From contig NZ_BSTC01000014.1 of assembly GCF_030269305.1 (NCBI RefSeq), positions 62,001-126,000 of the forward strand: DNA of 64,000 nucleotides, in the 5' to 3' direction. This document shows positions 1 to 64,000 of the stretch, piece by piece (the first letter of the stretch is position 1; each line of letters opens with the position of its first letter). The DNA is from Kineosporia sp. NBRC 101731 (lineage in GTDB: Bacteria > Actinomycetota > Actinomycetes > Actinomycetales > Kineosporiaceae). The notes beneath the pieces are model-generated. The model did no database searches, had not been told where the DNA came from, and worked only from the letters and a program-made list of their open reading frames with translations. The position numbers were made by a program, and so were the translations under genes.

Positions 1-393
1 GGCCGGCACCATCGCGGCCGCGCCGATGGCCTGTAGGCCCCGGCCCACGACCAGCACGTCGAGGTTCGGCGCGAGGGCGCACAACAGCGACATCACGGTG
101 AATACCGCTACACCGGAACAGAACAAGGCCCGCCGACCGATCACGTCGGAGAAGCGGCCGGCCGGTGCGAGCAGGGCGGCGAACACGATGGCGTACAGCG
201 TGATCACCCAGGAAATGCCGCTCAGGGTGCCGGCGGGGGTGTCGCCGGGAAAGTCACCGGCGAGCGAGGGGACGGCGAGGTTGGCGACCGTCGAGTCGAG
301 CATGGCCAGGAAGGTGGCACCGGCGGCGAGAACGCCCGTGGTGCGGGAGCCTGTTGTTCGGGAGCCCGCCGTTCGGAAACCTGCTGTGGACAC
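1..393 (-). CDS. MFS drug exporter, DHA2-like (N-terminal part, cut by window edge)
   Basis: The first 131 codons of a major facilitator exporter; the rest lies outside the window. After a short Ser/Thr/Arg-rich leader, helix 1 carries LAMLDSTVANLAVPSL, the pattern typical of the DHA2 (EmrB/QacA) drug:proton antiporters. It is followed by helix 2 and the loop-2/3 motif A-like stretch GRFSDVIGRRALF, then helix 3 and the helix 4 motif VVGRGLQAIGAAAMVPA. The GTG start at 391-393 was chosen because GGGGGAAGG precedes it at a good distance. A 16-bp dyad at 418-433 sits just upstream and recurs before the neighbouring tetR gene, so the exporter is probably repressed by that regulator. Substrate unknown. 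Confidence 0.85.
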   Translation of the reverse strand, partial: MSTAGFRTAGSRTTGSRTTGVLAAGATFLAMLDSTVANLAVPSLAGDFPGDTPAGTLSGISWVITLYAIVFAALLAPAGRFSDVIGRRALFCSGVAVFTVMSLLCALAPNLDVLVVGRGLQAIGAAAMVPA

Positions 394-417
394 GAATCGC
401 ACCTTCCCCCGGAAATA

Positions 418-433
418 GCGAACGATCGTTTGC
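418..433. promoter_or_regulatory. TetR operator copy 1 (exporter promoter)
   Basis: GCGAACGATCGTTTGC is a near-perfect dyad centred on CGATCG. It lies 25 bp upstream of the exporter start. The copy at 1098-1113 (GCGACCGATCGTTCGC) differs at two of 16 positions. Placement before both the exporter and the adjacent tetR gene is the usual arrangement for an autoregulated TetR repressor. Binding by the neighbour is inferred. Confidence 0.65.
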
Positions 434-487
434 CAACCCGAACTTATCCGCGCACCACCCGCGCGTCAACGAATCGGGCGAAACCGC

Positions 488-1093
488 TCACAGACCCGCA
501 GTCTCGCGCAGCAGCCGGACCGTGCGGTCGCGGGTGTCGGCGTCGCCGAGCTGCACGGCCTGGTTCAGGGACAGGCCCAGGGCGATCAGCAGGGCGGCCG
601 TGTCGGGCACGTCGCGGGGCAGCCGGTGGCCCGCCGCCACCGCCTCGGCCAACTGGGCCCGCAGGAAGTGACGCCACTGCCGGGCCGCCTCGACCATGTG
701 GTCACGCAAGGGCCCGGACTGCCCGTCCAGCTCGAAAGATGCGCTGGTGAGCAGACATCCGCCACGGAACGGACTGTTGACCAGGTAGTCGGTCCAACCC
801 TCGACGATCACCCGCAGCCGCCGCTCCCCCGGGCCCAGGTGCAGGGCCAGGGCCGGGTCGACGACCCGCTCGCGCAGCGCGGCCACCCCGAGGTCGAACG
901 CGGCCAGCAGCAGGGCCTCGCGGGTGCGGAAGGGCCCGACGACGCCCGCCTTGCTCATGTTCAGGGTGGTGGCGATACCCCCCAGGGAGATACCACCGGC
1001 ACCGTGCACGGACATCTGCTGCACGGTCTCGGCGAGGATCGCACGGCGGGTCTGCTCGGCTCCGGCCACTGAACTACGGGACATGGCAACCAT
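488..1093 (-). CDS. TetR/AcrR family transcriptional repressor
   Basis: 201 aa. The N-terminal 60 residues form the TetR DNA-binding domain: a helix with EQTRRAILAETVQQMSVHG, then the HTH ISLGGIATTLNMSKAGVVGPF with the canonical F-x-T-R-E-A-L-L ending. The C-terminal part resembles the TetR_C_16/TetR_C_33-like ligand domain with the GGCLLTSASFELDGQ stretch often seen in YxaF/LmrA-type repressors. It is transcribed toward the exporter. A dyad at 1098-1113 overlaps the region directly before its start, and a near-identical copy precedes the exporter, which suggests autorepression and control of drug efflux. Start could be the ATG at 1093 or the fourth codon ATG (1084); neither has a clear Shine-Dalgarno, so the transcript may be leaderless. 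Confidence 0.9.
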   Translation of the reverse strand: MVAMSRSSVAGAEQTRRAILAETVQQMSVHGAGGISLGGIATTLNMSKAGVVGPFRTREALLLAAFDLGVAALRERVVDPALALHLGPGERRLRVIVEGWTDYLVNSPFRGGCLLTSASFELDGQSGPLRDHMVEAARQWRHFLRAQLAEAVAAGHRLPRDVPDTAALLIALGLSLNQAVQLGDADTRDRTVRLLRETAGL

Positions 1094-1097
1094 CTTA

Positions 1098-1113
1098 GCG
1101 ACCGATCGTTCGC
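1098..1113. promoter_or_regulatory. TetR operator copy 2 (autoregulatory)
   Basis: GCGACCGATCGTTCGC, 14 of 16 identical to the dyad in front of the exporter at 418-433. It sits only 4 bp upstream of the tetR start codon, where a bound repressor would cover the promoter or the 5' end. Confidence 0.65.
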
Positions 1114-1168
1114 CCAGAGGCGAAGGTCAGGCCAATTGCGCCAGATGCCGACATGGTCCACGATCAAA

Positions 1169-1190
1169 TTGTTGACAATGTTGTCGACGA
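1169..1190. promoter_or_regulatory. Twin GntR (FadR-type) operator-like sites
   Basis: TTGTTGACAA (1169-1178) and TTGTCGACGA (1181-1190) both fit the FadR-subfamily pattern TNGTNNACNA and are spaced 12 bp apart, about one helical turn. They end a few bases before the GGAGG ribosome site of the DUF6282 gene. The cognate GntR protein is not adjacent; it could be elsewhere in the genome. Confidence 0.45.
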
Positions 1191-1204
1191 TCTCTGGAGG
1201 CTTC

Positions 1205-2140
1205 ATGCCTGGAACTCATCATCCGCCACCCGGCTCACGGGCCCGTGAACTCGTCACCGGCGCCTACGACACCCATGTCCACGTCGCGCCCGACGTCATG
1301 GCGCGGCGGATCGACGACATCTCCCTGGCCCTGCGCTTCCGCGACGCCGGGCTGGCCGGTTTCGTGCTCAAGTCGCACTACCTGCCCACGGCCGAGCGGG
1401 CCCAGGTGGTGCGGGCGGTCGTTCCCGGTGTCGACGTGCTGGGCGCCCTGACGCTGAACGCCTCGGTGGGAGGGCTGAATCCGGTGGCGGTCGAGCTGGC
1501 CGGGCGCAGCGGTGCCCGCATCGTCTGGATGCCGACGGTGGACAGCCGCAACCAGCGCGAGAGCCAGACCCGGGCTCCGCAGGGCGCCACTCCCCCGATG
1601 TGGGCGCAGGTGCAGGCCGAGCTTGCCGAGCAGGGCATCATGGCGCCGCCCGTCGACGTCGTGGACCCCGACGGCGAGCCGGTGACGGCGCTGCGCCAGG
1701 TGCTCACGCTGATCGCGAAACACGACATGGTGCTGGCCACCGGGCACCTGTCCGGGGCGGAGATCCTGACCACGGTGCGGGCCGCGCACGAGGCCGGGGT
1801 GCGGCGGATCGTGGTGACGCACCCGGAGTTCACCTCCCAGCAACTGTCCGTCGCGGCCCAGCGCGAGCTCACCGCCTACGGAGCCCTGATGGAGCGCTGC
1901 TTCACCACGCCGCACAGCGGGAAGATCACCTGGGACCTGCTGTACGAGCACATCCGGGAGGTCGGGCCGGAGCACTCGATCCTGTCGAGCGACCTCGGGC
2001 AGCCGTTCAACCCGCCCGTCGAGGACGGTCTCGCCCTGATGGCCGACCAGTTGCTGCGTAACGGTTTCCATGAGGACGAGGTGCGGGTGATGGCTGTGGA
2101 GAACACCCGCCGGACCGCTCTCGCGAAGGGCCCCGCATGA
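1205..2140 (+). CDS. DUF6282 family protein, putative metal-dependent hydrolase
   Basis: 311 aa. The N-terminus reads YDTHVHVAPDVMARRIDDI. The HxH is what amidohydrolase-like metal enzymes use for the first metal site, and this region plus AGFVLKSHYLPTAERA and GARIVWMPTVD matches my memory of the DUF6282 family. Later His residues in ATGHLSG and VVTHPEF would complete a TIM-barrel metal centre. The reaction is unknown. The ATG at 1205 is preferred over one 69 nt upstream because GGAGG precedes it and conserved sequence begins soon after. It overlaps the next reading frame by ATGA (2137-2140), so the two were built to be translated together. Two GntR-like sites lie just upstream. Confidence 0.8.
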   Translation: MPGTHHPPPGSRARELVTGAYDTHVHVAPDVMARRIDDISLALRFRDAGLAGFVLKSHYLPTAERAQVVRAVVPGVDVLGALTLNASVGGLNPVAVELAGRSGARIVWMPTVDSRNQRESQTRAPQGATPPMWAQVQAELAEQGIMAPPVDVVDPDGEPVTALRQVLTLIAKHDMVLATGHLSGAEILTTVRAAHEAGVRRIVVTHPEFTSQQLSVAAQRELTAYGALMERCFTTPHSGKITWDLLYEHIREVGPEHSILSSDLGQPFNPPVEDGLALMADQLLRNGFHEDEVRVMAVENTRRTALAKGPA

Positions 2141-2516
2141 GCGACCCGGGAACCGGTGCGTCCACACGGGGCCGGACCCACGGCATCGTGTTCACCACCC
2201 AGGCCACGATCGACCGGAAGGGGCCGGCGGCGCAGGCCTTCCTGCGGCGATCGCCCGGGGCGAGAGGACGATCGACGGTGATCCGGCCGAGGTCACCGTC
2301 CTGCTCGGGGACGACCTGGACTCGCTCGCCCCGATGACGGTCACCGGGCTCGTCCCGCTGTGGCAGGCAGAGGTGCCCCCGGACCCTGCACCCCGGGTCA
2401 CCGGCTACGACAAGGCTGCTGCGTTCCACCAGGAGAGCGGCCTGATCGAGTCGCCGCCCGCGTTCGCGTCGCGGGTGCCGGAATCCTTGGTCGTACAAGC
2501 GCTCGAAGGGGCGTGA
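2137..2516 (+). pseudogene. Frameshifted partner of the DUF6282 gene, unknown function
   Basis: Translation starts in one frame (MSDPGTGASTRGRTHGIVF, through AAQAFL, to about 2245) and coding-like sequence continues in the -1 frame (AIARGERTIDGDPAEVTVLL to LVVQALEGA, stop at 2516). Together the parts would give a protein of about 125 aa. The start overlaps the DUF6282 stop (ATGA), so this was a coupled second gene. The shift lies near 2235-2250, where a GC-rich run makes a sequencing error possible. I do not recognise the family. It could be a true pseudogene, an assembly error, or a programmed shift; no slippery heptamer is evident. Confidence 0.55.
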
Positions 2517-2589
2517 GGGCAGCCGGTCAAGGGCTCGGGGATGGGCCCGGGCCGGCTCCGGTGACGGCGGTCAGGAGGTCACCGCTCAG

Positions 2590-2615
2590 GTGTACACATG
2601 GCACACCTGGTACAC
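2590..2615. repeat. Inverted repeat GTGTAC-N14-GTACAC upstream of ligA
   Basis: Six-base arms GTGTAC (2590-2595) and GTACAC (2610-2615) lie in the 281-bp gap between the frameshifted gene and the ligase. It may be an operator for the ligase promoter. Nothing else recognisable is present in the gap. Confidence 0.3.
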
Positions 2616-2797
2616 GTCCGGTGGCCTTCTCACCGGCCTCCTCTCCTGCGCTCCCGGGGCTCTCGAGGGTCCTGATCAAGATTGTCGGTGGGCGGCGCTA
2701 CGTTCTGGGATGTGAATCAGGACCCCCGCTGCCTGCGCGCCGGCCATACAGCTGCCCTCCTCCCGTCTTCCCCGTCCCACCGGCCCGGGGAGTCCCG

Positions 2798-4933
2798 ATG
2801 AGCCAGATGACGGCGGGCAGGGTGCTGTCACGCGAGGAGTACGAGCAGGCGATCGGGACCGCCCGCGCCGCCTCGAGCCTCTACTACGGCACCGGCGAGG
2901 CGGCCGACGCCGCGCTCGACGAGGCCGCCGAGGTGACGGTGCTCGACGACGCCACCTACGACCAGCTGGTGCGCGACATCGCGGTCACCGAGGCCGAGCA
3001 CCCCGACTGGCGGGTGGAGGCCTCGCCGACTCAGGTGGTGGGCGGTGACGCCGGCGACGTGGAGCACTCCGCGCCCATGCTCAGCCTCGACAACGTGTTC
3101 TCGGCCGACGAGCTGGCCGAGTGGCACGCGAGCCTGGGCAAACGACTGGGCCGGGCCCCGCGCTACGTGGTGGAGCCCAAGCTCGACGGCCTGGCCCTGG
3201 CCGCCCGCTACCGGCAGGGCTCGCTGGAGCAGCTGATCACCCGGGGCGACGGCGTGCACGGGGAAGACGTCACCTTCGCGGCCGCGGCCATCGCCGGGCT
3301 GCCCCAGCAGCTCGCGCAGCCACTGACCCTGGAGGTGCGTGGTGAGGTGATGCTCACCGACGCGCAGTTCACCGCGGCCAACGAGTTGCGCCTGGCCAAC
3401 GGCGACAAGCCGTTCGTGAACCCGCGCAACGGGGTGGCCGGCGCACTGCGGGGCTCGAAAGACCGCACCTACGTCATCCCCATGACGTTCTTCGCCTATC
3501 AGGTGCTGGCGCTGCCGGGTGCCCCTGCGGGCACGGGACCGGATGCGGACAGCGACTATTCGGCGGCGATCGCCCTGCTCGGTGAGCTCGGCGTCTCCAC
3601 CGCCGCGACCTCGCCCGCGCAGATCGCGGTGGTCGACACGATCGAGGCCGCGCAGGAGTACATCGACTCGCTGCTGGCCCGGCGCGCCGACCTCGGCTTC
3701 GGCATCGACGGGGCGGTGATCAAGGCCGACTCGCCCGCCGACCGGGAGCAGGCCGGGTCCTCGTCGCGGGCACCGCGGTGGGGCATCGCGTTCAAGTTCC
3801 CGGCCGACTCCCGGCTGACCACGCTGGAAGAGGTCATCTGGCAGCTCGGCCGCACCGGGGTGATCACGCCCCGGGCCCGGGTGAAACCCGTTTTCGTGGG
3901 CGGCACCACGGTCACCTACGCGACGCTGCACAACCCGAACGACCTGGCCCGGCAGGGTCTGATGATCGGCGACACGGTGATGGTGCTGCGGGCCGGTGAG
4001 GTCATCCCGCGCATCGAGGGGGCCGTCGTCTCGGCCCGTACCGGGGCCGAGATCCCGATCGAGGCACCGCAGATGTGCCCGAACTGCGGCAGCGAGATCG
4101 ACCGTTCGCAGGAACGGTGGCGGTGCACCCGGGGCCGCCAGTGCGCTCTGCCGCAGTCCATCCGCTACGCGGTGGCCCGTGACTGCTGGGACATCGAATC
4201 GGTCGGCGAGAAGCTCGTGCGCCAACTCGTCGACAACGGCCTGGTCACCGACGTCGCCGACGTGTTCACCCTCACCGAGGAACAGCTGCTCACCCTCGAG
4301 CGGATGGGGAGAACCAGCGCCGCGAAAGTGCTCGCCGAGGTCGAGAAGGCCAAGGCCCAGCCGCTGGCCCGCACCCTGACCGCGCTCGGGGTGCGGGGTA
4401 CCGGCCGCTCGATGAGCCGCCGTATCGCGCGGTACTTCGCCACGATGGATGCGATCCAGGCCGCCGACGCCGCGGCCTTCGAGGAGGTCGACGGGATCGG
4501 GCCGGAGAGGGCACCGGTCATCGTGGAGGAACTGATCGAGCTCGCCCCGGTGATCGCGAAGCTGCGGGAGGCCGGGGTCTCGATGACCGAGCCGGGTGCC
4601 ACCGGGCGGGTCGTGGCCGAGGAGGACGAGGCCGGTGAAGCCGGGGAGGCCGGGGAGGCCGGGCCTTCGCTGCCTCTGACCGCCGAGAACGGCAAGCCGA
4701 TGAGCGTCGTGGTGACCGGCAAGATGAGTGGGCCCCTGGCCGAGCTGTCCCGCAACGAGATGAACGAGCTGATCGAGCGGGCCGGGGGCAAGTCCAGCGG
4801 CTCGGTCTCGAAGAACACCGGCCTGCTGGTCGCGGCCGAGGAGGGCTCCAGCAAGTACACGAAGGCGCAGGCTCTCGGCATCCCGATCGAGAGCCCCGAC
4901 CAGTTCGCCGAACGGCTGGAGGGGTTCCTGTAA
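2798..4933 (+). CDS. ligA: NAD+-dependent DNA ligase, LigA2-type
   Basis: 711 aa; seals nicks using NAD+. The adenylation motif EPKLDGLALAARY places the AMP-accepting lysine at residue 128. Downstream come the OB fold, a four-Cys zinc finger (CPNCGSEI ... WRCTRGRQC, about 427-449), helix-hairpin-helix repeats (LGVRGTGRSMSRRIARYF and VDGIGPERAP) and a C-terminal BRCT domain (about 632-711) after an EAGEAGEAGEAG linker. Zinc-finger spacing, the HhH sequence and the longer insert between YY and DATYDQL match the second ligase (LigA2) of Streptomyces as I remember it rather than the essential housekeeping LigA. The ATG at 2798 has GGGGAG before it; reading the open frame further upstream adds unconserved sequence and was rejected. 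A separate housekeeping ligA probably exists elsewhere. Confidence 0.95.
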   Translation: MSQMTAGRVLSREEYEQAIGTARAASSLYYGTGEAADAALDEAAEVTVLDDATYDQLVRDIAVTEAEHPDWRVEASPTQVVGGDAGDVEHSAPMLSLDNVFSADELAEWHASLGKRLGRAPRYVVEPKLDGLALAARYRQGSLEQLITRGDGVHGEDVTFAAAAIAGLPQQLAQPLTLEVRGEVMLTDAQFTAANELRLANGDKPFVNPRNGVAGALRGSKDRTYVIPMTFFAYQVLALPGAPAGTGPDADSDYSAAIALLGELGVSTAATSPAQIAVVDTIEAAQEYIDSLLARRADLGFGIDGAVIKADSPADREQAGSSSRAPRWGIAFKFPADSRLTTLEEVIWQLGRTGVITPRARVKPVFVGGTTVTYATLHNPNDLARQGLMIGDTVMVLRAGEVIPRIEGAVVSARTGAEIPIEAPQMCPNCGSEIDRSQERWRCTRGRQCALPQSIRYAVARDCWDIESVGEKLVRQLVDNGLVTDVADVFTLTEEQLLTLERMGRTSAAKVLAEVEKAKAQPLARTLTALGVRGTGRSMSRRIARYFATMDAIQAADAAAFEEVDGIGPERAPVIVEELIELAPVIAKLREAGVSMTEPGATGRVVAEEDEAGEAGEAGEAGPSLPLTAENGKPMSVVVTGKMSGPLAELSRNEMNELIERAGGKSSGSVSKNTGLLVAAEEGSSKYTKAQALGIPIESPDQFAERLEGFL

Positions 4934-4980
4934 CGGGGTCGGTCGAGGGCTGATCGGGGTCGGTCGAGAGCCCGCCAGGG

Positions 4981-5020
4981 GCTCGTCAGGGCTCGTCAGG
5001 GCTCGTCAGGGCTCGTCAGG
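4981..5020. repeat. Four perfect 10-bp tandem repeats
   Basis: GCTCGTCAGG repeated four times without error between the convergent ligase and diguanylate cyclase genes. The last bases reach the 3' end of the cyclase gene. It is contiguous with the 12-bp repeat tract that starts at 5052, so the whole 250 bp is a slippage-prone region. Confidence 0.9.
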
Positions 5021-6923
5021 GCTGGCTCGGCGCGGGTCCCGGCGCTGGCTCGGCGCTGGTCCCGGCACTGGTCCCGGCACTGGTCCCGGCACTGGTCCCG
5101 GCACTGGTCCCGGCACTGGTCCCGGCACTGGTCCCGGCGCTGGTCCCGGCGCTGGTCCCGGCGCTGGTCCCGGCACTGGTCCCGGCACTGGTCCCGGCAC
5201 TGGTCCCGGCACTGGTCCCGGCACTGGTCCCGGCCACCCGGCCTCGGCCCTCGCGCTTGGCCACGTACAGCTGCCGGTCGGCCTCGGCCGGCAGCAGGGC
5301 CAGGTCGCTGGCGGGGCCCTGGTGCAGGCCCAGGCTGACCGAGATGGTCATGCCGGGAGCCACCTCGTCCCAGGGGTAGTCACGCACGGCCTTCACGATC
5401 GACTGCGCACGGCTCTCCGCGACGTTCTGGCCGTCCTGCGCCATGACCACCACGAACTCGTCACCGCCGAGGCGGGCGGCCAGATCGCCCGAGCGCACCT
5501 GGGCGGACAGCACCGAGCCGAGGCGGCGCAGCACCTCGTCGCCCATGTCGTGGCCGAACGAGTCGTTGACGGCTTTGAAGTGGTCGATGTCGATCATCAT
5601 GATCACCAGATCGGGCGGGCGCCGGGCCCGGCGCCGGATCCGGCGGTCCTGGCCGGGCCGCGCGGCGGTGACGGCCAGCGAACGCCGGATCCGGTCCAGG
5701 TAGGCGGTGTACGCGCGGCGGTTGCCCAGGCCGGTCAGGTCATCGACGAGCACCTGGTCGCGCAGGAACTCGTGCTCCACCCGGCGCCGCTCGGCGTCGA
5801 TGGCCGCGCGCATCGACGTGAGCCGGCTGAGGCGTGAGTTCCAGCGCAGGGTGATGAGTTCCTGGGCGTAGGTCAGGGCGGCCGGCGGAGTCTGCGGGCT
5901 GTGGGCCGCGAGGTTCAGGGCGAGCAGCCGCAGGTGCACGGGAACGTTGGGACCGATGACACCCGCGCAGGCCTCGGCCAGCCGCGATGCCCGGGCCTGG
6001 TCGCCCGCCTTGTGAGCGCGGATCGCGTCGGCGACCGAGAGCATGGCGATGTTGGCGTCGGCGGCCGGTTTGCGGGCCTGGAGCACGACCAGGGCGCGGT
6101 CGGCCGGTGAGGACATCCCCGCCAGGGCGGCGAACAGGTCCGCGAACGCGTGGATCATCGCCTGCCAGGTCGGCGGCCAGTCCGGCGTCAGGGGCCGCAG
6201 GACCTCCGGCAGCCGGCGCGCGGCCGCTCTCCGGGCACCGTCCCAGTCGCCGATCTCGGCCTGGGCGCAGGCGTCGTCGAGGGACATGTCCATCCCGTTG
6301 GCGTGCACGACCCGACGCTGACGTCGCAGCACGTCGGCCCAGACCGGGTCGTGCTCGCCGGCGAACAGATCTTCGAGCAGGGCGAACTGCTCGTACGCCA
6401 TGGCCCAGAGCCCGAGGGCGTGGAAGGCGCCCGCGACCTCCAGGTGGGCGGCGACCCGGTGCACGACCAGGCTGTCGGTGTCGTCCAGCAGCACGACGGC
6501 CCGCACCAGCGGTTCGGCGCCGGGCGCAGGCTCGGGCAGCGCCGATCGGCTGTCGGCAGCACGCTGCGCGGTGGTGGCCAGGGCCAGGGCCAGCAGCGCC
6601 GGATCACCCAGGCGGCGGGCCGCCTCGAGCATCGTCTCGACGTGTTGCGAGTCGTCCTCACCGGCGTCCCGCGCCGCCAGCGAACGGGCGAAGTGCAGCA
6701 GGAACACGACGTCGTCCCAGCCGTGCGTGCGTGCCCGGGCGTCGAGCCGGGCCACGTCCTCGGTGACGTCATGGTCCTGCGCGGCCTCGACGATCTCGTA
6801 GGCCTCACGCAGGGCGAAGTCGTGCTGCCGGGCCAGCGGCTCCCCTGCGGCGTCGGCCGGGATCACGCGTGTCGCCTCCCCCAAGATCGTCGCCGTGCCG
6901 CCCCTGCAGCCCATCATCGGCAC
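5016..6923 (-). CDS. GGDEF diguanylate cyclase with AGTS-repeat tail
   Basis: 635 aa cytoplasmic protein predicted to make c-di-GMP from two GTP. Residues 1-380 are alpha-helical and Ala/Leu/Arg-rich, resembling a TPR-like sensor region. A coiled linker and DDLTGLGNRRAY open the GGDEF domain, IDIDHFKAVNDSFGHDMGD follows, and the active site LGGDEFVVV lies near residue 486. RSGD, five residues before GGDEF, is an intact allosteric I-site, so product inhibition is expected. After the domain ends (LYVAKREGRGRVAGTS) come 15 exact AGTS units and a Pro-rich end. The start is a GTG at 6921-6923 with only a weak ribosome site. It lies 24 bp after the DoxX gene and may be cotranscribed with it. Confidence 0.9.
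   Translation of the reverse strand: MPMMGCRGGTATILGEATRVIPADAAGEPLARQHDFALREAYEIVEAAQDHDVTEDVARLDARARTHGWDDVVFLLHFARSLAARDAGEDDSQHVETMLEAARRLGDPALLALALATTAQRAADSRSALPEPAPGAEPLVRAVVLLDDTDSLVVHRVAAHLEVAGAFHALGLWAMAYEQFALLEDLFAGEHDPVWADVLRRQRRVVHANGMDMSLDDACAQAEIGDWDGARRAAARRLPEVLRPLTPDWPPTWQAMIHAFADLFAALAGMSSPADRALVVLQARKPAADANIAMLSVADAIRAHKAGDQARASRLAEACAGVIGPNVPVHLRLLALNLAAHSPQTPPAALTYAQELITLRWNSRLSRLTSMRAAIDAERRRVEHEFLRDQVLVDDLTGLGNRRAYTAYLDRIRRSLAVTAARPGQDRRIRRRARRPPDLVIMMIDIDHFKAVNDSFGHDMGDEVLRRLGSVLSAQVRSGDLAARLGGDEFVVVMAQDGQNVAESRAQSIVKAVRDYPWDEVAPGMTISVSLGLHQGPASDLALLPAEADRQLYVAKREGRGRVAGTSAGTSAGTSAGTSAGTSAGTSAGTSAGTSAGTSAGTSAGTSAGTSAGTSAGTSAGTSAEPAPGPAPSQP
5052..5231. repeat. Fifteen-copy 12-bp minisatellite inside the cyclase gene
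   Basis: Fifteen head-to-tail units of GGC(A/G)CTGGTCCC, encoding (AGTS)15 on the minus strand. Because the unit is a multiple of three, gain or loss of units keeps the frame. The only variation is at the fourth base of the unit (A or G, both silent). Confidence 0.95.
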
Positions 6924-6947
6924 GATCGGCCCCGGGGCAAAGGCCGG

Positions 6948-7370
6948 TCAGGGCTTTGGCTCGGCCCGGCGCCGGCTCGCCCGGCTCGCCCGGGTCGCGC
7001 CCAGCGCCCAGCCCACCAGGACCGGCTGGAAGACCAGCCGCACGGCGCGTTTGGTGTCGGTGTCCAGGCCGAAGCCGTCTCGGTGCTCGGTGAACTGGGC
7101 GATGTTGCCGGGGAAGACGGCCACGAAGAACGCCGCGGCCAGCAGTCCCACCCGGGCCCGGTTCGGCTGGTGCCAGGCCGTCAGCAGGGCCGCACCCAGC
7201 CCGATCTCCACCGCGCCGGAAGCCAGCACCACGGCGTCCGGATCGACCGGGAACCACGACGGCACCTGCGCCTGGAACTCCTGCCGGGCCACGGTCAGGT
7301 GCGAGACACCCGCATAGGTCAGGAACCCGCCGAGAGCCGCCTGGGCCAGAGCCCTACCGGAAATCTTCAC
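6948..7370 (-). CDS. DoxX family membrane protein
   Basis: 140 aa with four hydrophobic segments: ALAQAALGGFLTYAGVSHL, AVVLASGAVEIGLGAALLT, VGLLAAAFFVAVFPGNIAQ and a C-terminal one ending VLVGWALGA. The pattern FLTYAGVSHL ... PGNIAQFTEHRDGFGLDTDTKR is typical of the small DoxX-like/YkgB-type integral membrane proteins; their biochemical role is not settled. The GTG start at 7370 follows GGAGGATCG. It is divergent from the aldolase gene and 24 bp before the diguanylate cyclase. Confidence 0.85.
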   Translation of the reverse strand: MKISGRALAQAALGGFLTYAGVSHLTVARQEFQAQVPSWFPVDPDAVVLASGAVEIGLGAALLTAWHQPNRARVGLLAAAFFVAVFPGNIAQFTEHRDGFGLDTDTKRAVRLVFQPVLVGWALGATRASRASRRRAEPKP

Positions 7371-7393
7371 CGATCCTCCAGAATCCTCGGAAT

Positions 7394-7403
7394 AGAACGT
7401 TCT
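7394..7403. promoter_or_regulatory. AGAACGTTCT dyad in divergent promoter region
   Basis: Perfect 10-bp palindrome AGAACGTTCT, followed 10 bp later by a further TAGAAC half-site. It lies in the 168-bp gap between the divergent DoxX and aldolase genes, close to the DoxX start. A transcription-factor site is plausible; no regulator is adjacent. Confidence 0.35.
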
Positions 7404-7538
7404 GTCTACCATAGAACCCGCTACCGGAATCGGCACGGTGGGGTCACTCGGCGCTCGGGCCCGACCGACCCCTGGCGCGCGGGCCGTTCTCGATGTGATG
7501 GTCCTGAGCAGGTTCTGTCCTCGATGAACGGAGATCCC

Positions 7539-8309
7539 ATGACCGTCACCGACTTCGCCACCCGCGTCCGCCGCCGGGAGACCGTGGTCGGGTACTGGAT
7601 CCTGCTCGACGCGCCACCGGCGACCGAGCGCATCGCCGCCCTGGGGTACGACTACGTCGCGATGGACGCCCAGCACGGCCTGTTCGACTACCGCGGCCTG
7701 CTCAACGGGCTCACCGCCATCGACGCCGGCGGTAGGTCGGCAGGGGTCGTGCGGGTAGGCCAGAACGGCCCCGCCGAGATCGGCCGGGCCCTGGACGCCG
7801 GGGCCCGGGCGGTGATCGTGCCGCTCGTCAACACCGCCCAGGACGCCGCCGGCGCGGTCGCGGCCGCGCGGTACCCTCCCCACGGCATCCGCTCGTACGG
7901 GCCGATGCGCTCGCTGCTGCGGATCGGCCCGGAACCGGCCCGGGCGAACGAGTCCGTGGCCGTGCTCGCGATGATCGAGACGCCACAGGGCCTGGAGAAC
8001 GTCGAGGAGATCGCGGCGACGCCCGGTCTGGACGGACTCTACGTCGGGCCCTCCGACCTCACCCTGTCGATCGGGGGCGCCACGTCGACCGATCCGAGGG
8101 TGGCCGGCGAGTTCGAGAACGCCCTGACCCGGATCCGGAAAGCCTGCGAGGCGAACGGTCTGGCAGCGGGGCTGCACACCGGGGCGGGCGACGTCGCGGC
8201 CCGGCGTATCGCCGAGGGCTGGACGGTGCTCACTGTGGCCTGCGACCTGGTGCACCTGGAGACCGCCGCCCGCGACCATCTCGCCGTCGCCCGGATGATC
8301 GGTGACTAG
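7539..8309 (+). CDS. HpcH/HpaI family aldolase
   Basis: 256 aa class II pyruvate aldolase of the HpcH/HpaI family, which cleaves 4-hydroxy-2-oxo acids to pyruvate plus an aldehyde using a divalent metal. Family landmarks are visible: YVAMDAQHGLFDY (His46, general base region), VPLVNTAQDAAGAVAAARYPP, the metal ligands in MIETPQGLENV (Glu147) and LYVGPSDLTLSIG (Asp173), and the basic residue in GIRSYGPMR. Length equals the family norm. The ATG at 7539 has GGAG six bases upstream; an ATG 15 nt earlier is less well placed. No pathway partners adjoin it, so the physiological substrate cannot be named. Confidence 0.9.
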   Translation: MTVTDFATRVRRRETVVGYWILLDAPPATERIAALGYDYVAMDAQHGLFDYRGLLNGLTAIDAGGRSAGVVRVGQNGPAEIGRALDAGARAVIVPLVNTAQDAAGAVAAARYPPHGIRSYGPMRSLLRIGPEPARANESVAVLAMIETPQGLENVEEIAATPGLDGLYVGPSDLTLSIGGATSTDPRVAGEFENALTRIRKACEANGLAAGLHTGAGDVAARRIAEGWTVLTVACDLVHLETAARDHLAVARMIGD

Positions 8310-8335
8310 ACCTGCCTGACAGCGCTTTTCATGAC

Positions 8336-8593
8336 TTACTCGGGAACCGAGACCAGCGTCCAGCGCGGGCGTCGCGCGTCCTGCGCCGGACGGGCCGGGC
8401 GATCGGTCCCGGTGCTGCAGTTCAGGCAGCTGATCACGCGTCGCTTCGGCTCGGCCGGCAGCAGGCCGACCGGGACCGGGGCGGACTGCAGAACGGCGGC
8501 ATGCTCGAGGCAGACGGCGCCGCCACAGGAGCGGCAGTACGCGACAGCCGGGTTCTTCGTGTCTGAGATCAGGGCGCAGTCGAGACAGTGCAT
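8336..8593 (-). CDS. DUF2180 family small zinc-binding protein
   Basis: 85 aa. Starts MHCLDCA and contains paired cysteines (CLDC, CRSCGGAVCLEH, CLNC), a treble zinc-ribbon-like arrangement found in the DUF2180 family of actinobacteria and archaea. Function unknown. The ATG at 8593 is preceded by GAAGGAGA, which fixes the start; reading further upstream gives low-complexity sequence. Convergent with the aldolase gene (26 bp apart). Confidence 0.85.
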   Translation of the reverse strand: MHCLDCALISDTKNPAVAYCRSCGGAVCLEHAAVLQSAPVPVGLLPAEPKRRVISCLNCSTGTDRPARPAQDARRPRWTLVSVPE

Positions 8594-9035
8594 GGATGAA
8601 TCTCCTTCAGGAATGGGGATACTGGAAGGGCCACCGATGGCGGCAGAGTTTTTGGGGAGGGCAGAACGGGGATGCACGCAGAGTGGGAATGCTTCCTGTT
8701 CGCGGCGTCGACGCCGCGGAGACAGAGAAGCCAGGAGCGGTACATCCCCCTGACGACCGCCACTGAGGAAGCTACATGCGCCCGGCCGGATCGGCCACCT
8801 TCAGCACGGGAATTCCGATTCCGTGACGTCATGTGCCGATGGCGCCATGCCCCGAAGGGACCTTCCCCCGACCATCAAAGAATCTACCTGACAAGACTTT
8901 TCGCGTATCCATCGACACAGCAGCGCGACTCGCCGGATCCGGCCCGATAGTGATCAAGGCCACTCCTACCGGACGCTGAACCTCAGCTGCTTAGATTTGT
9001 CATCACAGTAGAAGGCCGCCTCGGATGGGACACCC
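8594..9035. other. Intergenic region, no gene seen
   Basis: 442 bp between the divergent DUF2180 and nucleosidase genes. Open frames here lack actinobacterial codon bias. It holds a perfect 18-bp palindrome at 8701-8718 (CGCGGCGTCGACGCCGCG) and a weaker dyad near 8805-8825. Base composition is less GC-rich than its surroundings. The promoters of both flanking genes should lie here. Confidence 0.6.
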
Positions 9036-9617
9036 GTGACCACTGAACACCTCATCGGATCAATCAGCGCCGACCAGCCCCTCCTGGTGGTCGCGGTGAA
9101 GGAGGAGGCACAGTTCCTTCCCGGCGACCTGCCGGTCCTGATCACCGGCATCGGCAAGGTGCACACGACTCTCACCCTGATGACGGCCCTGGCCGCCGGC
9201 GTCCACCCGTCGTCCCTGGTGAACCTCGGCACCGCCGGCGCCCTGCGCCCGGGTCTGAGCGGGGTGCACGAGGTGAGCACGGTGATACAGCACGACCTGG
9301 ACACCGCTCTGCTGCGGACGCTGACGGGCGAGACCTACGGTGCGCCGGTCGAACTCCCCCACACCGGTGGTGTGACCCTGGCGAGCGGGGACTCGTTCGT
9401 CGCGGACGGCGTCCTCAAAGACTCTCTGGCCCTACGCGCCCATCTGGTGGACATGGAGGGATACGCGGTAGCCGCGACGGCGCAGCGGCTGGGCCTCCCG
9501 GCGCGGCTGGTCAAGATCGTCAGCGACGACGCCGACGAGGGCGCCGCGAAGAGCTGGCCCGTCACCGTGGCCGAGTGCGCCCGGGCGCTGGCCGACTGGG
9601 TGGCGCGCGAGCTCTGA
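9036..9617 (+). CDS. Nucleosidase of the PNP/MTAN superfamily
   Basis: 193 aa. A compact phosphorylase/nucleosidase fold: LLVVAVKEEAQFL at the start, the ribose-binding ITGIGKVHTTLTL, LVNLGTAGALRPGLSGVHEVSTVIQHD, and the catalytic-type VDMEGYAVAATAQRLGLPARLVKIVSDDADEGA, where M-E-G binds ribose and the Asp after VS acts on the purine N7. This matches the short actinobacterial nucleosidases related to 5'-methylthioadenosine/S-adenosylhomocysteine nucleosidase. The exact base is not predictable. The GTG start follows GGATGGGA. Confidence 0.85.
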   Translation: MTTEHLIGSISADQPLLVVAVKEEAQFLPGDLPVLITGIGKVHTTLTLMTALAAGVHPSSLVNLGTAGALRPGLSGVHEVSTVIQHDLDTALLRTLTGETYGAPVELPHTGGVTLASGDSFVADGVLKDSLALRAHLVDMEGYAVAATAQRLGLPARLVKIVSDDADEGAAKSWPVTVAECARALADWVAREL

Positions 9618-9621
9618 GGTT

Positions 9622-10122
9622 TCAGGGGGCGTCGGGGCGCAGTTCGACGGTGAGCAGCAGCTCGAAACAGTTGCCCCGGGCCAGGCTCGTCACCCCGAGG
9701 TTGGCCCGGGTGCTCGCCCCGGCCGCTCCGAACACCTCGGCCAGCACGTCGCTCACGCCCTCGCCGACCTCGTTGTGCCGGTCGAAATCGGCCGTGGACG
9801 TGACGTACCCGACGGCCTGGACGGGTGCCAGCACGTGATCGAGCGAGCCGACGGCCAGCCGGATCATGCCCAGCGCATTGATCGCGGTCTTCCGGGCGGC
9901 GGCGTAGCCCTGCTCCACGCTCAGACCATCACCCAGGCGACCGGGGTGAAAGACCGTCCCGTCGCGGTCTTCCGGGGTCATGCCACTGAGGACCAGCAGG
10001 GAACCCGTGCGGTGGAACGGTTTGAGGGTCTTGCCGTAACGGCTGCCGTAGGGCGGGTTCGCGTAATCGGGGATGCGGTGCTCGAGTCGGTCCGCCCGCG
10101 CGTCGGGGCCTGTGGTCACCAT
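9622..10122 (-). CDS. RidA family protein
   Basis: 166 aa. Contains RidA/YjgF landmarks: YGKTLKPFHRTGSLLVLSG near the start, GYAAARKTAINALGMIRLAVGSLDHV in the central helix, and the closing FGAAGASTRANLGVTSLARGNCFELLLTVEL, where the Arg in STR is the carboxylate-binding residue of active RidA enamine/imine deaminases. Length suggests the longer RidA subfamily with an N-terminal extension. The ATG at 10122 is preferred over a TTG 51 nt upstream. It is convergent with the nucleosidase gene and follows the IDH gene by 64 bp. Confidence 0.88.
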   Translation of the reverse strand: MVTTGPDARADRLEHRIPDYANPPYGSRYGKTLKPFHRTGSLLVLSGMTPEDRDGTVFHPGRLGDGLSVEQGYAAARKTAINALGMIRLAVGSLDHVLAPVQAVGYVTSTADFDRHNEVGEGVSDVLAEVFGAAGASTRANLGVTSLARGNCFELLLTVELRPDAP

Positions 10123-10186
10123 GGGCCGAGAGTACTTCAGGCTGTGCCCCCCGGGAATGACCGGGGGACACAACCTCTCAGCACTG

Positions 10187-12409
10187 TCAGGCCAGGGTTG
10201 CGAGCGCCTGGTTCAGCGTCGCGGACGGGCGCATGACCGCCTCGACCTTGGCCGGGTCGGGCCGGTAGTAGCCACCGATGTCGACCGCGTCGCCCTGCAC
10301 CGCGAGCAGTTCGGCGACGATGGTCTCCTCCTGCTCGGCCAGGCTCTTGGCCAGGGCCGCGAAGAGCGAGCCCAGTTCGGTGTCGTCGGTCTGCGAGGCC
10401 AGCTCCTGGGCCCAGTACAGGCCCAGGTAGAAGTGGCTGCCACGGTTGTCGAGCTCACCGGACTTGCGGCTCGGCGACTTGTTCTCGTCGAGGAACGTGC
10501 CGGTGGCCCGGTCGAGCGTGTCGGCCAGCACCTGGGCGCGGGCGTTCTGCGTGGTCTGCGCCAGGTGCTCGAAAGAGACAGCCAGGGCCAGGAACTCACC
10601 GAGACTGTCCCAGCGGAGGTGGTTCTCCTTCACCAGCTGCTGCACGTGCTTGGGTGCGGAGCCACCGGCGCCGGTCTCGAACAGGCCGCCCCCGTTGATC
10701 AGCGGCACCACCGACAGCATCTTCGCGCTGGTGCCCAGCTCGAGGATGGGGAACAGGTCGGTCAGGTAGTCGCGCAGCACGTTGCCGGTGACCGAGATGG
10801 TGTCCTGGCCCTGCCGGATGCGTTCCAGCGAGTACGCCGTCGCCTCGACCGGGGACATGATCTTGATCGTCAGTCCGTCGGTGTCGTGCTCGGGCAGGTA
10901 CTCGTTGATCTTCGCGATCAGGTTGGCGTCGTGGGCCCGGGCCTCGTCCAGCCAGAACACGGCCGGGTCGCCCGTGGCCCGGGCCCGGCGCACGGCCAGC
11001 TTCACCCAGTCGCGGATCGGCACGTCCTTGGTCTGGCAGGCCCGCCAGATGTCGCCCTCGGAGACCTCGTGCTCGAGCAGCGCGGTGCCCGAGCCGTCGA
11101 CGACGCGCACGGTGCCGGCGGTGGGGATCTCGAAGGTCTTGTCGTGGCTGCCGTACTCCTCGGCCTTCTGAGCCATCAGACCGACGTTCGGCACCGAGCC
11201 CATGGTGGACGGGTCGAGGGCCCCGTTGGCGCGGCAGTCGTCGAGGACGACCTGGTACACACCGGCGTAGCTGCTGTCGGGCAGCACCGCGAGGGTGTCG
11301 GCCTCCTGGCCGTCCGGGCCCCACATGTGACCCGAGGTGCGGATCATCGCGGGCATCGACGCGTCCACGATGATGTCGCTGGGCACGTGCAGGTTGGTGA
11401 TGCCGCGGTCGGAGTCGACCATGGCCAGGGCCGGGCCGCTCGCGAGCTCCTCGTCGAAGCTCGCCTTGATCGCGTCACCCTCGGGCAGCGCGGCCAGGCC
11501 GTTGAGGATGGCCCCGAGACCGTCGTTGGGTGTCAGGCCCGCGGCCTTGATGACCTCGCCGTACCGCTCGAAGGTCTTCGGGAAGAAGGCCCGCACGGTG
11601 TGGCCGAAGATGATCGGGTCGGAGACCTTCATCATCGTGGCCTTGAGGTGCACGCTGAACAGCACGCCCTCGGCCTTGGCCCGGGCGACCTGGGCGGCGA
11701 GGAACTGGTGCAGCGCGGCGACATCGAGGCGGGTGGCGTCGACGACCTCACCGGCCAGCACGGGCACCGACTCGCGCAGCACGGTGACCGTGCCGTCGGG
11801 GGCGACCAGCTCGATGCGCAGCGTGTCGTCCTTCGCCAGGACCACGGACTTCTCGCTGGTGCGGAAGTCGCCCGCACTCATCGTGGAGACGTTGGTCCGG
11901 GAGTCGGAGCTCCACGCGCCCATCCGGTGCGGGTGCTTGCGGGCGTAGTTCTTCACCGAGGCGGGTGCCCGGCGGTCGGAGTTACCCTCACGCAGCACCG
12001 GGTTCACGGCGCTGCCCTTGACCTTGTCGTACCGGGCGCGGTGGTCACGCTCGGCGTCGGTCGTCGGGTTGTCCGGGTAGTCGGGCAGGTCGAAGCCCTG
12101 CTCCCGCAACTCCGCGATCGCCGCCTTGAGCTGCGGGATCGACGCGGAGATGTTCGGCAGCTTGATGATGTTCGCCTCGGGACGCGTGGCCAGCTCACCG
12201 AGCTCGGCCAGGGCGTCGTCGAGCTGCTGCCCCTCGCTCAGCCGGTCGGCGAACGAGGCGATGATGCGGCCGGACAGGGAGATGTCCCGGGTCTCGATCG
12301 CCACACCAGCCGTGCCCGCGTACGCCTGCACGATCGGCAGTAATGAGTACGTGGCGAGGGCAGGTGCCTCGTCCGTGTGGGTGTAGATGATGGTGGAAGC
12401 GTCGGCCAA
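10187..12409 (-). CDS. icd: NADP-dependent isocitrate dehydrogenase, monomeric type
   Basis: 740 aa, the usual length for the monomeric IDH that oxidatively decarboxylates isocitrate to 2-oxoglutarate in the TCA cycle. Start [20 protein letters not shown], the substrate loop [27 protein letters not shown] (catalytic lysine region), [20 protein letters not shown], and [20 protein letters not shown]-like sequence near the C-terminus are all typical of the family. The start is a TTG at 12409 preceded by GGACGGAGAG. It is probably monocistronic; 168 bp separate it from the upstream SWIM gene. It would also consume the isocitrate side of the cycle that the hydroxyproline pathway feeds through 2-oxoglutarate. 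Confidence 0.97.
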
Positions 12410-12577
12410 CGCTGGCTCTCCGTCCTTCGGATGCGGTCATTCGAGAGCGCACCCGCGCAACGGCGCGCGCAGGTACAACATCCCTGGGCGACCATGAGCC
12501 TACGACTTGCAGCCTGCACATGGTCACCGAGGCTCACGTGCCGTGGGTCGCAATGTGGTGCCCGCGGGATCAGTCCG

Positions 12578-14914
12578 CTACCCCTGATGCAGGTCGCGGG
12601 CCAGGCTGACCCGCAGATAGGCGTTCACCCAGCTCTCGATCACGGCCGGTCCCGGCTCGGGTCCCAGACCCGCGCCCAGCTGCTCCACGTCGTCGGCGAC
12701 GAGGTGCAGGCCAACCCGGCGCAGGGCTGCGGCGGCCGTGGTCAGACGGGCCGGCACGGTGTTCGGCAGGTGGTGGATCCCACGGTGGGCCATCTGCGTG
12801 AGCAGGGCCGAGGCGTCGTCGAGGACCTGATGAAGGACGTCGCGGCCGCCCGGCGCTCCCGGGTCGGGGTTCTGTGTGTGGGTGGCGGGGGTGAGGTCGG
12901 GCACGATCACCTCGTCGTCGAGAGCAAAGCCGATCGGGTCGATGACGATGCCGCCCCCACTGCGACGGACGGTGCCGGACACCTGCCGCAGGCCGTCGCC
13001 CAACGCCGCGGCCATGGCGTCGAGACGGCCCGGGGCCCAGCTGTCGTGCGTCGCCGAGATCATCGCCCGGGTGCCGTCGGCATCGGTGACCACGGCGTCC
13101 AGGCGCTGGTCGCCCGGTGAGTAGGCGACCCACTCCACCTCGGTGACCGGGATCACCCGCACCAGCTCGGCCTTCACCCGGGCCCGCACCAGGCGGGGCG
13201 GGAGCTCGTCGAGCTCTCCGGCCAGCACCGTCAGACTCGGGGGCGCGATGGCCGCGGGCAGATGCTGCCAGGGACGGCTCACCGTCATGGCCTGGGTGCG
13301 GCTGAGACCACCCGCGCCGATCGTGACGGTGCGATTGGCGCTGCGCCGGGCGGCGTCGGTGATCACGGCGCCGGAGGCCAGGCGCTGGATCGTCGCGCCG
13401 GCCACGCGCCGGGCCCCGAGCTGGCTCCCGGTGTCGTTGGTGGTGTACGTCCTGCGCATCACCAGGACGGACGCACTGTCGGCATGCGCCAGGAACACCT
13501 CGACCGTGCGCTCGTCACCGGCCGCCGTGACCCGCGCACCGAGCCCTTCCAGCCGGGCCCGGCGCAGATGCGTCTGCGAGGCCTCGTCGGTACCGAGCAC
13601 CCGCGAGCGCAAACCTGACCCACCGTTGGTCACCGCGCGGTACCGGGCGAACAGTTCGGCGATGTGGTCAGCCAGGGCGTCGGGCCGGTAGCGCGCCGAC
13701 CGGTCGCGGTAGGCCTGCAACTGCGCGTCCAGGTCTTCCAGGGCCAGGAGCGGCCAGCGCAGTTTCGCGCCGTCGAGGGCCGCGCGCACCGTACTCGTGC
13801 GGGTGACCAGGCCGGTCTCAAGATGCACCGCGCCTTCCTGGAGCACCGTGGTAGCCAGTTCCACGGCCTGCTCGAGAGCGCTGCCACCGTCGCCGGCCGC
13901 GGCCCCACCCACCTGGACGTGTGGCTCCGGCTGGTCCGGGGCCTGCTCGTCCGCCGCCCGGAAGGCCCAGACCGCCAGTGCGACCACGTCGTCCCGGGTG
14001 CCGGCGACGGCATCACTGCGCGCGAAACCGAGATCGCCCGGCACATGGAACCTCACCGTGGCCGCGGGCAGATCCACGCCCGGCACCGGATCAGCGGCGC
14101 TCGCCCGGCGCACGCGCGCCACGTAACCCTTGGCCAGGGCGCGGCGGGCCGTGTTCATGGCGCGCTTGCCGATGTGGGCTTCCAGCTCGGCGTCGGTGAA
14201 GACGGCCGGGGTCCAGGATGGGTGGCGCGGTGGGTGGACCAAGCCTCCGACGGGTGCGTCGGACGGACTTCCCGGCACAGAGTCAGACGCAGCTCCGGTC
14301 TCAGCTCGATGCTCGGCCTCGCTCGGTCCCGACGCGGCCACGGTCTCGGTTGCGGAGGCGGAGTCATTCCCCGCTCTGGTCTCACCTCCGCTTCCGGGTT
14401 CCCGGCGAAGGTCAGCCGGCGCGACGGAGGAGAGCCCACCGTCCTCAGCCACGGACGAACCCGGGCCGGGCATCTGCCCGTCGGACCCGGCCGAGAGCTC
14501 GCTGTCTCCGCCCACTCCCGGCCCGGAACCCTTGGTACCCGCGAGACCGTCTCCACGATGAACGATTCCATCGGTTTTCCTGCCCGCGGCCTCCGCTGCA
14601 GCAGCCCGTGCTCCCGCGTCCCCCGTCCCCGCGTCCCTACTTCCCGGATCGACCGACGCCGCATACGCCAGCACCAGCATCACCACATGCCGGCACACAC
14701 CGGTCGCACCGCAGGAGCAACGGCCGGCCTCGAGTCCCCCGGCCGGAAGCGTCGTGGTGACTCCGTCCGCGTAGGTGGCGGTCAGCGTGCCCTGGCCGTT
14801 CTCCTCCATCGTCGGGGCGGACCGTTCCAGGTCCCGGGTGGCCCGTTTGACCAGGCCCCGGTTCGTCAGTGCGGCCAGGGACTCCGGGGTCAACGCGAGC
14901 AGCTCCCTCCTCAC
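12578..14914 (-). CDS. SWIM zinc-finger protein (YehQ-like)
   Basis: 778 aa. The SWIM signature C-x-C-x5-C-x-H is at Cys66, Cys68, Cys74 and His76 (RCSCGATGVCRHVV) after an N-terminal stretch beginning RRELLALTPESLAALTNRGL. SWIM motifs bind zinc and mediate DNA or protein contacts. Residues about 95-230 are a Gly/Ser/Glu-rich low-complexity linker; the rest is a large alpha/beta region of unknown fold. The GTG start overlaps the VWA stop (GTGA, 14911-14914). Last gene of the MoxR-DUF5682-VWA-SWIM set, equivalent in order and domain to E. coli yehQ. Molecular role unknown. Confidence 0.85.
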   Translation of the reverse strand: MRRELLALTPESLAALTNRGLVKRATRDLERSAPTMEENGQGTLTATYADGVTTTLPAGGLEAGRCSCGATGVCRHVVMLVLAYAASVDPGSRDAGTGDAGARAAAAEAAGRKTDGIVHRGDGLAGTKGSGPGVGGDSELSAGSDGQMPGPGSSVAEDGGLSSVAPADLRREPGSGGETRAGNDSASATETVAASGPSEAEHRAETGAASDSVPGSPSDAPVGGLVHPPRHPSWTPAVFTDAELEAHIGKRAMNTARRALAKGYVARVRRASAADPVPGVDLPAATVRFHVPGDLGFARSDAVAGTRDDVVALAVWAFRAADEQAPDQPEPHVQVGGAAAGDGGSALEQAVELATTVLQEGAVHLETGLVTRTSTVRAALDGAKLRWPLLALEDLDAQLQAYRDRSARYRPDALADHIAELFARYRAVTNGGSGLRSRVLGTDEASQTHLRRARLEGLGARVTAAGDERTVEVFLAHADSASVLVMRRTYTTNDTGSQLGARRVAGATIQRLASGAVITDAARRSANRTVTIGAGGLSRTQAMTVSRPWQHLPAAIAPPSLTVLAGELDELPPRLVRARVKAELVRVIPVTEVEWVAYSPGDQRLDAVVTDADGTRAMISATHDSWAPGRLDAMAAALGDGLRQVSGTVRRSGGGIVIDPIGFALDDEVIVPDLTPATHTQNPDPGAPGGRDVLHQVLDDASALLTQMAHRGIHHLPNTVPARLTTAAAALRRVGLHLVADDVEQLGAGLGPEPGPAVIESWVNAYLRVSLARDLHQG

Positions 14915-16041
14915 CGGCCCACCTGCTCGGCCACGAACCGGGCGAGCTGCCCCGGGGTCATGGCCCCGACGCCGGCGCCGACATCGGCCAGGCGCTGCGC
15001 GGTCTCGCGGTCGTAGGCCGGATTGGCCTCCTCGTCGAGGGCGGCCAGGCAGAGTACCTTCGAGCCCTGCTCCACGAGTTCACGGACGCTGCGGATCAGA
15101 CCTTCCGGCGAGCCACCCTCGTAGAAGTCGCTGATGAGCACGACGATGGCCCGCCGGGGCTGCTCCACGAGGCCTGCGCCGTAGTGCACCGCCTGATGGA
15201 TGTCGGTCCCGCCGCCCAGCTGCACCTTCATCAGCAGCTCGACCGGGTCGTCGACGTCGCTGGTCAGGTCGACGACGCTGGTGTCGAAGGCGACCAGGTG
15301 TGTCTTCACACCCGGCAGCCCCCACAGACAGGCCGCGGTCACCGCCGAGTGGATGACCGAGTCGATCATCGAGCCGGACTGGTCGACGAGCAGGATCACC
15401 TGCCACTGCTCCAGGTGTTTGCGGTGGCGCGAGAAGAAGTGGGGCGTCTCGATGTACAACCGCTGCTCGTCGGGACGGTAGTGCCCCAGATTCGCGCGGA
15501 TCGTACGGGTCATGTCGAAGTCGCGGGCTTGCTTCCACCGGCTGGGACGACGGGTGCGGGTGCCGGTGAAGGCAACCCGGACCTCGGTGCGCATCTTCTC
15601 CATCAGGTCACGCACGACCGCCTCGACGATGCGCCGGGCCAGGCGCAGCACCTCGGGGTTCATCAGGTGCTTGGTCTGCAGCACGGCCCGCAGCAGCGCC
15701 GGGTTCGGCTCGATGGTCTCCAGCACGGCCGGATCGGTGACCACGTCGTGGATCTCGTACCGTTCCACCGCATCCCGCTGCAGCCGCTCGACGGTCTCCT
15801 TCGGGAAGAGCTCCGTGATGTCGTTCAGCCAGTCGACCGTGCTGACCACGGATTCGCCGTCGGTCCCCCGACGGTCCTGGTGCCGCGCCCGGCGCACCCC
15901 CCGGCCGTCGTTCTCCGCGTCACGTCCGTAGAGCCAGTCCAGCGCCTCGTCACGGCCCTGCCCCTTCTCCCCCAGCGAACCGAGAGCGGACGCGGGGGCG
16001 CCCAGGACCAGCCTCCAGCGTTCCAGGCCCGGATCGATCAC
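14911..16041 (-). CDS. VWA (CoxE-like) domain protein (YehP-like)
   Basis: 376 aa. The C-terminal half is a von Willebrand A domain with an intact MIDAS: DQSGSM (220-225), the Thr/Gly loop GGGTDIHQA and ISDFYEGG. The N-terminal half is helical and specific to this family. VWA proteins of this kind work with MoxR AAA+ ATPases as an adaptor or substrate-remodelling pair. Both ends overlap neighbours (4 bp with DUF5682, 4 bp with SWIM), so stoichiometric translation is expected. Equivalent to E. coli yehP by domain and context. Confidence 0.88.
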   Translation of the reverse strand: MIDPGLERWRLVLGAPASALGSLGEKGQGRDEALDWLYGRDAENDGRGVRRARHQDRRGTDGESVVSTVDWLNDITELFPKETVERLQRDAVERYEIHDVVTDPAVLETIEPNPALLRAVLQTKHLMNPEVLRLARRIVEAVVRDLMEKMRTEVRVAFTGTRTRRPSRWKQARDFDMTRTIRANLGHYRPDEQRLYIETPHFFSRHRKHLEQWQVILLVDQSGSMIDSVIHSAVTAACLWGLPGVKTHLVAFDTSVVDLTSDVDDPVELLMKVQLGGGTDIHQAVHYGAGLVEQPRRAIVVLISDFYEGGSPEGLIRSVRELVEQGSKVLCLAALDEEANPAYDRETAQRLADVGAGVGAMTPGQLARFVAEQVGR

Positions 16042-18551
16042 GGCTGCGCCCCCTCACCGGCCACGATCAGCCCCTCACGTCTCACCATCGCGTCTACCCG
16101 TTCGTCCAATGCCATTCCCACCGCCACCGTCTGCGGATCATTCACCGCACGCACGAAAGCCCTTCCACTACCGGGCAGTCCGCGACGGGCCAGCAAACCT
16201 TCGGCCAGCACCGCCCGCTCCCGGGGCGGGAAGAACCCGAACGCCTGCCGCAGCGCGGGCAGGCCGATCAAGAAGTCCTCGGCGCTCAGACCCGACATCA
16301 GGTCGTCGAGCAGCGTCAGCACCGCCTCGTCGTGCAGCACCTCGTCGCGGGCCAGCGCAAACAGCCCGGCGAGCCAGTCGCCCGCGGTCCGTGGCTGGAA
16401 GGCGCCCCGCAGCACGCGCAGCGGGTCGGGCCGGTCGTCGTCGTTCTCGGAGAGCGACCACTGGAAACCGAAGGACGCACCCCTCAGGTCAGGAGGTGCC
16501 AGGACGTCGGCGGCGACCCGGGTCACGACGGCCCGGGCCTCCACGACGTCGAGCCCCAGGGCCGGGCCCGCGTGGCGCAGCCCGTCGCGACAGGCCGCGA
16601 GCGCCGCGATCCGCTCCCGGTCGGCGGGTTCCGGGCCACCGTGCAGCCCTTCGACCAGCCAGAGGATCCGCCGCACCGACGCCGCGATCACGGCTCCCAG
16701 GGCAGCATTGCGAGTCGTGCCGAAGACCTCGTCGTGACGCCACATCGTGAGCACCACGGCGAGCAGCCGGCCCAGCGGCGCAAGCTCCGGCACCTGCCCC
16801 ACCGCCCGGTCGACTGTGCTCAGGGCGTCGTCCAGCACCGTGGCCAGCCCGGCGAGGGCAGCATCGAAGAGCACCGCCGCCAGCGCGTCCACGTCGGTGC
16901 CCGCCCGGACCGCACGTTCGGTGAGCGCGGCCGCGGCGGCGTCGGTCAGCGTCGCGCCGTAGGCGCCTGCCTCGATGACGGCAGCCAGACGGTCGGGGTG
17001 CAGCTCGATCGTCCACTGCTCGCGCAGCACCGGATCCAGACCGGTGCTGGGCCCCCGTATCCGGAGGAACCCCGGGATGCCCAGCAACCGCACCCGGTGC
17101 AGCAACCGGCTGCGCCGGGCCTCGGGTGCCGTGGTCAGATCGAGGTCGTGACCGCCTGCTCGGGACAGCCCTTCCCGCTCCAGCTCGGCCTCGAGGTCGT
17201 GCACCAGCGGTGGCGCGGGCGTGGCGGGATGCAGCCTCCCCACGTGTGACCCGCTCAGGGCGGCGATCATCTCCACGACCACGGGATGGCTCCCGCCGCT
17301 GAGCGTGCCCCGGGCCGTCCAGGGCAGGGGCACGTCGAGCGCATCGTTCACGAGTGCGGACGCCAGTCCGTCGAGGACGTCGGTGCGCGCGGGATACGCA
17401 TGGCCCCGTACCAGCGCCAGCGCGTCGGCCGTGGCGCGGGCGGCGATCAGGTCGGCCGTGGAGACCGGTTGCTTGCGCTGACGCAGCCGGTCCGCCACGG
17501 ACCCGGTCAGGTGTCGGGCCGCGCCCTGCGGCCCGAGCTCCCAGAGCGCCTGGTAGTAGCCGGGAGACGGCATGCCCGACTGGTACCCGTCGAACGCGTC
17601 GAGGCGCCGGAACGAGTACGGCACCAGGAAACTGCCGCCGTGGGCGCCGTCGGGAAGAGCGGGAATCACTGGCCAGGAGGGGTACTGCGGATGAGCGAAT
17701 CCAGGCGCCGTGCCGCCAGAACCAGGCACCGTGCCGCCCGGACCGTTGGCCTCCGGAGCCTTCCCGGCCTCTGCACCGGCAGGAGGGCCTTCGGCGCACA
17801 CGTCCATCGGCCCCGCACCAGCAGAACTGCCCTCTCCCCCGGCATCCCCGGTTCCCAACGTCAATGGGACAGTGCCGTCCCCTCCGTCCACGCCGTCCAT
17901 GGCGCCGGGCCGTGGTTCCTGCGCCGCTACCAAGGCGGGCCGGTGGAACCCGCCCGTCACCACGACCACCGGCCGCTCCCCCGCTGCCTGGGCCGCCGCG
18001 GCCACCCACTGCGCCATGTAGGCCTCGCGGGCGCTGTCGCCCTCGTCCGCCGAGGTCTCGCCCCGCACCAGGTCGAAGTACGTCTCCAGCCGGACCTTCA
18101 GGTCGTCGGGCGGGGCGATCTCGACGAGGTGGTCCCAGAGCACGTCGACGTTGTCCAGACCGAAGCTGCGGCACAGCCGCTCCAGCACCTGGGCATAACG
18201 TAGTTCGGCGTCGGCGTAACGGTTCCCGACGCCGTCGAACGCCGGGTGCCAGGACGGCAGGTCGATGAACCGCAGCTGCGCGCCGACCGCCCGGCCCCGG
18301 GTGAGCGCGACCCACTCGGGTGAGTACTCGCAGAACGGCGCCCAGGAGGCATGGCGCCGTTCCTCGTCGCGATAGCTGCTGAACACGGCGATCGGCAGCT
18401 CGTGGCCCAGCAGCAGTTCGTCGATGCGCCCGTTCAGGTCGGCGGGACCCTCGACGAGCACGTAGGCGGGACTGAGCTCCTCGATCACCGAGGCGACCAG
18501 GCGGGCGCACGCCGGGCTGTGGTGGCGTACCCCGATGAACGTGACCGGCAC
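16038..18551 (-). CDS. DUF5682 family protein (YehM-like)
   Basis: 837 aa. Begins VTFIGVRHHSPACARLV and continues with SPAYVLVEGPADLNGRIDELL and ELPIAVFSSYRDEE, the conserved N-terminal block of DUF5682, which resembles the TraB/ChaN-type fold with a conserved His-His and Glu. The role is unknown. Residues about 215-290 form a Gly/Pro/Ala-rich insert. It lies 4 bp after the MoxR stop and overlaps the VWA start, so it is the fixed third element of the MoxR/VWA set. Equivalent to E. coli yehM by order. Confidence 0.85.
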   Translation of the reverse strand: MPVTFIGVRHHSPACARLVASVIEELSPAYVLVEGPADLNGRIDELLLGHELPIAVFSSYRDEERRHASWAPFCEYSPEWVALTRGRAVGAQLRFIDLPSWHPAFDGVGNRYADAELRYAQVLERLCRSFGLDNVDVLWDHLVEIAPPDDLKVRLETYFDLVRGETSADEGDSAREAYMAQWVAAAAQAAGERPVVVVTGGFHRPALVAAQEPRPGAMDGVDGGDGTVPLTLGTGDAGGEGSSAGAGPMDVCAEGPPAGAEAGKAPEANGPGGTVPGSGGTAPGFAHPQYPSWPVIPALPDGAHGGSFLVPYSFRRLDAFDGYQSGMPSPGYYQALWELGPQGAARHLTGSVADRLRQRKQPVSTADLIAARATADALALVRGHAYPARTDVLDGLASALVNDALDVPLPWTARGTLSGGSHPVVVEMIAALSGSHVGRLHPATPAPPLVHDLEAELEREGLSRAGGHDLDLTTAPEARRSRLLHRVRLLGIPGFLRIRGPSTGLDPVLREQWTIELHPDRLAAVIEAGAYGATLTDAAAAALTERAVRAGTDVDALAAVLFDAALAGLATVLDDALSTVDRAVGQVPELAPLGRLLAVVLTMWRHDEVFGTTRNAALGAVIAASVRRILWLVEGLHGGPEPADRERIAALAACRDGLRHAGPALGLDVVEARAVVTRVAADVLAPPDLRGASFGFQWSLSENDDDRPDPLRVLRGAFQPRTAGDWLAGLFALARDEVLHDEAVLTLLDDLMSGLSAEDFLIGLPALRQAFGFFPPRERAVLAEGLLARRGLPGSGRAFVRAVNDPQTVAVGMALDERVDAMVRREGLIVAGEGAQP

Positions 18552-18555
18552 CGGC

Positions 18556-19665
18556 TCAGCCCGGCAGGTGGTGACGGGCGTTGTGCAGCGCCGTCCAGTG
18601 CGGCCCGGAACGCCAGGTGATCTGCTGCGACAGGTAGCGCCGCAACTTGGCCAGGTCTTCGGGGCTGTCCTTGGCCGCGGTGCCGGCCAGGCAGGCCACC
18701 AGGTCTTCGGCCGTGCCGGGCTCGCCCCGCAGGAACCAGCCCCGCAGTCCGACCGCGTGCGCCACCGAGACCGCCTCGGCGGTGCTCATGACGGCGGAGA
18801 GCCGGTCCATCGAGTCACCGCGAGAGGTCTCCCCCGCCCGCAGTTCCCGGAACGCCGTCACCAGGACCTCGGTGAGGCCGCGGGTGGGCACCGCGGTCAC
18901 CCCGGAGCGCCGCAGGAGCTGGGTGGCCTCTTCCTCGACCAGAGCCATCTCGGTGGCGAGATCGGCGATCGGGAAGACAGTCTCGAAGTTGAACCGGCGT
19001 TTGAGGGCTGAGCTCATGTCATTGACGCCGCGGTCGCGGGTGTTGGCCGTGGCGATGATGTTGAAGCCGTCCCGCGCGAACACCATCGATTCCGGGCCGG
19101 TCAGTTCCGGGATCGCCAGCACCCGGTCGGACAGCGGCGACAGCAGGCAGTCCTGCACCTCCAGCGGGCAGCGGGTGATCTCCTCGAACCGCACCGTACG
19201 GCCCTCGGCCATGCCCCGCAGCAGCGGCGCCGGCACCAGCGATCGCGTCGAAGGCCCTTCGGAGACCAGCAGGGCGTAGTTCCACGAGTAACGAATCTGG
19301 TCTTCCGTGGTGGCCGCGCCACCCTGGATGGTCAGCGTCGAATCACCGGACACGGCCGCCGCCAGCAGTTCTGACAGCAGCGACTTGGCCGTGCCGGGTT
19401 CTCCGACGAGCATCAGCCCGCGGCTGGTGGCCAGTGTGATCAGCGCCCGGTCGATGAGCGAGGGGTCACCGACGAACTTGCGGCTCACGCCGAGCTTCTC
19501 GTCACCCACGATGAAGCGGCGGGCGGCCTGCACACTCAGCGCCCAGCCCGGGGGCCGGGCCGCCTCGTCGGCCGCGCCCAGCCGGGCCAGTTCGTCCGTG
19601 TACCGCACCTCGGCCCGCGGCCGCTGCACCTGCCCGGCCGGGGCGGTCACCTCAACGGCATCCAT
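18556..19665 (-). CDS. MoxR-like AAA+ ATPase (YehL-like)
   Basis: 369 aa. Walker A GEPGTAKS (88-95), Walker B region RTVRFEEIT (about 156-164), sensor-1 FNIIATANTRDRGVNDMSSALKRRF with an arginine finger region, and a C-terminal lid. MoxR ATPases form hexamers that remodel or load partner proteins together with VWA-domain partners. The ATG at 19665 has GGAGA upstream. It follows the fourth DUF4132 gene by 30 bp and precedes DUF5682 by 4 bp. Equivalent to E. coli yehL. Confidence 0.92.
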   Translation of the reverse strand: MDAVEVTAPAGQVQRPRAEVRYTDELARLGAADEAARPPGWALSVQAARRFIVGDEKLGVSRKFVGDPSLIDRALITLATSRGLMLVGEPGTAKSLLSELLAAAVSGDSTLTIQGGAATTEDQIRYSWNYALLVSEGPSTRSLVPAPLLRGMAEGRTVRFEEITRCPLEVQDCLLSPLSDRVLAIPELTGPESMVFARDGFNIIATANTRDRGVNDMSSALKRRFNFETVFPIADLATEMALVEEEATQLLRRSGVTAVPTRGLTEVLVTAFRELRAGETSRGDSMDRLSAVMSTAEAVSVAHAVGLRGWFLRGEPGTAEDLVACLAGTAAKDSPEDLAKLRRYLSQQITWRSGPHWTALHNARHHLPG

Positions 19666-19695
19666 CAGCAGTCTCCAGTTCCACGATGAGGCAGC

Positions 19696-22600
19696 TCATG
19701 ATGCCTGCTCGGTGATATCGGTGATATCGGTCAGGTCGCGCAGGATCTCGGAGACCGCCACCAGGTCGGACGGGCGCAGCGGCAGCCGCGAGCCGGTGGC
19801 GCGGGTCTGCCCGCAGGCCCAGGCGCTGCTGTTGCTCAGCCACACGTGAGCGAGTGTCTGCTCTTCCCAGTCATTCGGATCACCGACGATGATTCCCGGG
19901 TCAAGGCTGATGCCGCACCCGACGCCGGAGGTGAACGAGACCTCGATGGACCCCTGGATCCCCGCGTCCATCGGGTCGTCGCGCCTCCAGCCGCGCCGCT
20001 CCAGTCCGAGCACCTTCGTCGTGGGTATCTTGACCCCCTCGAACCGTTCCAGGCTGCCGGTCTCAGCCTCCTGCGGACTGAGCGTGTACACCGTCCGGGC
20101 CAATTGCGCGAAAGGCTGGAGGATCTCGTAGTCGGCGAACACCTCCGACCAGGCCGCGACCGCATCTCCCAGATGCAGCGGGTGCACCACCCCGACGACC
20201 GCATCGTCGGCGACCGCGGTCTCGTCGTCGGAAACGTCGGCGAACGTGCGGTCTTCAGCCACCCGCAGGGAACCGATGAGGTTTCCCTCGCTGTCGTGGA
20301 GCCCCCAGACCAGCCGGCGGACGACGTGCCACTGCAGCGGATGATCGACGAACAACTGCCGGAACTCGGCGCCGCTCCAGCGCCGGCCGTTGACCATCGC
20401 CTGCTCGAGGCGCCGTACGACGTCGGCACCGATCTTTCGCACGTCTTTCTTGAGAGCCGAGAACTGCTGGTAGGCCGCGGGAGCCAGCTCGGGATCGTCC
20501 TTGGCCCCCGGCTTCGGCAAATTCTTCAGCCGCTGACCGGTGGCATCGGCCCCGTACGGGCGCAGGTGCTCGTCGAAACCGACGACGAACTGCCGCGGCC
20601 CGTAGTCGAGAACCATGCTGCCGTCGGCCTGCAGTCCCAGGCCGGGGACCAGCCGGTCGGCCAGTTGCTCGGAGGTGAACCCCAGGCTGTCGGCGACGGT
20701 GGCCATCTTCTGCTGCGCCGTCGTCTTCAGCCCTTTGAACTTCGCCCGCTGGGCGATGTTGTGCAGATGCATGAGCGCCACGTCGGACCCGATGGCCGCC
20801 AGCACGTTGACGCCCGTCACCGCGCGGGCGTGCCCACCTTCTCCCGGCCAGGCCAGGATCAGCGGGCTCAGCCGCCGTACGACCTCGTCGTCACCGGCCA
20901 GGGCCAGCCCGTCGAGCACCCAGTTGTCCTTCGCCACCGCTCCCGAGGCGTACCAGCGCTGGAACAGGTCCCAGGCGAAGGCCGAAAGATCCTCGGGCTG
21001 CACCACGTCACGAACAACATCCAGGCCCGGGTAGGGCTGGTCCAGGCGGCTGAGCGCGAAGATCGTCACCAGGTGTTCCATGGCCGGCCCGGGCAGCGCG
21101 CCCGAGCCGTCCCGCAGCCGGACCGGCGGCAGCAGCCCGGTCTGGCCCCAGGCCGGGAGTGCCGGCACCTTGGCCGGCAAGACCGTGAGCGGATCGCGGC
21201 CCAGCAGGTGCTCGATCGCCACGGCCGCCTCGGTGCCGTACGTCCGGGCAGCCGCCAGCACTGCCTCGCCCTGTCCGCGAGTGCCGAGGTGCAGCAACGC
21301 GTTCTCGGCCTGACGACGCGCGGCACCGGCCCGGTCGAGGGCCACCGGCACCAGGGCCCGGGCCGCCGGTTCCGGATGCCGCAGCAGCCAGGCCGAGGCC
21401 GTGGCGCGCACACTCTTCAGCCGGGCCAGCCAGTCGGCCATCATCACGGCCAACTCCGGGGAGCTGAACGGCAGGAGCAGTGGAGCCATCAGGGCAGCGC
21501 TCTGCCGGGCCCTGCGTATCACCGGCGGCAACGCGTCCAGCCCGAACCGGGCCACGATCGGGCTCAGGTCGTCGCGGTCGATGAAGTCGTGCGGCGACCA
21601 GCCCGCCAGAAGGGGCCGGGCCAGTTCCTCGGGCGCTTGCCCGAAGAAGGCCATTTCCTCCCACCACATGGCCTGCCCGCCGGTGACCTTGCCCGCCCGT
21701 TGTTTCCAGCTGGCGTGGTCGTGAAAGTCGTGGACATAGCCGTTCTCCGGGACGGCGAAGGCTGCCAGCTCTCCCTCGCGCCAGGTCAGCGTGGGCTCGT
21801 CCGCGCACACCAGGCCGGTCAGGACCACCGGCTTGACCGCCTTGCCCCGGTTCAGCCACGGCGGGGACACCAGCAGGGGCGGAAGAGCGGCCTGCGGCGC
21901 CTCGACGATCGCACGGGCCTCGTCGAGCAGTGCCCTCACCCGCCCGGCCGCCTCGGGCGGCAGAGCATCCAGACGTTCGGCGGTCAGTTCCCGGTGCCCG
22001 CGCACGTGGGACCGCAGCACCTCGGCCAGCCGTCCGCGTGCGCCCCGGGCCGCGAGAACGTCCAGCGCGAGACCGGGGAACCGGTCCGCCGCCTCCAGCA
22101 AGGCGGAGGAGACGAACTTCTGGTCGATCCGGTCGGCCAGAGCCGTCATGGCTGCCTCGGTCGGCATCTGCGCGACGGCGGCCAGCACCCGGCGACGGGA
22201 GTCGGCGTCGAATTCCTCCTCCCCCAGCCACCTCAGGATGACGCCCAGGACGTCGGAGCCGAGGGCGTCGACCATCGTCGCCAGGTACGCGTGTGACGAG
22301 ACGGGTGCCCACCGGAAGGACCAGGAAGAGGCGCTCCCGGCGTCGAGTCGCTCCAGCTGGCGCACCGTCGACAGAGACTGGGTGAGGGCGAACGCCCGGT
22401 AGTCGTCCTTGGCGGCCACGGTGTCGGTGACGTCTTCCTCGACCCACGCGGTCTCGGTCGGCGCCAGCAACGACGTGGCCAGACGGTGGTAGGCGTGCCG
22501 GGACCGATGAGCGGCCAGCCGCCCGACGATCTCGATGTACTCCTGCTCCGGCGCCACGGCCAGCGCCGACCGCACCCGCAGCACAGTCTGCAACTGCGGG

Positions 22601-23046
22601 GCCATCCACCAGTGCCCGAACGACTGACCCGGCCGGAGCGGCACGATCTGGGCGGCGTTCGACGAGAGGGTCAGGCCCAGGAGCTCGACCGCTGCCTCTG
22701 CCGCGAACCCCAGCCCCCGGGAGGTGATCCAGGCGTCCGCGAACGGAGCCTTGCGGACGTCGAGATCCCACTTCGTGAGCACCGTCACGGCGACTACCGC
22801 GGCACCGAGGGGCGAGCCGCTGCCGGGATCGCCCATCCAGACGGTGGCGGCCTCCCGCAGATCTTCGGCACTGGCAGCGATGAGACTCGTGAGATAGTCA
22901 CCGGCCAGCTGGATCTGGGAGTCGACCGCCGCCCTGGCGCCCGGTGCCGGACTGAGCGGGCCTGCCCCCAGACTGCCCCGTCGCGGGAACAGCTGGCGTT
23001 GCCAGGACGCGCTGAGCTCGAAATCCCGCCGGGGAAGGGCCGTCAT
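19696..23046 (-). CDS. DUF4132 giant protein, paralogue D (MoxR-proximal)
   Basis: 1116 aa. Fourth in transcription order and next to moxR. It shares the paralogue N-terminus (RRDFELSASWQRQLFPRRGSLGAGP), a long HEAT-like Ala/Leu/Arg-rich middle, and the strongly conserved last 450 residues: LRDGSGALPG, VLDGLALAGDDEVVRRLSPLIL, GHARAVTGVNVLAAIGSDVALM, DYGPRQFVVGFDEHLRPYGAD, FSALKKDVRKIGADVV, GRRWSGAEFRQLFVDHPLQWHVVRRLVWG. This C-terminal half is the DUF4132 domain known from E. coli YehI and MolR. The ATG overlaps the paralogue C stop by ATGA, and no copy of the upstream repeat element precedes it, so it depends on paralogue C for transcription. Confidence 0.9.
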   Translation of the reverse strand: MTALPRRDFELSASWQRQLFPRRGSLGAGPLSPAPGARAAVDSQIQLAGDYLTSLIAASAEDLREAATVWMGDPGSGSPLGAAVVAVTVLTKWDLDVRKAPFADAWITSRGLGFAAEAAVELLGLTLSSNAAQIVPLRPGQSFGHWWMAPQLQTVLRVRSALAVAPEQEYIEIVGRLAAHRSRHAYHRLATSLLAPTETAWVEEDVTDTVAAKDDYRAFALTQSLSTVRQLERLDAGSASSWSFRWAPVSSHAYLATMVDALGSDVLGVILRWLGEEEFDADSRRRVLAAVAQMPTEAAMTALADRIDQKFVSSALLEAADRFPGLALDVLAARGARGRLAEVLRSHVRGHRELTAERLDALPPEAAGRVRALLDEARAIVEAPQAALPPLLVSPPWLNRGKAVKPVVLTGLVCADEPTLTWREGELAAFAVPENGYVHDFHDHASWKQRAGKVTGGQAMWWEEMAFFGQAPEELARPLLAGWSPHDFIDRDDLSPIVARFGLDALPPVIRRARQSAALMAPLLLPFSSPELAVMMADWLARLKSVRATASAWLLRHPEPAARALVPVALDRAGAARRQAENALLHLGTRGQGEAVLAAARTYGTEAAVAIEHLLGRDPLTVLPAKVPALPAWGQTGLLPPVRLRDGSGALPGPAMEHLVTIFALSRLDQPYPGLDVVRDVVQPEDLSAFAWDLFQRWYASGAVAKDNWVLDGLALAGDDEVVRRLSPLILAWPGEGGHARAVTGVNVLAAIGSDVALMHLHNIAQRAKFKGLKTTAQQKMATVADSLGFTSEQLADRLVPGLGLQADGSMVLDYGPRQFVVGFDEHLRPYGADATGQRLKNLPKPGAKDDPELAPAAYQQFSALKKDVRKIGADVVRRLEQAMVNGRRWSGAEFRQLFVDHPLQWHVVRRLVWGLHDSEGNLIGSLRVAEDRTFADVSDDETAVADDAVVGVVHPLHLGDAVAAWSEVFADYEILQPFAQLARTVYTLSPQEAETGSLERFEGVKIPTTKVLGLERRGWRRDDPMDAGIQGSIEVSFTSGVGCGISLDPGIIVGDPNDWEEQTLAHVWLSNSSAWACGQTRATGSRLPLRPSDLVAVSEILRDLTDITDITEQAS

Positions 23047-26000
23047 GATGCCACCTCGGTGATGTCGGTCAGGTCGCGCAGGATTTCCGAGGCCGCCACC
23101 AGGTCGGAGATCTCCACCGGGTCCCCGGCCGATGCCGCAGCGAAGGGATGGGCGCTGCCGGCGTGCAGTCTCACCATCGACAGTGTCTGTTCGTCGAACT
23201 CGGCCGGGAGCCCGACGATGAAGCCGGGGTCGAGCGCGATCGAGCACGACAGGCCGGACGCGAACGACACCTCGATCGTGCCCTGCATGCCCCCGTCCAT
23301 CGCGGGTGCCCGGTGCCAGCCCCGCCGCTCCAGACCCAGTACCTTCCCGCTCGGTACCTTCCGGCCCTCGAACCGCGTCAGCACGCCGGTCTTCAGCTCC
23401 TCGGCCGTGAGGGTGTGGACCGGCCGGCTCAGCTGCGGGAAGGGTTGCAGGATCTCGTAATCGGCGAAGACACCGGCCCACTCCGCACCCGAGGATCCGG
23501 AGGAAGCCAGGTCCCAGGGGTGCGCCACCCCGACGATCGCGTCGTCGCTCAGCTTCACCTCCTCGTCGGTGACGTCGGCGAGGGTGCGGTCTTCGGCCAC
23601 CCGGATGGTGCCGATCAGGGCGCCGTCGGTGTCGTAGAGGCCCCAGACCACACGGCGGACGATGTGCCACAGCAACGGATGCCCGACGAACAGTTCGCGG
23701 AACTCCCGGCCGCTCCAGCGACGTCCCGTCACCATGGCGGTCTCCCACCCCAGGATGACGTCGGCGGCGACCCGGCGCACATCCTTCTTCAACGCCGAGA
23801 ACTGCCGGTGGGCGGCCGGTGCCAGCTCCGGATCGTCTTTGGCCCCGGGCTTCGGCAATGCCTTCAGCCGCTTGCCCGCACGATCGGTGACGTAGGGCCG
23901 CAGCTGCTCGTCGAACCCGACCACGAACTGACGCGGCCCGTAGTCGAGCAGCATGCTGCCGTCGTCACCCAGGCCCAGACCGGGCACCAGCCGGTCGGCC
24001 AGCTGATCCGACGTCAGCCCCAGATCGGCGGCCACCGCCGCCATCTTCTCCTGCGCCGCGCTCTTCAGGCCCCTGAACTTCGCCCGCTGGGCAATGGTGT
24101 GCAGGTGCATCAACGCCACGTCCGAGCCGATGGCCGCCAGCACGTTCACACCCACCACGGCCCGGGCGTGCCCGCCTTCTCCTGGCCAGGCCAGGATCAG
24201 CGGGGTCAGCCGCCGCACCACCTCGTCGTCACCGACCAGCCCCAGGCCATCGAGCGCCCAGTTCTCCTTCGCCTCGGCTCCCGCGGAGAACCAGCGGTCG
24301 AACAGGGATCCGGCGAAACGGGAAAGATCTTCCGGAACCAGTATTTCCCGGACGATGTCGAGCCCGGCGTACGGCTGATCGAGACGGCTCAGCGCGAAGA
24401 CCGTGACCAGGTGCTCCACGGCGGACAGGGGCAGCACCCCGCAGCCGTCGCGCAGCCGCACCGGCGGCAGCAGCCCGGCCGCGGCCCAGGACGGGTTGGC
24501 CGGAATCTTCGCGGGCAGCACCGTCAGCGGATCACGGGCCAGCAGCTCGCCGATCGCGGCCGCGGCCTGCGGACCGTAGCTCTCGGCCGCGGCCCGCACC
24601 GCTTCCTCCTGCCCGCGGGAACCGATGAGCACCAGGGCATTCTCCGCCTGCCGCCGGGCCACGCCGGCCTTTCCCAGGGCCGCCGGAACCAGCGCCAGGG
24701 ATGCCGGGGCGGCATGCCGCAGCAACCAGGCCGTGGCCGTGGCCCGGGCGCTCTTCAACCGGGCCAGCCAGTCAGCCGTGCGGACGGCCAGCTCGGGCGA
24801 GAACAACGGGGCGAGCACCGGGTAGGCCTCGGCGGCGCTCGACTCGGTGCGCCGGATCAGGGCCGGTAACGCGTCAGTACCGAAACGGGCTACCAGCGGG
24901 GAGAGCTCGCGCCGGTCAGCGTAGGGGCTCGGGGACCAGGTGCTCAGGACCCGGCGGGCGACAGCGTCGGGCGCTTCGAGGAAGAACGACAGGTCGTCGT
25001 ACCAGTAGCCGTTACCGGCACCGACCTTCGCGGCCCGGTCTTCCCAGCTGCCGGCCGTGGCGGGATCGGTGCGGTACACGTCGTAGTTACGGGGCAGACG
25101 GGCGAAGGTCTCCTGCTCCCCCTCCCGCCAGGTCACGCAGGCCTCCGCCGAGCACGCCAGTCCCGGGACCACGACGGGCCGGGGCGCCTTGACCCGGTTC
25201 TGCCACGGCGGCGACACCAGCAGTGCGGGCAGGGCTTCGACGGGGGCCTCGGTGAGCGTGTCGGCCGCGTCGAGCAGTGTCTGGACCCGGGAGGCGGCAG
25301 CGCCGGTGAGCTGCGGCACGACCCCCGTGGCCAGGTCGCGACGGTGGAGCACGTGCGCCCGCAACATCTCGGCCAGGAGTCCTTGCGAACCGGCTCCGGC
25401 CAGCAGTCGCACGGCCCGCTCGGGGAAACGCTCGACCGCCTCCTGCAGCGCCGGGGGCACGTACTTCCGCCCGATCCTGTCGATCAGGGCCGACATCGCC
25501 TCGTCGGAGGGGAACTGGGCCACCAGGGCCGGCAACCGGCGATTCCGGTCGCTGTCGAACGAGTCGGTGTCGAGCCAGGACAGCAACGTGGGCAGGATCG
25601 CGGCCCCCACCCCGTCGACCATCGTGGCGACGTGCGCGTGCGAGTGCGTGACCGCCCAGCGGAACGACCACCGCACGGCGAAGGCCGTGTCGAGATCTTC
25701 CAGCTGCCGCAGCCCGGTCAGCGCCTGGGTGAGCGCGAAGGCCCGGTAGAAGTCTTCCGCCGCGACGGTGTCGGCCACGTCGGCGTCCACCCAGCCGGCC
25801 TGGCCCGGCGCGAGGATCGACGTGGCCAGGCGGTGGTAGGCGTGCCCGGATCGGTAGCTACCGAGAACCGCCACCACCGAGGCGTACTCGGCCTCGGGTA
25901 CGACGGCCAAGGCAGCCCGCACCCGCAACAATGAGTACAGGTGCGGGGCGTTCCACCAGTTACTGTGCTGCCCCGTCGGCGACATCCGGTGAACCCAGCC

Positions 26001-26384
26001 GGGCACGCTCCGGTCGAGCGTCAGCGCCATCAACTCGACGGCCGCCTCGGCGGCGAAAGCCACGCCGTGCTCGGCGATCCACAGATCGGCGAACGGCGCC
26101 TTACGCCATTCCTGGTTGTACCGGTTCAGCACCACGGCCGCCACCACCGCTGCACCGAGCGGCGTCGCCCCTCGATCGCCGTCGAGCCACGCCAGGCCGG
26201 CCTCCCCCAGGGCCGGTTCGCCCGCGGTCGCCAGCGACTGCCGCAATTCCACCAGATCGTCGCGTAGTTCACCCTCGACCGCCGGGCGCGCACCCTTCAA
26301 CGGGCTGAACGGACCCGCCCCCAGACTGCCGCGGCGGGGGAACAGCTGACGCTGCCAGCCGGCACTGAACTCGAAGTCACGCAT
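23043..26384 (-). CDS. DUF4132 giant protein, paralogue C
   Basis: 1113 aa, full length. Domain order is as in paralogue D: conserved start MRDFEFSAGWQRQLFPRRGS, HEAT-like middle with VTWREGEQETFARLP, then the DUF4132 half (QYAGLDIVREIL-type motif, GHARAVVGVNVLAAIGSDVALM, DYGPRQFVVGFDEQLRPYV, RRWSGREFRELFVGHPLLWHIV). The C-terminal GLSCSIALDPGFIVGLPAEF repeats a strand pattern also present in the others. A promoter-like element at 26421-26459 lies 36 nt upstream of the ATG. Function unknown. The paralogue copies differ mostly in the N-terminal 600 residues, consistent with diversification of a recognition part. Confidence 0.9.
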   Translation of the reverse strand: MRDFEFSAGWQRQLFPRRGSLGAGPFSPLKGARPAVEGELRDDLVELRQSLATAGEPALGEAGLAWLDGDRGATPLGAAVVAAVVLNRYNQEWRKAPFADLWIAEHGVAFAAEAAVELMALTLDRSVPGWVHRMSPTGQHSNWWNAPHLYSLLRVRAALAVVPEAEYASVVAVLGSYRSGHAYHRLATSILAPGQAGWVDADVADTVAAEDFYRAFALTQALTGLRQLEDLDTAFAVRWSFRWAVTHSHAHVATMVDGVGAAILPTLLSWLDTDSFDSDRNRRLPALVAQFPSDEAMSALIDRIGRKYVPPALQEAVERFPERAVRLLAGAGSQGLLAEMLRAHVLHRRDLATGVVPQLTGAAASRVQTLLDAADTLTEAPVEALPALLVSPPWQNRVKAPRPVVVPGLACSAEACVTWREGEQETFARLPRNYDVYRTDPATAGSWEDRAAKVGAGNGYWYDDLSFFLEAPDAVARRVLSTWSPSPYADRRELSPLVARFGTDALPALIRRTESSAAEAYPVLAPLFSPELAVRTADWLARLKSARATATAWLLRHAAPASLALVPAALGKAGVARRQAENALVLIGSRGQEEAVRAAAESYGPQAAAAIGELLARDPLTVLPAKIPANPSWAAAGLLPPVRLRDGCGVLPLSAVEHLVTVFALSRLDQPYAGLDIVREILVPEDLSRFAGSLFDRWFSAGAEAKENWALDGLGLVGDDEVVRRLTPLILAWPGEGGHARAVVGVNVLAAIGSDVALMHLHTIAQRAKFRGLKSAAQEKMAAVAADLGLTSDQLADRLVPGLGLGDDGSMLLDYGPRQFVVGFDEQLRPYVTDRAGKRLKALPKPGAKDDPELAPAAHRQFSALKKDVRRVAADVILGWETAMVTGRRWSGREFRELFVGHPLLWHIVRRVVWGLYDTDGALIGTIRVAEDRTLADVTDEEVKLSDDAIVGVAHPWDLASSGSSGAEWAGVFADYEILQPFPQLSRPVHTLTAEELKTGVLTRFEGRKVPSGKVLGLERRGWHRAPAMDGGMQGTIEVSFASGLSCSIALDPGFIVGLPAEFDEQTLSMVRLHAGSAHPFAAASAGDPVEISDLVAASEILRDLTDITEVAS

Positions 26385-26420
26385 GGAACCGGGAACCTTC
26401 CGTCTGAAGACACCTCATCG

Positions 26421-26459
26421 TTGCGGTCCGCACATTAGCCACGGGGTCCGACAAAATGG
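26421..26459 (-). promoter_or_regulatory. DUF4132 upstream element, copy for paralogue C
   Basis: Forward-strand text begins TTGCGGTCCGCACATTAGCC and continues ACGGGGTCCGACAAAATGG. On the coding strand this gives TTTTGTCGG-N-CGTGGCTAATGTGCGG, with TAATGT as a possible -10. Near-identical copies stand before paralogues A and B at the same distance, in gaps that are otherwise unrelated. Confidence 0.7.
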
Positions 26460-26522
26460 CTACCAGAGCCCCCACCTGCGCGATCAACCCGATTCACCCG
26501 TCCGCCCGCAGATCTCACCGGT

Positions 26523-29513
26523 TCAGCCGCCGGTGATCCCGGTGAGGTCGCCCAGGATCTCCGAGACGGCCACCGGGTCGCAGTCCCCCAGGAGGGGCAG
26601 GGTCGCCCGGTCTGCGAACGGTTCCGGACTACCGTGGTGCAGGCGCACCGTCACCAGCGTCTGGACGTCCGCATCGGTCGGGAACCCGATGACGAAGCCC
26701 GGGTCGAGACGCACCGAGCACTTCAGCCCGGAGGAGAACGAGACGGCGACCGACATCTGCATCACGTCGTCCGGTTCCTCCCGGCGCCATCCCCGCCGTT
26801 CCAGGCCCAGCACCGTCCCGTTCGGTGCCTCCAGGCCCTCGAACCGCTCCAGCACGCCGTGTTCGGCCTCGGAAGGCGTGAGCGTGTGAACGGGACGGTC
26901 CAGCTGCGGGAACGGCTGCAGGATCTCGTAGTCGGCGAAAACCCCCGCCCACGGTTCCACCGCCGGGCCCAGGTGCAGCGGGTGTGCCACCCCGACGACC
27001 GCATCATCGGGCAGTTTCGTCTCCAGGTCGGCGAGATCGGCGAAGGACCGGTCTTCCGCGACCCGGAGGGCACCCACGAGACGGCCGTCGTCGTACACAC
27101 CCCAGACCAGACGGCGGACGACGTGGCACACCAGAGGATGCCCGACCAGGAACTGCCGGAACTCCGACCCCGACCAGCGCCGGCCGCTCACCATCGATTG
27201 CTCCAGCCGCTGCACGAGGTCGGCCGCGATCTTGCGCACATCCTTCTTCAGCCCCGAGAACTGCTGGTAGGCAGCCGGAGCCAGATCCGGGTCGTCCTTC
27301 GTCCCGGGCCGGGGCAGGTTCTTCAGCCGTTGGCCCGCGGTGTCGGTGACGTACGGCCGCAGTTCCTCGTCGAACCCGACCACGAACTGACGCGGCCCGT
27401 AATCGAGCAGCAGGCTGCCGTCGTCGTCCAGACCCAGGCCGGGCACCAGCCGGTCGGCCAGCTGGTCGGCGGTGAGCCCGAGATCGGCCGCCAGCGAAGC
27501 CATCCGCTCCTGGGCCGCGCTCTTCAGGCCCTTGAACTTCGCCCGCTGTGCAATGGAGTTCAGGTGCATCAGCGCCACGTCCGACCCGATGGCCGCCAGC
27601 ACGTTCACCCCCGCGACGGCCCGGGCGTGCCCACCCTCGCCGGGCCAGGACAGAATCAGCGGGGTCAGCTGCCGCACCACCTCATCGTCACCGGTCAGGG
27701 CCAGCGCGTCGAGCACCCAGTTCTCCTTCGGGTCCGCCCCCGCCACGAACCAGCGCTGGAACAAGCCCCAGGCGAAGACCGGCAGGTCTTCGGGCACGAC
27801 GGCCGCCCGCACGAGGTCCAGCCCGGCGTAGGGCTGTTCGACGTGGCTCAGGGCGAACATCGTGACCAGGTGCTCCACCGCCGCGACCGGCAGCGCCCCC
27901 GCACCACCGGCCAGCCGCACCGACGGGAGCAGGGCCGGGGCGGCCCACGACGGGACGGCCGGGATCCGGGCGGGCAACTGCGTGAGCGGGTCGCGGGACA
28001 GCAGGGCCTCGACCGCCGCGGCGGCCTCGTCACCGTAGACCCGCCCGGCCGAACGCACCGCATCGCCGTGACCGTGGGAAGCCAGGTGCAGAAGGGCGTT
28101 CTCGGCCTGGCGCCGGGCCGCGCCGACCCGGCCCAGGGCCGGTGGCACCAGTGCCCGGGCGGCCACGTCGGCGTGCCGCAGCAGCCAGGCCGAGGCACCG
28201 GCCCGGACGCTCTTGCGCCGGGTCAGCCCTTCGGCCTGCAGCACCGGGTCCTGCGACTCACCCGCTGACGGCTCGTCGGTACAGCTCAGACCAGTCAGGA
28301 CGATGGGCCGGGCCGCTGCGGCCCGGTGCAACCACGGCGGGGACATCAGCACCGCGGGCACGGCCCCCGCCGGGGCCTGGCCGATCGCCGCGATCTCGTC
28401 GAGAATCGCCTGCACCCGCTGCGCGCCCGGCGGCCGGCCCACCACCCAGGCAGCCGCCAGGTCACGATGACCGCGCACGTGCGCCCGCAACAGGTCAGCG
28501 AGCTGCCCGCGACCTCCCCGCTCGGCGAGCACCCCGAGCGCGAGGCCGGGGAACCGGCCCGCGGACTCCAGGAGCGCGGCCTCGGCGGACGGCCGCCCGG
28601 CCCGGTCGGCGAGCGCGCGCACGGCGGCCTCCGACGGCATCTGGGCGATCGCCTCCAGCAGACGCTGCCCGTCGTCGCCCGCCGAGCGGTCGCCGTCCAG
28701 CCAGCGCAGGAACATCTCCAGTGCCTGGGTGCCCAGGGCGTCGAGCAACGTGGCGATGTAGTGCGGGGAGGCCTTCACCGCGCCCTGGAACGTGTAGCCG
28801 GAGGAGAACGTACGGTCGAGCAGCGCCAGCTGGTCCGGCTCGGTCAGGCACTGGGTCAGGGCGATACCGCGGTAGACGTCGTGCTGCTGGAGCGCGGCGT
28901 CGAGGTCGGCGGCCACCCAGCCGGCCTGCGTGGGCACGAGCAGTGACGTGCCGAACCGGTGGTACTCGTGCCGTGACCGGTACCCGGCGAGAATCTCGAC
29001 CACCCGGGCGTACTCAGCCTCCGGAGCGGCGGCCAGCGCCGTACGCACCCGCCAGGCCGGCAGCAGCTCGGGAGTGGCCCACCAGCGGCGCTGCACGATC
29101 TCGCCCGCCCGCAGGAACCGCAGGTCGTGGCCGCTCTCGGAGAAGGTCAGCGCGAGCAGCTCGACCGCCGCCGCGGCGGCGAAGGCGAGCCCTCGCTCGG
29201 CGATCCAGACATCGGCGAAAGGAGCGGTGTAGCAATCCCGGTCGCGATTCATCAGGGCTGCGGCCACCACCGCGGCGCCCAGGGGTGAGGCGTCGGCCGC
29301 ACCGTCGCGCCAGGCGTGGGCCGCCCGTAGCAACGGCTCGTTCCCGGGCCCGGCGAACAGCAGCAGCCGGTCGAGGTAGTTACCGGACTGCTCGAGGTAC
29401 TCGTCGACGGTGCCCCGGGCCGTGGGCACCGCCGTGACGGGACTGACCCCGAGCGTGCCCCGGCGGGGGTACACCTGGTGCTGCCAGGCAGCGGTGAGCT
29501 CGAAGTCGCGCAT
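26523..29513 (-). CDS. DUF4132 giant protein, paralogue B (internally deleted)
   Basis: 996 aa, about 100-120 residues shorter than its neighbours. The N-terminus (MRDFELTAAWQHQVYPRRGT) and whole DUF4132 half are intact. The deletion is in the middle: where the others run from TDEP through TWREGEQETF and LARFG.DALP to LARLKSVRA, this one goes from LSCTDEPSAGESQDPVLQAE straight to RKSVRAGASAWLLRH (around nt 28210-28285). The frame is kept, so a shortened protein is expected. It has its own upstream element at 29551-29590. The gap of 138 bp to paralogue C contains that gene's element. Confidence 0.88.
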   Translation of the reverse strand: MRDFELTAAWQHQVYPRRGTLGVSPVTAVPTARGTVDEYLEQSGNYLDRLLLFAGPGNEPLLRAAHAWRDGAADASPLGAAVVAAALMNRDRDCYTAPFADVWIAERGLAFAAAAAVELLALTFSESGHDLRFLRAGEIVQRRWWATPELLPAWRVRTALAAAPEAEYARVVEILAGYRSRHEYHRFGTSLLVPTQAGWVAADLDAALQQHDVYRGIALTQCLTEPDQLALLDRTFSSGYTFQGAVKASPHYIATLLDALGTQALEMFLRWLDGDRSAGDDGQRLLEAIAQMPSEAAVRALADRAGRPSAEAALLESAGRFPGLALGVLAERGGRGQLADLLRAHVRGHRDLAAAWVVGRPPGAQRVQAILDEIAAIGQAPAGAVPAVLMSPPWLHRAAAARPIVLTGLSCTDEPSAGESQDPVLQAEGLTRRKSVRAGASAWLLRHADVAARALVPPALGRVGAARRQAENALLHLASHGHGDAVRSAGRVYGDEAAAAVEALLSRDPLTQLPARIPAVPSWAAPALLPSVRLAGGAGALPVAAVEHLVTMFALSHVEQPYAGLDLVRAAVVPEDLPVFAWGLFQRWFVAGADPKENWVLDALALTGDDEVVRQLTPLILSWPGEGGHARAVAGVNVLAAIGSDVALMHLNSIAQRAKFKGLKSAAQERMASLAADLGLTADQLADRLVPGLGLDDDGSLLLDYGPRQFVVGFDEELRPYVTDTAGQRLKNLPRPGTKDDPDLAPAAYQQFSGLKKDVRKIAADLVQRLEQSMVSGRRWSGSEFRQFLVGHPLVCHVVRRLVWGVYDDGRLVGALRVAEDRSFADLADLETKLPDDAVVGVAHPLHLGPAVEPWAGVFADYEILQPFPQLDRPVHTLTPSEAEHGVLERFEGLEAPNGTVLGLERRGWRREEPDDVMQMSVAVSFSSGLKCSVRLDPGFVIGFPTDADVQTLVTVRLHHGSPEPFADRATLPLLGDCDPVAVSEILGDLTGITGG

Positions 29514-29550
29514 CGAACCGGAAATCCCTCATCGTGTCGTCGCTGCTTGC

Positions 29551-29590
29551 TTGCGGCCCGCAGACTAGCCACGACCTACGACAAAACCGG
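29551..29590 (-). promoter_or_regulatory. DUF4132 upstream element, copy for paralogue B
   Basis: Forward text begins TTGCGGCCCGCAGACTAGCC and continues ACGACCTACGACAAAACCGG, 37 nt upstream of the paralogue B start. It aligns base for base with the copies at 26421 and 32933 over the TTGCGG-CCGCA and TAGCCACG cores. On the coding strand the putative -10 reads TAGTCT. Confidence 0.7.
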
Positions 29591-29607
29591 AATACCGCCC
29601 TGGACCC

Positions 29608-32600
29608 TCATTCCGTCAACCCGGTGAGATCGTTCAGGATCTCGGAGACCGCCAGCCGGTCGACGGGCCCGAGCTGGAGGGGATGATCCTCACGGGAGAA
29701 GGGATGGGTGCCGCTCGCGTGCACGCGCACCAGGTCGAGCGTCTGCTCCTCCCACTCGGTGGGCATCCCGATGACGAATCCGGGATCGAGGGCGATCGTG
29801 CCGGTCACCCCGGAGGGGAAGGAGATGTCGATGGAGCCCTGGATCCCGGCGTCCATCGGCGCCTCCCGCCGCCAGCCCCGGCGTTCCAGGCCCAGCACCT
29901 TCGCGGCCGGGATCTTGCTGCCCTCGAACCGCTTCAGGATCCCGGTCTCCAGTTCGGGCCCGGTGAGTGTGTGCACCGGCCGGGCGAGCTGGGGGAATGG
30001 CTGCAGCAGTTCGTAGTCGGCGAAGAGCTCCGCCCACGGCGCAACCTGGGACCCCAGCGGCAGGGGATGTGCCACACCGATCACCGCGTCGTCGGCCAGC
30101 AGCACCTCGTCGTCCAGGACGTCGGCGAAGGTGCGGTCCTCGGCCACCCGCAGCGCACCGGTGAGGTGGCCGTCGGCGTCGTAGAGCCCCCAGACCAGCC
30201 GCCGCACGACGTGCCCCAGCAGCGGGTGCCCGACGAACAGTTGCCGGAACTCGGCCCCGCTCCAGCGGCGTCCCCTCACCATCGCCTGTTCCAGGCGCAG
30301 GATCGCGTCGGCCCCGATCTTGCGCACGTCTTTCTTCAGGGCCGAGAACTGCTGGTACGCGGCCGGAGCCAGATCCGGGTCATCCTTCGCACCCGGCTTG
30401 GGCAGGTTCTTCAGCCGCTTGCCCGCCGCATAGGTCACGAACGGGCGCAGTTGCTCGTCGAACCCGACCACGAACTGCCGCGGCCCGTAGTCCAGGACGG
30501 TGGTGCCGTCGGCCGCCAGCCCCAGACCCGGCACCACACGGTCGGCCAGCTGGTCGGCGGTGAGCCCGAGATCGGCCGCTACGGAACCCATCTTCTCCTG
30601 GGCCGCGTTCTTCAGGCCCTTGAACTTCGCCCGCTGGGCAATGGTGTGCAGGTGCATCAGGGACACGTCGGAACCGATGGCGGCCAGCACGTTGACCCCG
30701 GCGACCGCACGGGCGTGACCACCCTCACCGGGCCAGGCCAGGATCAGCGGGGTCAGCTTGCGCACCACCTCGTCGTCGCCGGCCAGCGCCAGACCGTCGA
30801 GCACCCAGTTCTCCTTCGCCACCGCGCCCTCCGCCAGCCAGCGCCCGAACAGGGCCCAGGCGAAGGCCGGGAGGTCGGGCGCGGCCAGGCTCTGGCGCAC
30901 GATCTCCAGCCCGGCGTAGGGCTGCTCGATGCGGCTCAGCGCGAAGACGGTGATCAGGTGCTCGACGGCGGACGCGGGCAACACCCCCGAACCGTCTCGC
31001 AGCCGGGGCTGGGGCAGCCGCTCCGTGCGGGCCCAGGACGCAAGGGCGGGGATCCGGGCCGGTAGATCCATCAGGGGATCCCGGGCGAGCAGCACCTCGA
31101 TCGCCGCCGCGGCCTCGTCGCCGTAGTCCCGTCCGGCCGAGCGCACCGCATCGGCGTGACCGTGGGAAGCCATCAGCAGGAGGGCGTTCTCGGCCTGACG
31201 CCGGGGCGCACCGGCCTTCCCCAGCGCCGGGGGCACCAGGGCCCGGGCCGCCGGGAGCGGGCGCCGCAGCAGCCACGCGGAGGCCATCCCCCGCACACTC
31301 TTCAGCCGGGTCAGCCAGTCGGCCATGCGCACCGCGACCGCGGGTGAGAAGAACGGGCCGAGTACCGCCGCCACCTCGACCGGGGAGCCCGGGGCCCGGC
31401 ACATCAGGGCGGGTAGCGCCGCGATGCCGAAACGAGCTGCGATCGGACGCAACTCGGACCGGTCGGAGTAATCACCCGGAACCCAGCCGGCCACCAGGGG
31501 CGCCGCGAGATCGAACGGGGCCTCGATCAGGAAGCTCGGCGCCTCCCAGCGGGAGAGGTTTTCCCGTAGCTCACCGGCCCGCTGCTCCCACTGCTGGCGG
31601 CTGTCACCGGCGGAGTAGGGCGACCAGACGTCGGGCGAGCGCCGACCGAACGTCTCCTGCTCCCCTTCCCGCCAGGTCACGACGGGCTCGTCGGTGGCGG
31701 ACAGACCTTCGAGAACGACCGGCCTGGGTGCCTTCACCCGGTGCAGCCACGGTGGCGAGACCAGCAGCGGCGGCAATGTCCGCGTAGGGGCCTCGGTGAT
31801 CGCGTCGAACTCGTCGAGCAGGGCCCGCACCCTTCCCGCCGCCTCGGCCGGCAGCGTCGCCACCTGCCCGGCGGCCAGCTCCCGGTGCCGGCGCACGTGC
31901 AGCCGCAGCAGTTCATCGAGCTTGCGGCGATCACCGCCCACCGCGAGCACCCCCAGCGCCGGACCGGGCAGCCGCCCGGCCGCCTCCAGCAGGACCGGCT
32001 CCACCCCGCCCACGGTGGCGCGATCGGCGAGAACGCGCAGAACCCTCTCGTCGGGGATCTGGGCCAGCGCCTCGAGCAGGCGCTGCCGGGACTCCGGAGC
32101 CGTCTCACCGTCGAACCAGCGCATCAGCACCTCGACCGCGTCCCGGCCGAGGAAGTCCACCACGCCGGCGAGGAACCAGGCGCTCGAGGCCAGGACGCCC
32201 CGGACCGTGCCGAACGCACCGTCTACCCGTTCCAGCTGCTGCCGCGTGGACAGCGACAGGATCAGGCTGACAGCACCCTGCGGGTCGTGCTCGGCGATGA
32301 GGAGATCGAGAGACTCCTGCACCCAGGCGGTCTCGGTCGGCACGAGCAGCGACGTGGCCATCCGGTGGTATTCGGACCGCGATCGCAGGCCCGCCAGAAC
32401 CTCGACGATCGCGGCGTACTCGGCCTCGGGAGCGCCGGCCAGCGCCGCGCGCACCCGCCACTGCACCTGCAGGAATCGCCAGAAGTACCAGCCGGCGCCC
32501 CGCCCGGGCCCCAGGAACCGGATGTCCTCGTGGGGCACGGTCAGACCCAGCAACTCGACGGCCGCCTCCGCGGCGAACCGCAACCCCCGCTCCGCGATCC

Positions 32601-32898
32601 AGGCATCAGCGAAAGGTGCCTCGTAGAGGTCGGTCCGGTGCCGCATCAGCGCCCGGGCGATCGCCGCCGCCCCGAGCGGCGGCGTGTCGGGATCCCCCGC
32701 CAGCCAGGCCTGCGCAGCCTCACGGATCTCGCTCCCACTGGCCTGTACCACCCGGTCGAGATGCTCACGGACCTCAGCCGTGTACGCCTCGATCCGGGCG
32801 CGCGCCTGCGGCGCCGGCACGAGGGCCTCCACCCCCAGGCTGCCGCGCCGGGGGTACAGCTCGCGCTGCCAGGCCGAGGTGAACTCGAAGTCGCGCAT
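29608..32898 (-). CDS. DUF4132 giant protein, paralogue A (first of the array)
   Basis: 1096 aa. Start MRDFEFTSAWQRELYPRRGS; HEAT-like middle containing VTWREGEQETFGRRSP and FGIAALPALM; then the DUF4132 half (GVLPASAVEHLITVFALSRI, NWVLDGLALAGDDEVVRKL, GHARAVAGVNVLAAIGSDVSLM, DYGPRQFVVGFDEQLRPFV, RRWSGAEFRQLFVGHPLLGHVV). The C-terminus GVTGTIALDPGFVIGMPTEW matches the others. No signal peptide or membrane segment is seen, so it is cytoplasmic. It is first in the array, 94 bp before paralogue B, with its own upstream element at 32933-32973. Confidence 0.9.
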   Translation of the reverse strand: MRDFEFTSAWQRELYPRRGSLGVEALVPAPQARARIEAYTAEVREHLDRVVQASGSEIREAAQAWLAGDPDTPPLGAAAIARALMRHRTDLYEAPFADAWIAERGLRFAAEAAVELLGLTVPHEDIRFLGPGRGAGWYFWRFLQVQWRVRAALAGAPEAEYAAIVEVLAGLRSRSEYHRMATSLLVPTETAWVQESLDLLIAEHDPQGAVSLILSLSTRQQLERVDGAFGTVRGVLASSAWFLAGVVDFLGRDAVEVLMRWFDGETAPESRQRLLEALAQIPDERVLRVLADRATVGGVEPVLLEAAGRLPGPALGVLAVGGDRRKLDELLRLHVRRHRELAAGQVATLPAEAAGRVRALLDEFDAITEAPTRTLPPLLVSPPWLHRVKAPRPVVLEGLSATDEPVVTWREGEQETFGRRSPDVWSPYSAGDSRQQWEQRAGELRENLSRWEAPSFLIEAPFDLAAPLVAGWVPGDYSDRSELRPIAARFGIAALPALMCRAPGSPVEVAAVLGPFFSPAVAVRMADWLTRLKSVRGMASAWLLRRPLPAARALVPPALGKAGAPRRQAENALLLMASHGHADAVRSAGRDYGDEAAAAIEVLLARDPLMDLPARIPALASWARTERLPQPRLRDGSGVLPASAVEHLITVFALSRIEQPYAGLEIVRQSLAAPDLPAFAWALFGRWLAEGAVAKENWVLDGLALAGDDEVVRKLTPLILAWPGEGGHARAVAGVNVLAAIGSDVSLMHLHTIAQRAKFKGLKNAAQEKMGSVAADLGLTADQLADRVVPGLGLAADGTTVLDYGPRQFVVGFDEQLRPFVTYAAGKRLKNLPKPGAKDDPDLAPAAYQQFSALKKDVRKIGADAILRLEQAMVRGRRWSGAEFRQLFVGHPLLGHVVRRLVWGLYDADGHLTGALRVAEDRTFADVLDDEVLLADDAVIGVAHPLPLGSQVAPWAELFADYELLQPFPQLARPVHTLTGPELETGILKRFEGSKIPAAKVLGLERRGWRREAPMDAGIQGSIDISFPSGVTGTIALDPGFVIGMPTEWEEQTLDLVRVHASGTHPFSREDHPLQLGPVDRLAVSEILNDLTGLTE

Positions 32899-32932
32899 GG
32901 ACCGGGATTCCTCATCTGTCGTGGCTGCATCC

Positions 32933-32973
32933 TTGCGGCCCGCACATTAGCCACGAGGTACGAAAGAATCGGG
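32933..32973 (-). promoter_or_regulatory. DUF4132 upstream element, copy for paralogue A
   Basis: Forward text begins TTGCGGCCCGCACATTAGCC and continues ACGAGGTACGAAAGAATCGGG, 34 nt upstream of the paralogue A start. Over the first 24 bases it differs from the copy at 26421 at one position. Being first in the array, this is the likely main promoter of the locus. Confidence 0.7.
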
Positions 32974-33043
32974 AAAAATACCTATGAGCTGCCGATTGCC
33001 TCCAGCAGCCGCCCGGTCCGGTCGTCGGTGAGGCTGAACCGAT

Positions 33044-33226
33044 ATGGGCAACGTGTCGCAGGTGGTGCCGGCGATCCATCCCTACATCGGGATCGACTCG
33101 TTCCCGGCGCTGAACCACCAGCCGGAGTTCGCCGCCGCCTGCGTCGGCGCCGACGCCGAGAAGGCCCTGCTCGACGCCGCTACCGCCCTGGCCTGGACCG
33201 CGCTGGACATCGCCGCACTTTCCTAG
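33044..33226 (+). pseudogene. C-terminal remnant of an M20-family amidohydrolase
   Basis: The 60 codons MGNVSQVVPAIHPYIGIDSF ... NHQPEFAAACVGADAEKALLDAATALAWTALDIAALS match the C-terminal end of M20 peptidases of the AbgB/amidohydrolase group, where D-M-G-N-V-S-x-V-V-P-x-I-H-P carries a conserved metal-side His. The catalytic and dimerisation domains are missing. The upstream 100 bp show no coding sequence and no ribosome site. It is therefore read as a decayed fragment rather than a gene. It lies between the DUF4132 array and a small membrane protein gene. Confidence 0.7.
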
Positions 33227-33255
33227 GATCCGCACAGCCTGCAGGCGTATCATGG

Positions 33256-33293
33256 ACGGCGGTTACCGGCCGGACCTGACCGGAAACCGCCGT
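33256..33293. other. Strong hairpin in front of a small gene
   Basis: Arms ACGGCGGTT (33256-33264) and AACCGCCGT (33285-33293) pair perfectly, with an inner CCGG/CCGG extension. No T-tract follows on the plus strand, so it is not a classical terminator. It lies 30 bp before the small gene at 33323 and might act in its leader. Confidence 0.5.
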
Positions 33294-33322
33294 TCACAGG
33301 TGACTTTCAGACGGAGATCAGG

Positions 33323-33487
33323 ATGGCCAGCGGACGCGCGACACGTGAGGCACGCCAGCAGAAGGTGACCGAAAGGCGTCTGGCCGTGGCCCGGGCCGAG
33401 GCCATGCGCCGGGCCCTGTGGATCGGCAGCCTGGTGACGCTGCTGGTGGTGGCCGCATGCACCGGGTTGCTCATCTGGCAGTGGTGA
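33323..33487 (+). CDS. Small single-pass membrane protein, unknown
   Basis: 54 aa. A basic, Arg/Ala-rich N-terminus (ASGRATREARQQKVTERRLA ... AEAMRRALW) is followed by one membrane segment, IGSLVTLLVVAACTGLLIW, and ends QW. The topology would be N-in. ACGGAGATCAGG precedes the ATG with GGAG at a good distance, and codon use is typical of the genome. Convergent with the MEKHLA gene, 6 bp away. Family not recognised. Confidence 0.65.
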   Translation: MASGRATREARQQKVTERRLAVARAEAMRRALWIGSLVTLLVVAACTGLLIWQW

Positions 33488-33493
33488 CGCGGC

Positions 33494-33934
33494 TCAGGCC
33501 TCGTACCAGCGCGGAATGATCGCCGCCTGGCCCACCCGGGTGCCGTCGTCCTGGACCAGGTTCCAGACCGTGGCATCGTCGATCCAGAACCGCCGGCCCG
33601 ACTTCGCCACGCGGGGGCCGCGGTACCCGCTCGCGTAGCCCCGGTCCTGCACGCCCTCCAGCAGTTCCTCGCGGGTGCGGCGGTCGTCCTGCCCCGCCGA
33701 CAGCCGGGAGGGCAGGCCGCTGAACTCGTCCCAGGAGTACTCGAACAGCCTCTGCGCCGTGAGATTCGCGTAGACGAAGAGGGGATCGGGCGAGGTGTCG
33801 TGGGCCAGCAGGCCGAACGACGCCTCGTAGAGCCACCCGGCCGCGTCCACCCCCTCCGGCACGAGGGGTTCTCCCACCGAGGTGGCATAACTGGAGGCCA
33901 GCAGTTCGGCGAACGGTGCGTCGCGCGTGCTCAT
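33494..33934 (-). CDS. MEKHLA domain protein
   Basis: 146 aa. A PAS-related MEKHLA domain covers nearly the whole protein: LLASSYATSVGEPLV, LYEASFGLLAHDTSPDPLFVYANLTAQRLFEYSWDEF, PSRLSAGQDDRRTREELLEG, GYASGYRGPRVAKSGRRFWI and the closing DGTRVGQAAIIPRW. The NLTAQRLFEYSW motif is diagnostic. MEKHLA proteins are stand-alone in bacteria and presumed to bind a small ligand or sense redox; no output domain is present. It follows the DUF6518 gene by 10 bp and is probably cotranscribed with it. Confidence 0.88.
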   Translation of the reverse strand: MSTRDAPFAELLASSYATSVGEPLVPEGVDAAGWLYEASFGLLAHDTSPDPLFVYANLTAQRLFEYSWDEFSGLPSRLSAGQDDRRTREELLEGVQDRGYASGYRGPRVAKSGRRFWIDDATVWNLVQDDGTRVGQAAIIPRWYEA

Positions 33935-33944
33935 CCCGCCGAGT

Positions 33945-34586
33945 TTAGAGAGCCGTGCCGAGGTTCTGGTAACTGATCAGGAACCCGGCCGCCACCACGG
34001 CCGTCAGCCCGAGGGCCAGGGTGATGTCCAGCGACGTCTGCAGGCGGCGGACGGCCATCCAGGCCGCCAGGCCCAGCCCGGTCAGGCCGCTCAGCGTCCA
34101 GTAGAACGGGCTGGTGCTGTCGGCGACGACGGTCAGGCCGTAGACCGCCTCCCCGACGGCGATCCCGGCCAGGGCGGCGGTGGCCAGGGCGGCACGCAGG
34201 TCACGCTCACGCAGCCAGGCCGCGGCCAGCCCGACGAAGGGGCCCACGACGACACCGACGAGGCAGAACAGGGTCGGGTCGTAGGTGTAGCCGCGCAGGG
34301 CCGAAGCCAGGGTGTAGCCGAGGGTGAGAAGTACGAAGCTCGCAGCCCCCAGGAGTGCCGAGGGTAGCGGCGCGGACCGGAACCCCAGGAGCAGCAGCAC
34401 CGTGATGATCGTCCAGCCACTGGCCGAGTTGGCCAGCGAGCTGATCACGCCGGGAAGGAAGCCCTGGGCGTAGGAGGTCACGGCGCCGAGCACGAAGCTG
34501 GACGCCACGACCCCGGACACCGCGCCCGCCCGGCCGCTGGTGTCGCGCACGACGGGGACGCCGCGCTCGTCGGTGGTGGAGAACAT
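33945..34586 (-). CDS. DUF6518-like integral membrane protein
   Basis: 213 aa with about six hydrophobic helices: GVVASSFVLGAVTSYAQGFL, WTIITVLLLLGF, LLGAASFVLLTLGYTLA, LFCLVGVVVGPFVGLAAAWL, ALATAALAGIAVGEAVYGL, and two C-terminal segments. The pattern SYAQGFLPGVISSLANSASGW matches my recollection of DUF6518. No transporter motif is visible. It is divergent from the siderophore ABC operon, and its upstream gap holds the iron box, but the box sits at the other gene. Confidence 0.75.
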   Translation of the reverse strand: MFSTTDERGVPVVRDTSGRAGAVSGVVASSFVLGAVTSYAQGFLPGVISSLANSASGWTIITVLLLLGFRSAPLPSALLGAASFVLLTLGYTLASALRGYTYDPTLFCLVGVVVGPFVGLAAAWLRERDLRAALATAALAGIAVGEAVYGLTVVADSTSPFYWTLSGLTGLGLAAWMAVRRLQTSLDITLALGLTAVVAAGFLISYQNLGTAL

Positions 34587-34746
34587 GCCCCCATCCTCGT
34601 CCGGAAGGCTGTGCCGCGCGTCAGACCACGGTCGCGATCTGCTGTCCCCCGGAACGATCCCGTCCTACCTGAGGTGGAGACGTAGCTGTGGATCAGCCAT
34701 GAACGAGGCCTGCTCCCCGATACCCGGGAACACATCGGGCGGGTGG

Positions 34747-34765
34747 GTAGGTTAGCCTCACCTTC
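34747..34765. promoter_or_regulatory. IdeR/DtxR-type iron box overlapping a leaderless-type promoter
   Basis: GTAGGTTAGCCTCACCTTC matches the TTAGGTTAGSCTAACCTAA iron-box consensus at most positions. It ends directly at the GTG start of the ATPase gene. TAGCCT (34753-34758) fits a TANNNT -10, which would place transcription start at or next to the GTG, giving a leaderless message that the bound iron regulator would block. Confidence 0.75.
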
Positions 34766-35608
34766 GTGAGCCTGCCCTTACCCAGTGCGGAGATGAACCC
34801 CGCGCTCTCCGGTACCGATCTGACCCTCGGATATGACGGCAAGACCGTCGTCCGGGACGCCCGGATCGCCCTGCGGGCCGGACGGGTCACGGCTCTGATC
34901 GGCCCGAACGGCTCGGGCAAGTCCACCCTGCTGCGTTCCCTGGCGCGGTTGCACACCCCGCAGGCCGGACGGGTCACGCTCGGCGACGGGCTCGAGGCCC
35001 GCACCCTGCACCCCAAGGACTTCGCCCGCCGCGTCACCCTGCTCACCCAGTCCCGCCCCACCCCCGGCGGGGTGCGGGTCAAGGACGTCGTCGCGTACGG
35101 GCGCCACCCGTACCGAGGACGTTTCGGCAGTGGGGACGAGAACGGGGCGGCCGTGGTGCAGCGGGCCCTGGAGCAGACCGGCGTGGCCACGATGGCGGAA
35201 CGCCCGGTGGACGAGCTGTCCGGCGGCGAACTGCAGCGGGTCTGGCTGGCCACCTGCCTGGCCCAGGACACGCACGTGGTGCTGCTGGACGAACCGACCA
35301 CCTTCCTCGACCTCCGCTACCAGGTCGAGATCCTCGACATCGTGCGGGATCTCGCCGACGAGCACAACGTTGCGATCGGTGTGGTGCTGCACGACCTGAA
35401 CCAGGCCGCCGCCGTGGCCGACGAGGTGGTCCTGCTGCATGCGGGAGTCGTCCGGGCCACCGGCACCCCGGCGCAGGTGTTCACGGCCGACCTGATCAGT
35501 GAGGTGTACGGGCTACGGATCGACGTCGAGGTCGACGAGCACGGCACCGTCCGCACCAGCCCGGTCGGACGGCACACGAACCGGCGAGCACGCCAGCTCA
35601 GCCGGTAA
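34766..35608 (+). CDS. Iron-siderophore ABC transporter ATP-binding protein (FepC-like)
   Basis: 280 aa. Walker A GPNGSGKST (46-54), Q-loop LLTQSRPTPGG, signature LSGGELQR, Walker B VVLLDEPTTFLDLRYQ and H-loop VLHDLNQA are all intact. DEPTTFLD and the ATARTL-type spacing are typical of FecE/FepC siderophore ATPases. The GTG start adjoins an iron box and lacks a Shine-Dalgarno; an internal ATG at 34793 has none either, so a leaderless GTG start is preferred. First gene of an ATPase-lipoprotein-permease operon; expected to be derepressed in low iron. Confidence 0.93.
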   Translation: MSLPLPSAEMNPALSGTDLTLGYDGKTVVRDARIALRAGRVTALIGPNGSGKSTLLRSLARLHTPQAGRVTLGDGLEARTLHPKDFARRVTLLTQSRPTPGGVRVKDVVAYGRHPYRGRFGSGDENGAAVVQRALEQTGVATMAERPVDELSGGELQRVWLATCLAQDTHVVLLDEPTTFLDLRYQVEILDIVRDLADEHNVAIGVVLHDLNQAAAVADEVVLLHAGVVRATGTPAQVFTADLISEVYGLRIDVEVDEHGTVRTSPVGRHTNRRARQLSR

Positions 35609-35635
35609 TTCCACCCCATCCCCAGAAGGAACCGC

Positions 35636-36655
35636 ATGTTCTCCCGCCCCCGTCGTGCGCTGACGGTCGCCGCGACCTCCGCCGCGGCCCTCGCCCTGCT
35701 GCTGTCCGCCTGTGGCACCACCGAGTCCTCCGCCGGCTCGTCCGAGAGCACCCCGTCGGCCACGGCCGGCGGCCCGGTGACCGTCACCGACGCCCGCGGC
35801 ACGCAGGTCAAGCTCGACGCCCCGGCCACCAAGGTCGTCTCCCTGGAGTGGGGCCTCACCGAGAACCTGCTCTCGCTGGGCGTCACCCCGGTCGGCGCGG
35901 CCGACGTCAAGAACTACAACATCTACGACACCGTGGTCCCCCTCGACGCGGACACCCCCGACGTCGGCGAGCGCGGCACCCCGAACACCGACGCGATCTC
36001 CGCCCTGGAGCCCGACCTGATCGTCTCCGTCACCGGTCTCGACGACAAGGTGTACGCCTCGCTCGAGAAGATCGCCCCGGTCGTCGTGCTCAAGGGCTCG
36101 GACGGCAAGGACGCGATCGGCTACATGCGCACGACGGTGAACACGCTGGCCGAGGCCACGGGCAAGCAGGCCCAGGCCACCACGCTGCTGGCCGACTTCG
36201 ACACGGCGATCAAGGAGGGCAAGGCTGCTCTGGAGGCCGCCGGCAAGTCCGGTGCGCCGTTCACCATGTCCGACGGCTGGGTGCAGTCCGGCACGGTGTC
36301 GATCCGGATGTACACGCCGACCTCGTACTTCGGTGCCGTGGCGGCGGAACTGGGCCTGGAGAACCAGTACCCGACCGGTGGTGACGCCGACTACGGCCTG
36401 GCCACCATCGACGTCGAGGGCCTGACGAAGATCAGCGACGCCGACACCACCTTCCTCTATGTCCTGGACGGCGACGTCAAGGACCACTGGGTCACCTCGC
36501 TGAAGGACAACGCGATCTGGAAGAAGCTGCCGTTCGTCGAGGCCGACCGGGCCAAGCCGATCGACAGTGGCATCTGGATGTTCGGTGGCCCGAAGGCGGC
36601 GCAGGCGTACATCGACACGGTGGTGGAGAACATCACCGGCGCCGCTAACAGCTGA
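35636..36655 (+). CDS. Iron-siderophore ABC transporter substrate-binding lipoprotein
   Basis: 339 aa. A type II signal peptide ends at lipobox LLSAC (Cys26), followed by a Ser/Thr-rich tether. Mature domain has the FecB/FepB-type class III fold: VTVTDARGTQVKLDAPATKVVSLEWGLTENLLSLGVTPVG, EPDLIVSVTG, PVVVLKG and the long helix between lobes. The ligand would be a ferric siderophore captured outside the membrane. AAGGA precedes the ATG. Third operon gene starts 3 bp after its stop. Confidence 0.93.
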   Translation: MFSRPRRALTVAATSAAALALLLSACGTTESSAGSSESTPSATAGGPVTVTDARGTQVKLDAPATKVVSLEWGLTENLLSLGVTPVGAADVKNYNIYDTVVPLDADTPDVGERGTPNTDAISALEPDLIVSVTGLDDKVYASLEKIAPVVVLKGSDGKDAIGYMRTTVNTLAEATGKQAQATTLLADFDTAIKEGKAALEAAGKSGAPFTMSDGWVQSGTVSIRMYTPTSYFGAVAAELGLENQYPTGGDADYGLATIDVEGLTKISDADTTFLYVLDGDVKDHWVTSLKDNAIWKKLPFVEADRAKPIDSGIWMFGGPKAAQAYIDTVVENITGAANS

Positions 36656-36658
36656 TCG

Positions 36659-38773
36659 GTGACCGCAACCCGCACCGCTGCCCCGGGGACGCCCGCCGCG
36701 TCCCCGGGGCAACCCGCGTCCTCTGGTAAGAAGTTATCCGTCACCGCGGTTTTCGCGGTGAGCCTGATCGCCCTGGCAGCCCTCGGCGCGGTGCACCTGA
36801 CCCAGGGCACCGCCGACCTGGGGGTCGGCGAACTGCTGAGATCCGTGGCCGGTGGCGACGACTCGGACGCCACGGCGATCCTGATCGCCAGCCGGCTGCC
36901 CCGCCTGGGCGCGGCCGTGCTGATCGGCCTGGCCCTGGGCGTGGCCGGCGCGACCCTGCAGTCCGTGGCTCGCAACCCGCTGGCCTCGCCCGACACCCTC
37001 GCGGTCAACTCCGGCGCCTATCTGACCGTCGTGGCGGTCGCCTCGTTCGGCATCAGCCTGCCCTTCTACCTGGACGGGCTGACCGCCTTCGCCGGTGGTC
37101 TGGCCGCGGCCGGCCTGGTGCTGCTGATCTCCCGCGGCGGGGACGGCGGCCCGACCCGTCTGGTGCTGGCCGGTTCCGCGATCGCGCTGGCCCTCAGCTC
37201 GCTCAGCTACGTGCTGCTCATGCTCTTCCAGGTCCAGACCCAGGGCCTGTTCGCCTGGCAGAGCGGCACCACCGTGCAGTCGGGCTCGCAGCAGGTGAAA
37301 CTCGCGATCCCGTTGATCGCCCTGGGCGTGATCGGGCTCCTGCTGCTGGCCCACCGCCTGGACGTGATGGCGCTGGGCGACGACTCCGCGCGGGTGCTGG
37401 GCATCGACGTGCGCCGCAGCCGGATGTTCGCCGTGCTGCTCGCGGTGCTGCTGGCCGCCACCGCCGTGACCGTCACCGGCCCCATCGGTTTCGTCGGCCT
37501 GTCGGCCGGGGTCGCCGCCCGCTCGGCCGCGCGCCGGCTACCCGGCCTCGGCCGGCACGTGCTCCTGCTGCCGCTGGCCGGGATCTTCGGCGCGCTGGTG
37601 GTCACCTCGGCGGACGTGCTGCTGCGGCTCTTCCTGCCCGCGGACGTCTCCATCGCCATTCCCACGGGCGTGGTGACGACCCTGTCGGGGGCGGTGGTGC
37701 TGGTCTGGCTGGCGCGGCAGTTGCGGGGCGGTGCTGTCGGCCAGGGGACGCGGGGTGCGCACGGCACGGTGCGTTCGGGTCGGTGGGTGGCCGGGTTGTG
37801 GGTGGTGCTCGTGCTCGCCCTGGTCGGTTCGCTGGTGGCCGGCCTGCTGCTCGGTCAGCGTGTGGTGTTGCTGGGCGACGTGGTCAACTGGGTTCGCGAC
37901 GCCGCCGGCACCCAGGTCAACTTCGCTCTCAGCCAGCGCTGGCCCCGCGTGCTGGCGGCCCTGGCCGGTGGTGCGGCCCTGGCCCTGGCCGGCGCGATCG
38001 TGCAGGCCGTGTGCCGCAACCCGCTGGCCGAGCCCGGCCTGCTCGGCGTCACGCCCGGCGCCTCGGTCGGCGCGGTGGCCGTCGTGGTGCTGCTGCCCGG
38101 CCTCGGGATCTGGCCGATGATGGGCCTGGCCACGCTGAGCGCCCTGCTCACGTTCGCCCTGGTGCTCTGGCTGGCCGCCGGCACCCGGGCCACCGGGCGC
38201 GGTCTGTCCTCGGAACGGCTCGTGCTCATCGGTATCGGCGTGAGTTCCGGGGCTGCCGCGATCACCACCCTGATCGTCGTGGTGGTCTCGCCGTGGGACA
38301 CCAACCTGGCTCTGACCTGGCTGTCCGGCTCCACCTACGGCCGGGGCACCGACCAGTCGATCCCGGTGCTCGTCGCTCTGGCGATCGGGCTGCCGCTGAC
38401 CCTGTTCGGCAGTCGCACCCTCGACCTGATCGTGCTCGACGAGGACATGCCCCGCGTGCTCGGTGTGCGCCTGAACGCCGCCCGCCTGGCGTTCTGTGCC
38501 CTGGCCGCGGTACTCACCGCGGCCGCGGCCTGCGCGGTCGGGGCGCTGGGGTTCGTCGGCCTGGTCGCCCCGCACGCCGCCCGGGCCCTGGCCGGCGGAC
38601 GTCACTCCCGCTCCGTGCCGGTCGCCGTCGCCCTCGGCGCGGTGCTGGTCTGCCTGGCCGACACGCTCGGGCGATACGTGATCGCCCCCAGCGAGATCGC
38701 CGCCGGCCTGGTGACGGCCATCATCGGGGCGCCCTACTTCGTCTGGCTGCTGCACCGTTCCCGAACCCGGTAA
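36659..38773 (+). CDS. Iron-siderophore ABC permease, fused FecCD dimer (FhuB-like)
   Basis: 704 aa. Two FecCD permease modules in one chain: module 1 (about 25-335) with LPRLGAAVLIGLALGVAGATLQSVARNPLASPD and GPIGFVGLSAG; module 2 (about 370-700) with RWPRVLAALAGGAALALAGAIVQAVCRNPLAEPG and GALGFVGLVAPHAARAL. Each carries the R-N-P-L-A signature and the conserved Gly-rich ATPase-contact loop. About 20 membrane helices are expected, so one chain can serve as the whole membrane channel, as in E. coli FhuB. GTG start 3 bp after the lipoprotein stop. Confidence 0.93.
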   Translation: MTATRTAAPGTPAASPGQPASSGKKLSVTAVFAVSLIALAALGAVHLTQGTADLGVGELLRSVAGGDDSDATAILIASRLPRLGAAVLIGLALGVAGATLQSVARNPLASPDTLAVNSGAYLTVVAVASFGISLPFYLDGLTAFAGGLAAAGLVLLISRGGDGGPTRLVLAGSAIALALSSLSYVLLMLFQVQTQGLFAWQSGTTVQSGSQQVKLAIPLIALGVIGLLLLAHRLDVMALGDDSARVLGIDVRRSRMFAVLLAVLLAATAVTVTGPIGFVGLSAGVAARSAARRLPGLGRHVLLLPLAGIFGALVVTSADVLLRLFLPADVSIAIPTGVVTTLSGAVVLVWLARQLRGGAVGQGTRGAHGTVRSGRWVAGLWVVLVLALVGSLVAGLLLGQRVVLLGDVVNWVRDAAGTQVNFALSQRWPRVLAALAGGAALALAGAIVQAVCRNPLAEPGLLGVTPGASVGAVAVVVLLPGLGIWPMMGLATLSALLTFALVLWLAAGTRATGRGLSSERLVLIGIGVSSGAAAITTLIVVVVSPWDTNLALTWLSGSTYGRGTDQSIPVLVALAIGLPLTLFGSRTLDLIVLDEDMPRVLGVRLNAARLAFCALAAVLTAAAACAVGALGFVGLVAPHAARALAGGRHSRSVPVAVALGAVLVCLADTLGRYVIAPSEIAAGLVTAIIGAPYFVWLLHRSRTR

Positions 38774-38784
38774 CAACCCCTTCC

Positions 38785-38842
38785 GTGATCATGCAAAACC
38801 TCCCCGGAGTTCTAGAACTCCGGGGAGGTTTTGCATGATCAC
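38785..38842. terminator. Perfect 58-bp palindrome, terminator-like and repeat family member
   Basis: Two 29-base arms meet at TCTAGA without a mismatch and end in GTGATC/GATCAC; the arms carry GATCATGCAAAACCTCC. The hairpin ends 12 bp after the siderophore permease stop, and the arm inverse supplies TTTTGCATG. It can terminate transcription in both directions. The right-hand 22 bases recur exactly at 58581-58602 and a 16-base part of the left arm recurs at 56755-56770, so it is also a dispersed repeat. Confidence 0.75.
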
Positions 38843-38971
38843 CAGCAAGGAGGGTTGTTGAGGGTTGGGGAAACGCCCCTCGGGCGGACGGGCGCGTGGC
38901 AGGATCGGAAGGAATCCGAACGGAAGTTGCTCTTTGTCCTGGTCCACGCGCAGAGCTTCGGGGAGGCAGGT

Positions 38972-39247
38972 TTGACCGACAGTCCGGCGCACCGTCAGCG
39001 CCCGCGGCGACGCCGCCGGCCCCTTCGCCCCTCCGCCTACGTCGACCGCAACCGCCGCACGATGCTCGTGCTGTCGCTGCTGCTCGCCGCGGTCGTCATC
39101 GCGGCCTCGGTGGTCACGCTGAGTCTGGCCGGCCCCAGCGACCGGATGCACGGGGCCGACTCGGCCGAGCAGTCCGCCTCGCTCTGCCAGATCATGTTCC
39201 CCAACGACGAGGCCCAGGTCACCGCCTGCATCGAGAACGCCCCCTGA
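38972..39247 (+). CDS. Small Arg-rich membrane protein, unknown
   Basis: 91 aa. TDSPAHRQRPRRRRRPLRPS is followed by one membrane helix, MLVLSLLLAAVVIAASVVTLSLAG (about 35-57), and an outside tail with two cysteines (LCQIMFPNDEAQVTACIENAP) that could form a disulfide. The TTG start at 38972 has GGGAGG six bases upstream and is preferred over an in-frame start inside the palindrome. Convergent with the HTH/SH3 gene. Family not recognised. Confidence 0.65.
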   Translation: MTDSPAHRQRPRRRRRPLRPSAYVDRNRRTMLVLSLLLAAVVIAASVVTLSLAGPSDRMHGADSAEQSASLCQIMFPNDEAQVTACIENAP

Positions 39248-39261
39248 CCCTCACCGGATGC

Positions 39262-40149
39262 TCAGGGAGCCGAGGGCGAGGGCTGCGGCCTGAGGCACGG
39301 CGGGATCGCCGCCTCGGTACGCGTGCGCACGGCGGGCAGCCAGCCGATCACGCCGCTGTCCGGCACCCTGACGTGATACCAGCGATGCGTCGAGACGCCC
39401 GCCTCGTCTTCGATGCGCCGCCCGTCCGCGATCACGCAATCGGTCAGCAGGGTGTCTTCGTGAAAGACCCGCCCGACCACGTTCTGCTCGCTGCGAGGGT
39501 TCCACGGACTGCGCGACAACGACAGCGAGCACTCGCGAATGTGCTGGTCCTGACAGGGTTTCTCGACGTTGAACACGGTGATCTCGGTGCCGTCGCCGAA
39601 GGATGCCACCGCGTCACCACCGGCCACCTGCTTCGTCAGGGCATCGGCCACCGGCTCGTCGCCGGTCAGCCGGATCTGCCAGATCAGCCCGGCCACGAGC
39701 ACCACGACCAGGGTGGCCACCGCGGCGACGATCCAGGTGCGCGAGGCCCGCGGCACGGGCGGGGCCGCGAGCGCGGCGGCGTGCGCGTCGTCGGCCAGGG
39801 CCTGCCGGGCCGCACCGCCCGCAACCGGTGGCATCGGATCGTCGGGAGCGGACTCCCCGACGATCAGGGCGGACCACACCTCGAGCCAGCGTGCGGCCTG
39901 TGCCTCGTCGGCCGCGTAGGCGGTCACGATCTGCCGGATCACCGGGTTGCGCGGCTTACGCCGGCCCGCGAGCGTGTCGTTCAGCGTGCTCAGCGGGATA
40001 CCCGTGCGGTTCTGCAGGGTGCGGTAACTCTCTCCCGCCGCGAGCCGCAACGAGGCCAGGGCCCGGACGAACTCGTCCGACGTGGTGGCTTCGGCAGGAT
40101 CGCGGACGGGCTGCACCGGCATATCCGGCAAATGATGACTATCGGGCAC
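39262..40149 (-). CDS. HTH-TM-SH3-like membrane regulator
   Basis: 295 aa. The N-terminal 80 residues carry an XRE-like helix-turn-helix (EFVRALASLRLAAGESYRTL, RTGIPLSTLNDTLAGRRKPR) of the type found at the N-terminus of many streptomycete signalling proteins. A single membrane helix follows (TWIVAAVATLVVVLVAGLIW, about 165-185), then an outside domain with two Cys pairs and THRWYHVRVPDSGVIGWLPAVRT, an SH3-like fold ending. It could sense an external cue or bind cell-wall material. The GTG start at 40149 lies 7 nt after TAGGGT, a possible -10, which would make the message leaderless; a later ATG (40122) is possible. Confidence 0.7.
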   Translation of the reverse strand: MPDSHHLPDMPVQPVRDPAEATTSDEFVRALASLRLAAGESYRTLQNRTGIPLSTLNDTLAGRRKPRNPVIRQIVTAYAADEAQAARWLEVWSALIVGESAPDDPMPPVAGGAARQALADDAHAAALAAPPVPRASRTWIVAAVATLVVVLVAGLIWQIRLTGDEPVADALTKQVAGGDAVASFGDGTEITVFNVEKPCQDQHIRECSLSLSRSPWNPRSEQNVVGRVFHEDTLLTDCVIADGRRIEDEAGVSTHRWYHVRVPDSGVIGWLPAVRTRTEAAIPPCLRPQPSPSAP

Positions 40150-40358
40150 GTGTATCACCCTAGCCACAGGGTGTGACAGAACGGGCGGCATACACGCCCA
40201 GGGTGCATGACGTCTCATCGTCGACGAAGTGGCGTCCGGGACTGTCCGGGACCGATCGCCCCTCTTGAGCAGGGACCGGCCGCAGCGATTGGCTGAACCC
40301 CGGCATCCCGGCACCGGTCCGTGCCGGAGGGGAACGGGCCGGTGCCGGGCCGCGCCCT

Positions 40359-40402
40359 CGCCACCACTTCGCCACCACTTCGCCACCACTTCGCCACCAC
40401 TT
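40359..40402. repeat. Four perfect 11-bp direct repeats (iteron-like)
   Basis: CGCCACCACTT occurs four times head to tail with no error. The period is one helical turn, so all copies face the same side of the DNA. They lie in the 318-bp gap between the divergent HTH-membrane regulator and the broken GGDEF gene. Nothing else recognisable is in this gap. Confidence 0.85.
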
Positions 40403-40467
40403 CAGGTAGCGCTCCCACCCGTCGATGAGGGGGAACGCGAAGGGAGCCCGGAGTGCACGGTGAGGCC

Positions 40468-41131
40468 ATGGATACCGAGCAGCTCTCCGAGGCTCTGGAC
40501 CAGCTGGACGACCGGGTGGTGTGGAACGCCGAGCGCATGCTCGTCCAGCCCCTCGATCTCGGCTTGCGCGCGAGGAAGCTGGGCGACGAACTACTGATCG
40601 CCCGTCCTGGACACCTCCCGCCGGCTGTGCGCCGAACGCTCCCTCGGCCAGGTACTGGTCAAGGTGCACCAGGAACGGGCGCAGCTCCACGCCGTCCGGG
40701 GGAACTTCGCCGAGGCCTTCGCCGCCCCCGATGCCTTCTTCGACGCCTACGTGGAGATGCGCTCGCAGGAGGACGAGGTCTCCGCCCTGCCCGGGGCGTT
40801 CGTGGCCCGGATGGGCGGGGAGGAGTTCCTGCTGGTGCTGCCCGAGATCCTGCCCGAGCACGCGGCCCACCTGCTGGAACGGATCCGCCGCAGCGTCGAC
40901 CGGCACGCCTGGGACACGATCGCGCCCGGCCTGCACGTCACGCTCAGCACCGGTGCGGCCTGGTGCCCAGGCACCTCCGGCCGGGGGCCCCGCACCACGC
41001 AGCGCGACCTGCTCGCCACCGCGGACGAGAACCTCTACGCTGCCAAGCGCACCGGCCGCAACCGGGTGTGCCACGATCTGCCCGAACTCAGCCGCCCAGG
41101 GCCGGCAGCTGAACCGAATGCCGCGCGGTGA
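40468..41131 (+). pseudogene. Broken GGDEF diguanylate cyclase
   Basis: The N-terminal part MDTEQLSEALDQLDDRVVWN ... KLGDELLIA reads in one frame to about 40600; coding continues in the +1 frame (VLDTSRRLCAERSLGQVLVK ... EMRSQEDEVSAL) and joins abruptly to the second half of a GGDEF domain (PGAFVARMGGEEFLLVLPE ... TLSTGAAWCPG ... DENLYAAKRTGRNRV). The first half of the GGDEF domain, including the DxLTxLxNRR and metal Asp motifs, is missing. Two lesions, a frameshift and an internal deletion, leave no active cyclase. GGTGAGG precedes the ATG. It overlaps the GH127 gene at the 3' end. Confidence 0.8.
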
Positions 41132-43781
41132 CATTGCCCGCCCGGTCGGTCGCCGTGAACTCCAGGGTCTGCGGCTGCTCGTGCAGTGCCCGGGTGAACG
41201 GCTCCTGGTAGACGCCCCAGAAGGTCTCGGCCGTGCGCCACTGGATGCGGTCGAGCCCCGAGACCGTGTCGGACGCGTCCAGCGTCACCTCGACGCTGCT
41301 GCCGCCCAGCGGGCGCACCCGGATGGTCGGCACCGGTGCGGTGGTGTCCACGGCCACCTCCCGCTCCCCGTGCACGGTACGGCCCAGCTGGTCGAGCGCC
41401 CGGGCCCGGATCGTGTGCCGGCCGTCGGTGTCCAGCCGCAGATCACCGGAATTGATCGCGGAGAGCCAGGTTCCGTTCCCGCTGTCGATCTCCAGGGCGG
41501 CAATGCCCGGGCCCGGCGACACCACCGTGACGCTGACCGTGGGCGGGCTGGTGTACCAGCCCGAGGAGGCCCGTTCTCCGGTGACGTCGATCCGGATCAC
41601 CGGGGCGGCGTGCTCGGCCCCGGCGTCGTCGGGCAGGGCCCAGACCACGACATCCTCGGTGCGGTGCCAGATCTCGAAGGCCACTGCGTCATCCAGGGTG
41701 GACGAGGTGGTCGCCCGTCGCGGTACGGTCGGGTGGTCGAGGGTGCTGGCGACCGCGGCCTCGAGCACCTGGACCAGCTCGGGCCGGCTCAGCAGACCCG
41801 AACGCGCCGCGGTGAGCGCGTGCCGGTGCACCGCCGCGAAGAAGTCCTCGATGCCCGGATGGCCCCCGCCGGACCAGAGGGCGCCCAGGAACGACCAGCC
41901 GTGCTGGTCGTGCCGATTGGGCACCCCGGAGTCACTGCCCCGGAAGGCAATCCGGTCGTCGGCCAGGCGCCGGTAGAGGTGATAGCGGTGATCGCCACCC
42001 GACCAGGCCGGCTCGAACGTCCGGCCGAGCACGGTGACCAGATCACCCTCGGTGGTGAAGTCGCCGAGACTGCCGTCGAGAAGCCTCGACGCGGCCGGCG
42101 AAATGGTCTGCGTGATGGTCGCGTCGTCGCGGGCCAGCAGCACGGTGGGGCCCCGTTCCAGGCTGACCAGTGACGGGTCGTCGGGGGTGGGCACCAGGCG
42201 CAGAGGCAACGGCAGATTGAGGACGAGGTGGTCACCGGGTCTGAAATCCCGGGTCACGCTGAGGAATCCGGGATACCGCGAACCGACCGGGGCCGGTTCG
42301 CCGTCGATCGTCACCTGATCGCGCGCCCAGGGCGGGATCCGCAGGTGCAGCGTGCGCCGGCCGGACACGCCGACGGTCACCGTGATCCGGCCGTCCCGGG
42401 GGTAGCGGGTGTCGATCGTGACCGTGCCACCCGCCCGTTCCCAGGTCAGGGTCGAGGGCAGGTACTGGAGCACGAACAGGTCGCCGGGCCGTTCGGAACT
42501 CTCGAAGAAGACCGACTCCTGATGCTTCACATGGCTTTCCAGACCCGTCCCGCCGCAGCAGGTCCCGACGTTGCCGTACTCGCGCACGGCCCCGGCGTCG
42601 ACGGGGAACATGTAGACGACCTCGGGGTCGGTGTCCGAGGTGACGTCGGCCCGGGATCCGACCATGTGGTTGAGCGACGCGCGCTCGGCGTAGTCGGCGA
42701 AGCGGACGTCGAGTGTGTGTGCGAACAGGCCCCGGGCAATCTTGAGCAGGTTGTAGGTGGCGCAGCTCTCGGCGTTGCGGCGGCCCACGAAGCCCGCGAC
42801 GGCCCCGGCCGGACCCCAGAGCTCGCCCTCGCCCGTACCACCGTGTGCGAAGGTGCGCCCGGGCACGAGCTGGTCCCAGAGATTCAGGACGGCGTCGAGG
42901 TAGCGGCGTTCCCCGGTGGCCTCGTACTGCGCCAGGTGCCCGACCAGCATGGGCAGGTGCTGGTTGGCGTGCATCCCGTCGAGAATGTCCCGCCCGTTCG
43001 GCCCGTCGGTAGCGGCGTCGAGCAGGGAGTCCATCTCGAACGCGGAAGCGGCCTGGAGAAAGTCCTTCTCCCCGGTGATCCGGTACAGCGCCACCAGGGT
43101 CTCGTTCATCCCGCCGTACTCACCGGCGATGTAGAGCGACCACATGCGCTGCACCTGATCGCGCTCCAGCCGCTGCATGCGCTGCGCCGCCCAGTGCCCC
43201 ATCGAGGTGACCACCTCCAGAGCCTGCGCACAACCGGCGTGCTGGTGGGCGTCCACAAGCCCCGCCATGATCTTGTGGCAGGTGTACCAGGGCGCCCAGA
43301 TCTCCCCGTAGGGAGCCAGGTCCTCCAGCCGGTCGAACTGCCATTCCCCGTACGCCGCCAGGAATCCCGGATGGGTGAACCGGCCCGTGGCGGCCAGCGC
43401 GGCCTGGACCTGCGCCAGCCCCGCGACCAGCTCGTCCACCTTCTCCCGGAACACCTCCTCCCCGGTCGAGGCGTAGGCCAGGGACAGCATCGACAGGAAG
43501 TGCCCGGCGTAGTGCCCGCGCAACAGACTCGCCGTCGGCGCGACCCCCGCACCCGGGTAGTCGGCTCCCGACCAGGCCTGCTCGTCCGGATGCCCGAAGT
43601 CTTCCCAGTTGCCCGGCGGCCGGGCCCCGTGCGTGTCCAGCCCGGCGTTGGCCCGGAACCCGGCCAGCACCCGGTCGACCGGGTAGACCCGGGCCAGGTG
43701 CAGCATCTGGTGCTGGGCGCGCGCGTGCACGCCCTCCCCCAGCGACACGTCACGCAGGGGGAAGGGCCGGGCGAGAGTCAC
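41088..43781 (-). CDS. GH127 beta-L-arabinofuranosidase (DUF1680) with Ig-like tail
   Basis: 897 aa. The (alpha/alpha)6 barrel fills the first two-thirds: GEWQFDRLEDLAPYGEIWAPWYTCHK, AGEYGGMNETL, GMHANQHLPMLVG, then NAESCATYNLLK and TCCGGTGLESHVKH. In HypBA1 of Bifidobacterium longum the equivalent Glu and three Cys bind zinc and one Cys of the CC pair is the nucleophile; all are present (near residues 337, 339, 407, 408). Two beta domains follow, and the C-terminal 90 residues (TAPVPTIRVRP ... TATDRAGNVTAR) form an OmpL47/Ig-like module. No signal peptide, so it acts inside the cell. GTG start overlaps the aminopeptidase stop (GTGA) and has AGGAGA upstream. Confidence 0.88.
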   Translation of the reverse strand: MTLARPFPLRDVSLGEGVHARAQHQMLHLARVYPVDRVLAGFRANAGLDTHGARPPGNWEDFGHPDEQAWSGADYPGAGVAPTASLLRGHYAGHFLSMLSLAYASTGEEVFREKVDELVAGLAQVQAALAATGRFTHPGFLAAYGEWQFDRLEDLAPYGEIWAPWYTCHKIMAGLVDAHQHAGCAQALEVVTSMGHWAAQRMQRLERDQVQRMWSLYIAGEYGGMNETLVALYRITGEKDFLQAASAFEMDSLLDAATDGPNGRDILDGMHANQHLPMLVGHLAQYEATGERRYLDAVLNLWDQLVPGRTFAHGGTGEGELWGPAGAVAGFVGRRNAESCATYNLLKIARGLFAHTLDVRFADYAERASLNHMVGSRADVTSDTDPEVVYMFPVDAGAVREYGNVGTCCGGTGLESHVKHQESVFFESSERPGDLFVLQYLPSTLTWERAGGTVTIDTRYPRDGRITVTVGVSGRRTLHLRIPPWARDQVTIDGEPAPVGSRYPGFLSVTRDFRPGDHLVLNLPLPLRLVPTPDDPSLVSLERGPTVLLARDDATITQTISPAASRLLDGSLGDFTTEGDLVTVLGRTFEPAWSGGDHRYHLYRRLADDRIAFRGSDSGVPNRHDQHGWSFLGALWSGGGHPGIEDFFAAVHRHALTAARSGLLSRPELVQVLEAAVASTLDHPTVPRRATTSSTLDDAVAFEIWHRTEDVVVWALPDDAGAEHAAPVIRIDVTGERASSGWYTSPPTVSVTVVSPGPGIAALEIDSGNGTWLSAINSGDLRLDTDGRHTIRARALDQLGRTVHGEREVAVDTTAPVPTIRVRPLGGSSVEVTLDASDTVSGLDRIQWRTAETFWGVYQEPFTRALHEQPQTLEFTATDRAGNVTARHSVQLPALGG

Positions 43782-45493
43782 CGCATGTTCTCCTGGGTCC
43801 ATTGCTCCAGTCCGGCCGCGTCGATCGGCAGCGCGCCGGAGAGCACCTCGTGGCCGGTCTGCGTGACCAGCAGGTCGTCCTCGATCCGCACGCCGATGCC
43901 CCGCAGTTCGGGCGGAAGGGTCTCGTCGTGGGCGTGGAAGTACAGGCCCGGCTCCACGGTCAGCACCATGCCGGGCGCCAGCGGGGCGCCCTGGTACTTC
44001 TCGTAGTCGGACTTGCCGCAGTCGTGCACGTCGAGCCCGAGGTGGTGCCCGACCCCACAGGCCAGGTACCGCCGGTGCTGCTGACCCTCGGGCGCCAGGG
44101 CCTCGTCGACCGAGACCGGCAGCAGACCCCAGTCGTGCAGGCCCTGCGCGATGACCTCCATCGAGGCGAAGTGGAAGTCGGAGTACTCCGCGCCCGGACG
44201 CACCTGGTCCATCCCGGCCCGGTGCGAGGCCTCGACCAGATCGTGCACGGCACGCTGCGTCTGCGTGAACGTGCCACCCGCCGGGATGGTGCGCGTGACG
44301 TCGGCCGTGTACAGCGAGTTCGCCTCCACACCCATGTCCAGCAGCAGCGTCTCGCCGGGAAGGATCGGGCCGTCGCAGCGCACCCAGTGCAGGATCGGCG
44401 CGTGCGGGCCCGATCCCACGATGGTCGCGTAGCCGGGGCCGTTGCCGAACGTGCGGGCGTGGCGGTCGAACGTACCCTGCAGCCAGCGCTCGCTGAGGTT
44501 CTCGGACAGCACCCGCGGCAGCTCCCCCGCCACCGCGGCGAATCCGCCCACGGTGGCGTCGATCGCCTCGCGCAGCTGGGCGATCTCCCAGTCGTCCTTG
44601 ATCATGCGCAGGTCGGAGGTCACCTCGGCGATCTGCGCGATCGCGTCCAGGTCGTGCGCGGCCTCCGGGGGTACGTAGGCGGAGATCGCGCGCACGGGCA
44701 GGTCGAGCGCGGCCTGCCAGGCCTCGATCCCGGCGGACGGCCCGACCCACAGCTCACCGTGCGCAGGGCTGGCGTAGAAGTCCTTCTCGCCGGGCCGGGC
44801 GGGCGGGGGCAGGTACAGCACAGCATCGTGGCCGGAGCCGCTGGGCGTCATCACCAGCACGGCCCCGTCGACCTGGCACGAGGTGGCCCAGACGAAGTCG
44901 CTGTCCGCCCGGAAGGCGTAGTCGGCGTCGGCGTTGCGGGCCTTCAGCAGGCCGGCACTCAGGACGATGGTGCGGCCGGGCAGGGCGGCACTCAGGCGGG
45001 CGCGGTGGGCGGCGGCGGCCCGGGCCGCGGCGGGATCCACGGGAGCGGGCACGTCCCGGTCCCCCCAGCCCTGCGCGATCCAGTTCTGGAAGCCGACGCT
45101 CTGGTTGACCAGGCGCGGGGGGCGGGTGCCGGACCAGGCGGGGCGGCCGGTGCCGGGCTGGGGCACGGGGGTGGTGAGCCAGGGCCGGGCGGCCTCGGGA
45201 GCGGTGATCGTGTGCGTTCTTTGCGCTGTATCCGCAACAGATGCACTCGATACCGGGGATTCGGTTGGCGACGGCCTGTTATCGACCGCGGGAGTGGTGG
45301 GAGTGGACGAGGTGGACGACGTGGTCGGGGCGGTTGGGGCGGTTGGGGCGGCCGACATGGTGGGGGCAGCCGGGACGGGGACGGGCGAGGTACGCGGGAC
45401 GATCGGGGTGGACGAGCTGGTGGAGCCCGTCCGGGTGGCCGGCGTGGGGCCGGATGTTGTCGATGTGCTCGGGCTGTTCGGGTTGGATGTCAT
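43778..45493 (-). CDS. Xaa-Pro aminopeptidase (M24B) with Thr/Ser/Pro-rich N-terminal extension
   Basis: 571 aa; removes an N-terminal residue before proline or hydroxyproline. The pita-bread domain has the full metal set: LLLDMGVEANSLYTADVTRT (two Asp), CGVGHHLGLDVHD (His), LTVEPGLYF (Glu) and GIGVRIEDDLLV (Glu). Preceding it is the aminopeptidase P N-domain (ARLSAALPGRTIVLSAGLLK ... DFVWATSCQVDGAVL). Residues 1-85 are almost only Thr, Ser, Pro and Ala and are unusual for the family. The ATG at 45493 with GGGGAG seven bases upstream indicates this extension is translated. No signal peptide. It follows the peptide-ABC genes by 95 bp and is coupled to GH127. Confidence 0.92.
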   Translation of the reverse strand: MTSNPNSPSTSTTSGPTPATRTGSTSSSTPIVPRTSPVPVPAAPTMSAAPTAPTAPTTSSTSSTPTTPAVDNRPSPTESPVSSASVADTAQRTHTITAPEAARPWLTTPVPQPGTGRPAWSGTRPPRLVNQSVGFQNWIAQGWGDRDVPAPVDPAAARAAAAHRARLSAALPGRTIVLSAGLLKARNADADYAFRADSDFVWATSCQVDGAVLVMTPSGSGHDAVLYLPPPARPGEKDFYASPAHGELWVGPSAGIEAWQAALDLPVRAISAYVPPEAAHDLDAIAQIAEVTSDLRMIKDDWEIAQLREAIDATVGGFAAVAGELPRVLSENLSERWLQGTFDRHARTFGNGPGYATIVGSGPHAPILHWVRCDGPILPGETLLLDMGVEANSLYTADVTRTIPAGGTFTQTQRAVHDLVEASHRAGMDQVRPGAEYSDFHFASMEVIAQGLHDWGLLPVSVDEALAPEGQQHRRYLACGVGHHLGLDVHDCGKSDYEKYQGAPLAPGMVLTVEPGLYFHAHDETLPPELRGIGVRIEDDLLVTQTGHEVLSGALPIDAAGLEQWTQENMR

Positions 45494-45588
45494 GGTTTTT
45501 CTCCCCTGGATCGTGACGGGCTGGATCGCTCATCTCAGTCTGGGCCTTGTCCGCCGGGACCACCGGGGCGGGTGAGGTTCCTCGTCCC

Positions 45589-46427
45589 TCATGGGGACTC
45601 TCGGACGCGGCCCGCATTGCGGAGGCGGTCCGCCTCCCACTCCGGCCGGATGCGGGGCACCGCCGCGAGGAGCTTGCGGGTGTACTCGTGCTGCGGGGCG
45701 TCGAACACGGCATCGCGAGGGCCGGACTCGACCACCGTGCCACCCGTCATCACCGCGACATCCGTGGCGATCTGCCGCACCACGGCCAGGTCGTGGGCGA
45801 TGAAGAGGCAGCCGAAGCCCTCCTCGGCCTGCAGACCGCGCAGCAGGTTGATGATCTGGGCCTGCACCGACACGTCGAGGGCCGAGACCGCCTCGTCGCA
45901 GACCAGCACCCGGGGGCCGACCGCCAGCGCCCGGGCGATCCCGATGCGCTGGGCCTGACCGCCGCTGAACTGGGCCGGGTACCGGTCGATGTGGTCGGGG
46001 TTCAGGCCGACGCGCTCCATCAGCGACCGCGCCACCGCCCGGACCCCGCCCGGGACGGGGCGTTTCTGGTAGCGCAGGGGTGCGGTGACGATCTTCTCGA
46101 CGGTGTGGCGGGGGTTCAGCGACGAGAACGGGTCCTGGAACACCATCTGCACCTGCCGGCGGACCTCGAGCAGGTCACCGCCCTGCAACGCGGTGATGTC
46201 CTGGCCGTCCAGGTGCACGGTGCCGGAGGTGACGTCGACGAGCCGGGCGGCCAGGCGCGCGGTGGTCGACTTGCCCGAGCCCGACTCCCCCACCAGGGCC
46301 AGGGTCTGGCCCGGGTGCAGCTCGAAGGAGACGTGGTCGACGGCCGTGAACCGCCGCGCGGGCTTCACCAGCCCGGCCGTGCCCGCGACGTCGAACTCCT
46401 TCACCAGGTCCTTCGCCTGAAGAAGCG

Positions 46428-46431
<4 letters not shown>
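45589..46431 (-). CDS. dppF: Oligopeptide ABC transporter ATP-binding protein (DppF/OppF)
   Basis: 280 aa. Walker A ALVGESGSGKST, signature LSGGQ-type FSGGQAQRIGIARAL, Walker B VLVCDEAVSALDVSVQAQ and H-loop IAHDLAVV are intact. VFQDPFSSLNPRHTV is the OppF/DppF hallmark, and the C-terminal QHEYTRKLLAAVPRI is the typical oligopeptide-domain ending. ATG overlaps the DppD stop by 4 bp. Confidence 0.93.
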
Positions 46432-47236
<805 letters not shown>

Positions 47237-47240
<4 letters not shown>

Positions 47241-48226
47241 GCCGAAACCCCCACCCGCACGCGCGGATCGATGGCCGAGTAGAGCAGGTCGACCACCATG
47301 TTGCCGACCACCACGAAGAACGCGGCCAGCAGGGTGACCGCCATGATCACCGGCTGGTCGTTCTTAGTGATGGAGTCGGCTGCGAGCTTGCCGACCCCGT
47401 TGATGCCGAAGACCGTCTCGGTGATCAGGGCGCCACCGAGCAGCCCGGCGAAGTCCATCCCGGCGATCGTGACGATCGGCGTCAGGGCCGGGCGCAGCGC
47501 GTGCCGGCGCCAGACCAGATCGGGACGAAGGCCTTTGGCCTTGGCCGTGCGCACGAAGTTCTCGCCCAGGGTGTCGATGACGTTGGCCCGGGTGAGCCGG
47601 GTGTAGGAGGAGGCGTAACCGATCGCGAGCACCGACCAGGGCAGGATGAAATTGAGGAACCACTGCACCGGGTCGTCGGCGAACGGCACGGCCTGCGGGA
47701 AGGGCAGCCACTGCAGCCAGACCACGAAGACGTACTGAAGAGCCAGCGCCAGCACGTAGTTGGGCACCGACATGCCGCCGAGCGTCAGACCGGCGATGAA
47801 GCGGTCGGCGAACTTCCCTTCCTGCACGGCGCTGATCAGCCCGCCGACCACGCCCATGAGCAGCCACAGCACGGCCGCGCCGACCGCCACGACAGCGGTG
47901 ACCGGCAGGCGCTGCACGATCATGTCGGTGACGACCTGCGAGGTCTGGAACGAATAGCCCAGGCAGGGCGCCGGGCAGGTGATGCCGCCCTCGTACTCAC
48001 GGCCGACGAACAACCCGCGCAGGAAGTTCAGGAACTGGGTGACGAACGGATCGGTCAGGCCGAGGTTGGCCCGGATCTGGTCGATGCGCTCGGGGGTGCA
48101 GTTCTTGCCGCAGATCTGCACCGCCGGGTCGGGCGAGAGCAGGAAGAACACCATGTAGGTGAACAAGCAGACCAGAAACAGCACCAGAACCATTCCGGCC
48201 AGCCGGTTCACGACGTAGCGGGTCAT
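47237..48226 (-). CDS. dppB: Oligopeptide ABC permease (DppB)
   Basis: 329 aa, six membrane helices. RYVVNRLAGMVLVLFLVCLF at the start and the ATPase-contact loop NFVRTAKAKGLRPDLVWRRHALRPALTP (EAA-type) are characteristic of DppB. The long outside loop (LSPDPAVQICGKNCTPERID ... GITCPAPCLGYSFQ) carries two Cys pairs, unusual for DppB and perhaps disulfide-bonded. ATG overlaps DppC by 4 bp. Confidence 0.93.
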
Positions 48227-49170
48227 GAGCGGCCTTTCGGGTCGACCACGGAGCGCACCCGGTCACCGAGCACCATGAACGACAGCACGAGCAGCGCCAG
48301 GAAGGTGCCGGGTACCACGAAGTACAACGGCACCACCGAGTACCAGTTCACCGAACTGGCGATCATCTGACCCCACGACGGCGTGGGCGGCACCACACCG
48401 ACGCCCAGAAAGCTCAGCCCCGCCTCGGTGCCGATGTAGCCGGGCACCGCGAGCGTCACCATCACCAGGATGGTCGATCGCAGGTTGGGCAGGATCTCGG
48501 TGAACACCACGGTGCGGCGCGAGGCGCCGGAGGCCACGGCCGCCTCGACGAACTCGCGTTGCTTGAGCGACATGGTCTGCCCGCGCACGATGCGCGCCAG
48601 GTAGGGCCAGCCGAACACCGAGATCACCACGACCAGCAGGTACTGACGGTCGTCGGCGGGCAGCGCCGAGAGCACGGCGATCATGAAGATCAGCGCCGGG
48701 AAGGCCATCAGGAACTCCATCACCCGCGAGATCACCATGTCGGTGCGTCCACCGAAATACCCCGCCAGCAGACCGAACACCACCCCCAGCGCGGTGGTCA
48801 GCACGGTGGCGCTGATCGCGATGAGCATCGAGGCCCGGGCACCGTAGACGATGCGGGCGAAGATGTCGCGGCCGGTGCCGGGCTCGACACCCAGCCAGTG
48901 CGAGCCGGAGAAGCCGCCCAGGGGGATGCCACCCATGTTGGCGTCGATGGCGCTCTGGTCGAACTCGTACGGGTCCCACCCGCTGACCTTCACGATCAGC
49001 GGGGCGAAGGCGGCCATCAGCAGGACCAGCACGATGTAGGCCAGGCAGGCGGCGGCGACCGGATCGCGCAGCAGGGTGCGGATCACGCTCGAGCGTGGTT
49101 CCGGGGTGGTGCCGGCGGTCTCCTGATCGGATTCCGCCGGCACCGTCAGTCCGGTGACGGGGATGCTCAT
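48223..49170 (-). CDS. dppC: Oligopeptide ABC permease (DppC)
   Basis: 315 aa. N-terminal tail with RTLLRDPVAAACLAYIVLVLLMAAFAP, the DppC entry HWLGVEPGTGRDIFARIVYGARASMLIA, and the EAA loop REFVEAAVASGASRRTVVFTEILPNLRST. GTEAGLSFLGVGVVPPTPSWGQM is diagnostic of DppC. The ATG at 49170 (MSIPVTGL) lies directly after the SBP stop; an in-frame ATG 51 nt upstream would overlap the SBP gene and was not chosen. Confidence 0.92.
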   Translation of the reverse strand: MSIPVTGLTVPAESDQETAGTTPEPRSSVIRTLLRDPVAAACLAYIVLVLLMAAFAPLIVKVSGWDPYEFDQSAIDANMGGIPLGGFSGSHWLGVEPGTGRDIFARIVYGARASMLIAISATVLTTALGVVFGLLAGYFGGRTDMVISRVMEFLMAFPALIFMIAVLSALPADDRQYLLVVVISVFGWPYLARIVRGQTMSLKQREFVEAAVASGASRRTVVFTEILPNLRSTILVMVTLAVPGYIGTEAGLSFLGVGVVPPTPSWGQMIASSVNWYSVVPLYFVVPGTFLALLVLSFMVLGDRVRSVVDPKGRS

Positions 49171-49171
49171 G

Positions 49172-50875
49172 TCAGCCCTTGGACGGGTCTTTGAGACCGA
49201 TGATCGTGTAGTCGTAGTCACCGCTGGGGGTGATCACCCCGGCCACGTTCTCGCCGGGCAGGTAGATCCGGTTCTCCACGTTCAGCGGCACGATCGGGGC
49301 GAGCTTCATGATCTGCTCGTCCAGCGCTCCCCAGGCCTGGTTGGCCGCGTCGATGTCGGTCATCGCCTTGGCCTTGTCGATCGCCGTGTTGACCGCGTCG
49401 TCGTCCAGCTGGGCCAGGTTGTTGTTGCCCTTCTCGGTGATGTTGCGCCCGTCGAACAGCGGCGGGACGAAGGTCGAGGCGCTGGAGTTCCAGTCCGGGC
49501 ACCAGCCGGTGATCGCGGCGTCGTGCTGCTGGCTCGGCGTACCGATCGTCTCGTAGTACGTGGAGGTGTCGATGACGTTGAGCTTCAGGTCGATGCCGAC
49601 CTTCTTCAGCGACTGCTGGATCGCCTCGGCCTGACGCTGCACCGCGGGGATCGGCCGGATGTCGAGCGTCATCTCGAAACCGTCGGCGTAGCCGGCCTCG
49701 GTCAGCAGTTGCCGGGCCTTGTCCACGTCACCGGCGTTGTTCTGGCTCGGGTAGAGGTCGAAGTCGGTGTGACCGGAGACCGTGGAGGGAATGATCGTGC
49801 TGGCGACCGTGGCGAACTGGGTGCCGCCGGTGGCGTTGAGCACGGCACTCTTGTCCACCGCGTAGCTGATCGCCTGCCGCACCTTCACGTCGGTCAGCGG
49901 CTTCTTCGTGGTGTTCAGGCCCATGTACGTCAGGCAGGTCGAAGCCGCCTTGATCGTGCGGGCTTTCAGCTGGGGCGTCTGCAGGCGGGCGATGGTGGCC
50001 GTCTGCACGGTGCCGGCGATCGCGTTGGCATCGCTGCCTTGCCCGGCGATCAGGCGCTCGTCGATCGTGGCGCCCTCGAGGCCGATGTTGAACTTCCAGG
50101 CGTCCGGGTAGGCCTTGCGCACGTCGTCGGTCGAGGCGTCCCACTCCGGGTTGCGCTTGAGCTCGATCAGGCTGCCCGGGGTGTACTTCTCCAGGTCGTA
50201 CGGGCCGGAGGCAACGATGTCGGAGATGAACTCGTCCCCCTCGCCCGTGCCCTCGGGGAACGGGGTGCCGCTGGGCATCGACAGGGCCGCGTCGAACTCC
50301 GGGTAGGCCTTCTTGAGGTGGAAGACGATGGTGGCGTCGTCGGGTGTCTCGATCGTGTCGAGCGAGCCGGACTGATAGGGACCCTGGTAGTCGTCGGGCG
50401 CGTCGATCAGCTGCTTGAGATAGGGCGAGCCGATGCCGATCTGCGGGTCCCAGCTCCGCTCGATGCCGAACTTCACGTCCTTGGAGGTAATCTCGGCACC
50501 GGTGTCGAACTTGACGCCCTTCTTCAGCGTGTAGGTCCAGCTCAGGCCGTCGTCCGAGACCTTGCCCAGCGACTGCGCCAGGTCGGGCACCATCGCGTTC
50601 GGGTCTTCGGCATTGTTCGCCGCCTTCGTCACCAGCGTGCGGTAGACCAGCCGGTAGAAGGCGTTCACCCCGCCGTCCCAGCCCCGGGTGGGGTCGAGGT
50701 AGGAGAAGTCGGCGGCCTGCAGCACCTGCATGGTGCCGCCCGTGGCCGGAGTGTCCGTGGAGCCGCTGCTGCCCGGGCCGGAAGCGCTGGACGAGCTGCC
50801 GGAGCAGGCCGACACAGCCAGGACCGAGGCCATCATCAGACTGCCCACGGTCACGCGGGGTGTACTTCTCTTCAC
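49172..50875 (-). CDS. dppA: Oligopeptide ABC transporter substrate-binding lipoprotein (DppA-like)
   Basis: 567 aa. Signal peptide MKRSTPRVTVGSLMMASVLA ends at lipobox VSAC (Cys24), then a Ser/Gly tether. The mature part is an SBP_bac_5 protein: LVYRTLVTK, LAQSLGKVSDDGLSWTYTLKKGVKFDTGAEITSKDV, ASGPYDLEKYTPGSLIELKRN, and VRQAISYAVDKSAVLNATGG. It binds peptides outside the cell and is first gene of the transport operon. Context with Hyp catabolism suggests Hyp-containing or Hyp-glycosylated peptides as ligand; this is inference. RBS before the ATG is AGAAG-like and weak. Confidence 0.92.
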   Translation of the reverse strand: MKRSTPRVTVGSLMMASVLAVSACSGSSSSASGPGSSGSTDTPATGGTMQVLQAADFSYLDPTRGWDGGVNAFYRLVYRTLVTKAANNAEDPNAMVPDLAQSLGKVSDDGLSWTYTLKKGVKFDTGAEITSKDVKFGIERSWDPQIGIGSPYLKQLIDAPDDYQGPYQSGSLDTIETPDDATIVFHLKKAYPEFDAALSMPSGTPFPEGTGEGDEFISDIVASGPYDLEKYTPGSLIELKRNPEWDASTDDVRKAYPDAWKFNIGLEGATIDERLIAGQGSDANAIAGTVQTATIARLQTPQLKARTIKAASTCLTYMGLNTTKKPLTDVKVRQAISYAVDKSAVLNATGGTQFATVASTIIPSTVSGHTDFDLYPSQNNAGDVDKARQLLTEAGYADGFEMTLDIRPIPAVQRQAEAIQQSLKKVGIDLKLNVIDTSTYYETIGTPSQQHDAAITGWCPDWNSSASTFVPPLFDGRNITEKGNNNLAQLDDDAVNTAIDKAKAMTDIDAANQAWGALDEQIMKLAPIVPLNVENRIYLPGENVAGVITPSGDYDYTIIGLKDPSKG

Positions 50876-51188
50876 AGGTTCTGCCTTCCGGAATCACGCG
50901 GATACCCGCCGGATGCACATCTGCTGCGCGTCGGGGCGGTCCACGCTCGTCGACATCAGCGAAAGCTTTGCTCACGGTGCGGTTCTGCACGCCGGGCACG
51001 GGGGAACAGCCGGCGGGACGGCTACTGGTTCGGCCCGGGTACCTGGTGGAACAGTAATATGTCACACCTCGCAGGTGAAGCCCCGGGGTGAACTAGTTAC
51101 AAACGATTAATGTTTCTGGCGGCGAGGGCCGGCTCCACCGAAAGCCACGGATCACCAGTAATTCTCCGCAGGCCGGGAACAAAGCGCG
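50876..51188. other. Intergenic region upstream of the peptide transport operon
   Basis: 313 bp with no convincing gene. The promoter of the SBP-DppCBDF-peptidase-GH127 operon should lie here. It contains CAGTAATATGTCACA at 51052-51066, a near copy of a site in front of the hydroxyproline operon, and a locally AT-rich stretch with GTTACAAACGATTAATG (51096-51112) unusual for this genome. Confidence 0.6.
51052..51066. promoter_or_regulatory. Shared upstream site, peptide operon copy
   Basis: CAGTAATATGTCACA, 13 of 15 bases identical and in the same orientation as CAGTAATATTGCACA at 58317-58331, which abuts the first hydroxyproline gene. A common regulator, most simply the GntR protein encoded between the two operons, could bind both. 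Confidence 0.4.
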
Positions 51189-51220
51189 AGGGCCGGTCAC
51201 CTGGTGTGGTGACCGGCCCT
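51189..51220 (-). terminator. Rho-independent-type terminator of the hydroxyproline operon
   Basis: AGGGCCGGTCACC and GGTGACCGGCCCT form a perfect 13-bp stem with a 6-nt loop, 20 bp after the gntR stop. In minus-strand direction the stem is followed by a short T-rich run (CGCGCTTTGTTCCC). It separates the hydroxyproline operon from the peptide transport operon. Confidence 0.8.
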
Positions 51221-51240
51221 TCGTGAGAGAAAGTAAAACC

Positions 51241-51909
51241 TTACTGGGTCTCGACGCGGCCACTCCACCAGCCGAGCACGTGCTCGATGTGGGAGTGCAG
51301 CAGTTGCTGCGCCCCCCGGCCGTCCCGGCGCTCGAGCAGGTCCATCAGCTGATGGTGCTCGGCCGCCGAGCGCGCCAGCTCGTCGCTGCCGATCAAGTTG
51401 GTCAGCCCGACCATCCGGGTCTGCTGGCGCAGGTCGCGCACCAGCTCGACCAGCCGCTCGTTCCCGGTGAGTCGCAGCAGGGTCAGATGAAAATCCACGT
51501 CGGCCGCCAGATACGTGGGGATGTCGGCCGATGCCGCCGCCTCCACGATCAGGTCGGCCTTGGCCCGCAGCTCCGTGGCCGTGTACGGCTGCAGGATGCG
51601 GGCGATGTCGCGCATCGCCGGCACCTCGAGCAGCTGGCGGATCCGGACGATCTCCCACAGGTCCTGCTCGCTGACGTCGGTGACCCGGAAACCCTTGTTC
51701 CGGACCGTCTCGACGAAACCCCGCTTCTGCAGGTTCAGCATCGCCTCGCGCACGGGCGTGGCGGACACCCCGAACCGGGCACCCAGCGTGGGCGCCGTCA
51801 GCAGGGTGCCGGGGGCCAGCTCACCGGACACGATGGCAGAGGCCAGGGCCTCCTCCACGGTGATCCGCAGGCTCGAGCCCGCGGCGACCGGACCGATGTG
51901 CGATGCCAT
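51241..51909 (-). CDS. GntR family regulator, FadR/FCD subfamily
   Basis: 222 aa. N-terminal winged helix: RITVEEALASAIVSGELAPG, FGVSATPVREAMLNLQKRGFVE. The rest is an FCD ligand domain with the metal-side residues visible in ADVDFHLTLLRLTGNERL and AAEHHQLMDLLERRD and a final HIEHVLGWW. The ATG at 51909 has GGGGAGG upstream. It is the last gene of the hydroxyproline operon, 53 bp after the dehydrogenase, and is the natural candidate to sense hydroxyproline or a pathway intermediate. Confidence 0.92.
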   Translation of the reverse strand: MASHIGPVAAGSSLRITVEEALASAIVSGELAPGTLLTAPTLGARFGVSATPVREAMLNLQKRGFVETVRNKGFRVTDVSEQDLWEIVRIRQLLEVPAMRDIARILQPYTATELRAKADLIVEAAASADIPTYLAADVDFHLTLLRLTGNERLVELVRDLRQQTRMVGLTNLIGSDELARSAAEHHQLMDLLERRDGRGAQQLLHSHIEHVLGWWSGRVETQ

Positions 51910-51962
51910 TCGACCTCCCCCACTGACGACGGCGGAAAACACTTTTCCGGAGCCCGCCGACT

Positions 51963-53342
51963 TTACCGGAGTTCTGCCGGGAGCAGACCGGCGGGCAGAC
52001 CCTGGAAGGACACCGGCCGCTGGAACCGCTCGACCGCCGCCAGACCGACCGAGGTCGTCAGCGGGTTGGTCGACGCCGGGTACGGCCCTCCGTGCTGCTG
52101 CGCCGCGGTCACGCTGACGCCGGTGGGCCACTGGTTGTAGAGCACCCGGCCGACCCGGGCGCTGAGCGCCGCGACCACCTCGGCGGCCACCTCGTCCCCC
52201 TGATCGGTGCCCTGGACCGTACCGGTCAGCTGCCCCGGCATCTGCTGCAGCACATCGACCAGCGCACCCGTGTCGCCGTATTCGACGACCAGACCGGCCG
52301 GGCCGAACATCTCGGTGTCCAGCGCCTGCGGGTCGAGCTGCTCCAGCGTGGTGGCGAAGATCCGGGCCGCGACACCCTGCTCGTTCGCCGGGCCGCCGGC
52401 CACCTCCCGCACGCCCGGGAGCTGCGCCACCAGCGCGGTGGACTTCTGGAAACCCTCTTCCAGCCGGTCGTTCAGCATCCGGCCGGGCTGCGGCAGCTCG
52501 ACCGTGGCCAGGAACGCCTGCGCGTCGGGCACGAACACCACGCCCGGGTTGGTACAGAACTGCCCCGAGCCCAGCAGCAGCGAGTCCAGCCAGCCGCCGA
52601 CGATCTCGCCCGGCCGCTGCGCCCATCCCTGCGGTGTCACCACCACCGGGTTCACACTGCCCAGTTCCCCGTAGAACGGGATCGGCTCGGCCCGCGCGAC
52701 GGCGATGTCGTACAACGCCCGCCCACCACTGGTGGAGCCGGTGAACCCGACGGCCTTGATCCGGGAGTCGCGCAGCGCGGTCAGCGACGGCTCGACCCCC
52801 TCGATCAGGGCGAACAGCCCTTCCGGCAGCTGGGCCGCGACGAGTTCGGCCGTGCGCCGTGACAGTTCCGGGTGGCCCGGGTGGGCCTTCACCACCACCG
52901 GGCAGCCGGCGGCCAGCGCGGAGACGGTGTCACCACCGAACACGCTGAACGCGAACGGGAAGTTGCTCGCGGCGAACACCAGCACCGGGCCCAGTGGCAC
53001 CACGGTGCGCCGCAGGTCCGGCCGGGGGCCGCTGCCCCAGCCGGCGTCGGGCCCGTCCACCTGGGTGGGCGTCAGGGTGCCGGCGCGCAACGCGTCCGCG
53101 AACTGGCGGGCCTGGAACGTCGTGCGCTTCAGCTCACCCGTCAACCGTGCCGCCGGCAGGTGGGACTCCGCCTGCGCCAGCGGGATCAGCTCGTCGGCGG
53201 CGCCGTCCAGCACGTCGGCGACCGCCTCCAGCCAGCCGGCCCGCTGCGTCGGCGAGGCGGCGGCCGGGCCGGTCAGGGGCACGGCCGCGGCGGCCGCGAG
53301 GATCTGGTCCAGGTCGTTGGTCGTCATCTCGTCGTTGCTCAT
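51963..53342 (-). CDS. 2-oxoglutarate-semialdehyde dehydrogenase (NADP+)
   Basis: 459 aa ALDH superfamily enzyme; oxidises 2,5-dioxopentanoate to 2-oxoglutarate. Key residues: cofactor motif FTGSTSGG, general base region YGELGSVNP (Glu226) and the catalytic Cys263 in GSGQFCTNPG. The sequence GPVLVFAASNFPFAFSVFGGDTVSALAAGCPVVVKAHPGHP is characteristic of KGSADH-type enzymes of sugar-acid and hydroxyproline pathways, which include the Pseudomonas hydroxyproline enzyme. One base separates it from the epimerase stop. It completes the route from hydroxyproline to the TCA cycle. Confidence 0.93.
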   Translation of the reverse strand: MSNDEMTTNDLDQILAAAAAVPLTGPAAASPTQRAGWLEAVADVLDGAADELIPLAQAESHLPAARLTGELKRTTFQARQFADALRAGTLTPTQVDGPDAGWGSGPRPDLRRTVVPLGPVLVFAASNFPFAFSVFGGDTVSALAAGCPVVVKAHPGHPELSRRTAELVAAQLPEGLFALIEGVEPSLTALRDSRIKAVGFTGSTSGGRALYDIAVARAEPIPFYGELGSVNPVVVTPQGWAQRPGEIVGGWLDSLLLGSGQFCTNPGVVFVPDAQAFLATVELPQPGRMLNDRLEEGFQKSTALVAQLPGVREVAGGPANEQGVAARIFATTLEQLDPQALDTEMFGPAGLVVEYGDTGALVDVLQQMPGQLTGTVQGTDQGDEVAAEVVAALSARVGRVLYNQWPTGVSVTAAQQHGGPYPASTNPLTTSVGLAAVERFQRPVSFQGLPAGLLPAELR

Positions 53343-53343
53343 C

Positions 53344-54345
53344 TCAGAACTCGAAACCTTCCGGGTACGGATCGCTCGGGTCCAGCATGTACTGCCCGAT
53401 GCCGGTCACCCACGCCCGTCCGGTGATGGTCGGCAGAACCGCCGGGCGCCCGCCGACCGTGGTCTCGCCGATCAGACGTCCGACGAACCGGCTGCCGATG
53501 AACGACTCGTTGACGAAATCCTGGTGCAGCGGCAACTCACCGCGGGCGTGCAGCTCGGCCATCCGCGCGGACGTGCCGGTGCCGCAGGGTGAGCGGTCGA
53601 ACCAGCCCGGGTGGATGGCCATCGCGTGCCGGGACAGCGTCGCGTCCGATCCGGGGGCGATGAATTCAACGTGATGGCAATGGTTCACGCCGTCGATCTC
53701 CGGATGCCGGGGCGGGGCCTGGAGGTTGATCTGGTTCATGATGGCCAGACCCGCACTGAGGATCTCCTGCTGCCGGGCGCGCTCGAACGGAAGCTTCACC
53801 GCGTCGAGATCGACCATGGCGTAGAAGTTCCCACCGAAGGCCAGGCTGTAGGGCACGGCGCCCAGGCCCGGCACCTCGATCTTCTCGTCGAGGCGCTCGC
53901 AGTACGAGGGCACGTTCTCCAGGGTCACCGAGTCGGCGTGGCCGTCGCTCACGGCCACCTTCGCGACAACGAGACCGGCCGGGGTGTCCAGCCGGATCGT
54001 CGTCACCGGCTCGACCACCTCGACCATGCCCGTCTCCACGAGAACGGTCGCCACCCCGATGGTTCCGTGCCCACACATCGGCAGGCAGCCGGAGACCTCG
54101 ATGTACAGCACGCCGAAGTCGGCGTCGGGCCGGGTGGGCGGCTGCAGGATGGCGCCACTCATGGCGGCGTGCCCGCGGGGTTCGTTCACCAAGAGCTTGC
54201 GCAGGTGATCCATCTCAGCGATGAAGTGCAGCCGCCGCTCGTTCATGGTGGCACCCGGGATCACCCCGACGCCACCGGTCACGACCCGCGTCGGCATTCC
54301 CTCGGTATGCGAGTCGACCGCGGAGAAGAGCCTTTTCGACCTCAT
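53344..54345 (-). CDS. 4-hydroxyproline 2-epimerase (proline racemase family)
   Basis: 333 aa. Interconverts trans-4-hydroxy-L-proline and cis-4-hydroxy-D-proline. Both catalytic cysteines of the two-base mechanism are present: Cys91 in CLPMCGHGTIG and Cys254 in DRSPCGTGTSA; a Thr at the second position would instead have indicated the dehydratase. SAVDSHTEGMPTRVVTGG is the conserved start. The ATG at 54345 overlaps the DapA-like stop (TGATG). Proline racemase is the alternative, but the operon favours hydroxyproline. Confidence 0.93.
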   Translation of the reverse strand: MRSKRLFSAVDSHTEGMPTRVVTGGVGVIPGATMNERRLHFIAEMDHLRKLLVNEPRGHAAMSGAILQPPTRPDADFGVLYIEVSGCLPMCGHGTIGVATVLVETGMVEVVEPVTTIRLDTPAGLVVAKVAVSDGHADSVTLENVPSYCERLDEKIEVPGLGAVPYSLAFGGNFYAMVDLDAVKLPFERARQQEILSAGLAIMNQINLQAPPRHPEIDGVNHCHHVEFIAPGSDATLSRHAMAIHPGWFDRSPCGTGTSARMAELHARGELPLHQDFVNESFIGSRFVGRLIGETTVGGRPAVLPTITGRAWVTGIGQYMLDPSDPYPEGFEF

Positions 54346-55283
54346 CAGACTCCTGCGCGCAGCGACTCGATGCCCGCGATCGCGCGCTCCATGTCGGCGC
54401 GCACCCGGGCGGTGTGCTCGGGCGTCAGCGGACCCCGCGGCGGACGGCACGGGCCGCCGTACCGGCCGACCATCTCCATGCTGAGCTTGATGGCCTGCAC
54501 GAACTCGACGCGTGAGTCCCAGCGGAACACCGCCACCAGACGCTCGTACAGGGCGCGGGCCTGCTCGACCCGGCCGGCCCGCATGTGCTCGTAGATCTCC
54601 ACCGACTCGGCCGGGAAGGCATTGGGGAAGCCCGCGAACCAGCCCACCGCGCCGTCGATCATCAGCTCGAACAGCACGTCGTCGGCCCCCGCGACCACGT
54701 CGATGTCGCACAGCTCGGAGATCTCGAACTTGCGGCGCACATCGCCGCTGAACTCCTTGATCGCCGAGATGTTCGGGATCTGGGCGATCTGCGCGACCAG
54801 CGAGGGCACCAGGTCGACCTTGGTGTCGATCGGGTTGTTGTAGATCATCACCGGCAGGCCGACCTCGGCGATCTTCGAGAAGTGCTCGATCACCTGCTCG
54901 TCGGAGGCCCGGTACATCGTGGGCGGCAGTGAGAGCACGCCGTCGGCGCCGTCTTCGGCGGCCAGACGGGTCCAGTGCTGGGCCTGGTGCCAGCCCGGGC
55001 CGTGCACGCCGGCCACGACCAGTCCCCGACCGTCGACGGCCTCGACCGCGACCTGGATCACCTTGCGGCGCTCGGCGTCGGTCAGCGAGGAGTACTCGCC
55101 CAGCGAGCCGTTCGGGCCCACGCCCCGGCAGCCGTTGCTGATCAGCCAGTCGCAGTGCTCGGCGAACTTGTCGTAGTCGACCTCGAGACCGGCCGGTGCG
55201 TCAGGGTTCTCCTTGTAGGGCAGCGCGGTGGCGACGATGACGCCCTGGAAGTTGACGGGCTGGCCCGGTTGATGCGTGCTCAC
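54345..55283 (-). CDS. 1-pyrroline-4-hydroxy-2-carboxylate deaminase (DapA family)
   Basis: 312 aa TIM-barrel lyase. The Schiff-base Lys176 is in ISAIKEFSGD and the proton-relay Tyr148 in VMIYNNP. NGCRGVGPNGSLGEYSSLTDAER is the family's phosphate-loop analogue; the Gly-Ser-Leu-Gly differs from the GTTGE of true DHDPS and supports the deaminase subgroup. It converts the imine made by D-hydroxyproline dehydrogenase to 2-oxoglutarate semialdehyde plus ammonia. GTG start overlaps the dehydrogenase alpha stop. Confidence 0.88.
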   Translation of the reverse strand: MSTHQPGQPVNFQGVIVATALPYKENPDAPAGLEVDYDKFAEHCDWLISNGCRGVGPNGSLGEYSSLTDAERRKVIQVAVEAVDGRGLVVAGVHGPGWHQAQHWTRLAAEDGADGVLSLPPTMYRASDEQVIEHFSKIAEVGLPVMIYNNPIDTKVDLVPSLVAQIAQIPNISAIKEFSGDVRRKFEISELCDIDVVAGADDVLFELMIDGAVGWFAGFPNAFPAESVEIYEHMRAGRVEQARALYERLVAVFRWDSRVEFVQAIKLSMEMVGRYGGPCRPPRGPLTPEHTARVRADMERAIAGIESLRAGV

Positions 55284-56716
55284 GGAAGAGGGTCCTCTCG
55301 TTCTGGGGTGATGGTCGCGGCAAGTTCCCCGAGCCGGACCGGTGTCGCAATGGGTCGATAGGAGGTACGGCCGGCCGGCAAGAGGCTTTCGCTGAGGAGG
55401 TCTTCCACGTTACGGCCGCAGGTGCGGCCCTGGCACACGCCGAGCCCGGCGCGGGTGGTCAGTTTCAGGGAACGCAGCCCGCGGGACTGCGTCTTGGCGG
55501 CGATGTCGCGCAGTTCGCCGACGGTGACGTCTTCGCACCGGCAGAGCATCGTCTGCGGGTCGGGCCAGGTCTGCCATCCGGGCCGGATGCCGTGCGCGGA
55601 TTCCAGCCGGATGGCGAAGTTCTGTAGGTTTTTTCGCTGGCCGATCAATGATGGACGAGGCACGCCCCCGGCCGCCGTGGTCCCGGCCACCTCTCCCTCG
55701 GCGAGGGCCAGATCGGCCCCGCCGATCCCGGTGAGTTCACCGGCACTGTAGACGTTCGGCACGGACGTCTGCTGACCGGCCGCCGTGATGACGAAACCCT
55801 GCTCGTCGAGCTGGCATCCGGCCGCGACGGCGAGTTCGGTACGGGGGACGAATCCGTGGCTCACACACACCGCGTCGACCTCCACGACCCGCTCGGAACC
55901 CTCGACGCGGGTCCAGTCGGGGTGAAGGTCGGCCAGGGTGACCGAGTGCACCCGGTCGGTGCCGTGGGCGGCCACGACGGTCCGGCCGGTCCAATAGGGG
56001 ACGCGATGGCGCACCAGATCTTTCAGGTAACCGCCCAGCTCGCCCGCCTTGGACGAGGTGCTCGCCAGTTCCCAGGGCCGGGTCAGCCAGCCGCGGGCCA
56101 GACGCCTGCGGCCGGAGGCCTCGGCGACCCCGACGACCGTGGCCCCGGTCCGGATCAGGCTGCTGACCACGGGAAGCAGGAAGGGCCCGGCCCCCGCGAC
56201 GAGCACCCGCTGCCCGACCGCGACCCGTTCCCCCTTCGCCAGGGCCTGGGCGGCGCCGGCAGTGAAGACGCCCGGCAGGTCCCAGCCGGGGAACGGCAAC
56301 GTGCGTTCCTGACCGCCGGTGGCCAGAATCAGCCGGTCGGGGGTGTAGCTGCGGGGTTCGCGGTCCGTGCCGTCCGGGGCACCGACCATGACGTGCACGA
56401 CCGGCGGGGCGTCGTCGTGCCGGTCGATGGCCCAGACGCTCCCCCCGAGCACCACGTCACAGCGCGGATGACCAGTGATCTCCTCGTGCAACCGCTGAAA
56501 GGTGCTCCAGCCGTGATGCAACCGGTGCTCGTGTGCGCCCCGGCGCTCGTCCGCCAGATGCCGCCAGTACTGCCCCCCGAGGTCGTACCCAGCCTCCAGC
56601 AAGGTCACGCGCGCGCCGTGCCGTAAGGCAGCAGCCGCAGCAGCCATCCCCGCCGGCCCCCCACCAACAACAAGAACACCCCCAGCAGCCTCAAACACGC
56701 GCACCCCCGAGATCAT
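55280..56716 (-). CDS. D-hydroxyproline dehydrogenase, alpha subunit (FAD/BFD domain)
   Basis: 478 aa. Rossmann FAD motif VLVVGGGPAGMAAAAAALRHG near the N-terminus, a second dinucleotide motif VLVAGAGPFLLP, and a C-terminal BFD-like [2Fe-2S] domain with CRCEDVTVGEL and CQGRTCG. This matches the HcnB/OoxA/LhpE-type subunit of the three-component D-amino acid dehydrogenases. It passes electrons from the catalytic beta subunit. The ATG at 56716 follows GGGAAGG; a GTG 33 nt earlier lacks a site. It lies 99 bp after the [2Fe-2S] subunit, and that gap holds a repeat fragment. Confidence 0.9.
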   Translation of the reverse strand: MISGVRVFEAAGGVLVVGGGPAGMAAAAAALRHGARVTLLEAGYDLGGQYWRHLADERRGAHEHRLHHGWSTFQRLHEEITGHPRCDVVLGGSVWAIDRHDDAPPVVHVMVGAPDGTDREPRSYTPDRLILATGGQERTLPFPGWDLPGVFTAGAAQALAKGERVAVGQRVLVAGAGPFLLPVVSSLIRTGATVVGVAEASGRRRLARGWLTRPWELASTSSKAGELGGYLKDLVRHRVPYWTGRTVVAAHGTDRVHSVTLADLHPDWTRVEGSERVVEVDAVCVSHGFVPRTELAVAAGCQLDEQGFVITAAGQQTSVPNVYSAGELTGIGGADLALAEGEVAGTTAAGGVPRPSLIGQRKNLQNFAIRLESAHGIRPGWQTWPDPQTMLCRCEDVTVGELRDIAAKTQSRGLRSLKLTTRAGLGVCQGRTCGRNVEDLLSESLLPAGRTSYRPIATPVRLGELAATITPEREDPLP

Positions 56717-56754
56717 GCCAACCTTCCCGGTGCCCCCGACCCCCGCCAACCCCG

Positions 56755-56770
56755 TCCGTGATCATGCAAA
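56755..56770. repeat. Fragment of the palindromic repeat family
   Basis: TCCGTGATCATGCAAA repeats 16 bases of the left arm of the 58-bp palindrome (38783-38798). Here the following bases (GTGTCCCCGAAACC) diverge. It sits in the only sizeable gap inside the hydroxyproline dehydrogenase genes. Confidence 0.6.
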
Positions 56771-56815
56771 GTGTCCCCGAAACCCCACCGCGCACGTCCA
56801 CCATCCGGTTCGCAC

Positions 56816-57133
56816 TCATGCCGAGGCCTCCCGGACCGGCGGCTCGGTGCTCACCACGTCGCCCTCGGTGGCGCGGCGCTGGCAGGCCCGCACGTCCGGG
56901 ATGTCGTTGATCGTCACCAGGCAGTCGAAGCACACGCCGATTCCACAGAAAACCCCACGCGGGCGACCGGTTCGGCTGGTTCTCCAGGACACGCGCCCGG
57001 CGCCCAACAGCAGGCCGGCGACGGTCTGGCCCACCTGACCGGTGACCTCGGCGCCGTCGACGGTGATCGTCAGCGGGCCGGAGTCGCGGGGGGCCACCGG
57101 GTCCTGGGTGGCGGGAAGACGCTGCGGGCCCAT
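56816..57133 (-). CDS. D-hydroxyproline dehydrogenase, gamma subunit ([2Fe-2S])
   Basis: 105 aa. A short plant-type ferredoxin fold with ligands in CGIGVCFDC and RACQ, preceded by LTITVDGAEVTGQVGQTVAGLLLGAG and GRPRGVFCGIG. This is the HcnA/LhpF-type small subunit that always sits between or beside two FAD subunits in these complexes. The ATG overlaps the beta-subunit stop (TGATG). Confidence 0.92.
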   Translation of the reverse strand: MGPQRLPATQDPVAPRDSGPLTITVDGAEVTGQVGQTVAGLLLGAGRVSWRTSRTGRPRGVFCGIGVCFDCLVTINDIPDVRACQRRATEGDVVSTEPPVREASA

Positions 57134-58314
57134 CAGACGACCTCTTCCAGATAGGGCGCGAGGGTATCGCGGTCAACGCGAAAGGGATTCTCCCCGTTGC
57201 TGGTTCCATCCATCAGGGCCGTGAGGATCTCGGCCGTGGCCAGGCTCAGCCCGATGCCCGCGCCCTCGTGACCGGTCGCGTGCCAGAGACCCGCCAGACG
57301 CGGGTCCGGGCCGATCACCGGGAGATGATCGGGCACGAACGGCCGGAAACCACCATAGGCCCGCATCACCGGGACATCCTTCAGGAAAGGGAACAGCAAG
57401 AGGGCTTTCGCGGCCATCGCGGCAACCACACGAGCCTCGATCCGGTCGTCGAAGCCCTTGCGCTCGCGGGACGATCCAATCAGAACAGTACCCGCGGCGG
57501 TGGACTCGACGACGCTGGACACCTGCAGGTCAGCCGCGCCGGACCCGACCGCCCCGACATAGTCGGCATCGTAGACCTTGCGGCGAATACGTTGCGGCAT
57601 GCGGGTTGTCACCAGTACGGTGCCGCGGCGCGGGCGCACGGGCAACGGTGCGCCGAGCCCGGCGGACAAACCGCCCGACCACGGCCCGGCCGCGAGCACC
57701 ACGGCGTCGCCGTACACCGGCCCACCGGAGGTCTGCACACCTACCAGCCGGCCGGCGCTCATGATCGGCCCGGTCACCTCGACCCCCTGACGCACCTGGG
57801 CGCCGTGCAGACGCGCCGACGCCAGCAGCGACTCGGTCGCCACCACGGGCTGCACCTGGGCATCGCCGGGGTAGAAGACCGCCGCCGTGTAGTCACGGGT
57901 GAGGTCGGGTTCGAGCTCACGTACCTGCTGCTCGTCGACCTCCTGCGCCACGACTCCCGCCGGGCGCTGCCGGGTCGCGAACTCTCGCAGTGCCATGGCA
58001 CCCGAGGCTGTGGTGGCCACCACCAGACCACCCTTGTGATCGAGTTCCAGGGAGGGGAACCCGGCGGGCAGTTCGTCGCGCAGCTGCCCGTCGAGCTCCC
58101 GCCAGAGCTCCAGCGACCGCTGCATGAGCTCCAGCTCGGCGCCGGGACCCTTGTCGGACACGAGGAGATTGCCTTCCCCACTCGCCGACGTACCACCCGC
58201 GGTGGGCCCCCGGTCGAGCACGATCACCTCGTGCCCGCCGCGCCCGAGGGAACGGGCGATCGCGGCACCGACGATGCCGGCCCCGATCACGACGACACGC
58301 CCTCGCTCAGCCAC
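57133..58314 (-). CDS. D-hydroxyproline dehydrogenase, beta subunit (DAO family)
   Basis: 393 aa. VVVIGAGIVGAAIARSLGRGG is the FAD Rossmann motif; the DAO fold is complete, including LDRGPTAGGTSASGEGNLL, AVVLAAGPWSGGLSAGLG and the C-terminal PVIGPDPRLAGLWHATGHEGAGIGLSLATAE. This is the catalytic subunit that oxidises cis-4-hydroxy-D-proline to 1-pyrroline-4-hydroxy-2-carboxylate. First gene of the catabolic operon. The GTG start has no Shine-Dalgarno; CAATATTACTGCC ends right at it on the coding strand, suggesting a leaderless message. Confidence 0.9.
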   Translation of the reverse strand: MAERGRVVVIGAGIVGAAIARSLGRGGHEVIVLDRGPTAGGTSASGEGNLLVSDKGPGAELELMQRSLELWRELDGQLRDELPAGFPSLELDHKGGLVVATTASGAMALREFATRQRPAGVVAQEVDEQQVRELEPDLTRDYTAAVFYPGDAQVQPVVATESLLASARLHGAQVRQGVEVTGPIMSAGRLVGVQTSGGPVYGDAVVLAAGPWSGGLSAGLGAPLPVRPRRGTVLVTTRMPQRIRRKVYDADYVGAVGSGAADLQVSSVVESTAAGTVLIGSSRERKGFDDRIEARVVAAMAAKALLLFPFLKDVPVMRAYGGFRPFVPDHLPVIGPDPRLAGLWHATGHEGAGIGLSLATAEILTALMDGTSNGENPFRVDRDTLAPYLEEVV

Positions 58315-58316
58315 GG

Positions 58317-58331
58317 CAGTAATATTGCACA
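58317..58331. promoter_or_regulatory. Shared upstream site, hydroxyproline operon copy
   Basis: CAGTAATATTGCACA begins 2 bp upstream of the first hydroxyproline gene. On the coding strand it reads TGTGCAATATTACTG; CAATAT or TATTAC could be the -10 of a leaderless promoter. It matches 13 of 15 bases at 51052-51066 before the peptide operon. Confidence 0.4.
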
Positions 58332-58580
58332 GCGTTCTCGGGGACGGAAGAGCTGCGGCCGTGTCGGATGCGCCTGAATAGGCACGTCAGGCAACCGTTA
58401 ACACGGCCGTAGCAAATATTGCGGCACTTGGCAGCCCCTCGCGACGGCAGGGGCGATGCAGCCGAATGGGGCCAGTGACATTGCACCGTTGGCGGTGGGT
58501 GGGCGACCCGGAGGCCGTCCACACGCGCGGAAGCACAAGCGGTGCTGGACCGAGGACCGGGCGGTCTGCTCCATGATCAA

Positions 58581-58602
58581 CGGGGAGGTTTTGCATGATC
58601 AC
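58581..58602. repeat. Exact half of the 58-bp palindrome
   Basis: The 22 bases are identical to the right arm of the palindrome at 38821-38842 (contains GGGGAGGTTTTGCATGATCA). The left arm is absent. It lies 60 bp before the aminotransferase start. Confidence 0.85.
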
Positions 58603-58661
58603 GAAGAGAATGAGGGACGCTCGCGGCCGGGGAACTGCGGGCGGTGGCATGATCGGCGGCC

Positions 58662-59801
58662 ATGGACGGGCTGGGACAGGAACTGAGTGGCGGGCTCCGG
58701 GGTGAGGACGCGTATCGGGCGGACTTCCAGGAGCCGTCCGGCTATCTGAACTTCGCGGCCTACGGCCCTCCGTCCGGCCGGGTGGTCGAGGCCATCGCCG
58801 CCACCGCCCGGGCCGCCGCGCTCGGGGAGCCGGCCGCACATCTGCATGCCGAGGACGAGCGGGCGCTGGCCGCGGTCTCCCGGCTGACCGGCTTCGCCCG
58901 CGAGGGCTGTCTGCTCACCACCAGTACCTCGGCCGGGCTCCAGCAGGTCGCCTTCGGCCTCGGCGGCGAGGTGCTCCTGAGCCGCGACGAGTTCCCGTCC
59001 AATCTCTACCCGTGGTGGCGGGCGCAGGAGGCCGGGCTGATGCGGGTCCGGACTGTGAAACGGGAGGTGGACGGCGTCCCCCGGTGGATGACGCCCGCAA
59101 CGATCGCCGCGGCTCTCACCCCGGCCACCACCGCCGTCGCGATCAGCGCCGTGGACTTCCGCACCGGCTACCGGGCCGACCTGGCGGGGATCCGCGAGGT
59201 GATCGACGACCGGCTGCTGATCGTCGACGGCATCCAGGGGTTCGGGGCGGCCGAGCAGGACTGGACCGCCGCGGACGCGCTCGTGGTCGGTGGGCAGAAA
59301 TGGTTACGGGCGGGCTGGGGCACCGGTTTCCTGACCCTGTCGCCGCGGGCCCTGGACCGGATCCGTCCCACGCTCGGCAGCTGGACCGGGGTCGAGGAGC
59401 CCACGCACTACGACGGCGAACCGCATGCGGAGCGGGAAGGGGCGCAGCAGCTGTCCGTCACCAACCTCTCGCCGTTCACGTCGGCAGCACTGGGGACGGC
59501 GCTGGAACTGCTCGAGTCCGTGGATGTCGCCGGGCTGATCGAGCCGAAGGTGGGTGCCCTGCTCGACCGGCTCGACGCCGCCGGGATCCAGATCCTCTCA
59601 CCGCGTGAACCGGCCCGGAGGGCCGGCATTGTCGTGGTCAGGACGGGCGAGCCAGCGGCGGCGGTCCGGGACCGGCTGGCCGCGCGGGGCATCACGGTGA
59701 CCGCCCACGAACCCGACCGGATCCGGATCAGCATTCACGCGACCACCGACGTGACCGGAGACGGGATCGCGGGGCTCACCGACGTCCTCAAGCAGGTGTA
59801 A
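58662..59801 (+). CDS. Aminotransferase class V-fold PLP enzyme
   Basis: 379 aa. The PLP lysine is in VVGGQKWLRAGWGTGF; LTTSTSAGLQQVAFGLG is the phosphate-binding loop, and IVDGIQGFGAAEQDW gives the Asp that pairs with the pyridine nitrogen. The sequence is nearest the NifS/isopenicillin-N-epimerase-like branch of class V enzymes. It lacks the loop cysteine of cysteine desulfurases. The substrate is unknown. Divergent from the hydroxyproline operon; a link is possible but not shown. The ATG at 58662 has no strong ribosome site. Confidence 0.85.
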   Translation: MDGLGQELSGGLRGEDAYRADFQEPSGYLNFAAYGPPSGRVVEAIAATARAAALGEPAAHLHAEDERALAAVSRLTGFAREGCLLTTSTSAGLQQVAFGLGGEVLLSRDEFPSNLYPWWRAQEAGLMRVRTVKREVDGVPRWMTPATIAAALTPATTAVAISAVDFRTGYRADLAGIREVIDDRLLIVDGIQGFGAAEQDWTAADALVVGGQKWLRAGWGTGFLTLSPRALDRIRPTLGSWTGVEEPTHYDGEPHAEREGAQQLSVTNLSPFTSAALGTALELLESVDVAGLIEPKVGALLDRLDAAGIQILSPREPARRAGIVVVRTGEPAAAVRDRLAARGITVTAHEPDRIRISIHATTDVTGDGIAGLTDVLKQV

Positions 59802-59807
59802 GGCTTT

Positions 59808-60266
59808 TCAGGTGCGCAGGCCGTGAATCATCACCGAGTACAAGAGGTAGAAGGCCGCTACAGCCAGCCAGACGCCCGCGATCATCCAGCTGTGAAGGGC
59901 CTTTCGGTTCGGCTGCCGATGAACGCGCAGGGTGGCCCAGGTGCCGGCCCCGACGAGCAACACACCGACGATGCCCCCGCCGACCACCGCGCCGAGCCAG
60001 GCAACCGCCAGAGCGATGCGCGCGACCCGGGACAGTGGCCAGAGCACCACCTGGTCGCGCTCGTCCAGCGTCACGGTCAGACTCCAGTGAAACGGGCTGT
60101 ACCCGAATCCCGGATGATGGGACTTGCTCTGCCCATCCACGAGAACCCAGCTCCCCCAACGATCCTTGGGCAACGGCTCACCGTCGCGCAGGAACTTCGG
60201 ATGTTTGGAGTAGATCCCCTCCACCTCCAGGTCGACACCGGCCAGCGAGACGGGGTAGCGCTCCAT
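59808..60266 (-). CDS. Membrane protein, tandem paralogue 2, unknown
   Basis: 152 aa. A soluble N-terminal part, MERYPVSLAGVDLEVEGIYS ... LRDGEPLPKDRWGSWVL ... GFGYSPFHWSLTVTLDERDQ, is followed by three hydrophobic segments (ARIALAVAWLGAVVGGGIVG, VLLVGAGTWATL, WMIAGVWLAVAAFYLLYSVM). It parallels the next gene in start motif (MExYxVxxAGVxLEVE), the DGxxxPxDxxGxW block and the membrane tail, so the two arose by duplication. The ATG at 60266 was fixed by this alignment. No known domain recognised. Confidence 0.7.
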   Translation of the reverse strand: MERYPVSLAGVDLEVEGIYSKHPKFLRDGEPLPKDRWGSWVLVDGQSKSHHPGFGYSPFHWSLTVTLDERDQVVLWPLSRVARIALAVAWLGAVVGGGIVGVLLVGAGTWATLRVHRQPNRKALHSWMIAGVWLAVAAFYLLYSVMIHGLRT

Positions 60267-60304
60267 GACCGTCATCCTGATCGAACCGGGCATACCTCGC
60301 ACGT

Positions 60305-60772
60305 TCAGTGATCCACGAAGAGCCAGATATAGAGCCCGGACGACACTGCGAACACCAGCAAGGCCGCGAGACCATGCCGCCAGTAGTGCCCGCGGCGCAT
60401 CGAGCTCCACAGGAGCACGACGAGGAGAAGGTACGTGGGCGCGAGCAGCAGGAGGCTCCACAGGCCCGCCCGGAAGGCCAATAAATTGCCGGGCAACCAG
60501 AACAGGTACACGCAGATCAGCCACAGGGGCGAGCGCGGCCGGAAGTAGACGATGTCCTCACGCCGGTCGTCCACATGCATCATCGGCGTCGAACGCCAGA
60601 TGCTGGTTCCCATCTGCAGCCGGTGCGCCTGACCGTCGGCACCGGTGAAACGCCAGGTGCCGTGCGGATCCCGCGGTATCTCCTGCCCGTCCCGCAGGAT
60701 CCGCGCCGCCTGCGTCGCGGGCCGTTCCACCTCCAGCTCCACGCCGGCCACCGTCACGGTGTAGTGCTCCAT
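60305..60772 (-). CDS. Membrane protein, tandem paralogue 1, unknown
   Basis: 155 aa. MEHYTVTVAGVELEVERPAT, ILRDGQEIPRDPHGTWRF and DRREDIVYFRPRSPL make a small soluble domain, followed by membrane segments LWLICVYLFWLPGNLLAF, LWSLLLLAPTYLLLVVLLW and LAALLVFAVSSGLYIWLFV. Start chosen at 60772 by comparison with its neighbour, 38 bp downstream; an ATG nine bases earlier is possible. Function unknown. Confidence 0.7.
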   Translation of the reverse strand: MEHYTVTVAGVELEVERPATQAARILRDGQEIPRDPHGTWRFTGADGQAHRLQMGTSIWRSTPMMHVDDRREDIVYFRPRSPLWLICVYLFWLPGNLLAFRAGLWSLLLLAPTYLLLVVLLWSSMRRGHYWRHGLAALLVFAVSSGLYIWLFVDH

Positions 60773-60856
60773 GCCCGCCATGATGCTCGAAGGGGACATT
60801 TCCCGCTTGTGCATCCGTCCTGAGTAGCGTGGTCGCCTCTCCTGAAGGGAAAGACG

Positions 60857-61297
60857 ATGACGAATGAATGGACGATCACCATGGACGCCCGGCACGCGCC
60901 CACCCTGGCCGCGTTCTGGCAGATCGCCCTGGGCTACGTGCCCTCCCCGCCCCCGGCGGGCTTTGGTTCGTGGGAGGAATGGTACGAGCGATTCAACCTC
61001 ACGGACGACGAGAAGGCCGGTGTGGCGGCCATTGTCGATCCGGAGGGCCGCCGGCCCCGGATCTCCTTCCTCGCGGTGCCGGAGACGAAGACCGTCAAGA
61101 ACCGCATCCACCTGGACGTGCAGATCGGCGGCGGCCGGGCGGTCGAGCACGCGGTGCGCTGGCCCCGGGTCGAGGCGATGGTGCAGCGCCTGACCGAGGC
61201 GGGGGCCCGCACCCAGCAGATCGTCGAAGGACCCCACGGCCTGCCGGATCACGTGGTCATGCTGGACCCCGAGGGTAACGAGTTCTGCGTGCTCTGA
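60857..61297 (+). CDS. VOC family protein (glyoxalase-like)
   Basis: 146 aa vicinal-oxygen-chelate fold. [22 protein letters not shown] and [10 protein letters not shown] supply a metal-side His, and [21 protein letters not shown] is the usual ending with the metal Glu. This resembles the actinobacterial VOC proteins often called glyoxalase-like domain proteins. GAAGGGAAAG precedes the ATG. Substrate unknown; it could be antibiotic resistance, dioxygenase or isomerase. Confidence 0.85.
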
Positions 61298-61464
61298 ACC
61301 CCGCTCGGCAGGTACAGGATCACCGACGTCCCGCGCCCCACCTCCGAGCTGACCTCCACCCGCCCGCCGTGCGCCTTCACGATGGCCTGCACGATGGCCA
61401 GACCCAGCCCCGAGCCGCCGTAGTCGCGGCTGCGGCTGGCCTCGGCCCGCCAGAAACGGTCGAA
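61249..61464 (-). pseudogene. C-terminal remnant of a sensor histidine kinase
   Basis: [20 protein letters not shown] continues [20 protein letters not shown] and [10 protein letters not shown]: the G2/F end of a HATPase_c domain. The H-box, N-box, G1 box and sensor are missing; the sequence upstream of 61464 is not kinase-like. The tail runs into the VOC gene's 3' end. A truncated relic. Confidence 0.7.
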
Positions 61465-61613
61465 CGGACAGGGCCGGTCAGCAGCAGGTCGGCAGCCGGC
61501 CGGGCAGAGGTTCGGACCGGTCCAGACGCGGCCCCACCCTTGACAGTCCCCCACCGCCCGACATGACGGAACCTTGACGACTCGTGTTCCTCGTCCTCAA
61601 GCACCCGCGCAGA

Positions 61614-62591
61614 CTACCCACGGGCCCGCCGTCGCCCCTGGGCCCCGGCAAGTTCCCCGGCGGCCTCCGGCCAGACCGGGTGCCGGAACTCGAAACCGGC
61701 CTCCAGCAGCCGGCCCGGCACCACCCGGCGGCTCTTCAGCAGCAGTTCGGTGTCGGTGCGCAGCACCAGCGCCCCGAGCTCGGCCATCCCCCGGGTGGCC
61801 GGCAGACCGAGGCGCACGCCCCAGGCCTTCCGCAGCGAGTGCATCAGGTCGCGTTGCGACACCGGGCCGGGCGACGCCAGGTTGACCGGACCAGTGATGT
61901 CGTCCCGTTCCAGCAGAAGCTCTACGGCCCGGACGAAATCGTCACCGTGGATCCAGGAGACGTACTGCTGCCCACCGGCGACCGGGCCGCCCAGCCGCAT
62001 CCGCGTCATCCACGAGAGGTAGTCGAAGACCCCACCCCGGTCGGGGGTCATGACCATCGCGGTGCGCAGGGCCACCCGGCGGGTTCGCGGCGTGTCCGCG
62101 GCGGCCTGTTCCTGTTCCCAGCGCCGGGCGATCCGCACGCTGTACTCCCAGTACAAGGGGACGTCGGGCTCGCTCCCGCCGATGGTCCCGGTGGTCTCGT
62201 CCTGGGGAAGACCGTCGTGACGGCTGCGCGCGTCCGCGTAGATCGTGGCCGTGCTCATCTGGAGCCAGACCCGCGGCGGCACGGCTGCCTTCGCGATCGC
62301 CTCACCGACCACGCGGGTCGAGTCGACGCGTGAGTGCATCATCTGGCGCAGGTTCTCGTCGGTGTAGCGGCAGCTGACCGTGCGCCCGGCCAGATTGATC
62401 ACGGCGTCGGCACCGTCCACCTCGTCGGCCCACGCACCGAGCGTGCGACCGTCCCACACCTGGTGGCGAACTCCGTGCTCGAGCTGCTCCGGTCGCCGGC
62501 TCAGCACCGTGACCTCGTCACCCCGGGCCATCAGAGCCCTGCGCAGCAGCCCGCCGACCTGGCCGGTACCGCCGGGAATCACGATCTTCAC
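61614..62591 (-). CDS. TIGR01777-type NAD-dependent epimerase
   Basis: 325 aa extended SDR. VKIVIPGGTGQVGGLLRRAL is the nucleotide motif, DAVINLAGRTVSCRYTDENL is the family-specific block, QMSTATIYAD and the active-site YWEYSVRIARRWE are as in TIGR01777 (YfcH-like) proteins. GPVNLASPGPVSQRDLMHSL and the DUF1731-like tail (TDTELLLKSRRVVPGRLLEA) confirm it. Its reaction is unknown. The GTG start at 62591 follows GGGGAG. It is divergent from the TauE gene and flanked by two TetR-like dyads. Confidence 0.9.
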   Translation of the reverse strand: MKIVIPGGTGQVGGLLRRALMARGDEVTVLSRRPEQLEHGVRHQVWDGRTLGAWADEVDGADAVINLAGRTVSCRYTDENLRQMMHSRVDSTRVVGEAIAKAAVPPRVWLQMSTATIYADARSRHDGLPQDETTGTIGGSEPDVPLYWEYSVRIARRWEQEQAAADTPRTRRVALRTAMVMTPDRGGVFDYLSWMTRMRLGGPVAGGQQYVSWIHGDDFVRAVELLLERDDITGPVNLASPGPVSQRDLMHSLRKAWGVRLGLPATRGMAELGALVLRTDTELLLKSRRVVPGRLLEAGFEFRHPVWPEAAGELAGAQGRRRARG

Positions 62592-62606
62592 CTCAGGCTC
62601 CCCACT

Positions 62607-62624
62607 GTTGAGCAGTCGCTCAAC
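62607..62624. promoter_or_regulatory. TetR-like dyad 1 in the epimerase/TauE gap
   Basis: GTTGAGCAGTCGCTCAAC: arms GTTGAGC and GCTCAAC pair perfectly around AGTC. Centre lies 34 bp from the centre of the second dyad. It is 15 bp upstream of the epimerase start. Confidence 0.6.
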
Positions 62625-62641
62625 AGTGAAGGTAGCAAAAG

Positions 62642-62657
62642 TTGAGCGATCGCTCAA
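62642..62657. promoter_or_regulatory. TetR-like dyad 2 in the epimerase/TauE gap
   Basis: TTGAGCGATCGCTCAA, a perfect 16-bp palindrome with the same arms as dyad 1. It lies 31 bp before the TauE start. The pair fits coordinate control of both divergent genes by one repressor not encoded here. Confidence 0.65.
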
Positions 62658-62688
62658 GAATCTCCGGATCTGCCAGACTGGCGCGCTC

Positions 62689-63426
62689 ATGATCCTCGCC
62701 TCCGCCCCCACCGCCATCACCTGGCTCGTCCTCGTTCTCGCCGCCCTGTGCGCCGGTTTCGCCAAGACGGCGGTCGGCGGCATCGGACTGATCAGCGTCG
62801 TCCTGGCCGCCACGGTGATGCCCGCGGCCGAGTCCACCGCCGCCGTGCTCCTGTTGCTGATCATCGCCGACGCCTGCGCGGTGGCCCGCTATCACCGGCA
62901 CGCCGACTGGAAGCTGATCCGCCAGGTCGTACCGGCGGTGCTGCCCGGGCTACTGATCGGCAGCGTCCTGCTCGCCGTGCTGCCCGACACGGTGCTGCGC
63001 CGCAGCATCGGCGGCGTGCTGCTGTTCATGGTGGCGCTACAACTGCTGCCGCTGCCCCACACGCCGAGCGCGAACCGCGCCACCGCGACCGTGGCCGGAC
63101 TGGGCGCCGGGGCGTGCACGATGATGGCCAACGCGGCCGGGCCGGTGATGACGCTTTACCTGCTCGCCCGGGGTCTGGACAAACGCCGGTTCCTCGGGAC
63201 CTCAGCCTGGTTCTTCGCCGGCGTGAATCTCTGCAAGGTGCCGTTCGCCGCCGGGTTGGGCCTTTTCGACGCGCAGATGCTCCTGCGCACCCTGATCCTC
63301 GCCCCCGCGGTGCTCCTGGGCGCACTGCTCGGCGTCACCGTGGTGAACCGGCTCCGGCAGCAACTGTTCGACCGGGCCGTGCTGGCCGCGAGCGCCGTGA
63401 GCGCGCTGGCCCTCATCCTGCTCTGA
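62689..63426 (+). CDS. TauE/SafE family sulfite exporter-like permease
   Basis: 245 aa with about eight membrane helices. The two family repeats are visible: VLVLAALCAGFAKTAVGGIGLISVVLAA and VAGLGAGACTMMANAAGPVMTLYLLARGLDKRRFLGTSAWFF. TauE/SafE proteins export sulfite or organosulfonates or act as anion permeases; the substrate is unknown here. The ATG at 62689 has no clear ribosome site. Reading further upstream runs through the operator region and was rejected. Confidence 0.9.
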   Translation: MILASAPTAITWLVLVLAALCAGFAKTAVGGIGLISVVLAATVMPAAESTAAVLLLLIIADACAVARYHRHADWKLIRQVVPAVLPGLLIGSVLLAVLPDTVLRRSIGGVLLFMVALQLLPLPHTPSANRATATVAGLGAGACTMMANAAGPVMTLYLLARGLDKRRFLGTSAWFFAGVNLCKVPFAAGLGLFDAQMLLRTLILAPAVLLGALLGVTVVNRLRQQLFDRAVLAASAVSALALILL

Positions 63427-63441
63427 CCTGATAGTGACAAG

Positions 63442-63693
63442 ATGTCCGGTATGAGCGCTACGGAGCCCCGGCACCTCAGCGACGACCCGACCGCGACCCG
63501 ACCGCCCCGCGTGGTGGCACCCACCCCGAAACAGGTGGTGTTCCATCTGTTCGTCGGCCTGCTGGTCATCCTGCAGCTGAGCCTCGACCGCCCCATCTGG
63601 GCCCAGGCCCTCTGGGTCCTCGCCCTGCTCTGTATCGCCTACTGCCTCTACACCGACGTCCGCGACTACCGCGCGACCCGGAAGGCCGGCTAG
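63442..63693 (+). CDS. Small membrane protein, unknown
   Basis: 83 aa. A Pro/Thr-rich N-terminus is followed by two hydrophobic stretches, VVFHLFVGLLVILQLSL and WAQALWVLALLCIAYCLYT, and a basic tail RDYRATRKAG. It is 15 bp after TauE and may be cotranscribed. No known family recognised. Confidence 0.65.
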   Translation: MSGMSATEPRHLSDDPTATRPPRVVAPTPKQVVFHLFVGLLVILQLSLDRPIWAQALWVLALLCIAYCLYTDVRDYRATRKAG

Positions 63694-63698
63694 CCCCC

Positions 63699-63893
63699 TC
63701 AGCGCACGACGACCGTGGGCACGCCCTCCTGGTCGAGGTTCCAGATCACCGCGTGGACGGCGTACGACTCGGGGCCCGCCTCGACGTCTTCGCCGACCCG
63801 CGGAACCGCCGGCCAGTCGACCAGGAGCTGACCGCGCGCGTCCGATCCCTCGGGCCTGTCCATCGCGTTACTGAAGTCCAGCCGGATCTGCAT
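63699..63893 (-). CDS. Small conserved-looking protein, unknown
   Basis: 64 aa: MQIRLDFSNAMDRPEGSDAR to GVPTVVVR. Codon use has the high third-position GC of real genes here, and it ends 5 bp from the convergent membrane gene, as tightly packed genes do. The repeating hydrophobic strands (QLLVDWPAV, YAVHAVIWNL) suggest a small beta protein. No family recognised. Confidence 0.5.
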   Translation of the reverse strand: MQIRLDFSNAMDRPEGSDARGQLLVDWPAVPRVGEDVEAGPESYAVHAVIWNLDQEGVPTVVVR

Positions 63894-63933
63894 CCCGGCA
63901 GCCTACTGAGCCCACCGCCCGGGGGACAGCGGT

Positions 63934-63971
63934 TGAGACATTTCTGTCTCATGTGAGACAGTCGAGTCTCA
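63934..63971. promoter_or_regulatory. Double dyad operator at the right edge
   Basis: Dyad 1 TGAGACATTTCTGTCTCA (63934-63951) has perfect 7-bp arms; dyad 2 TGAGACAGTCGAGTCTCA (63954-63971) has 6-bp arms. Their centres are 20 bp apart, about two helical turns, so two dimers could bind the same face. This is the arrangement of a TetR-type repressor with cooperative sites, in front of a gene starting at the window edge. Confidence 0.6.
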
Positions 63972-63994
63972 AGCCGAGCAGAGGACTGATCCAC

Positions 63995-64000
63995 GTGAAC
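63995..64000 (+). CDS. Possible gene start cut by window edge
   Basis: GTGAAC at the last six bases, preceded by GAGCAGAGGA 9-10 bases upstream, looks like the start of a plus-strand gene controlled by the double dyad. Nothing more can be said about the product. Confidence 0.3.

Follow-up and report, generated by a model that had tools for sequence, protein, structure and literature searches.

A Kineosporia locus in which diversifying DUF4132 proteins may serve as exchangeable recognisers of a MoxR–VWA machine

Machines that pair a MoxR AAA+ ATPase with a VWA protein are widespread and their cellular roles mostly unclear, as an excerpt of one account of the family relates (PMC3893208); the same excerpt notes that E. 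coli carries both RavA and YehL. The main text of Kaur et al. 2020 (eLife; PMC7159879) describes MoxR-vWA ternary conflict systems built with VMAP, iSTAND, FtsH and beta-propeller components, and DUF4132, DUF5682, YehL and SWIM each occur there zero times. Our literature search met DUF4132 in three papers, did not find DUF5682, met yehM, yehP and yehQ in a genome announcement alone, and returned mostly unrelated names among the matches listed for the word yehI.

The locus analysed here belongs to Kineosporia and lies in a stretch of 64,000 nucleotides, hereafter the window. The original prediction read it as four DUF4132 paralogues (996–1116 aa) followed by MoxR AAA+, DUF5682, VWA and SWIM proteins; all eight minus-strand frames are present where it placed them, with the domains it named (Table 1). 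The start of P4 is set by homology, and the raw open reading frame extends further upstream. The claim that the genes follow one another without gaps stands for the last three machine genes, where DUF5682/VWA and VWA/SWIM indeed overlap by 4 bases each, but not for P4–MoxR and MoxR–DUF5682, which are separated by 30 and 4 bases. Within the array, P3 and P4 overlap by 4 bases, and spacers of 94 and 138 bases lie between P1 and P2 and between P2 and P3. A promoter and terminator scan of positions 12300–32299 gave 0 and 4 sites, and shuffled sequence gives no fewer. The same genome holds a second cassette in which DUF5682 and VWA are fused in one open frame.

Table 1. Features of the DUF4132–MoxR–VWA locus, in window positions.
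Feature	Positions	Strand	Basis
Conserved element upstream of P1	32933..32955	-	pattern search
Same element before P2, differing at 2 positions from the pattern built on P1 and P3	29551..29573	-	
Same element before P3	26421..26443	-	
P1, DUF4132 paralogue, 1096 aa	29608..32898	-	Pfam DUF4132 E 1.7e-57
P2, DUF4132 paralogue, 996 aa	26523..29513	-	Pfam DUF4132 E 2.7e-57; alignment
P3, DUF4132 paralogue, 1113 aa	23043..26384	-	Pfam DUF4132 E 1.5e-56; tree
P4, DUF4132 paralogue adjoining the machine, 1116 aa	19696..23046	-	Pfam DUF4132 E 3.9e-61; tree
P4 variable region V1, about aa 10–337, mostly alpha-solenoid	22036..23019	-	homology to E. coli gene b
P4 variable region V2, about aa 409–525	21472..21822	-	homology to E. 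coli gene b
P4 Pfam DUF4132 domain, aa 837–1020, within the constant C-terminal half	19987..20538	-	Pfam; conservation
MoxR/YehL-type AAA+ ATPase, 369 aa	18556..19665	-	AAA_5 E 2.5e-35
DUF5682 protein, YehM type, 837 aa	16038..18551	-	Pfam E 5.7e-100
VWA protein, CoxE type (YehP), MIDAS intact, 376 aa	14911..16041	-	Pfam VWA_CoxE E 2.5e-57
SWIM protein, YehQ type, 778 aa	12578..14914	-	homologue identity; CxC-CxH residues

Judged by its proteins' sequences, the machine is a YehL-type MoxR cassette, with a MoxR close to YehL, a VWA with its MIDAS, a SWIM protein, DUF5682 and DUF4132 in one run. The MoxR protein is 62% identical to E. coli YehL over 97% of its length, and its motifs GEPGTAKS and EEIT are invariant in all nine aligned proteins; a hexameric ATPase working with a VWA protein would be expected of such a cassette and is putative here. 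The VWA protein is 58% identical to E. coli YehP, and its MIDAS is intact as foreseen, DQSGSM, GGGT and the later Asp D305 being invariant in 6/6. The SWIM finger keeps its residues too, with C66, C68, C74 and H76 (CxC-CxH) unchanged in eight of eight aligned homologues. The SWIM protein has no Pfam match at E 0.01, and the search by sequence found no solved relatives; identity to its homologues is 69% in K. babensis, 50% in A. couchii, 39% and 27% for two other actinobacterial copies and 28% for E. coli YehQ. DUF5682, 37% identical to its E. coli counterpart (YehM), carries N-terminal motifs (GVRH, E34, RExxM, GGFH) that we take to resemble those of the TIKI/TraB/ChaN superfamily, in which two GxxH motifs and a conserved Glu and Arg occur in a set order. 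Across 13 aligned members H10, E34, R175, M179, G200 and H203 are invariant, and G7 of the first GxxH varies. Pfam gave weak matches to ChaN (4/13 members, best E 0.039) and TraB (1/13, E 0.012), and hhalign at the expected motifs gave probabilities of 2.2 and 1.8, against 0.04–0.88 for unrelated pairs and just 7.6 for the positive control. The predicted model is too poor to use (pLDDT 38), and its fold search has no TIKI/TraB/ChaN match among the best 50 listed. With motifs that fit in part, DUF5682 may be a TIKI-like hydrolase. Its matches to solved proteins by sequence are weak, mostly ATP-synthase stalks (best E 0.0067), and were set aside as coiled-coil noise.

The DUF4132 paralogues have the predicted shape of a conserved C-terminal and a divergent N-terminal half: identity is 43–54% over alignment columns 1–410, 71–74% over 551–1060 and 42–54% in a variable tail. 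P2 is without a segment of about 110 residues corresponding to V2. The variable/constant profile of the Kineosporia paralogues recurs among E. coli alleles (rho 0.76 with 11 of the 12 alleles, E5 being excluded; reached by none of 36 circular shifts) and among Massilia paralogues (rho 0.87), and the latter two also agree (rho 0.77), although a conserved domain after a variable solenoid could perhaps be a general trend of solenoid families. AlphaFold2 models P4 (pLDDT 85, pTM 0.65) as a helical solenoid over aa 37–800 followed by a mixed C-terminal domain. The best PDB matches of this model in Foldseek are HEAT-type binding proteins, with 2 of 657 matches at E <=0.001, TM-scores of about 0.1–0.2 and rmsd near 30 Å; by sequence, the search for solved DUF4132 relatives gave only two matches (E 0.32 and 0.81).

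The positive selection that had been proposed as a check did not appear, NG86 dN/dS staying below 1 along the paralogues, in the P1 orthologue pair and wherever else it was computable. For the six window pairs it is 0.47–0.75 in the N half and 0.26–0.38 in the C half; for P1 and its orthologue in K. mesophila (87% identical, with no machine adjoining there) it is 0.34, near the flanking MEKHLA gene (0.33) and above three other flanking genes (0.08–0.18). Gene conversion was considered and rejected as the reason for conservation in the C half, where dS is just slightly lower (0.54–0.79 versus 0.64–0.96, ten pairs), and because the drop is so small constraint is the simpler cause. Relative to K. 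babensis, dN/dS is 0.09 for MoxR, 0.18 for VWA, 0.20 for DUF5682, 0.27 for SWIM and 0.33 for P4, making DUF4132 the fastest-evolving cassette component, with the caveat that P4 and the K. babensis copy may be paralogous. These ratios, all under 1 and larger for the N half, are what neutral duplication under relaxed constraint would leave if the N half merely tolerated change, and the broken or short DUF4132 copies in Massilia and E. coli are in keeping with it. We nonetheless think it improbable, for by itself it predicts neither the synonymous saturation of V1 and V2 nor the V1/V2 classes that E. coli strains share.

Those classes belong to gene b, the middle DUF4132 gene of E. coli, which is a mosaic in which V1 and V2 recombine between conserved blocks. 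Among 12 alleles, picked for spread rather than at random, V1 and V2 each fall into four classes (single linkage at 75%) that are combined differently, with 38–55% identity between classes and, among 7 strains, 86–100% within them. Mean dN is 0.18–0.49 over aa 76–450 and 0.38–0.43 over aa 526–675, compared with 0.002 for metG, 0.006 for yehL and 0.008 for yehP; MetG and YehL proteins are nearly identical between strains. At least one pair reaches synonymous saturation in V1, V2 and one tail window, and none does in the conserved blocks. The machine-adjacent copy, yehI, is not hypervariable (mean dN 0.030). Mosaic alleles were sought in E. coli alone; the Kineosporia comparison set is composed of paralogues and one orthologue pair. 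The view of the N half as a recogniser of varying targets draws independent support from the E. coli alleles, if not from positive selection.

Gene content varies as well: among 5426 E. coli genomes, gene a is present at >=80% coverage in 1604, gene b in 3989 and yehL–Q in 5155, the machine being nearly core and at one site. Machine genes are broken in some strains (yehL and yehM in W46, yehP in EC5931, yehQ in BW25113). The single BW25113 record examined carries a frameshift in the variable DUF4132 gene and a stop inside yehQ, which suggests a reason why K-12 genetics may have missed the system. Hypervariable alleles, V1/V2 shuffling and gene-content polymorphism are all to be expected if the cassette acts against phages and mobile elements, its DUF4132 solenoids sensing foreign proteins and the machine, with a DUF5682 hydrolase, disabling these or the cell. 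Birth and decay of DUF4132 copies and plasmid-borne cassettes, one of them adjoining a type I restriction set, also speak for such a role. An almost core machine at a single E. coli site fits it poorly, as do the window neighbours: the flanks scanned hold ordinary metabolic and transport genes and no defence island. Nor is there a known effector domain, and PADLOC 2.0.0, run on the eight proteins, gave as its sole match 36 MoxR residues to REase_II (13 bits, E 0.0049). Searches of a phage collection with P4 and of viral contigs with DUF5682, MoxR and DUF4132 confirmed no match, which bears neither way. Defence is, in our estimate, possible, if somewhat short of an even chance.

In the suggested copy-number survey, several DUF4132 genes beside one machine recur in other genomes. 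K. babensis, one Actinoplanes couchii cassette, Nonomuraea and A. vitis have one DUF4132 gene per cassette, an Iodobacter plasmid cassette has two (one shortened), E. coli two to three, a Propionibacteriaceae MAG and the second Massilia cassettes three, and the window four; in two Massilia, 10–11 domain matches lie beside a single-copy machine. Simple gene calling overlooked SWIM in the Nonomuraea cassette and VWA in the second Massilia cassettes; A. vitis and the Propionibacteriaceae MAG have their cassette genes in a different order. In the tree the Kineosporia, main Massilia, second Massilia and Propionibacteriaceae copies form separate groups (SH-aLRT 100), which fits separate expansions. 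The sister of P3 is a K. babensis gene located on a different contig, and P4 clusters with the lone DUF4132 gene in the K. babensis cassette and with copy C4 of its own genome. DUF4132 genes also occur with no machine adjoining (P1 of K. mesophila, C4, C8 of K. babensis, G004 and three of the four A. couchii sites read), and the family may therefore act without the machine or in trans. Seven collinear 1:1 Massilia orthologue pairs (80–90% identity) suggest stable, separate roles, as would be the case if the machine were a maturation chaperone that activates endogenous enzymes, each DUF4132 being a client-specific adaptor, like RavA-ViaA or NorQ/CbbQ-type MoxR. Known MoxR roles, as excerpted in PMC3893208, favour this reading, but fixed clients would leave divergent alleles that reassort inside one species unexplained, and we regard it as unlikely.

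A further reading makes the locus a DNA-damage response machine. A LexA-like box, CTGGATAAAATTACAG, one mismatch from the consensus, starts 25 bases before the first DUF4132 gene of E. coli; it is present in 14/14 loci tested of 15 fetched (the fifteenth is without that side), these being related and hence non-independent strains, one of which differs at one further base. Excerpts of published work list molR as LexA-regulated, and another reports that Deinococcus DRA0166, which has DUF4132, rises upon DdrO depletion. A WGR domain, present in 10/21 members of alignment A2, could then recruit a damage-induced DUF4132 to DNA ends, where MoxR–VWA would strip or remodel stalled complexes. The window copies, though, are without the WGR domain that many others have, and no actinobacterial LexA box at <=1 mismatch precedes P1, so that SOS control of the window array was rejected; two-mismatch sites number 77 in the window. 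The Massilia SOS boxes were likewise discounted as array control, since they precede the neighbouring lexA, one gene away from the array. Damage alone, moreover, does not explain allele shuffling, and we think this role rather unlikely, a shade less so than the chaperone. What P1–P3 do share is the upstream element of Table 1, for which the genome searched has no further match at <=3 mismatches.

From what was observed (the genes present, the conservation profile, the variation in copy number, the mosaic alleles of E. coli and the shared upstream element) we lean towards a single AAA+ remodelling machine whose DUF4132 recognisers are exchangeable and diversify. Comparison with relatives, E. 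coli strains included, suggests that the four DUF4132 proteins are interchangeable, fast-diversifying recognition parts of it. An ATP-driven MoxR–VWA machine that also includes DUF5682 as a subunit and a zinc protein of SWIM type would be served by several such recognisers, each a HEAT-like alpha-solenoid whose V1, V2 and variable tail would bind the target while the constant C-terminal half docks on the shared machine, which would then remodel or unfold what is bound. The repertoire would be built through tandem duplication, divergence and loss, and in E. coli also through recombinational shuffling of V1 and V2. The leading candidate targets are of two kinds, foreign proteins from phages or mobile elements and proteins located on damaged DNA; a defence role is possible, and the regulation of E. 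coli molR by LexA points equally to DNA damage. Only tentatively can the reading be carried to a bacterial recognition system new to science and found in most E. coli, a HEAT-solenoid receptor repertoire on a MoxR–VWA unfolding machine for innate immunity against phages or mobile elements, with variable regions that would duplicate, reshuffle and change places in the manner of antibody or restriction specificity modules. Diversified, recombining giant recognisers on a MoxR–VWA machine would also exist in the commonest laboratory species, which makes the target question testable.

How, then, does the locus sit among known systems? E. coli yehI-(yehK)-L-M-P-Q has the same genes in the same order, and the correspondence originally drawn was borne out by locus comparison; the window differs in having four DUF4132 genes rather than two or three, no WGR, no yehK and its own upstream element at P1–P3. 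With the ternary conflict systems it shares a MoxR–VWA pair plus a further diversified component, but kinship with them finds no support: no third component of the VMAP, iSTAND, double FtsH or beta-propeller kind was found at E 0.01, and no effector domain, in a Pfam scan of all eight proteins (VMAP without a separate model run), and bpMoxR scored 23.1 bits, under its 27-bit cut-off. RavA-ViaA likewise joins a MoxR to a VWA partner, yet the window VWA is not of ViaA type (model match E 0.095, 11.9 bits versus a cut-off of 500). Among solved proteins, the one closest to the MoxR profile is midasin (E 2.4e-16), a eukaryotic ribosome-assembly factor, but it is one chain of >4700 residues. The closest analogy for the recognisers is HsdS, the type I restriction specificity subunit, whose two variable recognition regions lie between conserved blocks and are shuffled by recombination, much as the two variable regions of E. 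coli gene b reassort. DUF4132 is not a member of that family, being an alpha-solenoid of about 1000–1270 aa in a cassette that has neither a methylase nor a restriction partner; by analogy, V1 and V2 would nonetheless be the putative determinants of the bound target, as in HsdS.

The DUF4132 paralogues P1 to P4 lie in a single run with one machine, by which we mean the MoxR (YehL type), DUF5682 (YehM type), VWA (YehP type) and SWIM (YehQ type) genes; machine and DUF4132 together form a cassette. On balance, we lean slightly toward a general mechanism in which one machine would be served by interchangeable, diversifying DUF4132 recognizers, a reading that would jointly explain variation in copy number, the split into variable and constant parts, mosaic alleles and slowly evolving machine subunits.

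Coordinates of the DUF4132 cassette in the window
Feature	Coordinates	Strand
Gene run P1-P2-P3-P4 (DUF4132), MoxR, DUF5682, VWA, SWIM	12578-32898	minus
P1	29608-32898	minus
P2	26523-29513	minus
P3	23043-26384	minus
P4	19696-23046	minus

The uneven conservation of the paralogues claimed in the original prediction proved real, with pairwise identity by alignment column of 43-54% (1-410), 46-68% (411-550), 71-74% (551-1060) and 42-54% (tail), but the positive selection sought alongside it did not emerge. NG86 dN/dS was 0.47-0.75 in the N part and 0.26-0.38 in the C part of the six window pairs, and 0.42-0.62 and 0.23-0.36 in four further pairs with a K. babensis copy, exceeding 1 in none of them. 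Between P1 and its K. mesophila orthologue, dN/dS was 0.34 overall (0.12-0.75 per 100-codon step), and dS (0.21) exceeded the 0.09-0.16 of four flanking genes, for which dN/dS was 0.08-0.33.

E. coli carries yehI, the DUF4132 copy adjoining the machine, and further DUF4132 genes, a and b. Among 5426 genomes, 5155 cover yehL-Q at 80% or more, 1604 gene a and 3989 gene b, the last count being lowered by divergent alleles. Three unbroken tandem copies occur at 7 of 15 loci examined, two of the seven with a broken machine gene. The BW25113 record (L121:10993-25619) annotates a frameshift in the upstream DUF4132 gene and an internal stop in yehQ; in another strain (L119:1-14660), an IS26-rich resistance block abuts a truncated DUF4132 gene, and insertions of this kind in the region have been reported (PMC9334617). 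With genes annotated as broken removed beforehand, mean dN among a few strains was 0.002 for the comparison gene metG (n=9), 0.006 for yehL (8), 0.008 for yehP (7), 0.017 for yehM (7), 0.021 for yehQ (2), 0.030 for yehI (7), 0.061 for gene a (6) and 0.153 for gene b (7). Within gene b, mean dN reached 0.18-0.49 at aa 76 to 450 and 0.38-0.43 at 526 to 675, windows in which synonymous sites are saturated in at least one pair, and was 0.04 at aa 451-525 and 0.007-0.04 at 751-1050. In gene a the rise is milder and lies at aa 451-750 (dN 0.10-0.21, dS 0.48-1.08).

Single linkage at 75% sorted 12 gene b alleles, two of which (MS10858 and AMA1167, each a single upstream gene) were taken as gene b on similarity. 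Variable region V1 falls into the classes {2015C, AMA1167, E67, MS10858, W46}, {AVS0536, E01, EC5931, R9}, {Eco24, YZ311} and {E5}, and V2 into {AMA1167, E67, W46}, {AVS0536, E01, EC5931, Eco24, R9, YZ311}, {2015C, MS10858} and {E5}; thus members of one V1 class carry V2 regions of two classes, and one V2 class is shared by two V1 classes. The alleles were spread by rank through listings, a non-random choice from which class frequencies are not readable. Allele 2015C has a tail of its own. Across all 12, WGR is 75-100% and the core 83-100% alike, as, similarly, is block C1 outside the short E5 allele (1010 aa). W46 genes a and b are 88% alike over the first 203 bases, and about 44-60% over most of the stretch between the ends, rising to as much as 73% within the C part. 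In a cross-strain pair the final 66 bases are 91% alike. This high similarity at the ends points to exchange there.

The same profile recurs in three sets of DUF4132 proteins. In P4 coordinates (37 steps of 30 residues, neighboring steps being dependent, so that no p-values are given), identity profiles of three sets (the four paralogues of the window; 11 E. coli alleles, E5 excluded; M. mucilaginosa copies longer than 1100 aa) correlate at 0.76 (Kineosporia-E. coli), 0.87 (Kineosporia-Massilia) and 0.77 (E. coli-Massilia), and none of 36 circular shifts reaches the first value. V1 corresponds to P4 aa 10-337 and V2 to 409-525; P2's missing segment maps into V2. WGR occurs in 10 of 21 aligned DUF4132 members and in none of the window copies. 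A P4 model from 21 sequences (pLDDT 85, pTM 0.65) predicts a helical solenoid (aa 37-800) and a mixed C-terminal domain to about 1110. Foldseek ranks HEAT-type solenoids top (SF3b chain, Kap121, CAND1, PP2A scaffold; probability 0.85-0.99), with TM-scores of 0.1-0.2 and two matches passing E 0.001. The predicted fold is compatible with a flexible binding scaffold and names no function.

DUF4132 is present in 9 of 58 relatives and, at the level of the phylum, in 15 of 296 genomes (14 above cut-off); both figures include the window's own genome. The proposed survey of copy number beside such machines finds that arrays recur, the three tandem E. coli copies among them. Massilia mucilaginosa has 11 consecutive domain matches and M. 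rubra 10, some copies partial, broken or short, and each run ends in one MoxR-DUF5682-VWA-SWIM set. Seven collinear orthologue pairs are 80-90% identical, so these are old arrays that have been kept. Both species carry a second cassette of three DUF4132 matches, MoxR, DUF5682 and a SWIM-like protein, with no VWA in our gene calls. In both, a gene recognized visually as lexA and carrying two perfect SOS boxes is a single gene away from the array (L101:4661-5353, L102:14562-15254). In their family, at least 33 of 294 genomes have DUF4132 (at least 31 over cut-off) and at least seven have runs of three or more; two matches 1.2 kb apart in one genome (G531) may belong to a single gene. A MAG of the Propionibacteriaceae carries three copies in a different gene order, and a Schlafen AlbA_2 gene between DUF5682 and VWA (L082:1401-2816). 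Actinoplanes couchii (G350) has eleven matches on ten contigs; one (L112) of four sites examined adjoins a machine.

Six Kineosporia genomes hold 6 (own), 1, 2, 0, 2 and 2 DUF4132 matches. Next to isocitrate dehydrogenase, K. mesophila retains P1 (at 87% identity) and two SWIM fragments between flanks of 92-98%, so the machine was deleted there; G004, another member of the genus, has a lone DUF4132 at this site, and none was seen in 19 kb from each of three others. The one-copy K. babensis cassette lies elsewhere in its genome (MoxR 92%, VWA 84%, DUF5682 73%, SWIM about 70%, DUF4132 65% to P4). In a quick 48-protein tree, the window copies fall inside a nine-member Kineosporia group (SH-aLRT 100). 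The tree carries a warning of long branches, including the one that unites the Propionibacteriaceae group with the second Massilia group. P3 pairs with K. babensis C8, P4 with K. babensis C56 and own C4, and P1 with K. mesophila; from these pairings, the divergence of the copies probably predates the split of these species.

The window (G000:C14:62001-126000) belongs to a genome of 8.26 Mb (88 contigs), whose second cassette (L041 and L046; G000:C17, about 120-134 kb) comprises phosphotransferase-like, short DUF4132 (376 aa), Pfam-unmatched 1697 aa, MoxR and DUF5682-VWA proteins. Its DUF5682 and VWA form a single frame of 1223 aa, which makes contact between the two subunits probable. G004 has a similar cassette, and other genus genomes have DUF5682 matches; a stand-alone DUF5682-like protein of 949 aa (L049:6715-9564, G000:C1) has similar partial matches in the remaining five Kineosporia genomes. 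DUF5682 carries motifs that may be of TIKI superfamily type, a weakly supported resemblance.

Two readings of the role overlap with the general mechanism. Defence, with foreign proteins as targets, is a tentative possibility. The scanned flanks of the cassette contain ordinary genes (monomeric isocitrate dehydrogenase, YjgF-like and phosphorylase-like proteins downstream; MEKHLA, DUF6518 and ABC/FecCD transporter genes upstream). A DNA damage role, with the cell's own proteins as targets after damage, seems somewhat doubtful. All 14 E. coli loci tested have a LexA-like box with one mismatch ahead of their first DUF4132 gene (chance expectation about 0.07 per such stretch), molR appears in lists of LexA-regulated genes (PMC11039860, PMC4576408), and the Deinococcus DRA0166 operon responds to DdrO depletion (PMC8533742).

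In the window, an element of 22 bases recurs in the regions upstream of P1, P2 and P3. The pattern, derived from these copies and so perfect there by construction, has no other match in the genome at three mismatches (reversed control, seven); its weight lies in position and in survival while the genes dropped to about 60% identity. Across the six genus genomes, a longer pattern of 34 bases, which misses P2, has four matches, each preceding a DUF4132 gene: P1 and P3 of the window, P1 of K. mesophila and the single copy of G004. Its control has none. Because P3 and P4 overlap, P3-P4-machine may be transcribed as a single operon, and P1 and P2 may be independent units subject to that same control.

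In the open-access literature searched, which omits most subscription journals, neither DUF4132 arrays nor variable-region shuffling turned up as previously described; the YehL subfamily is already on record (PMC3893208, citing an earlier review).
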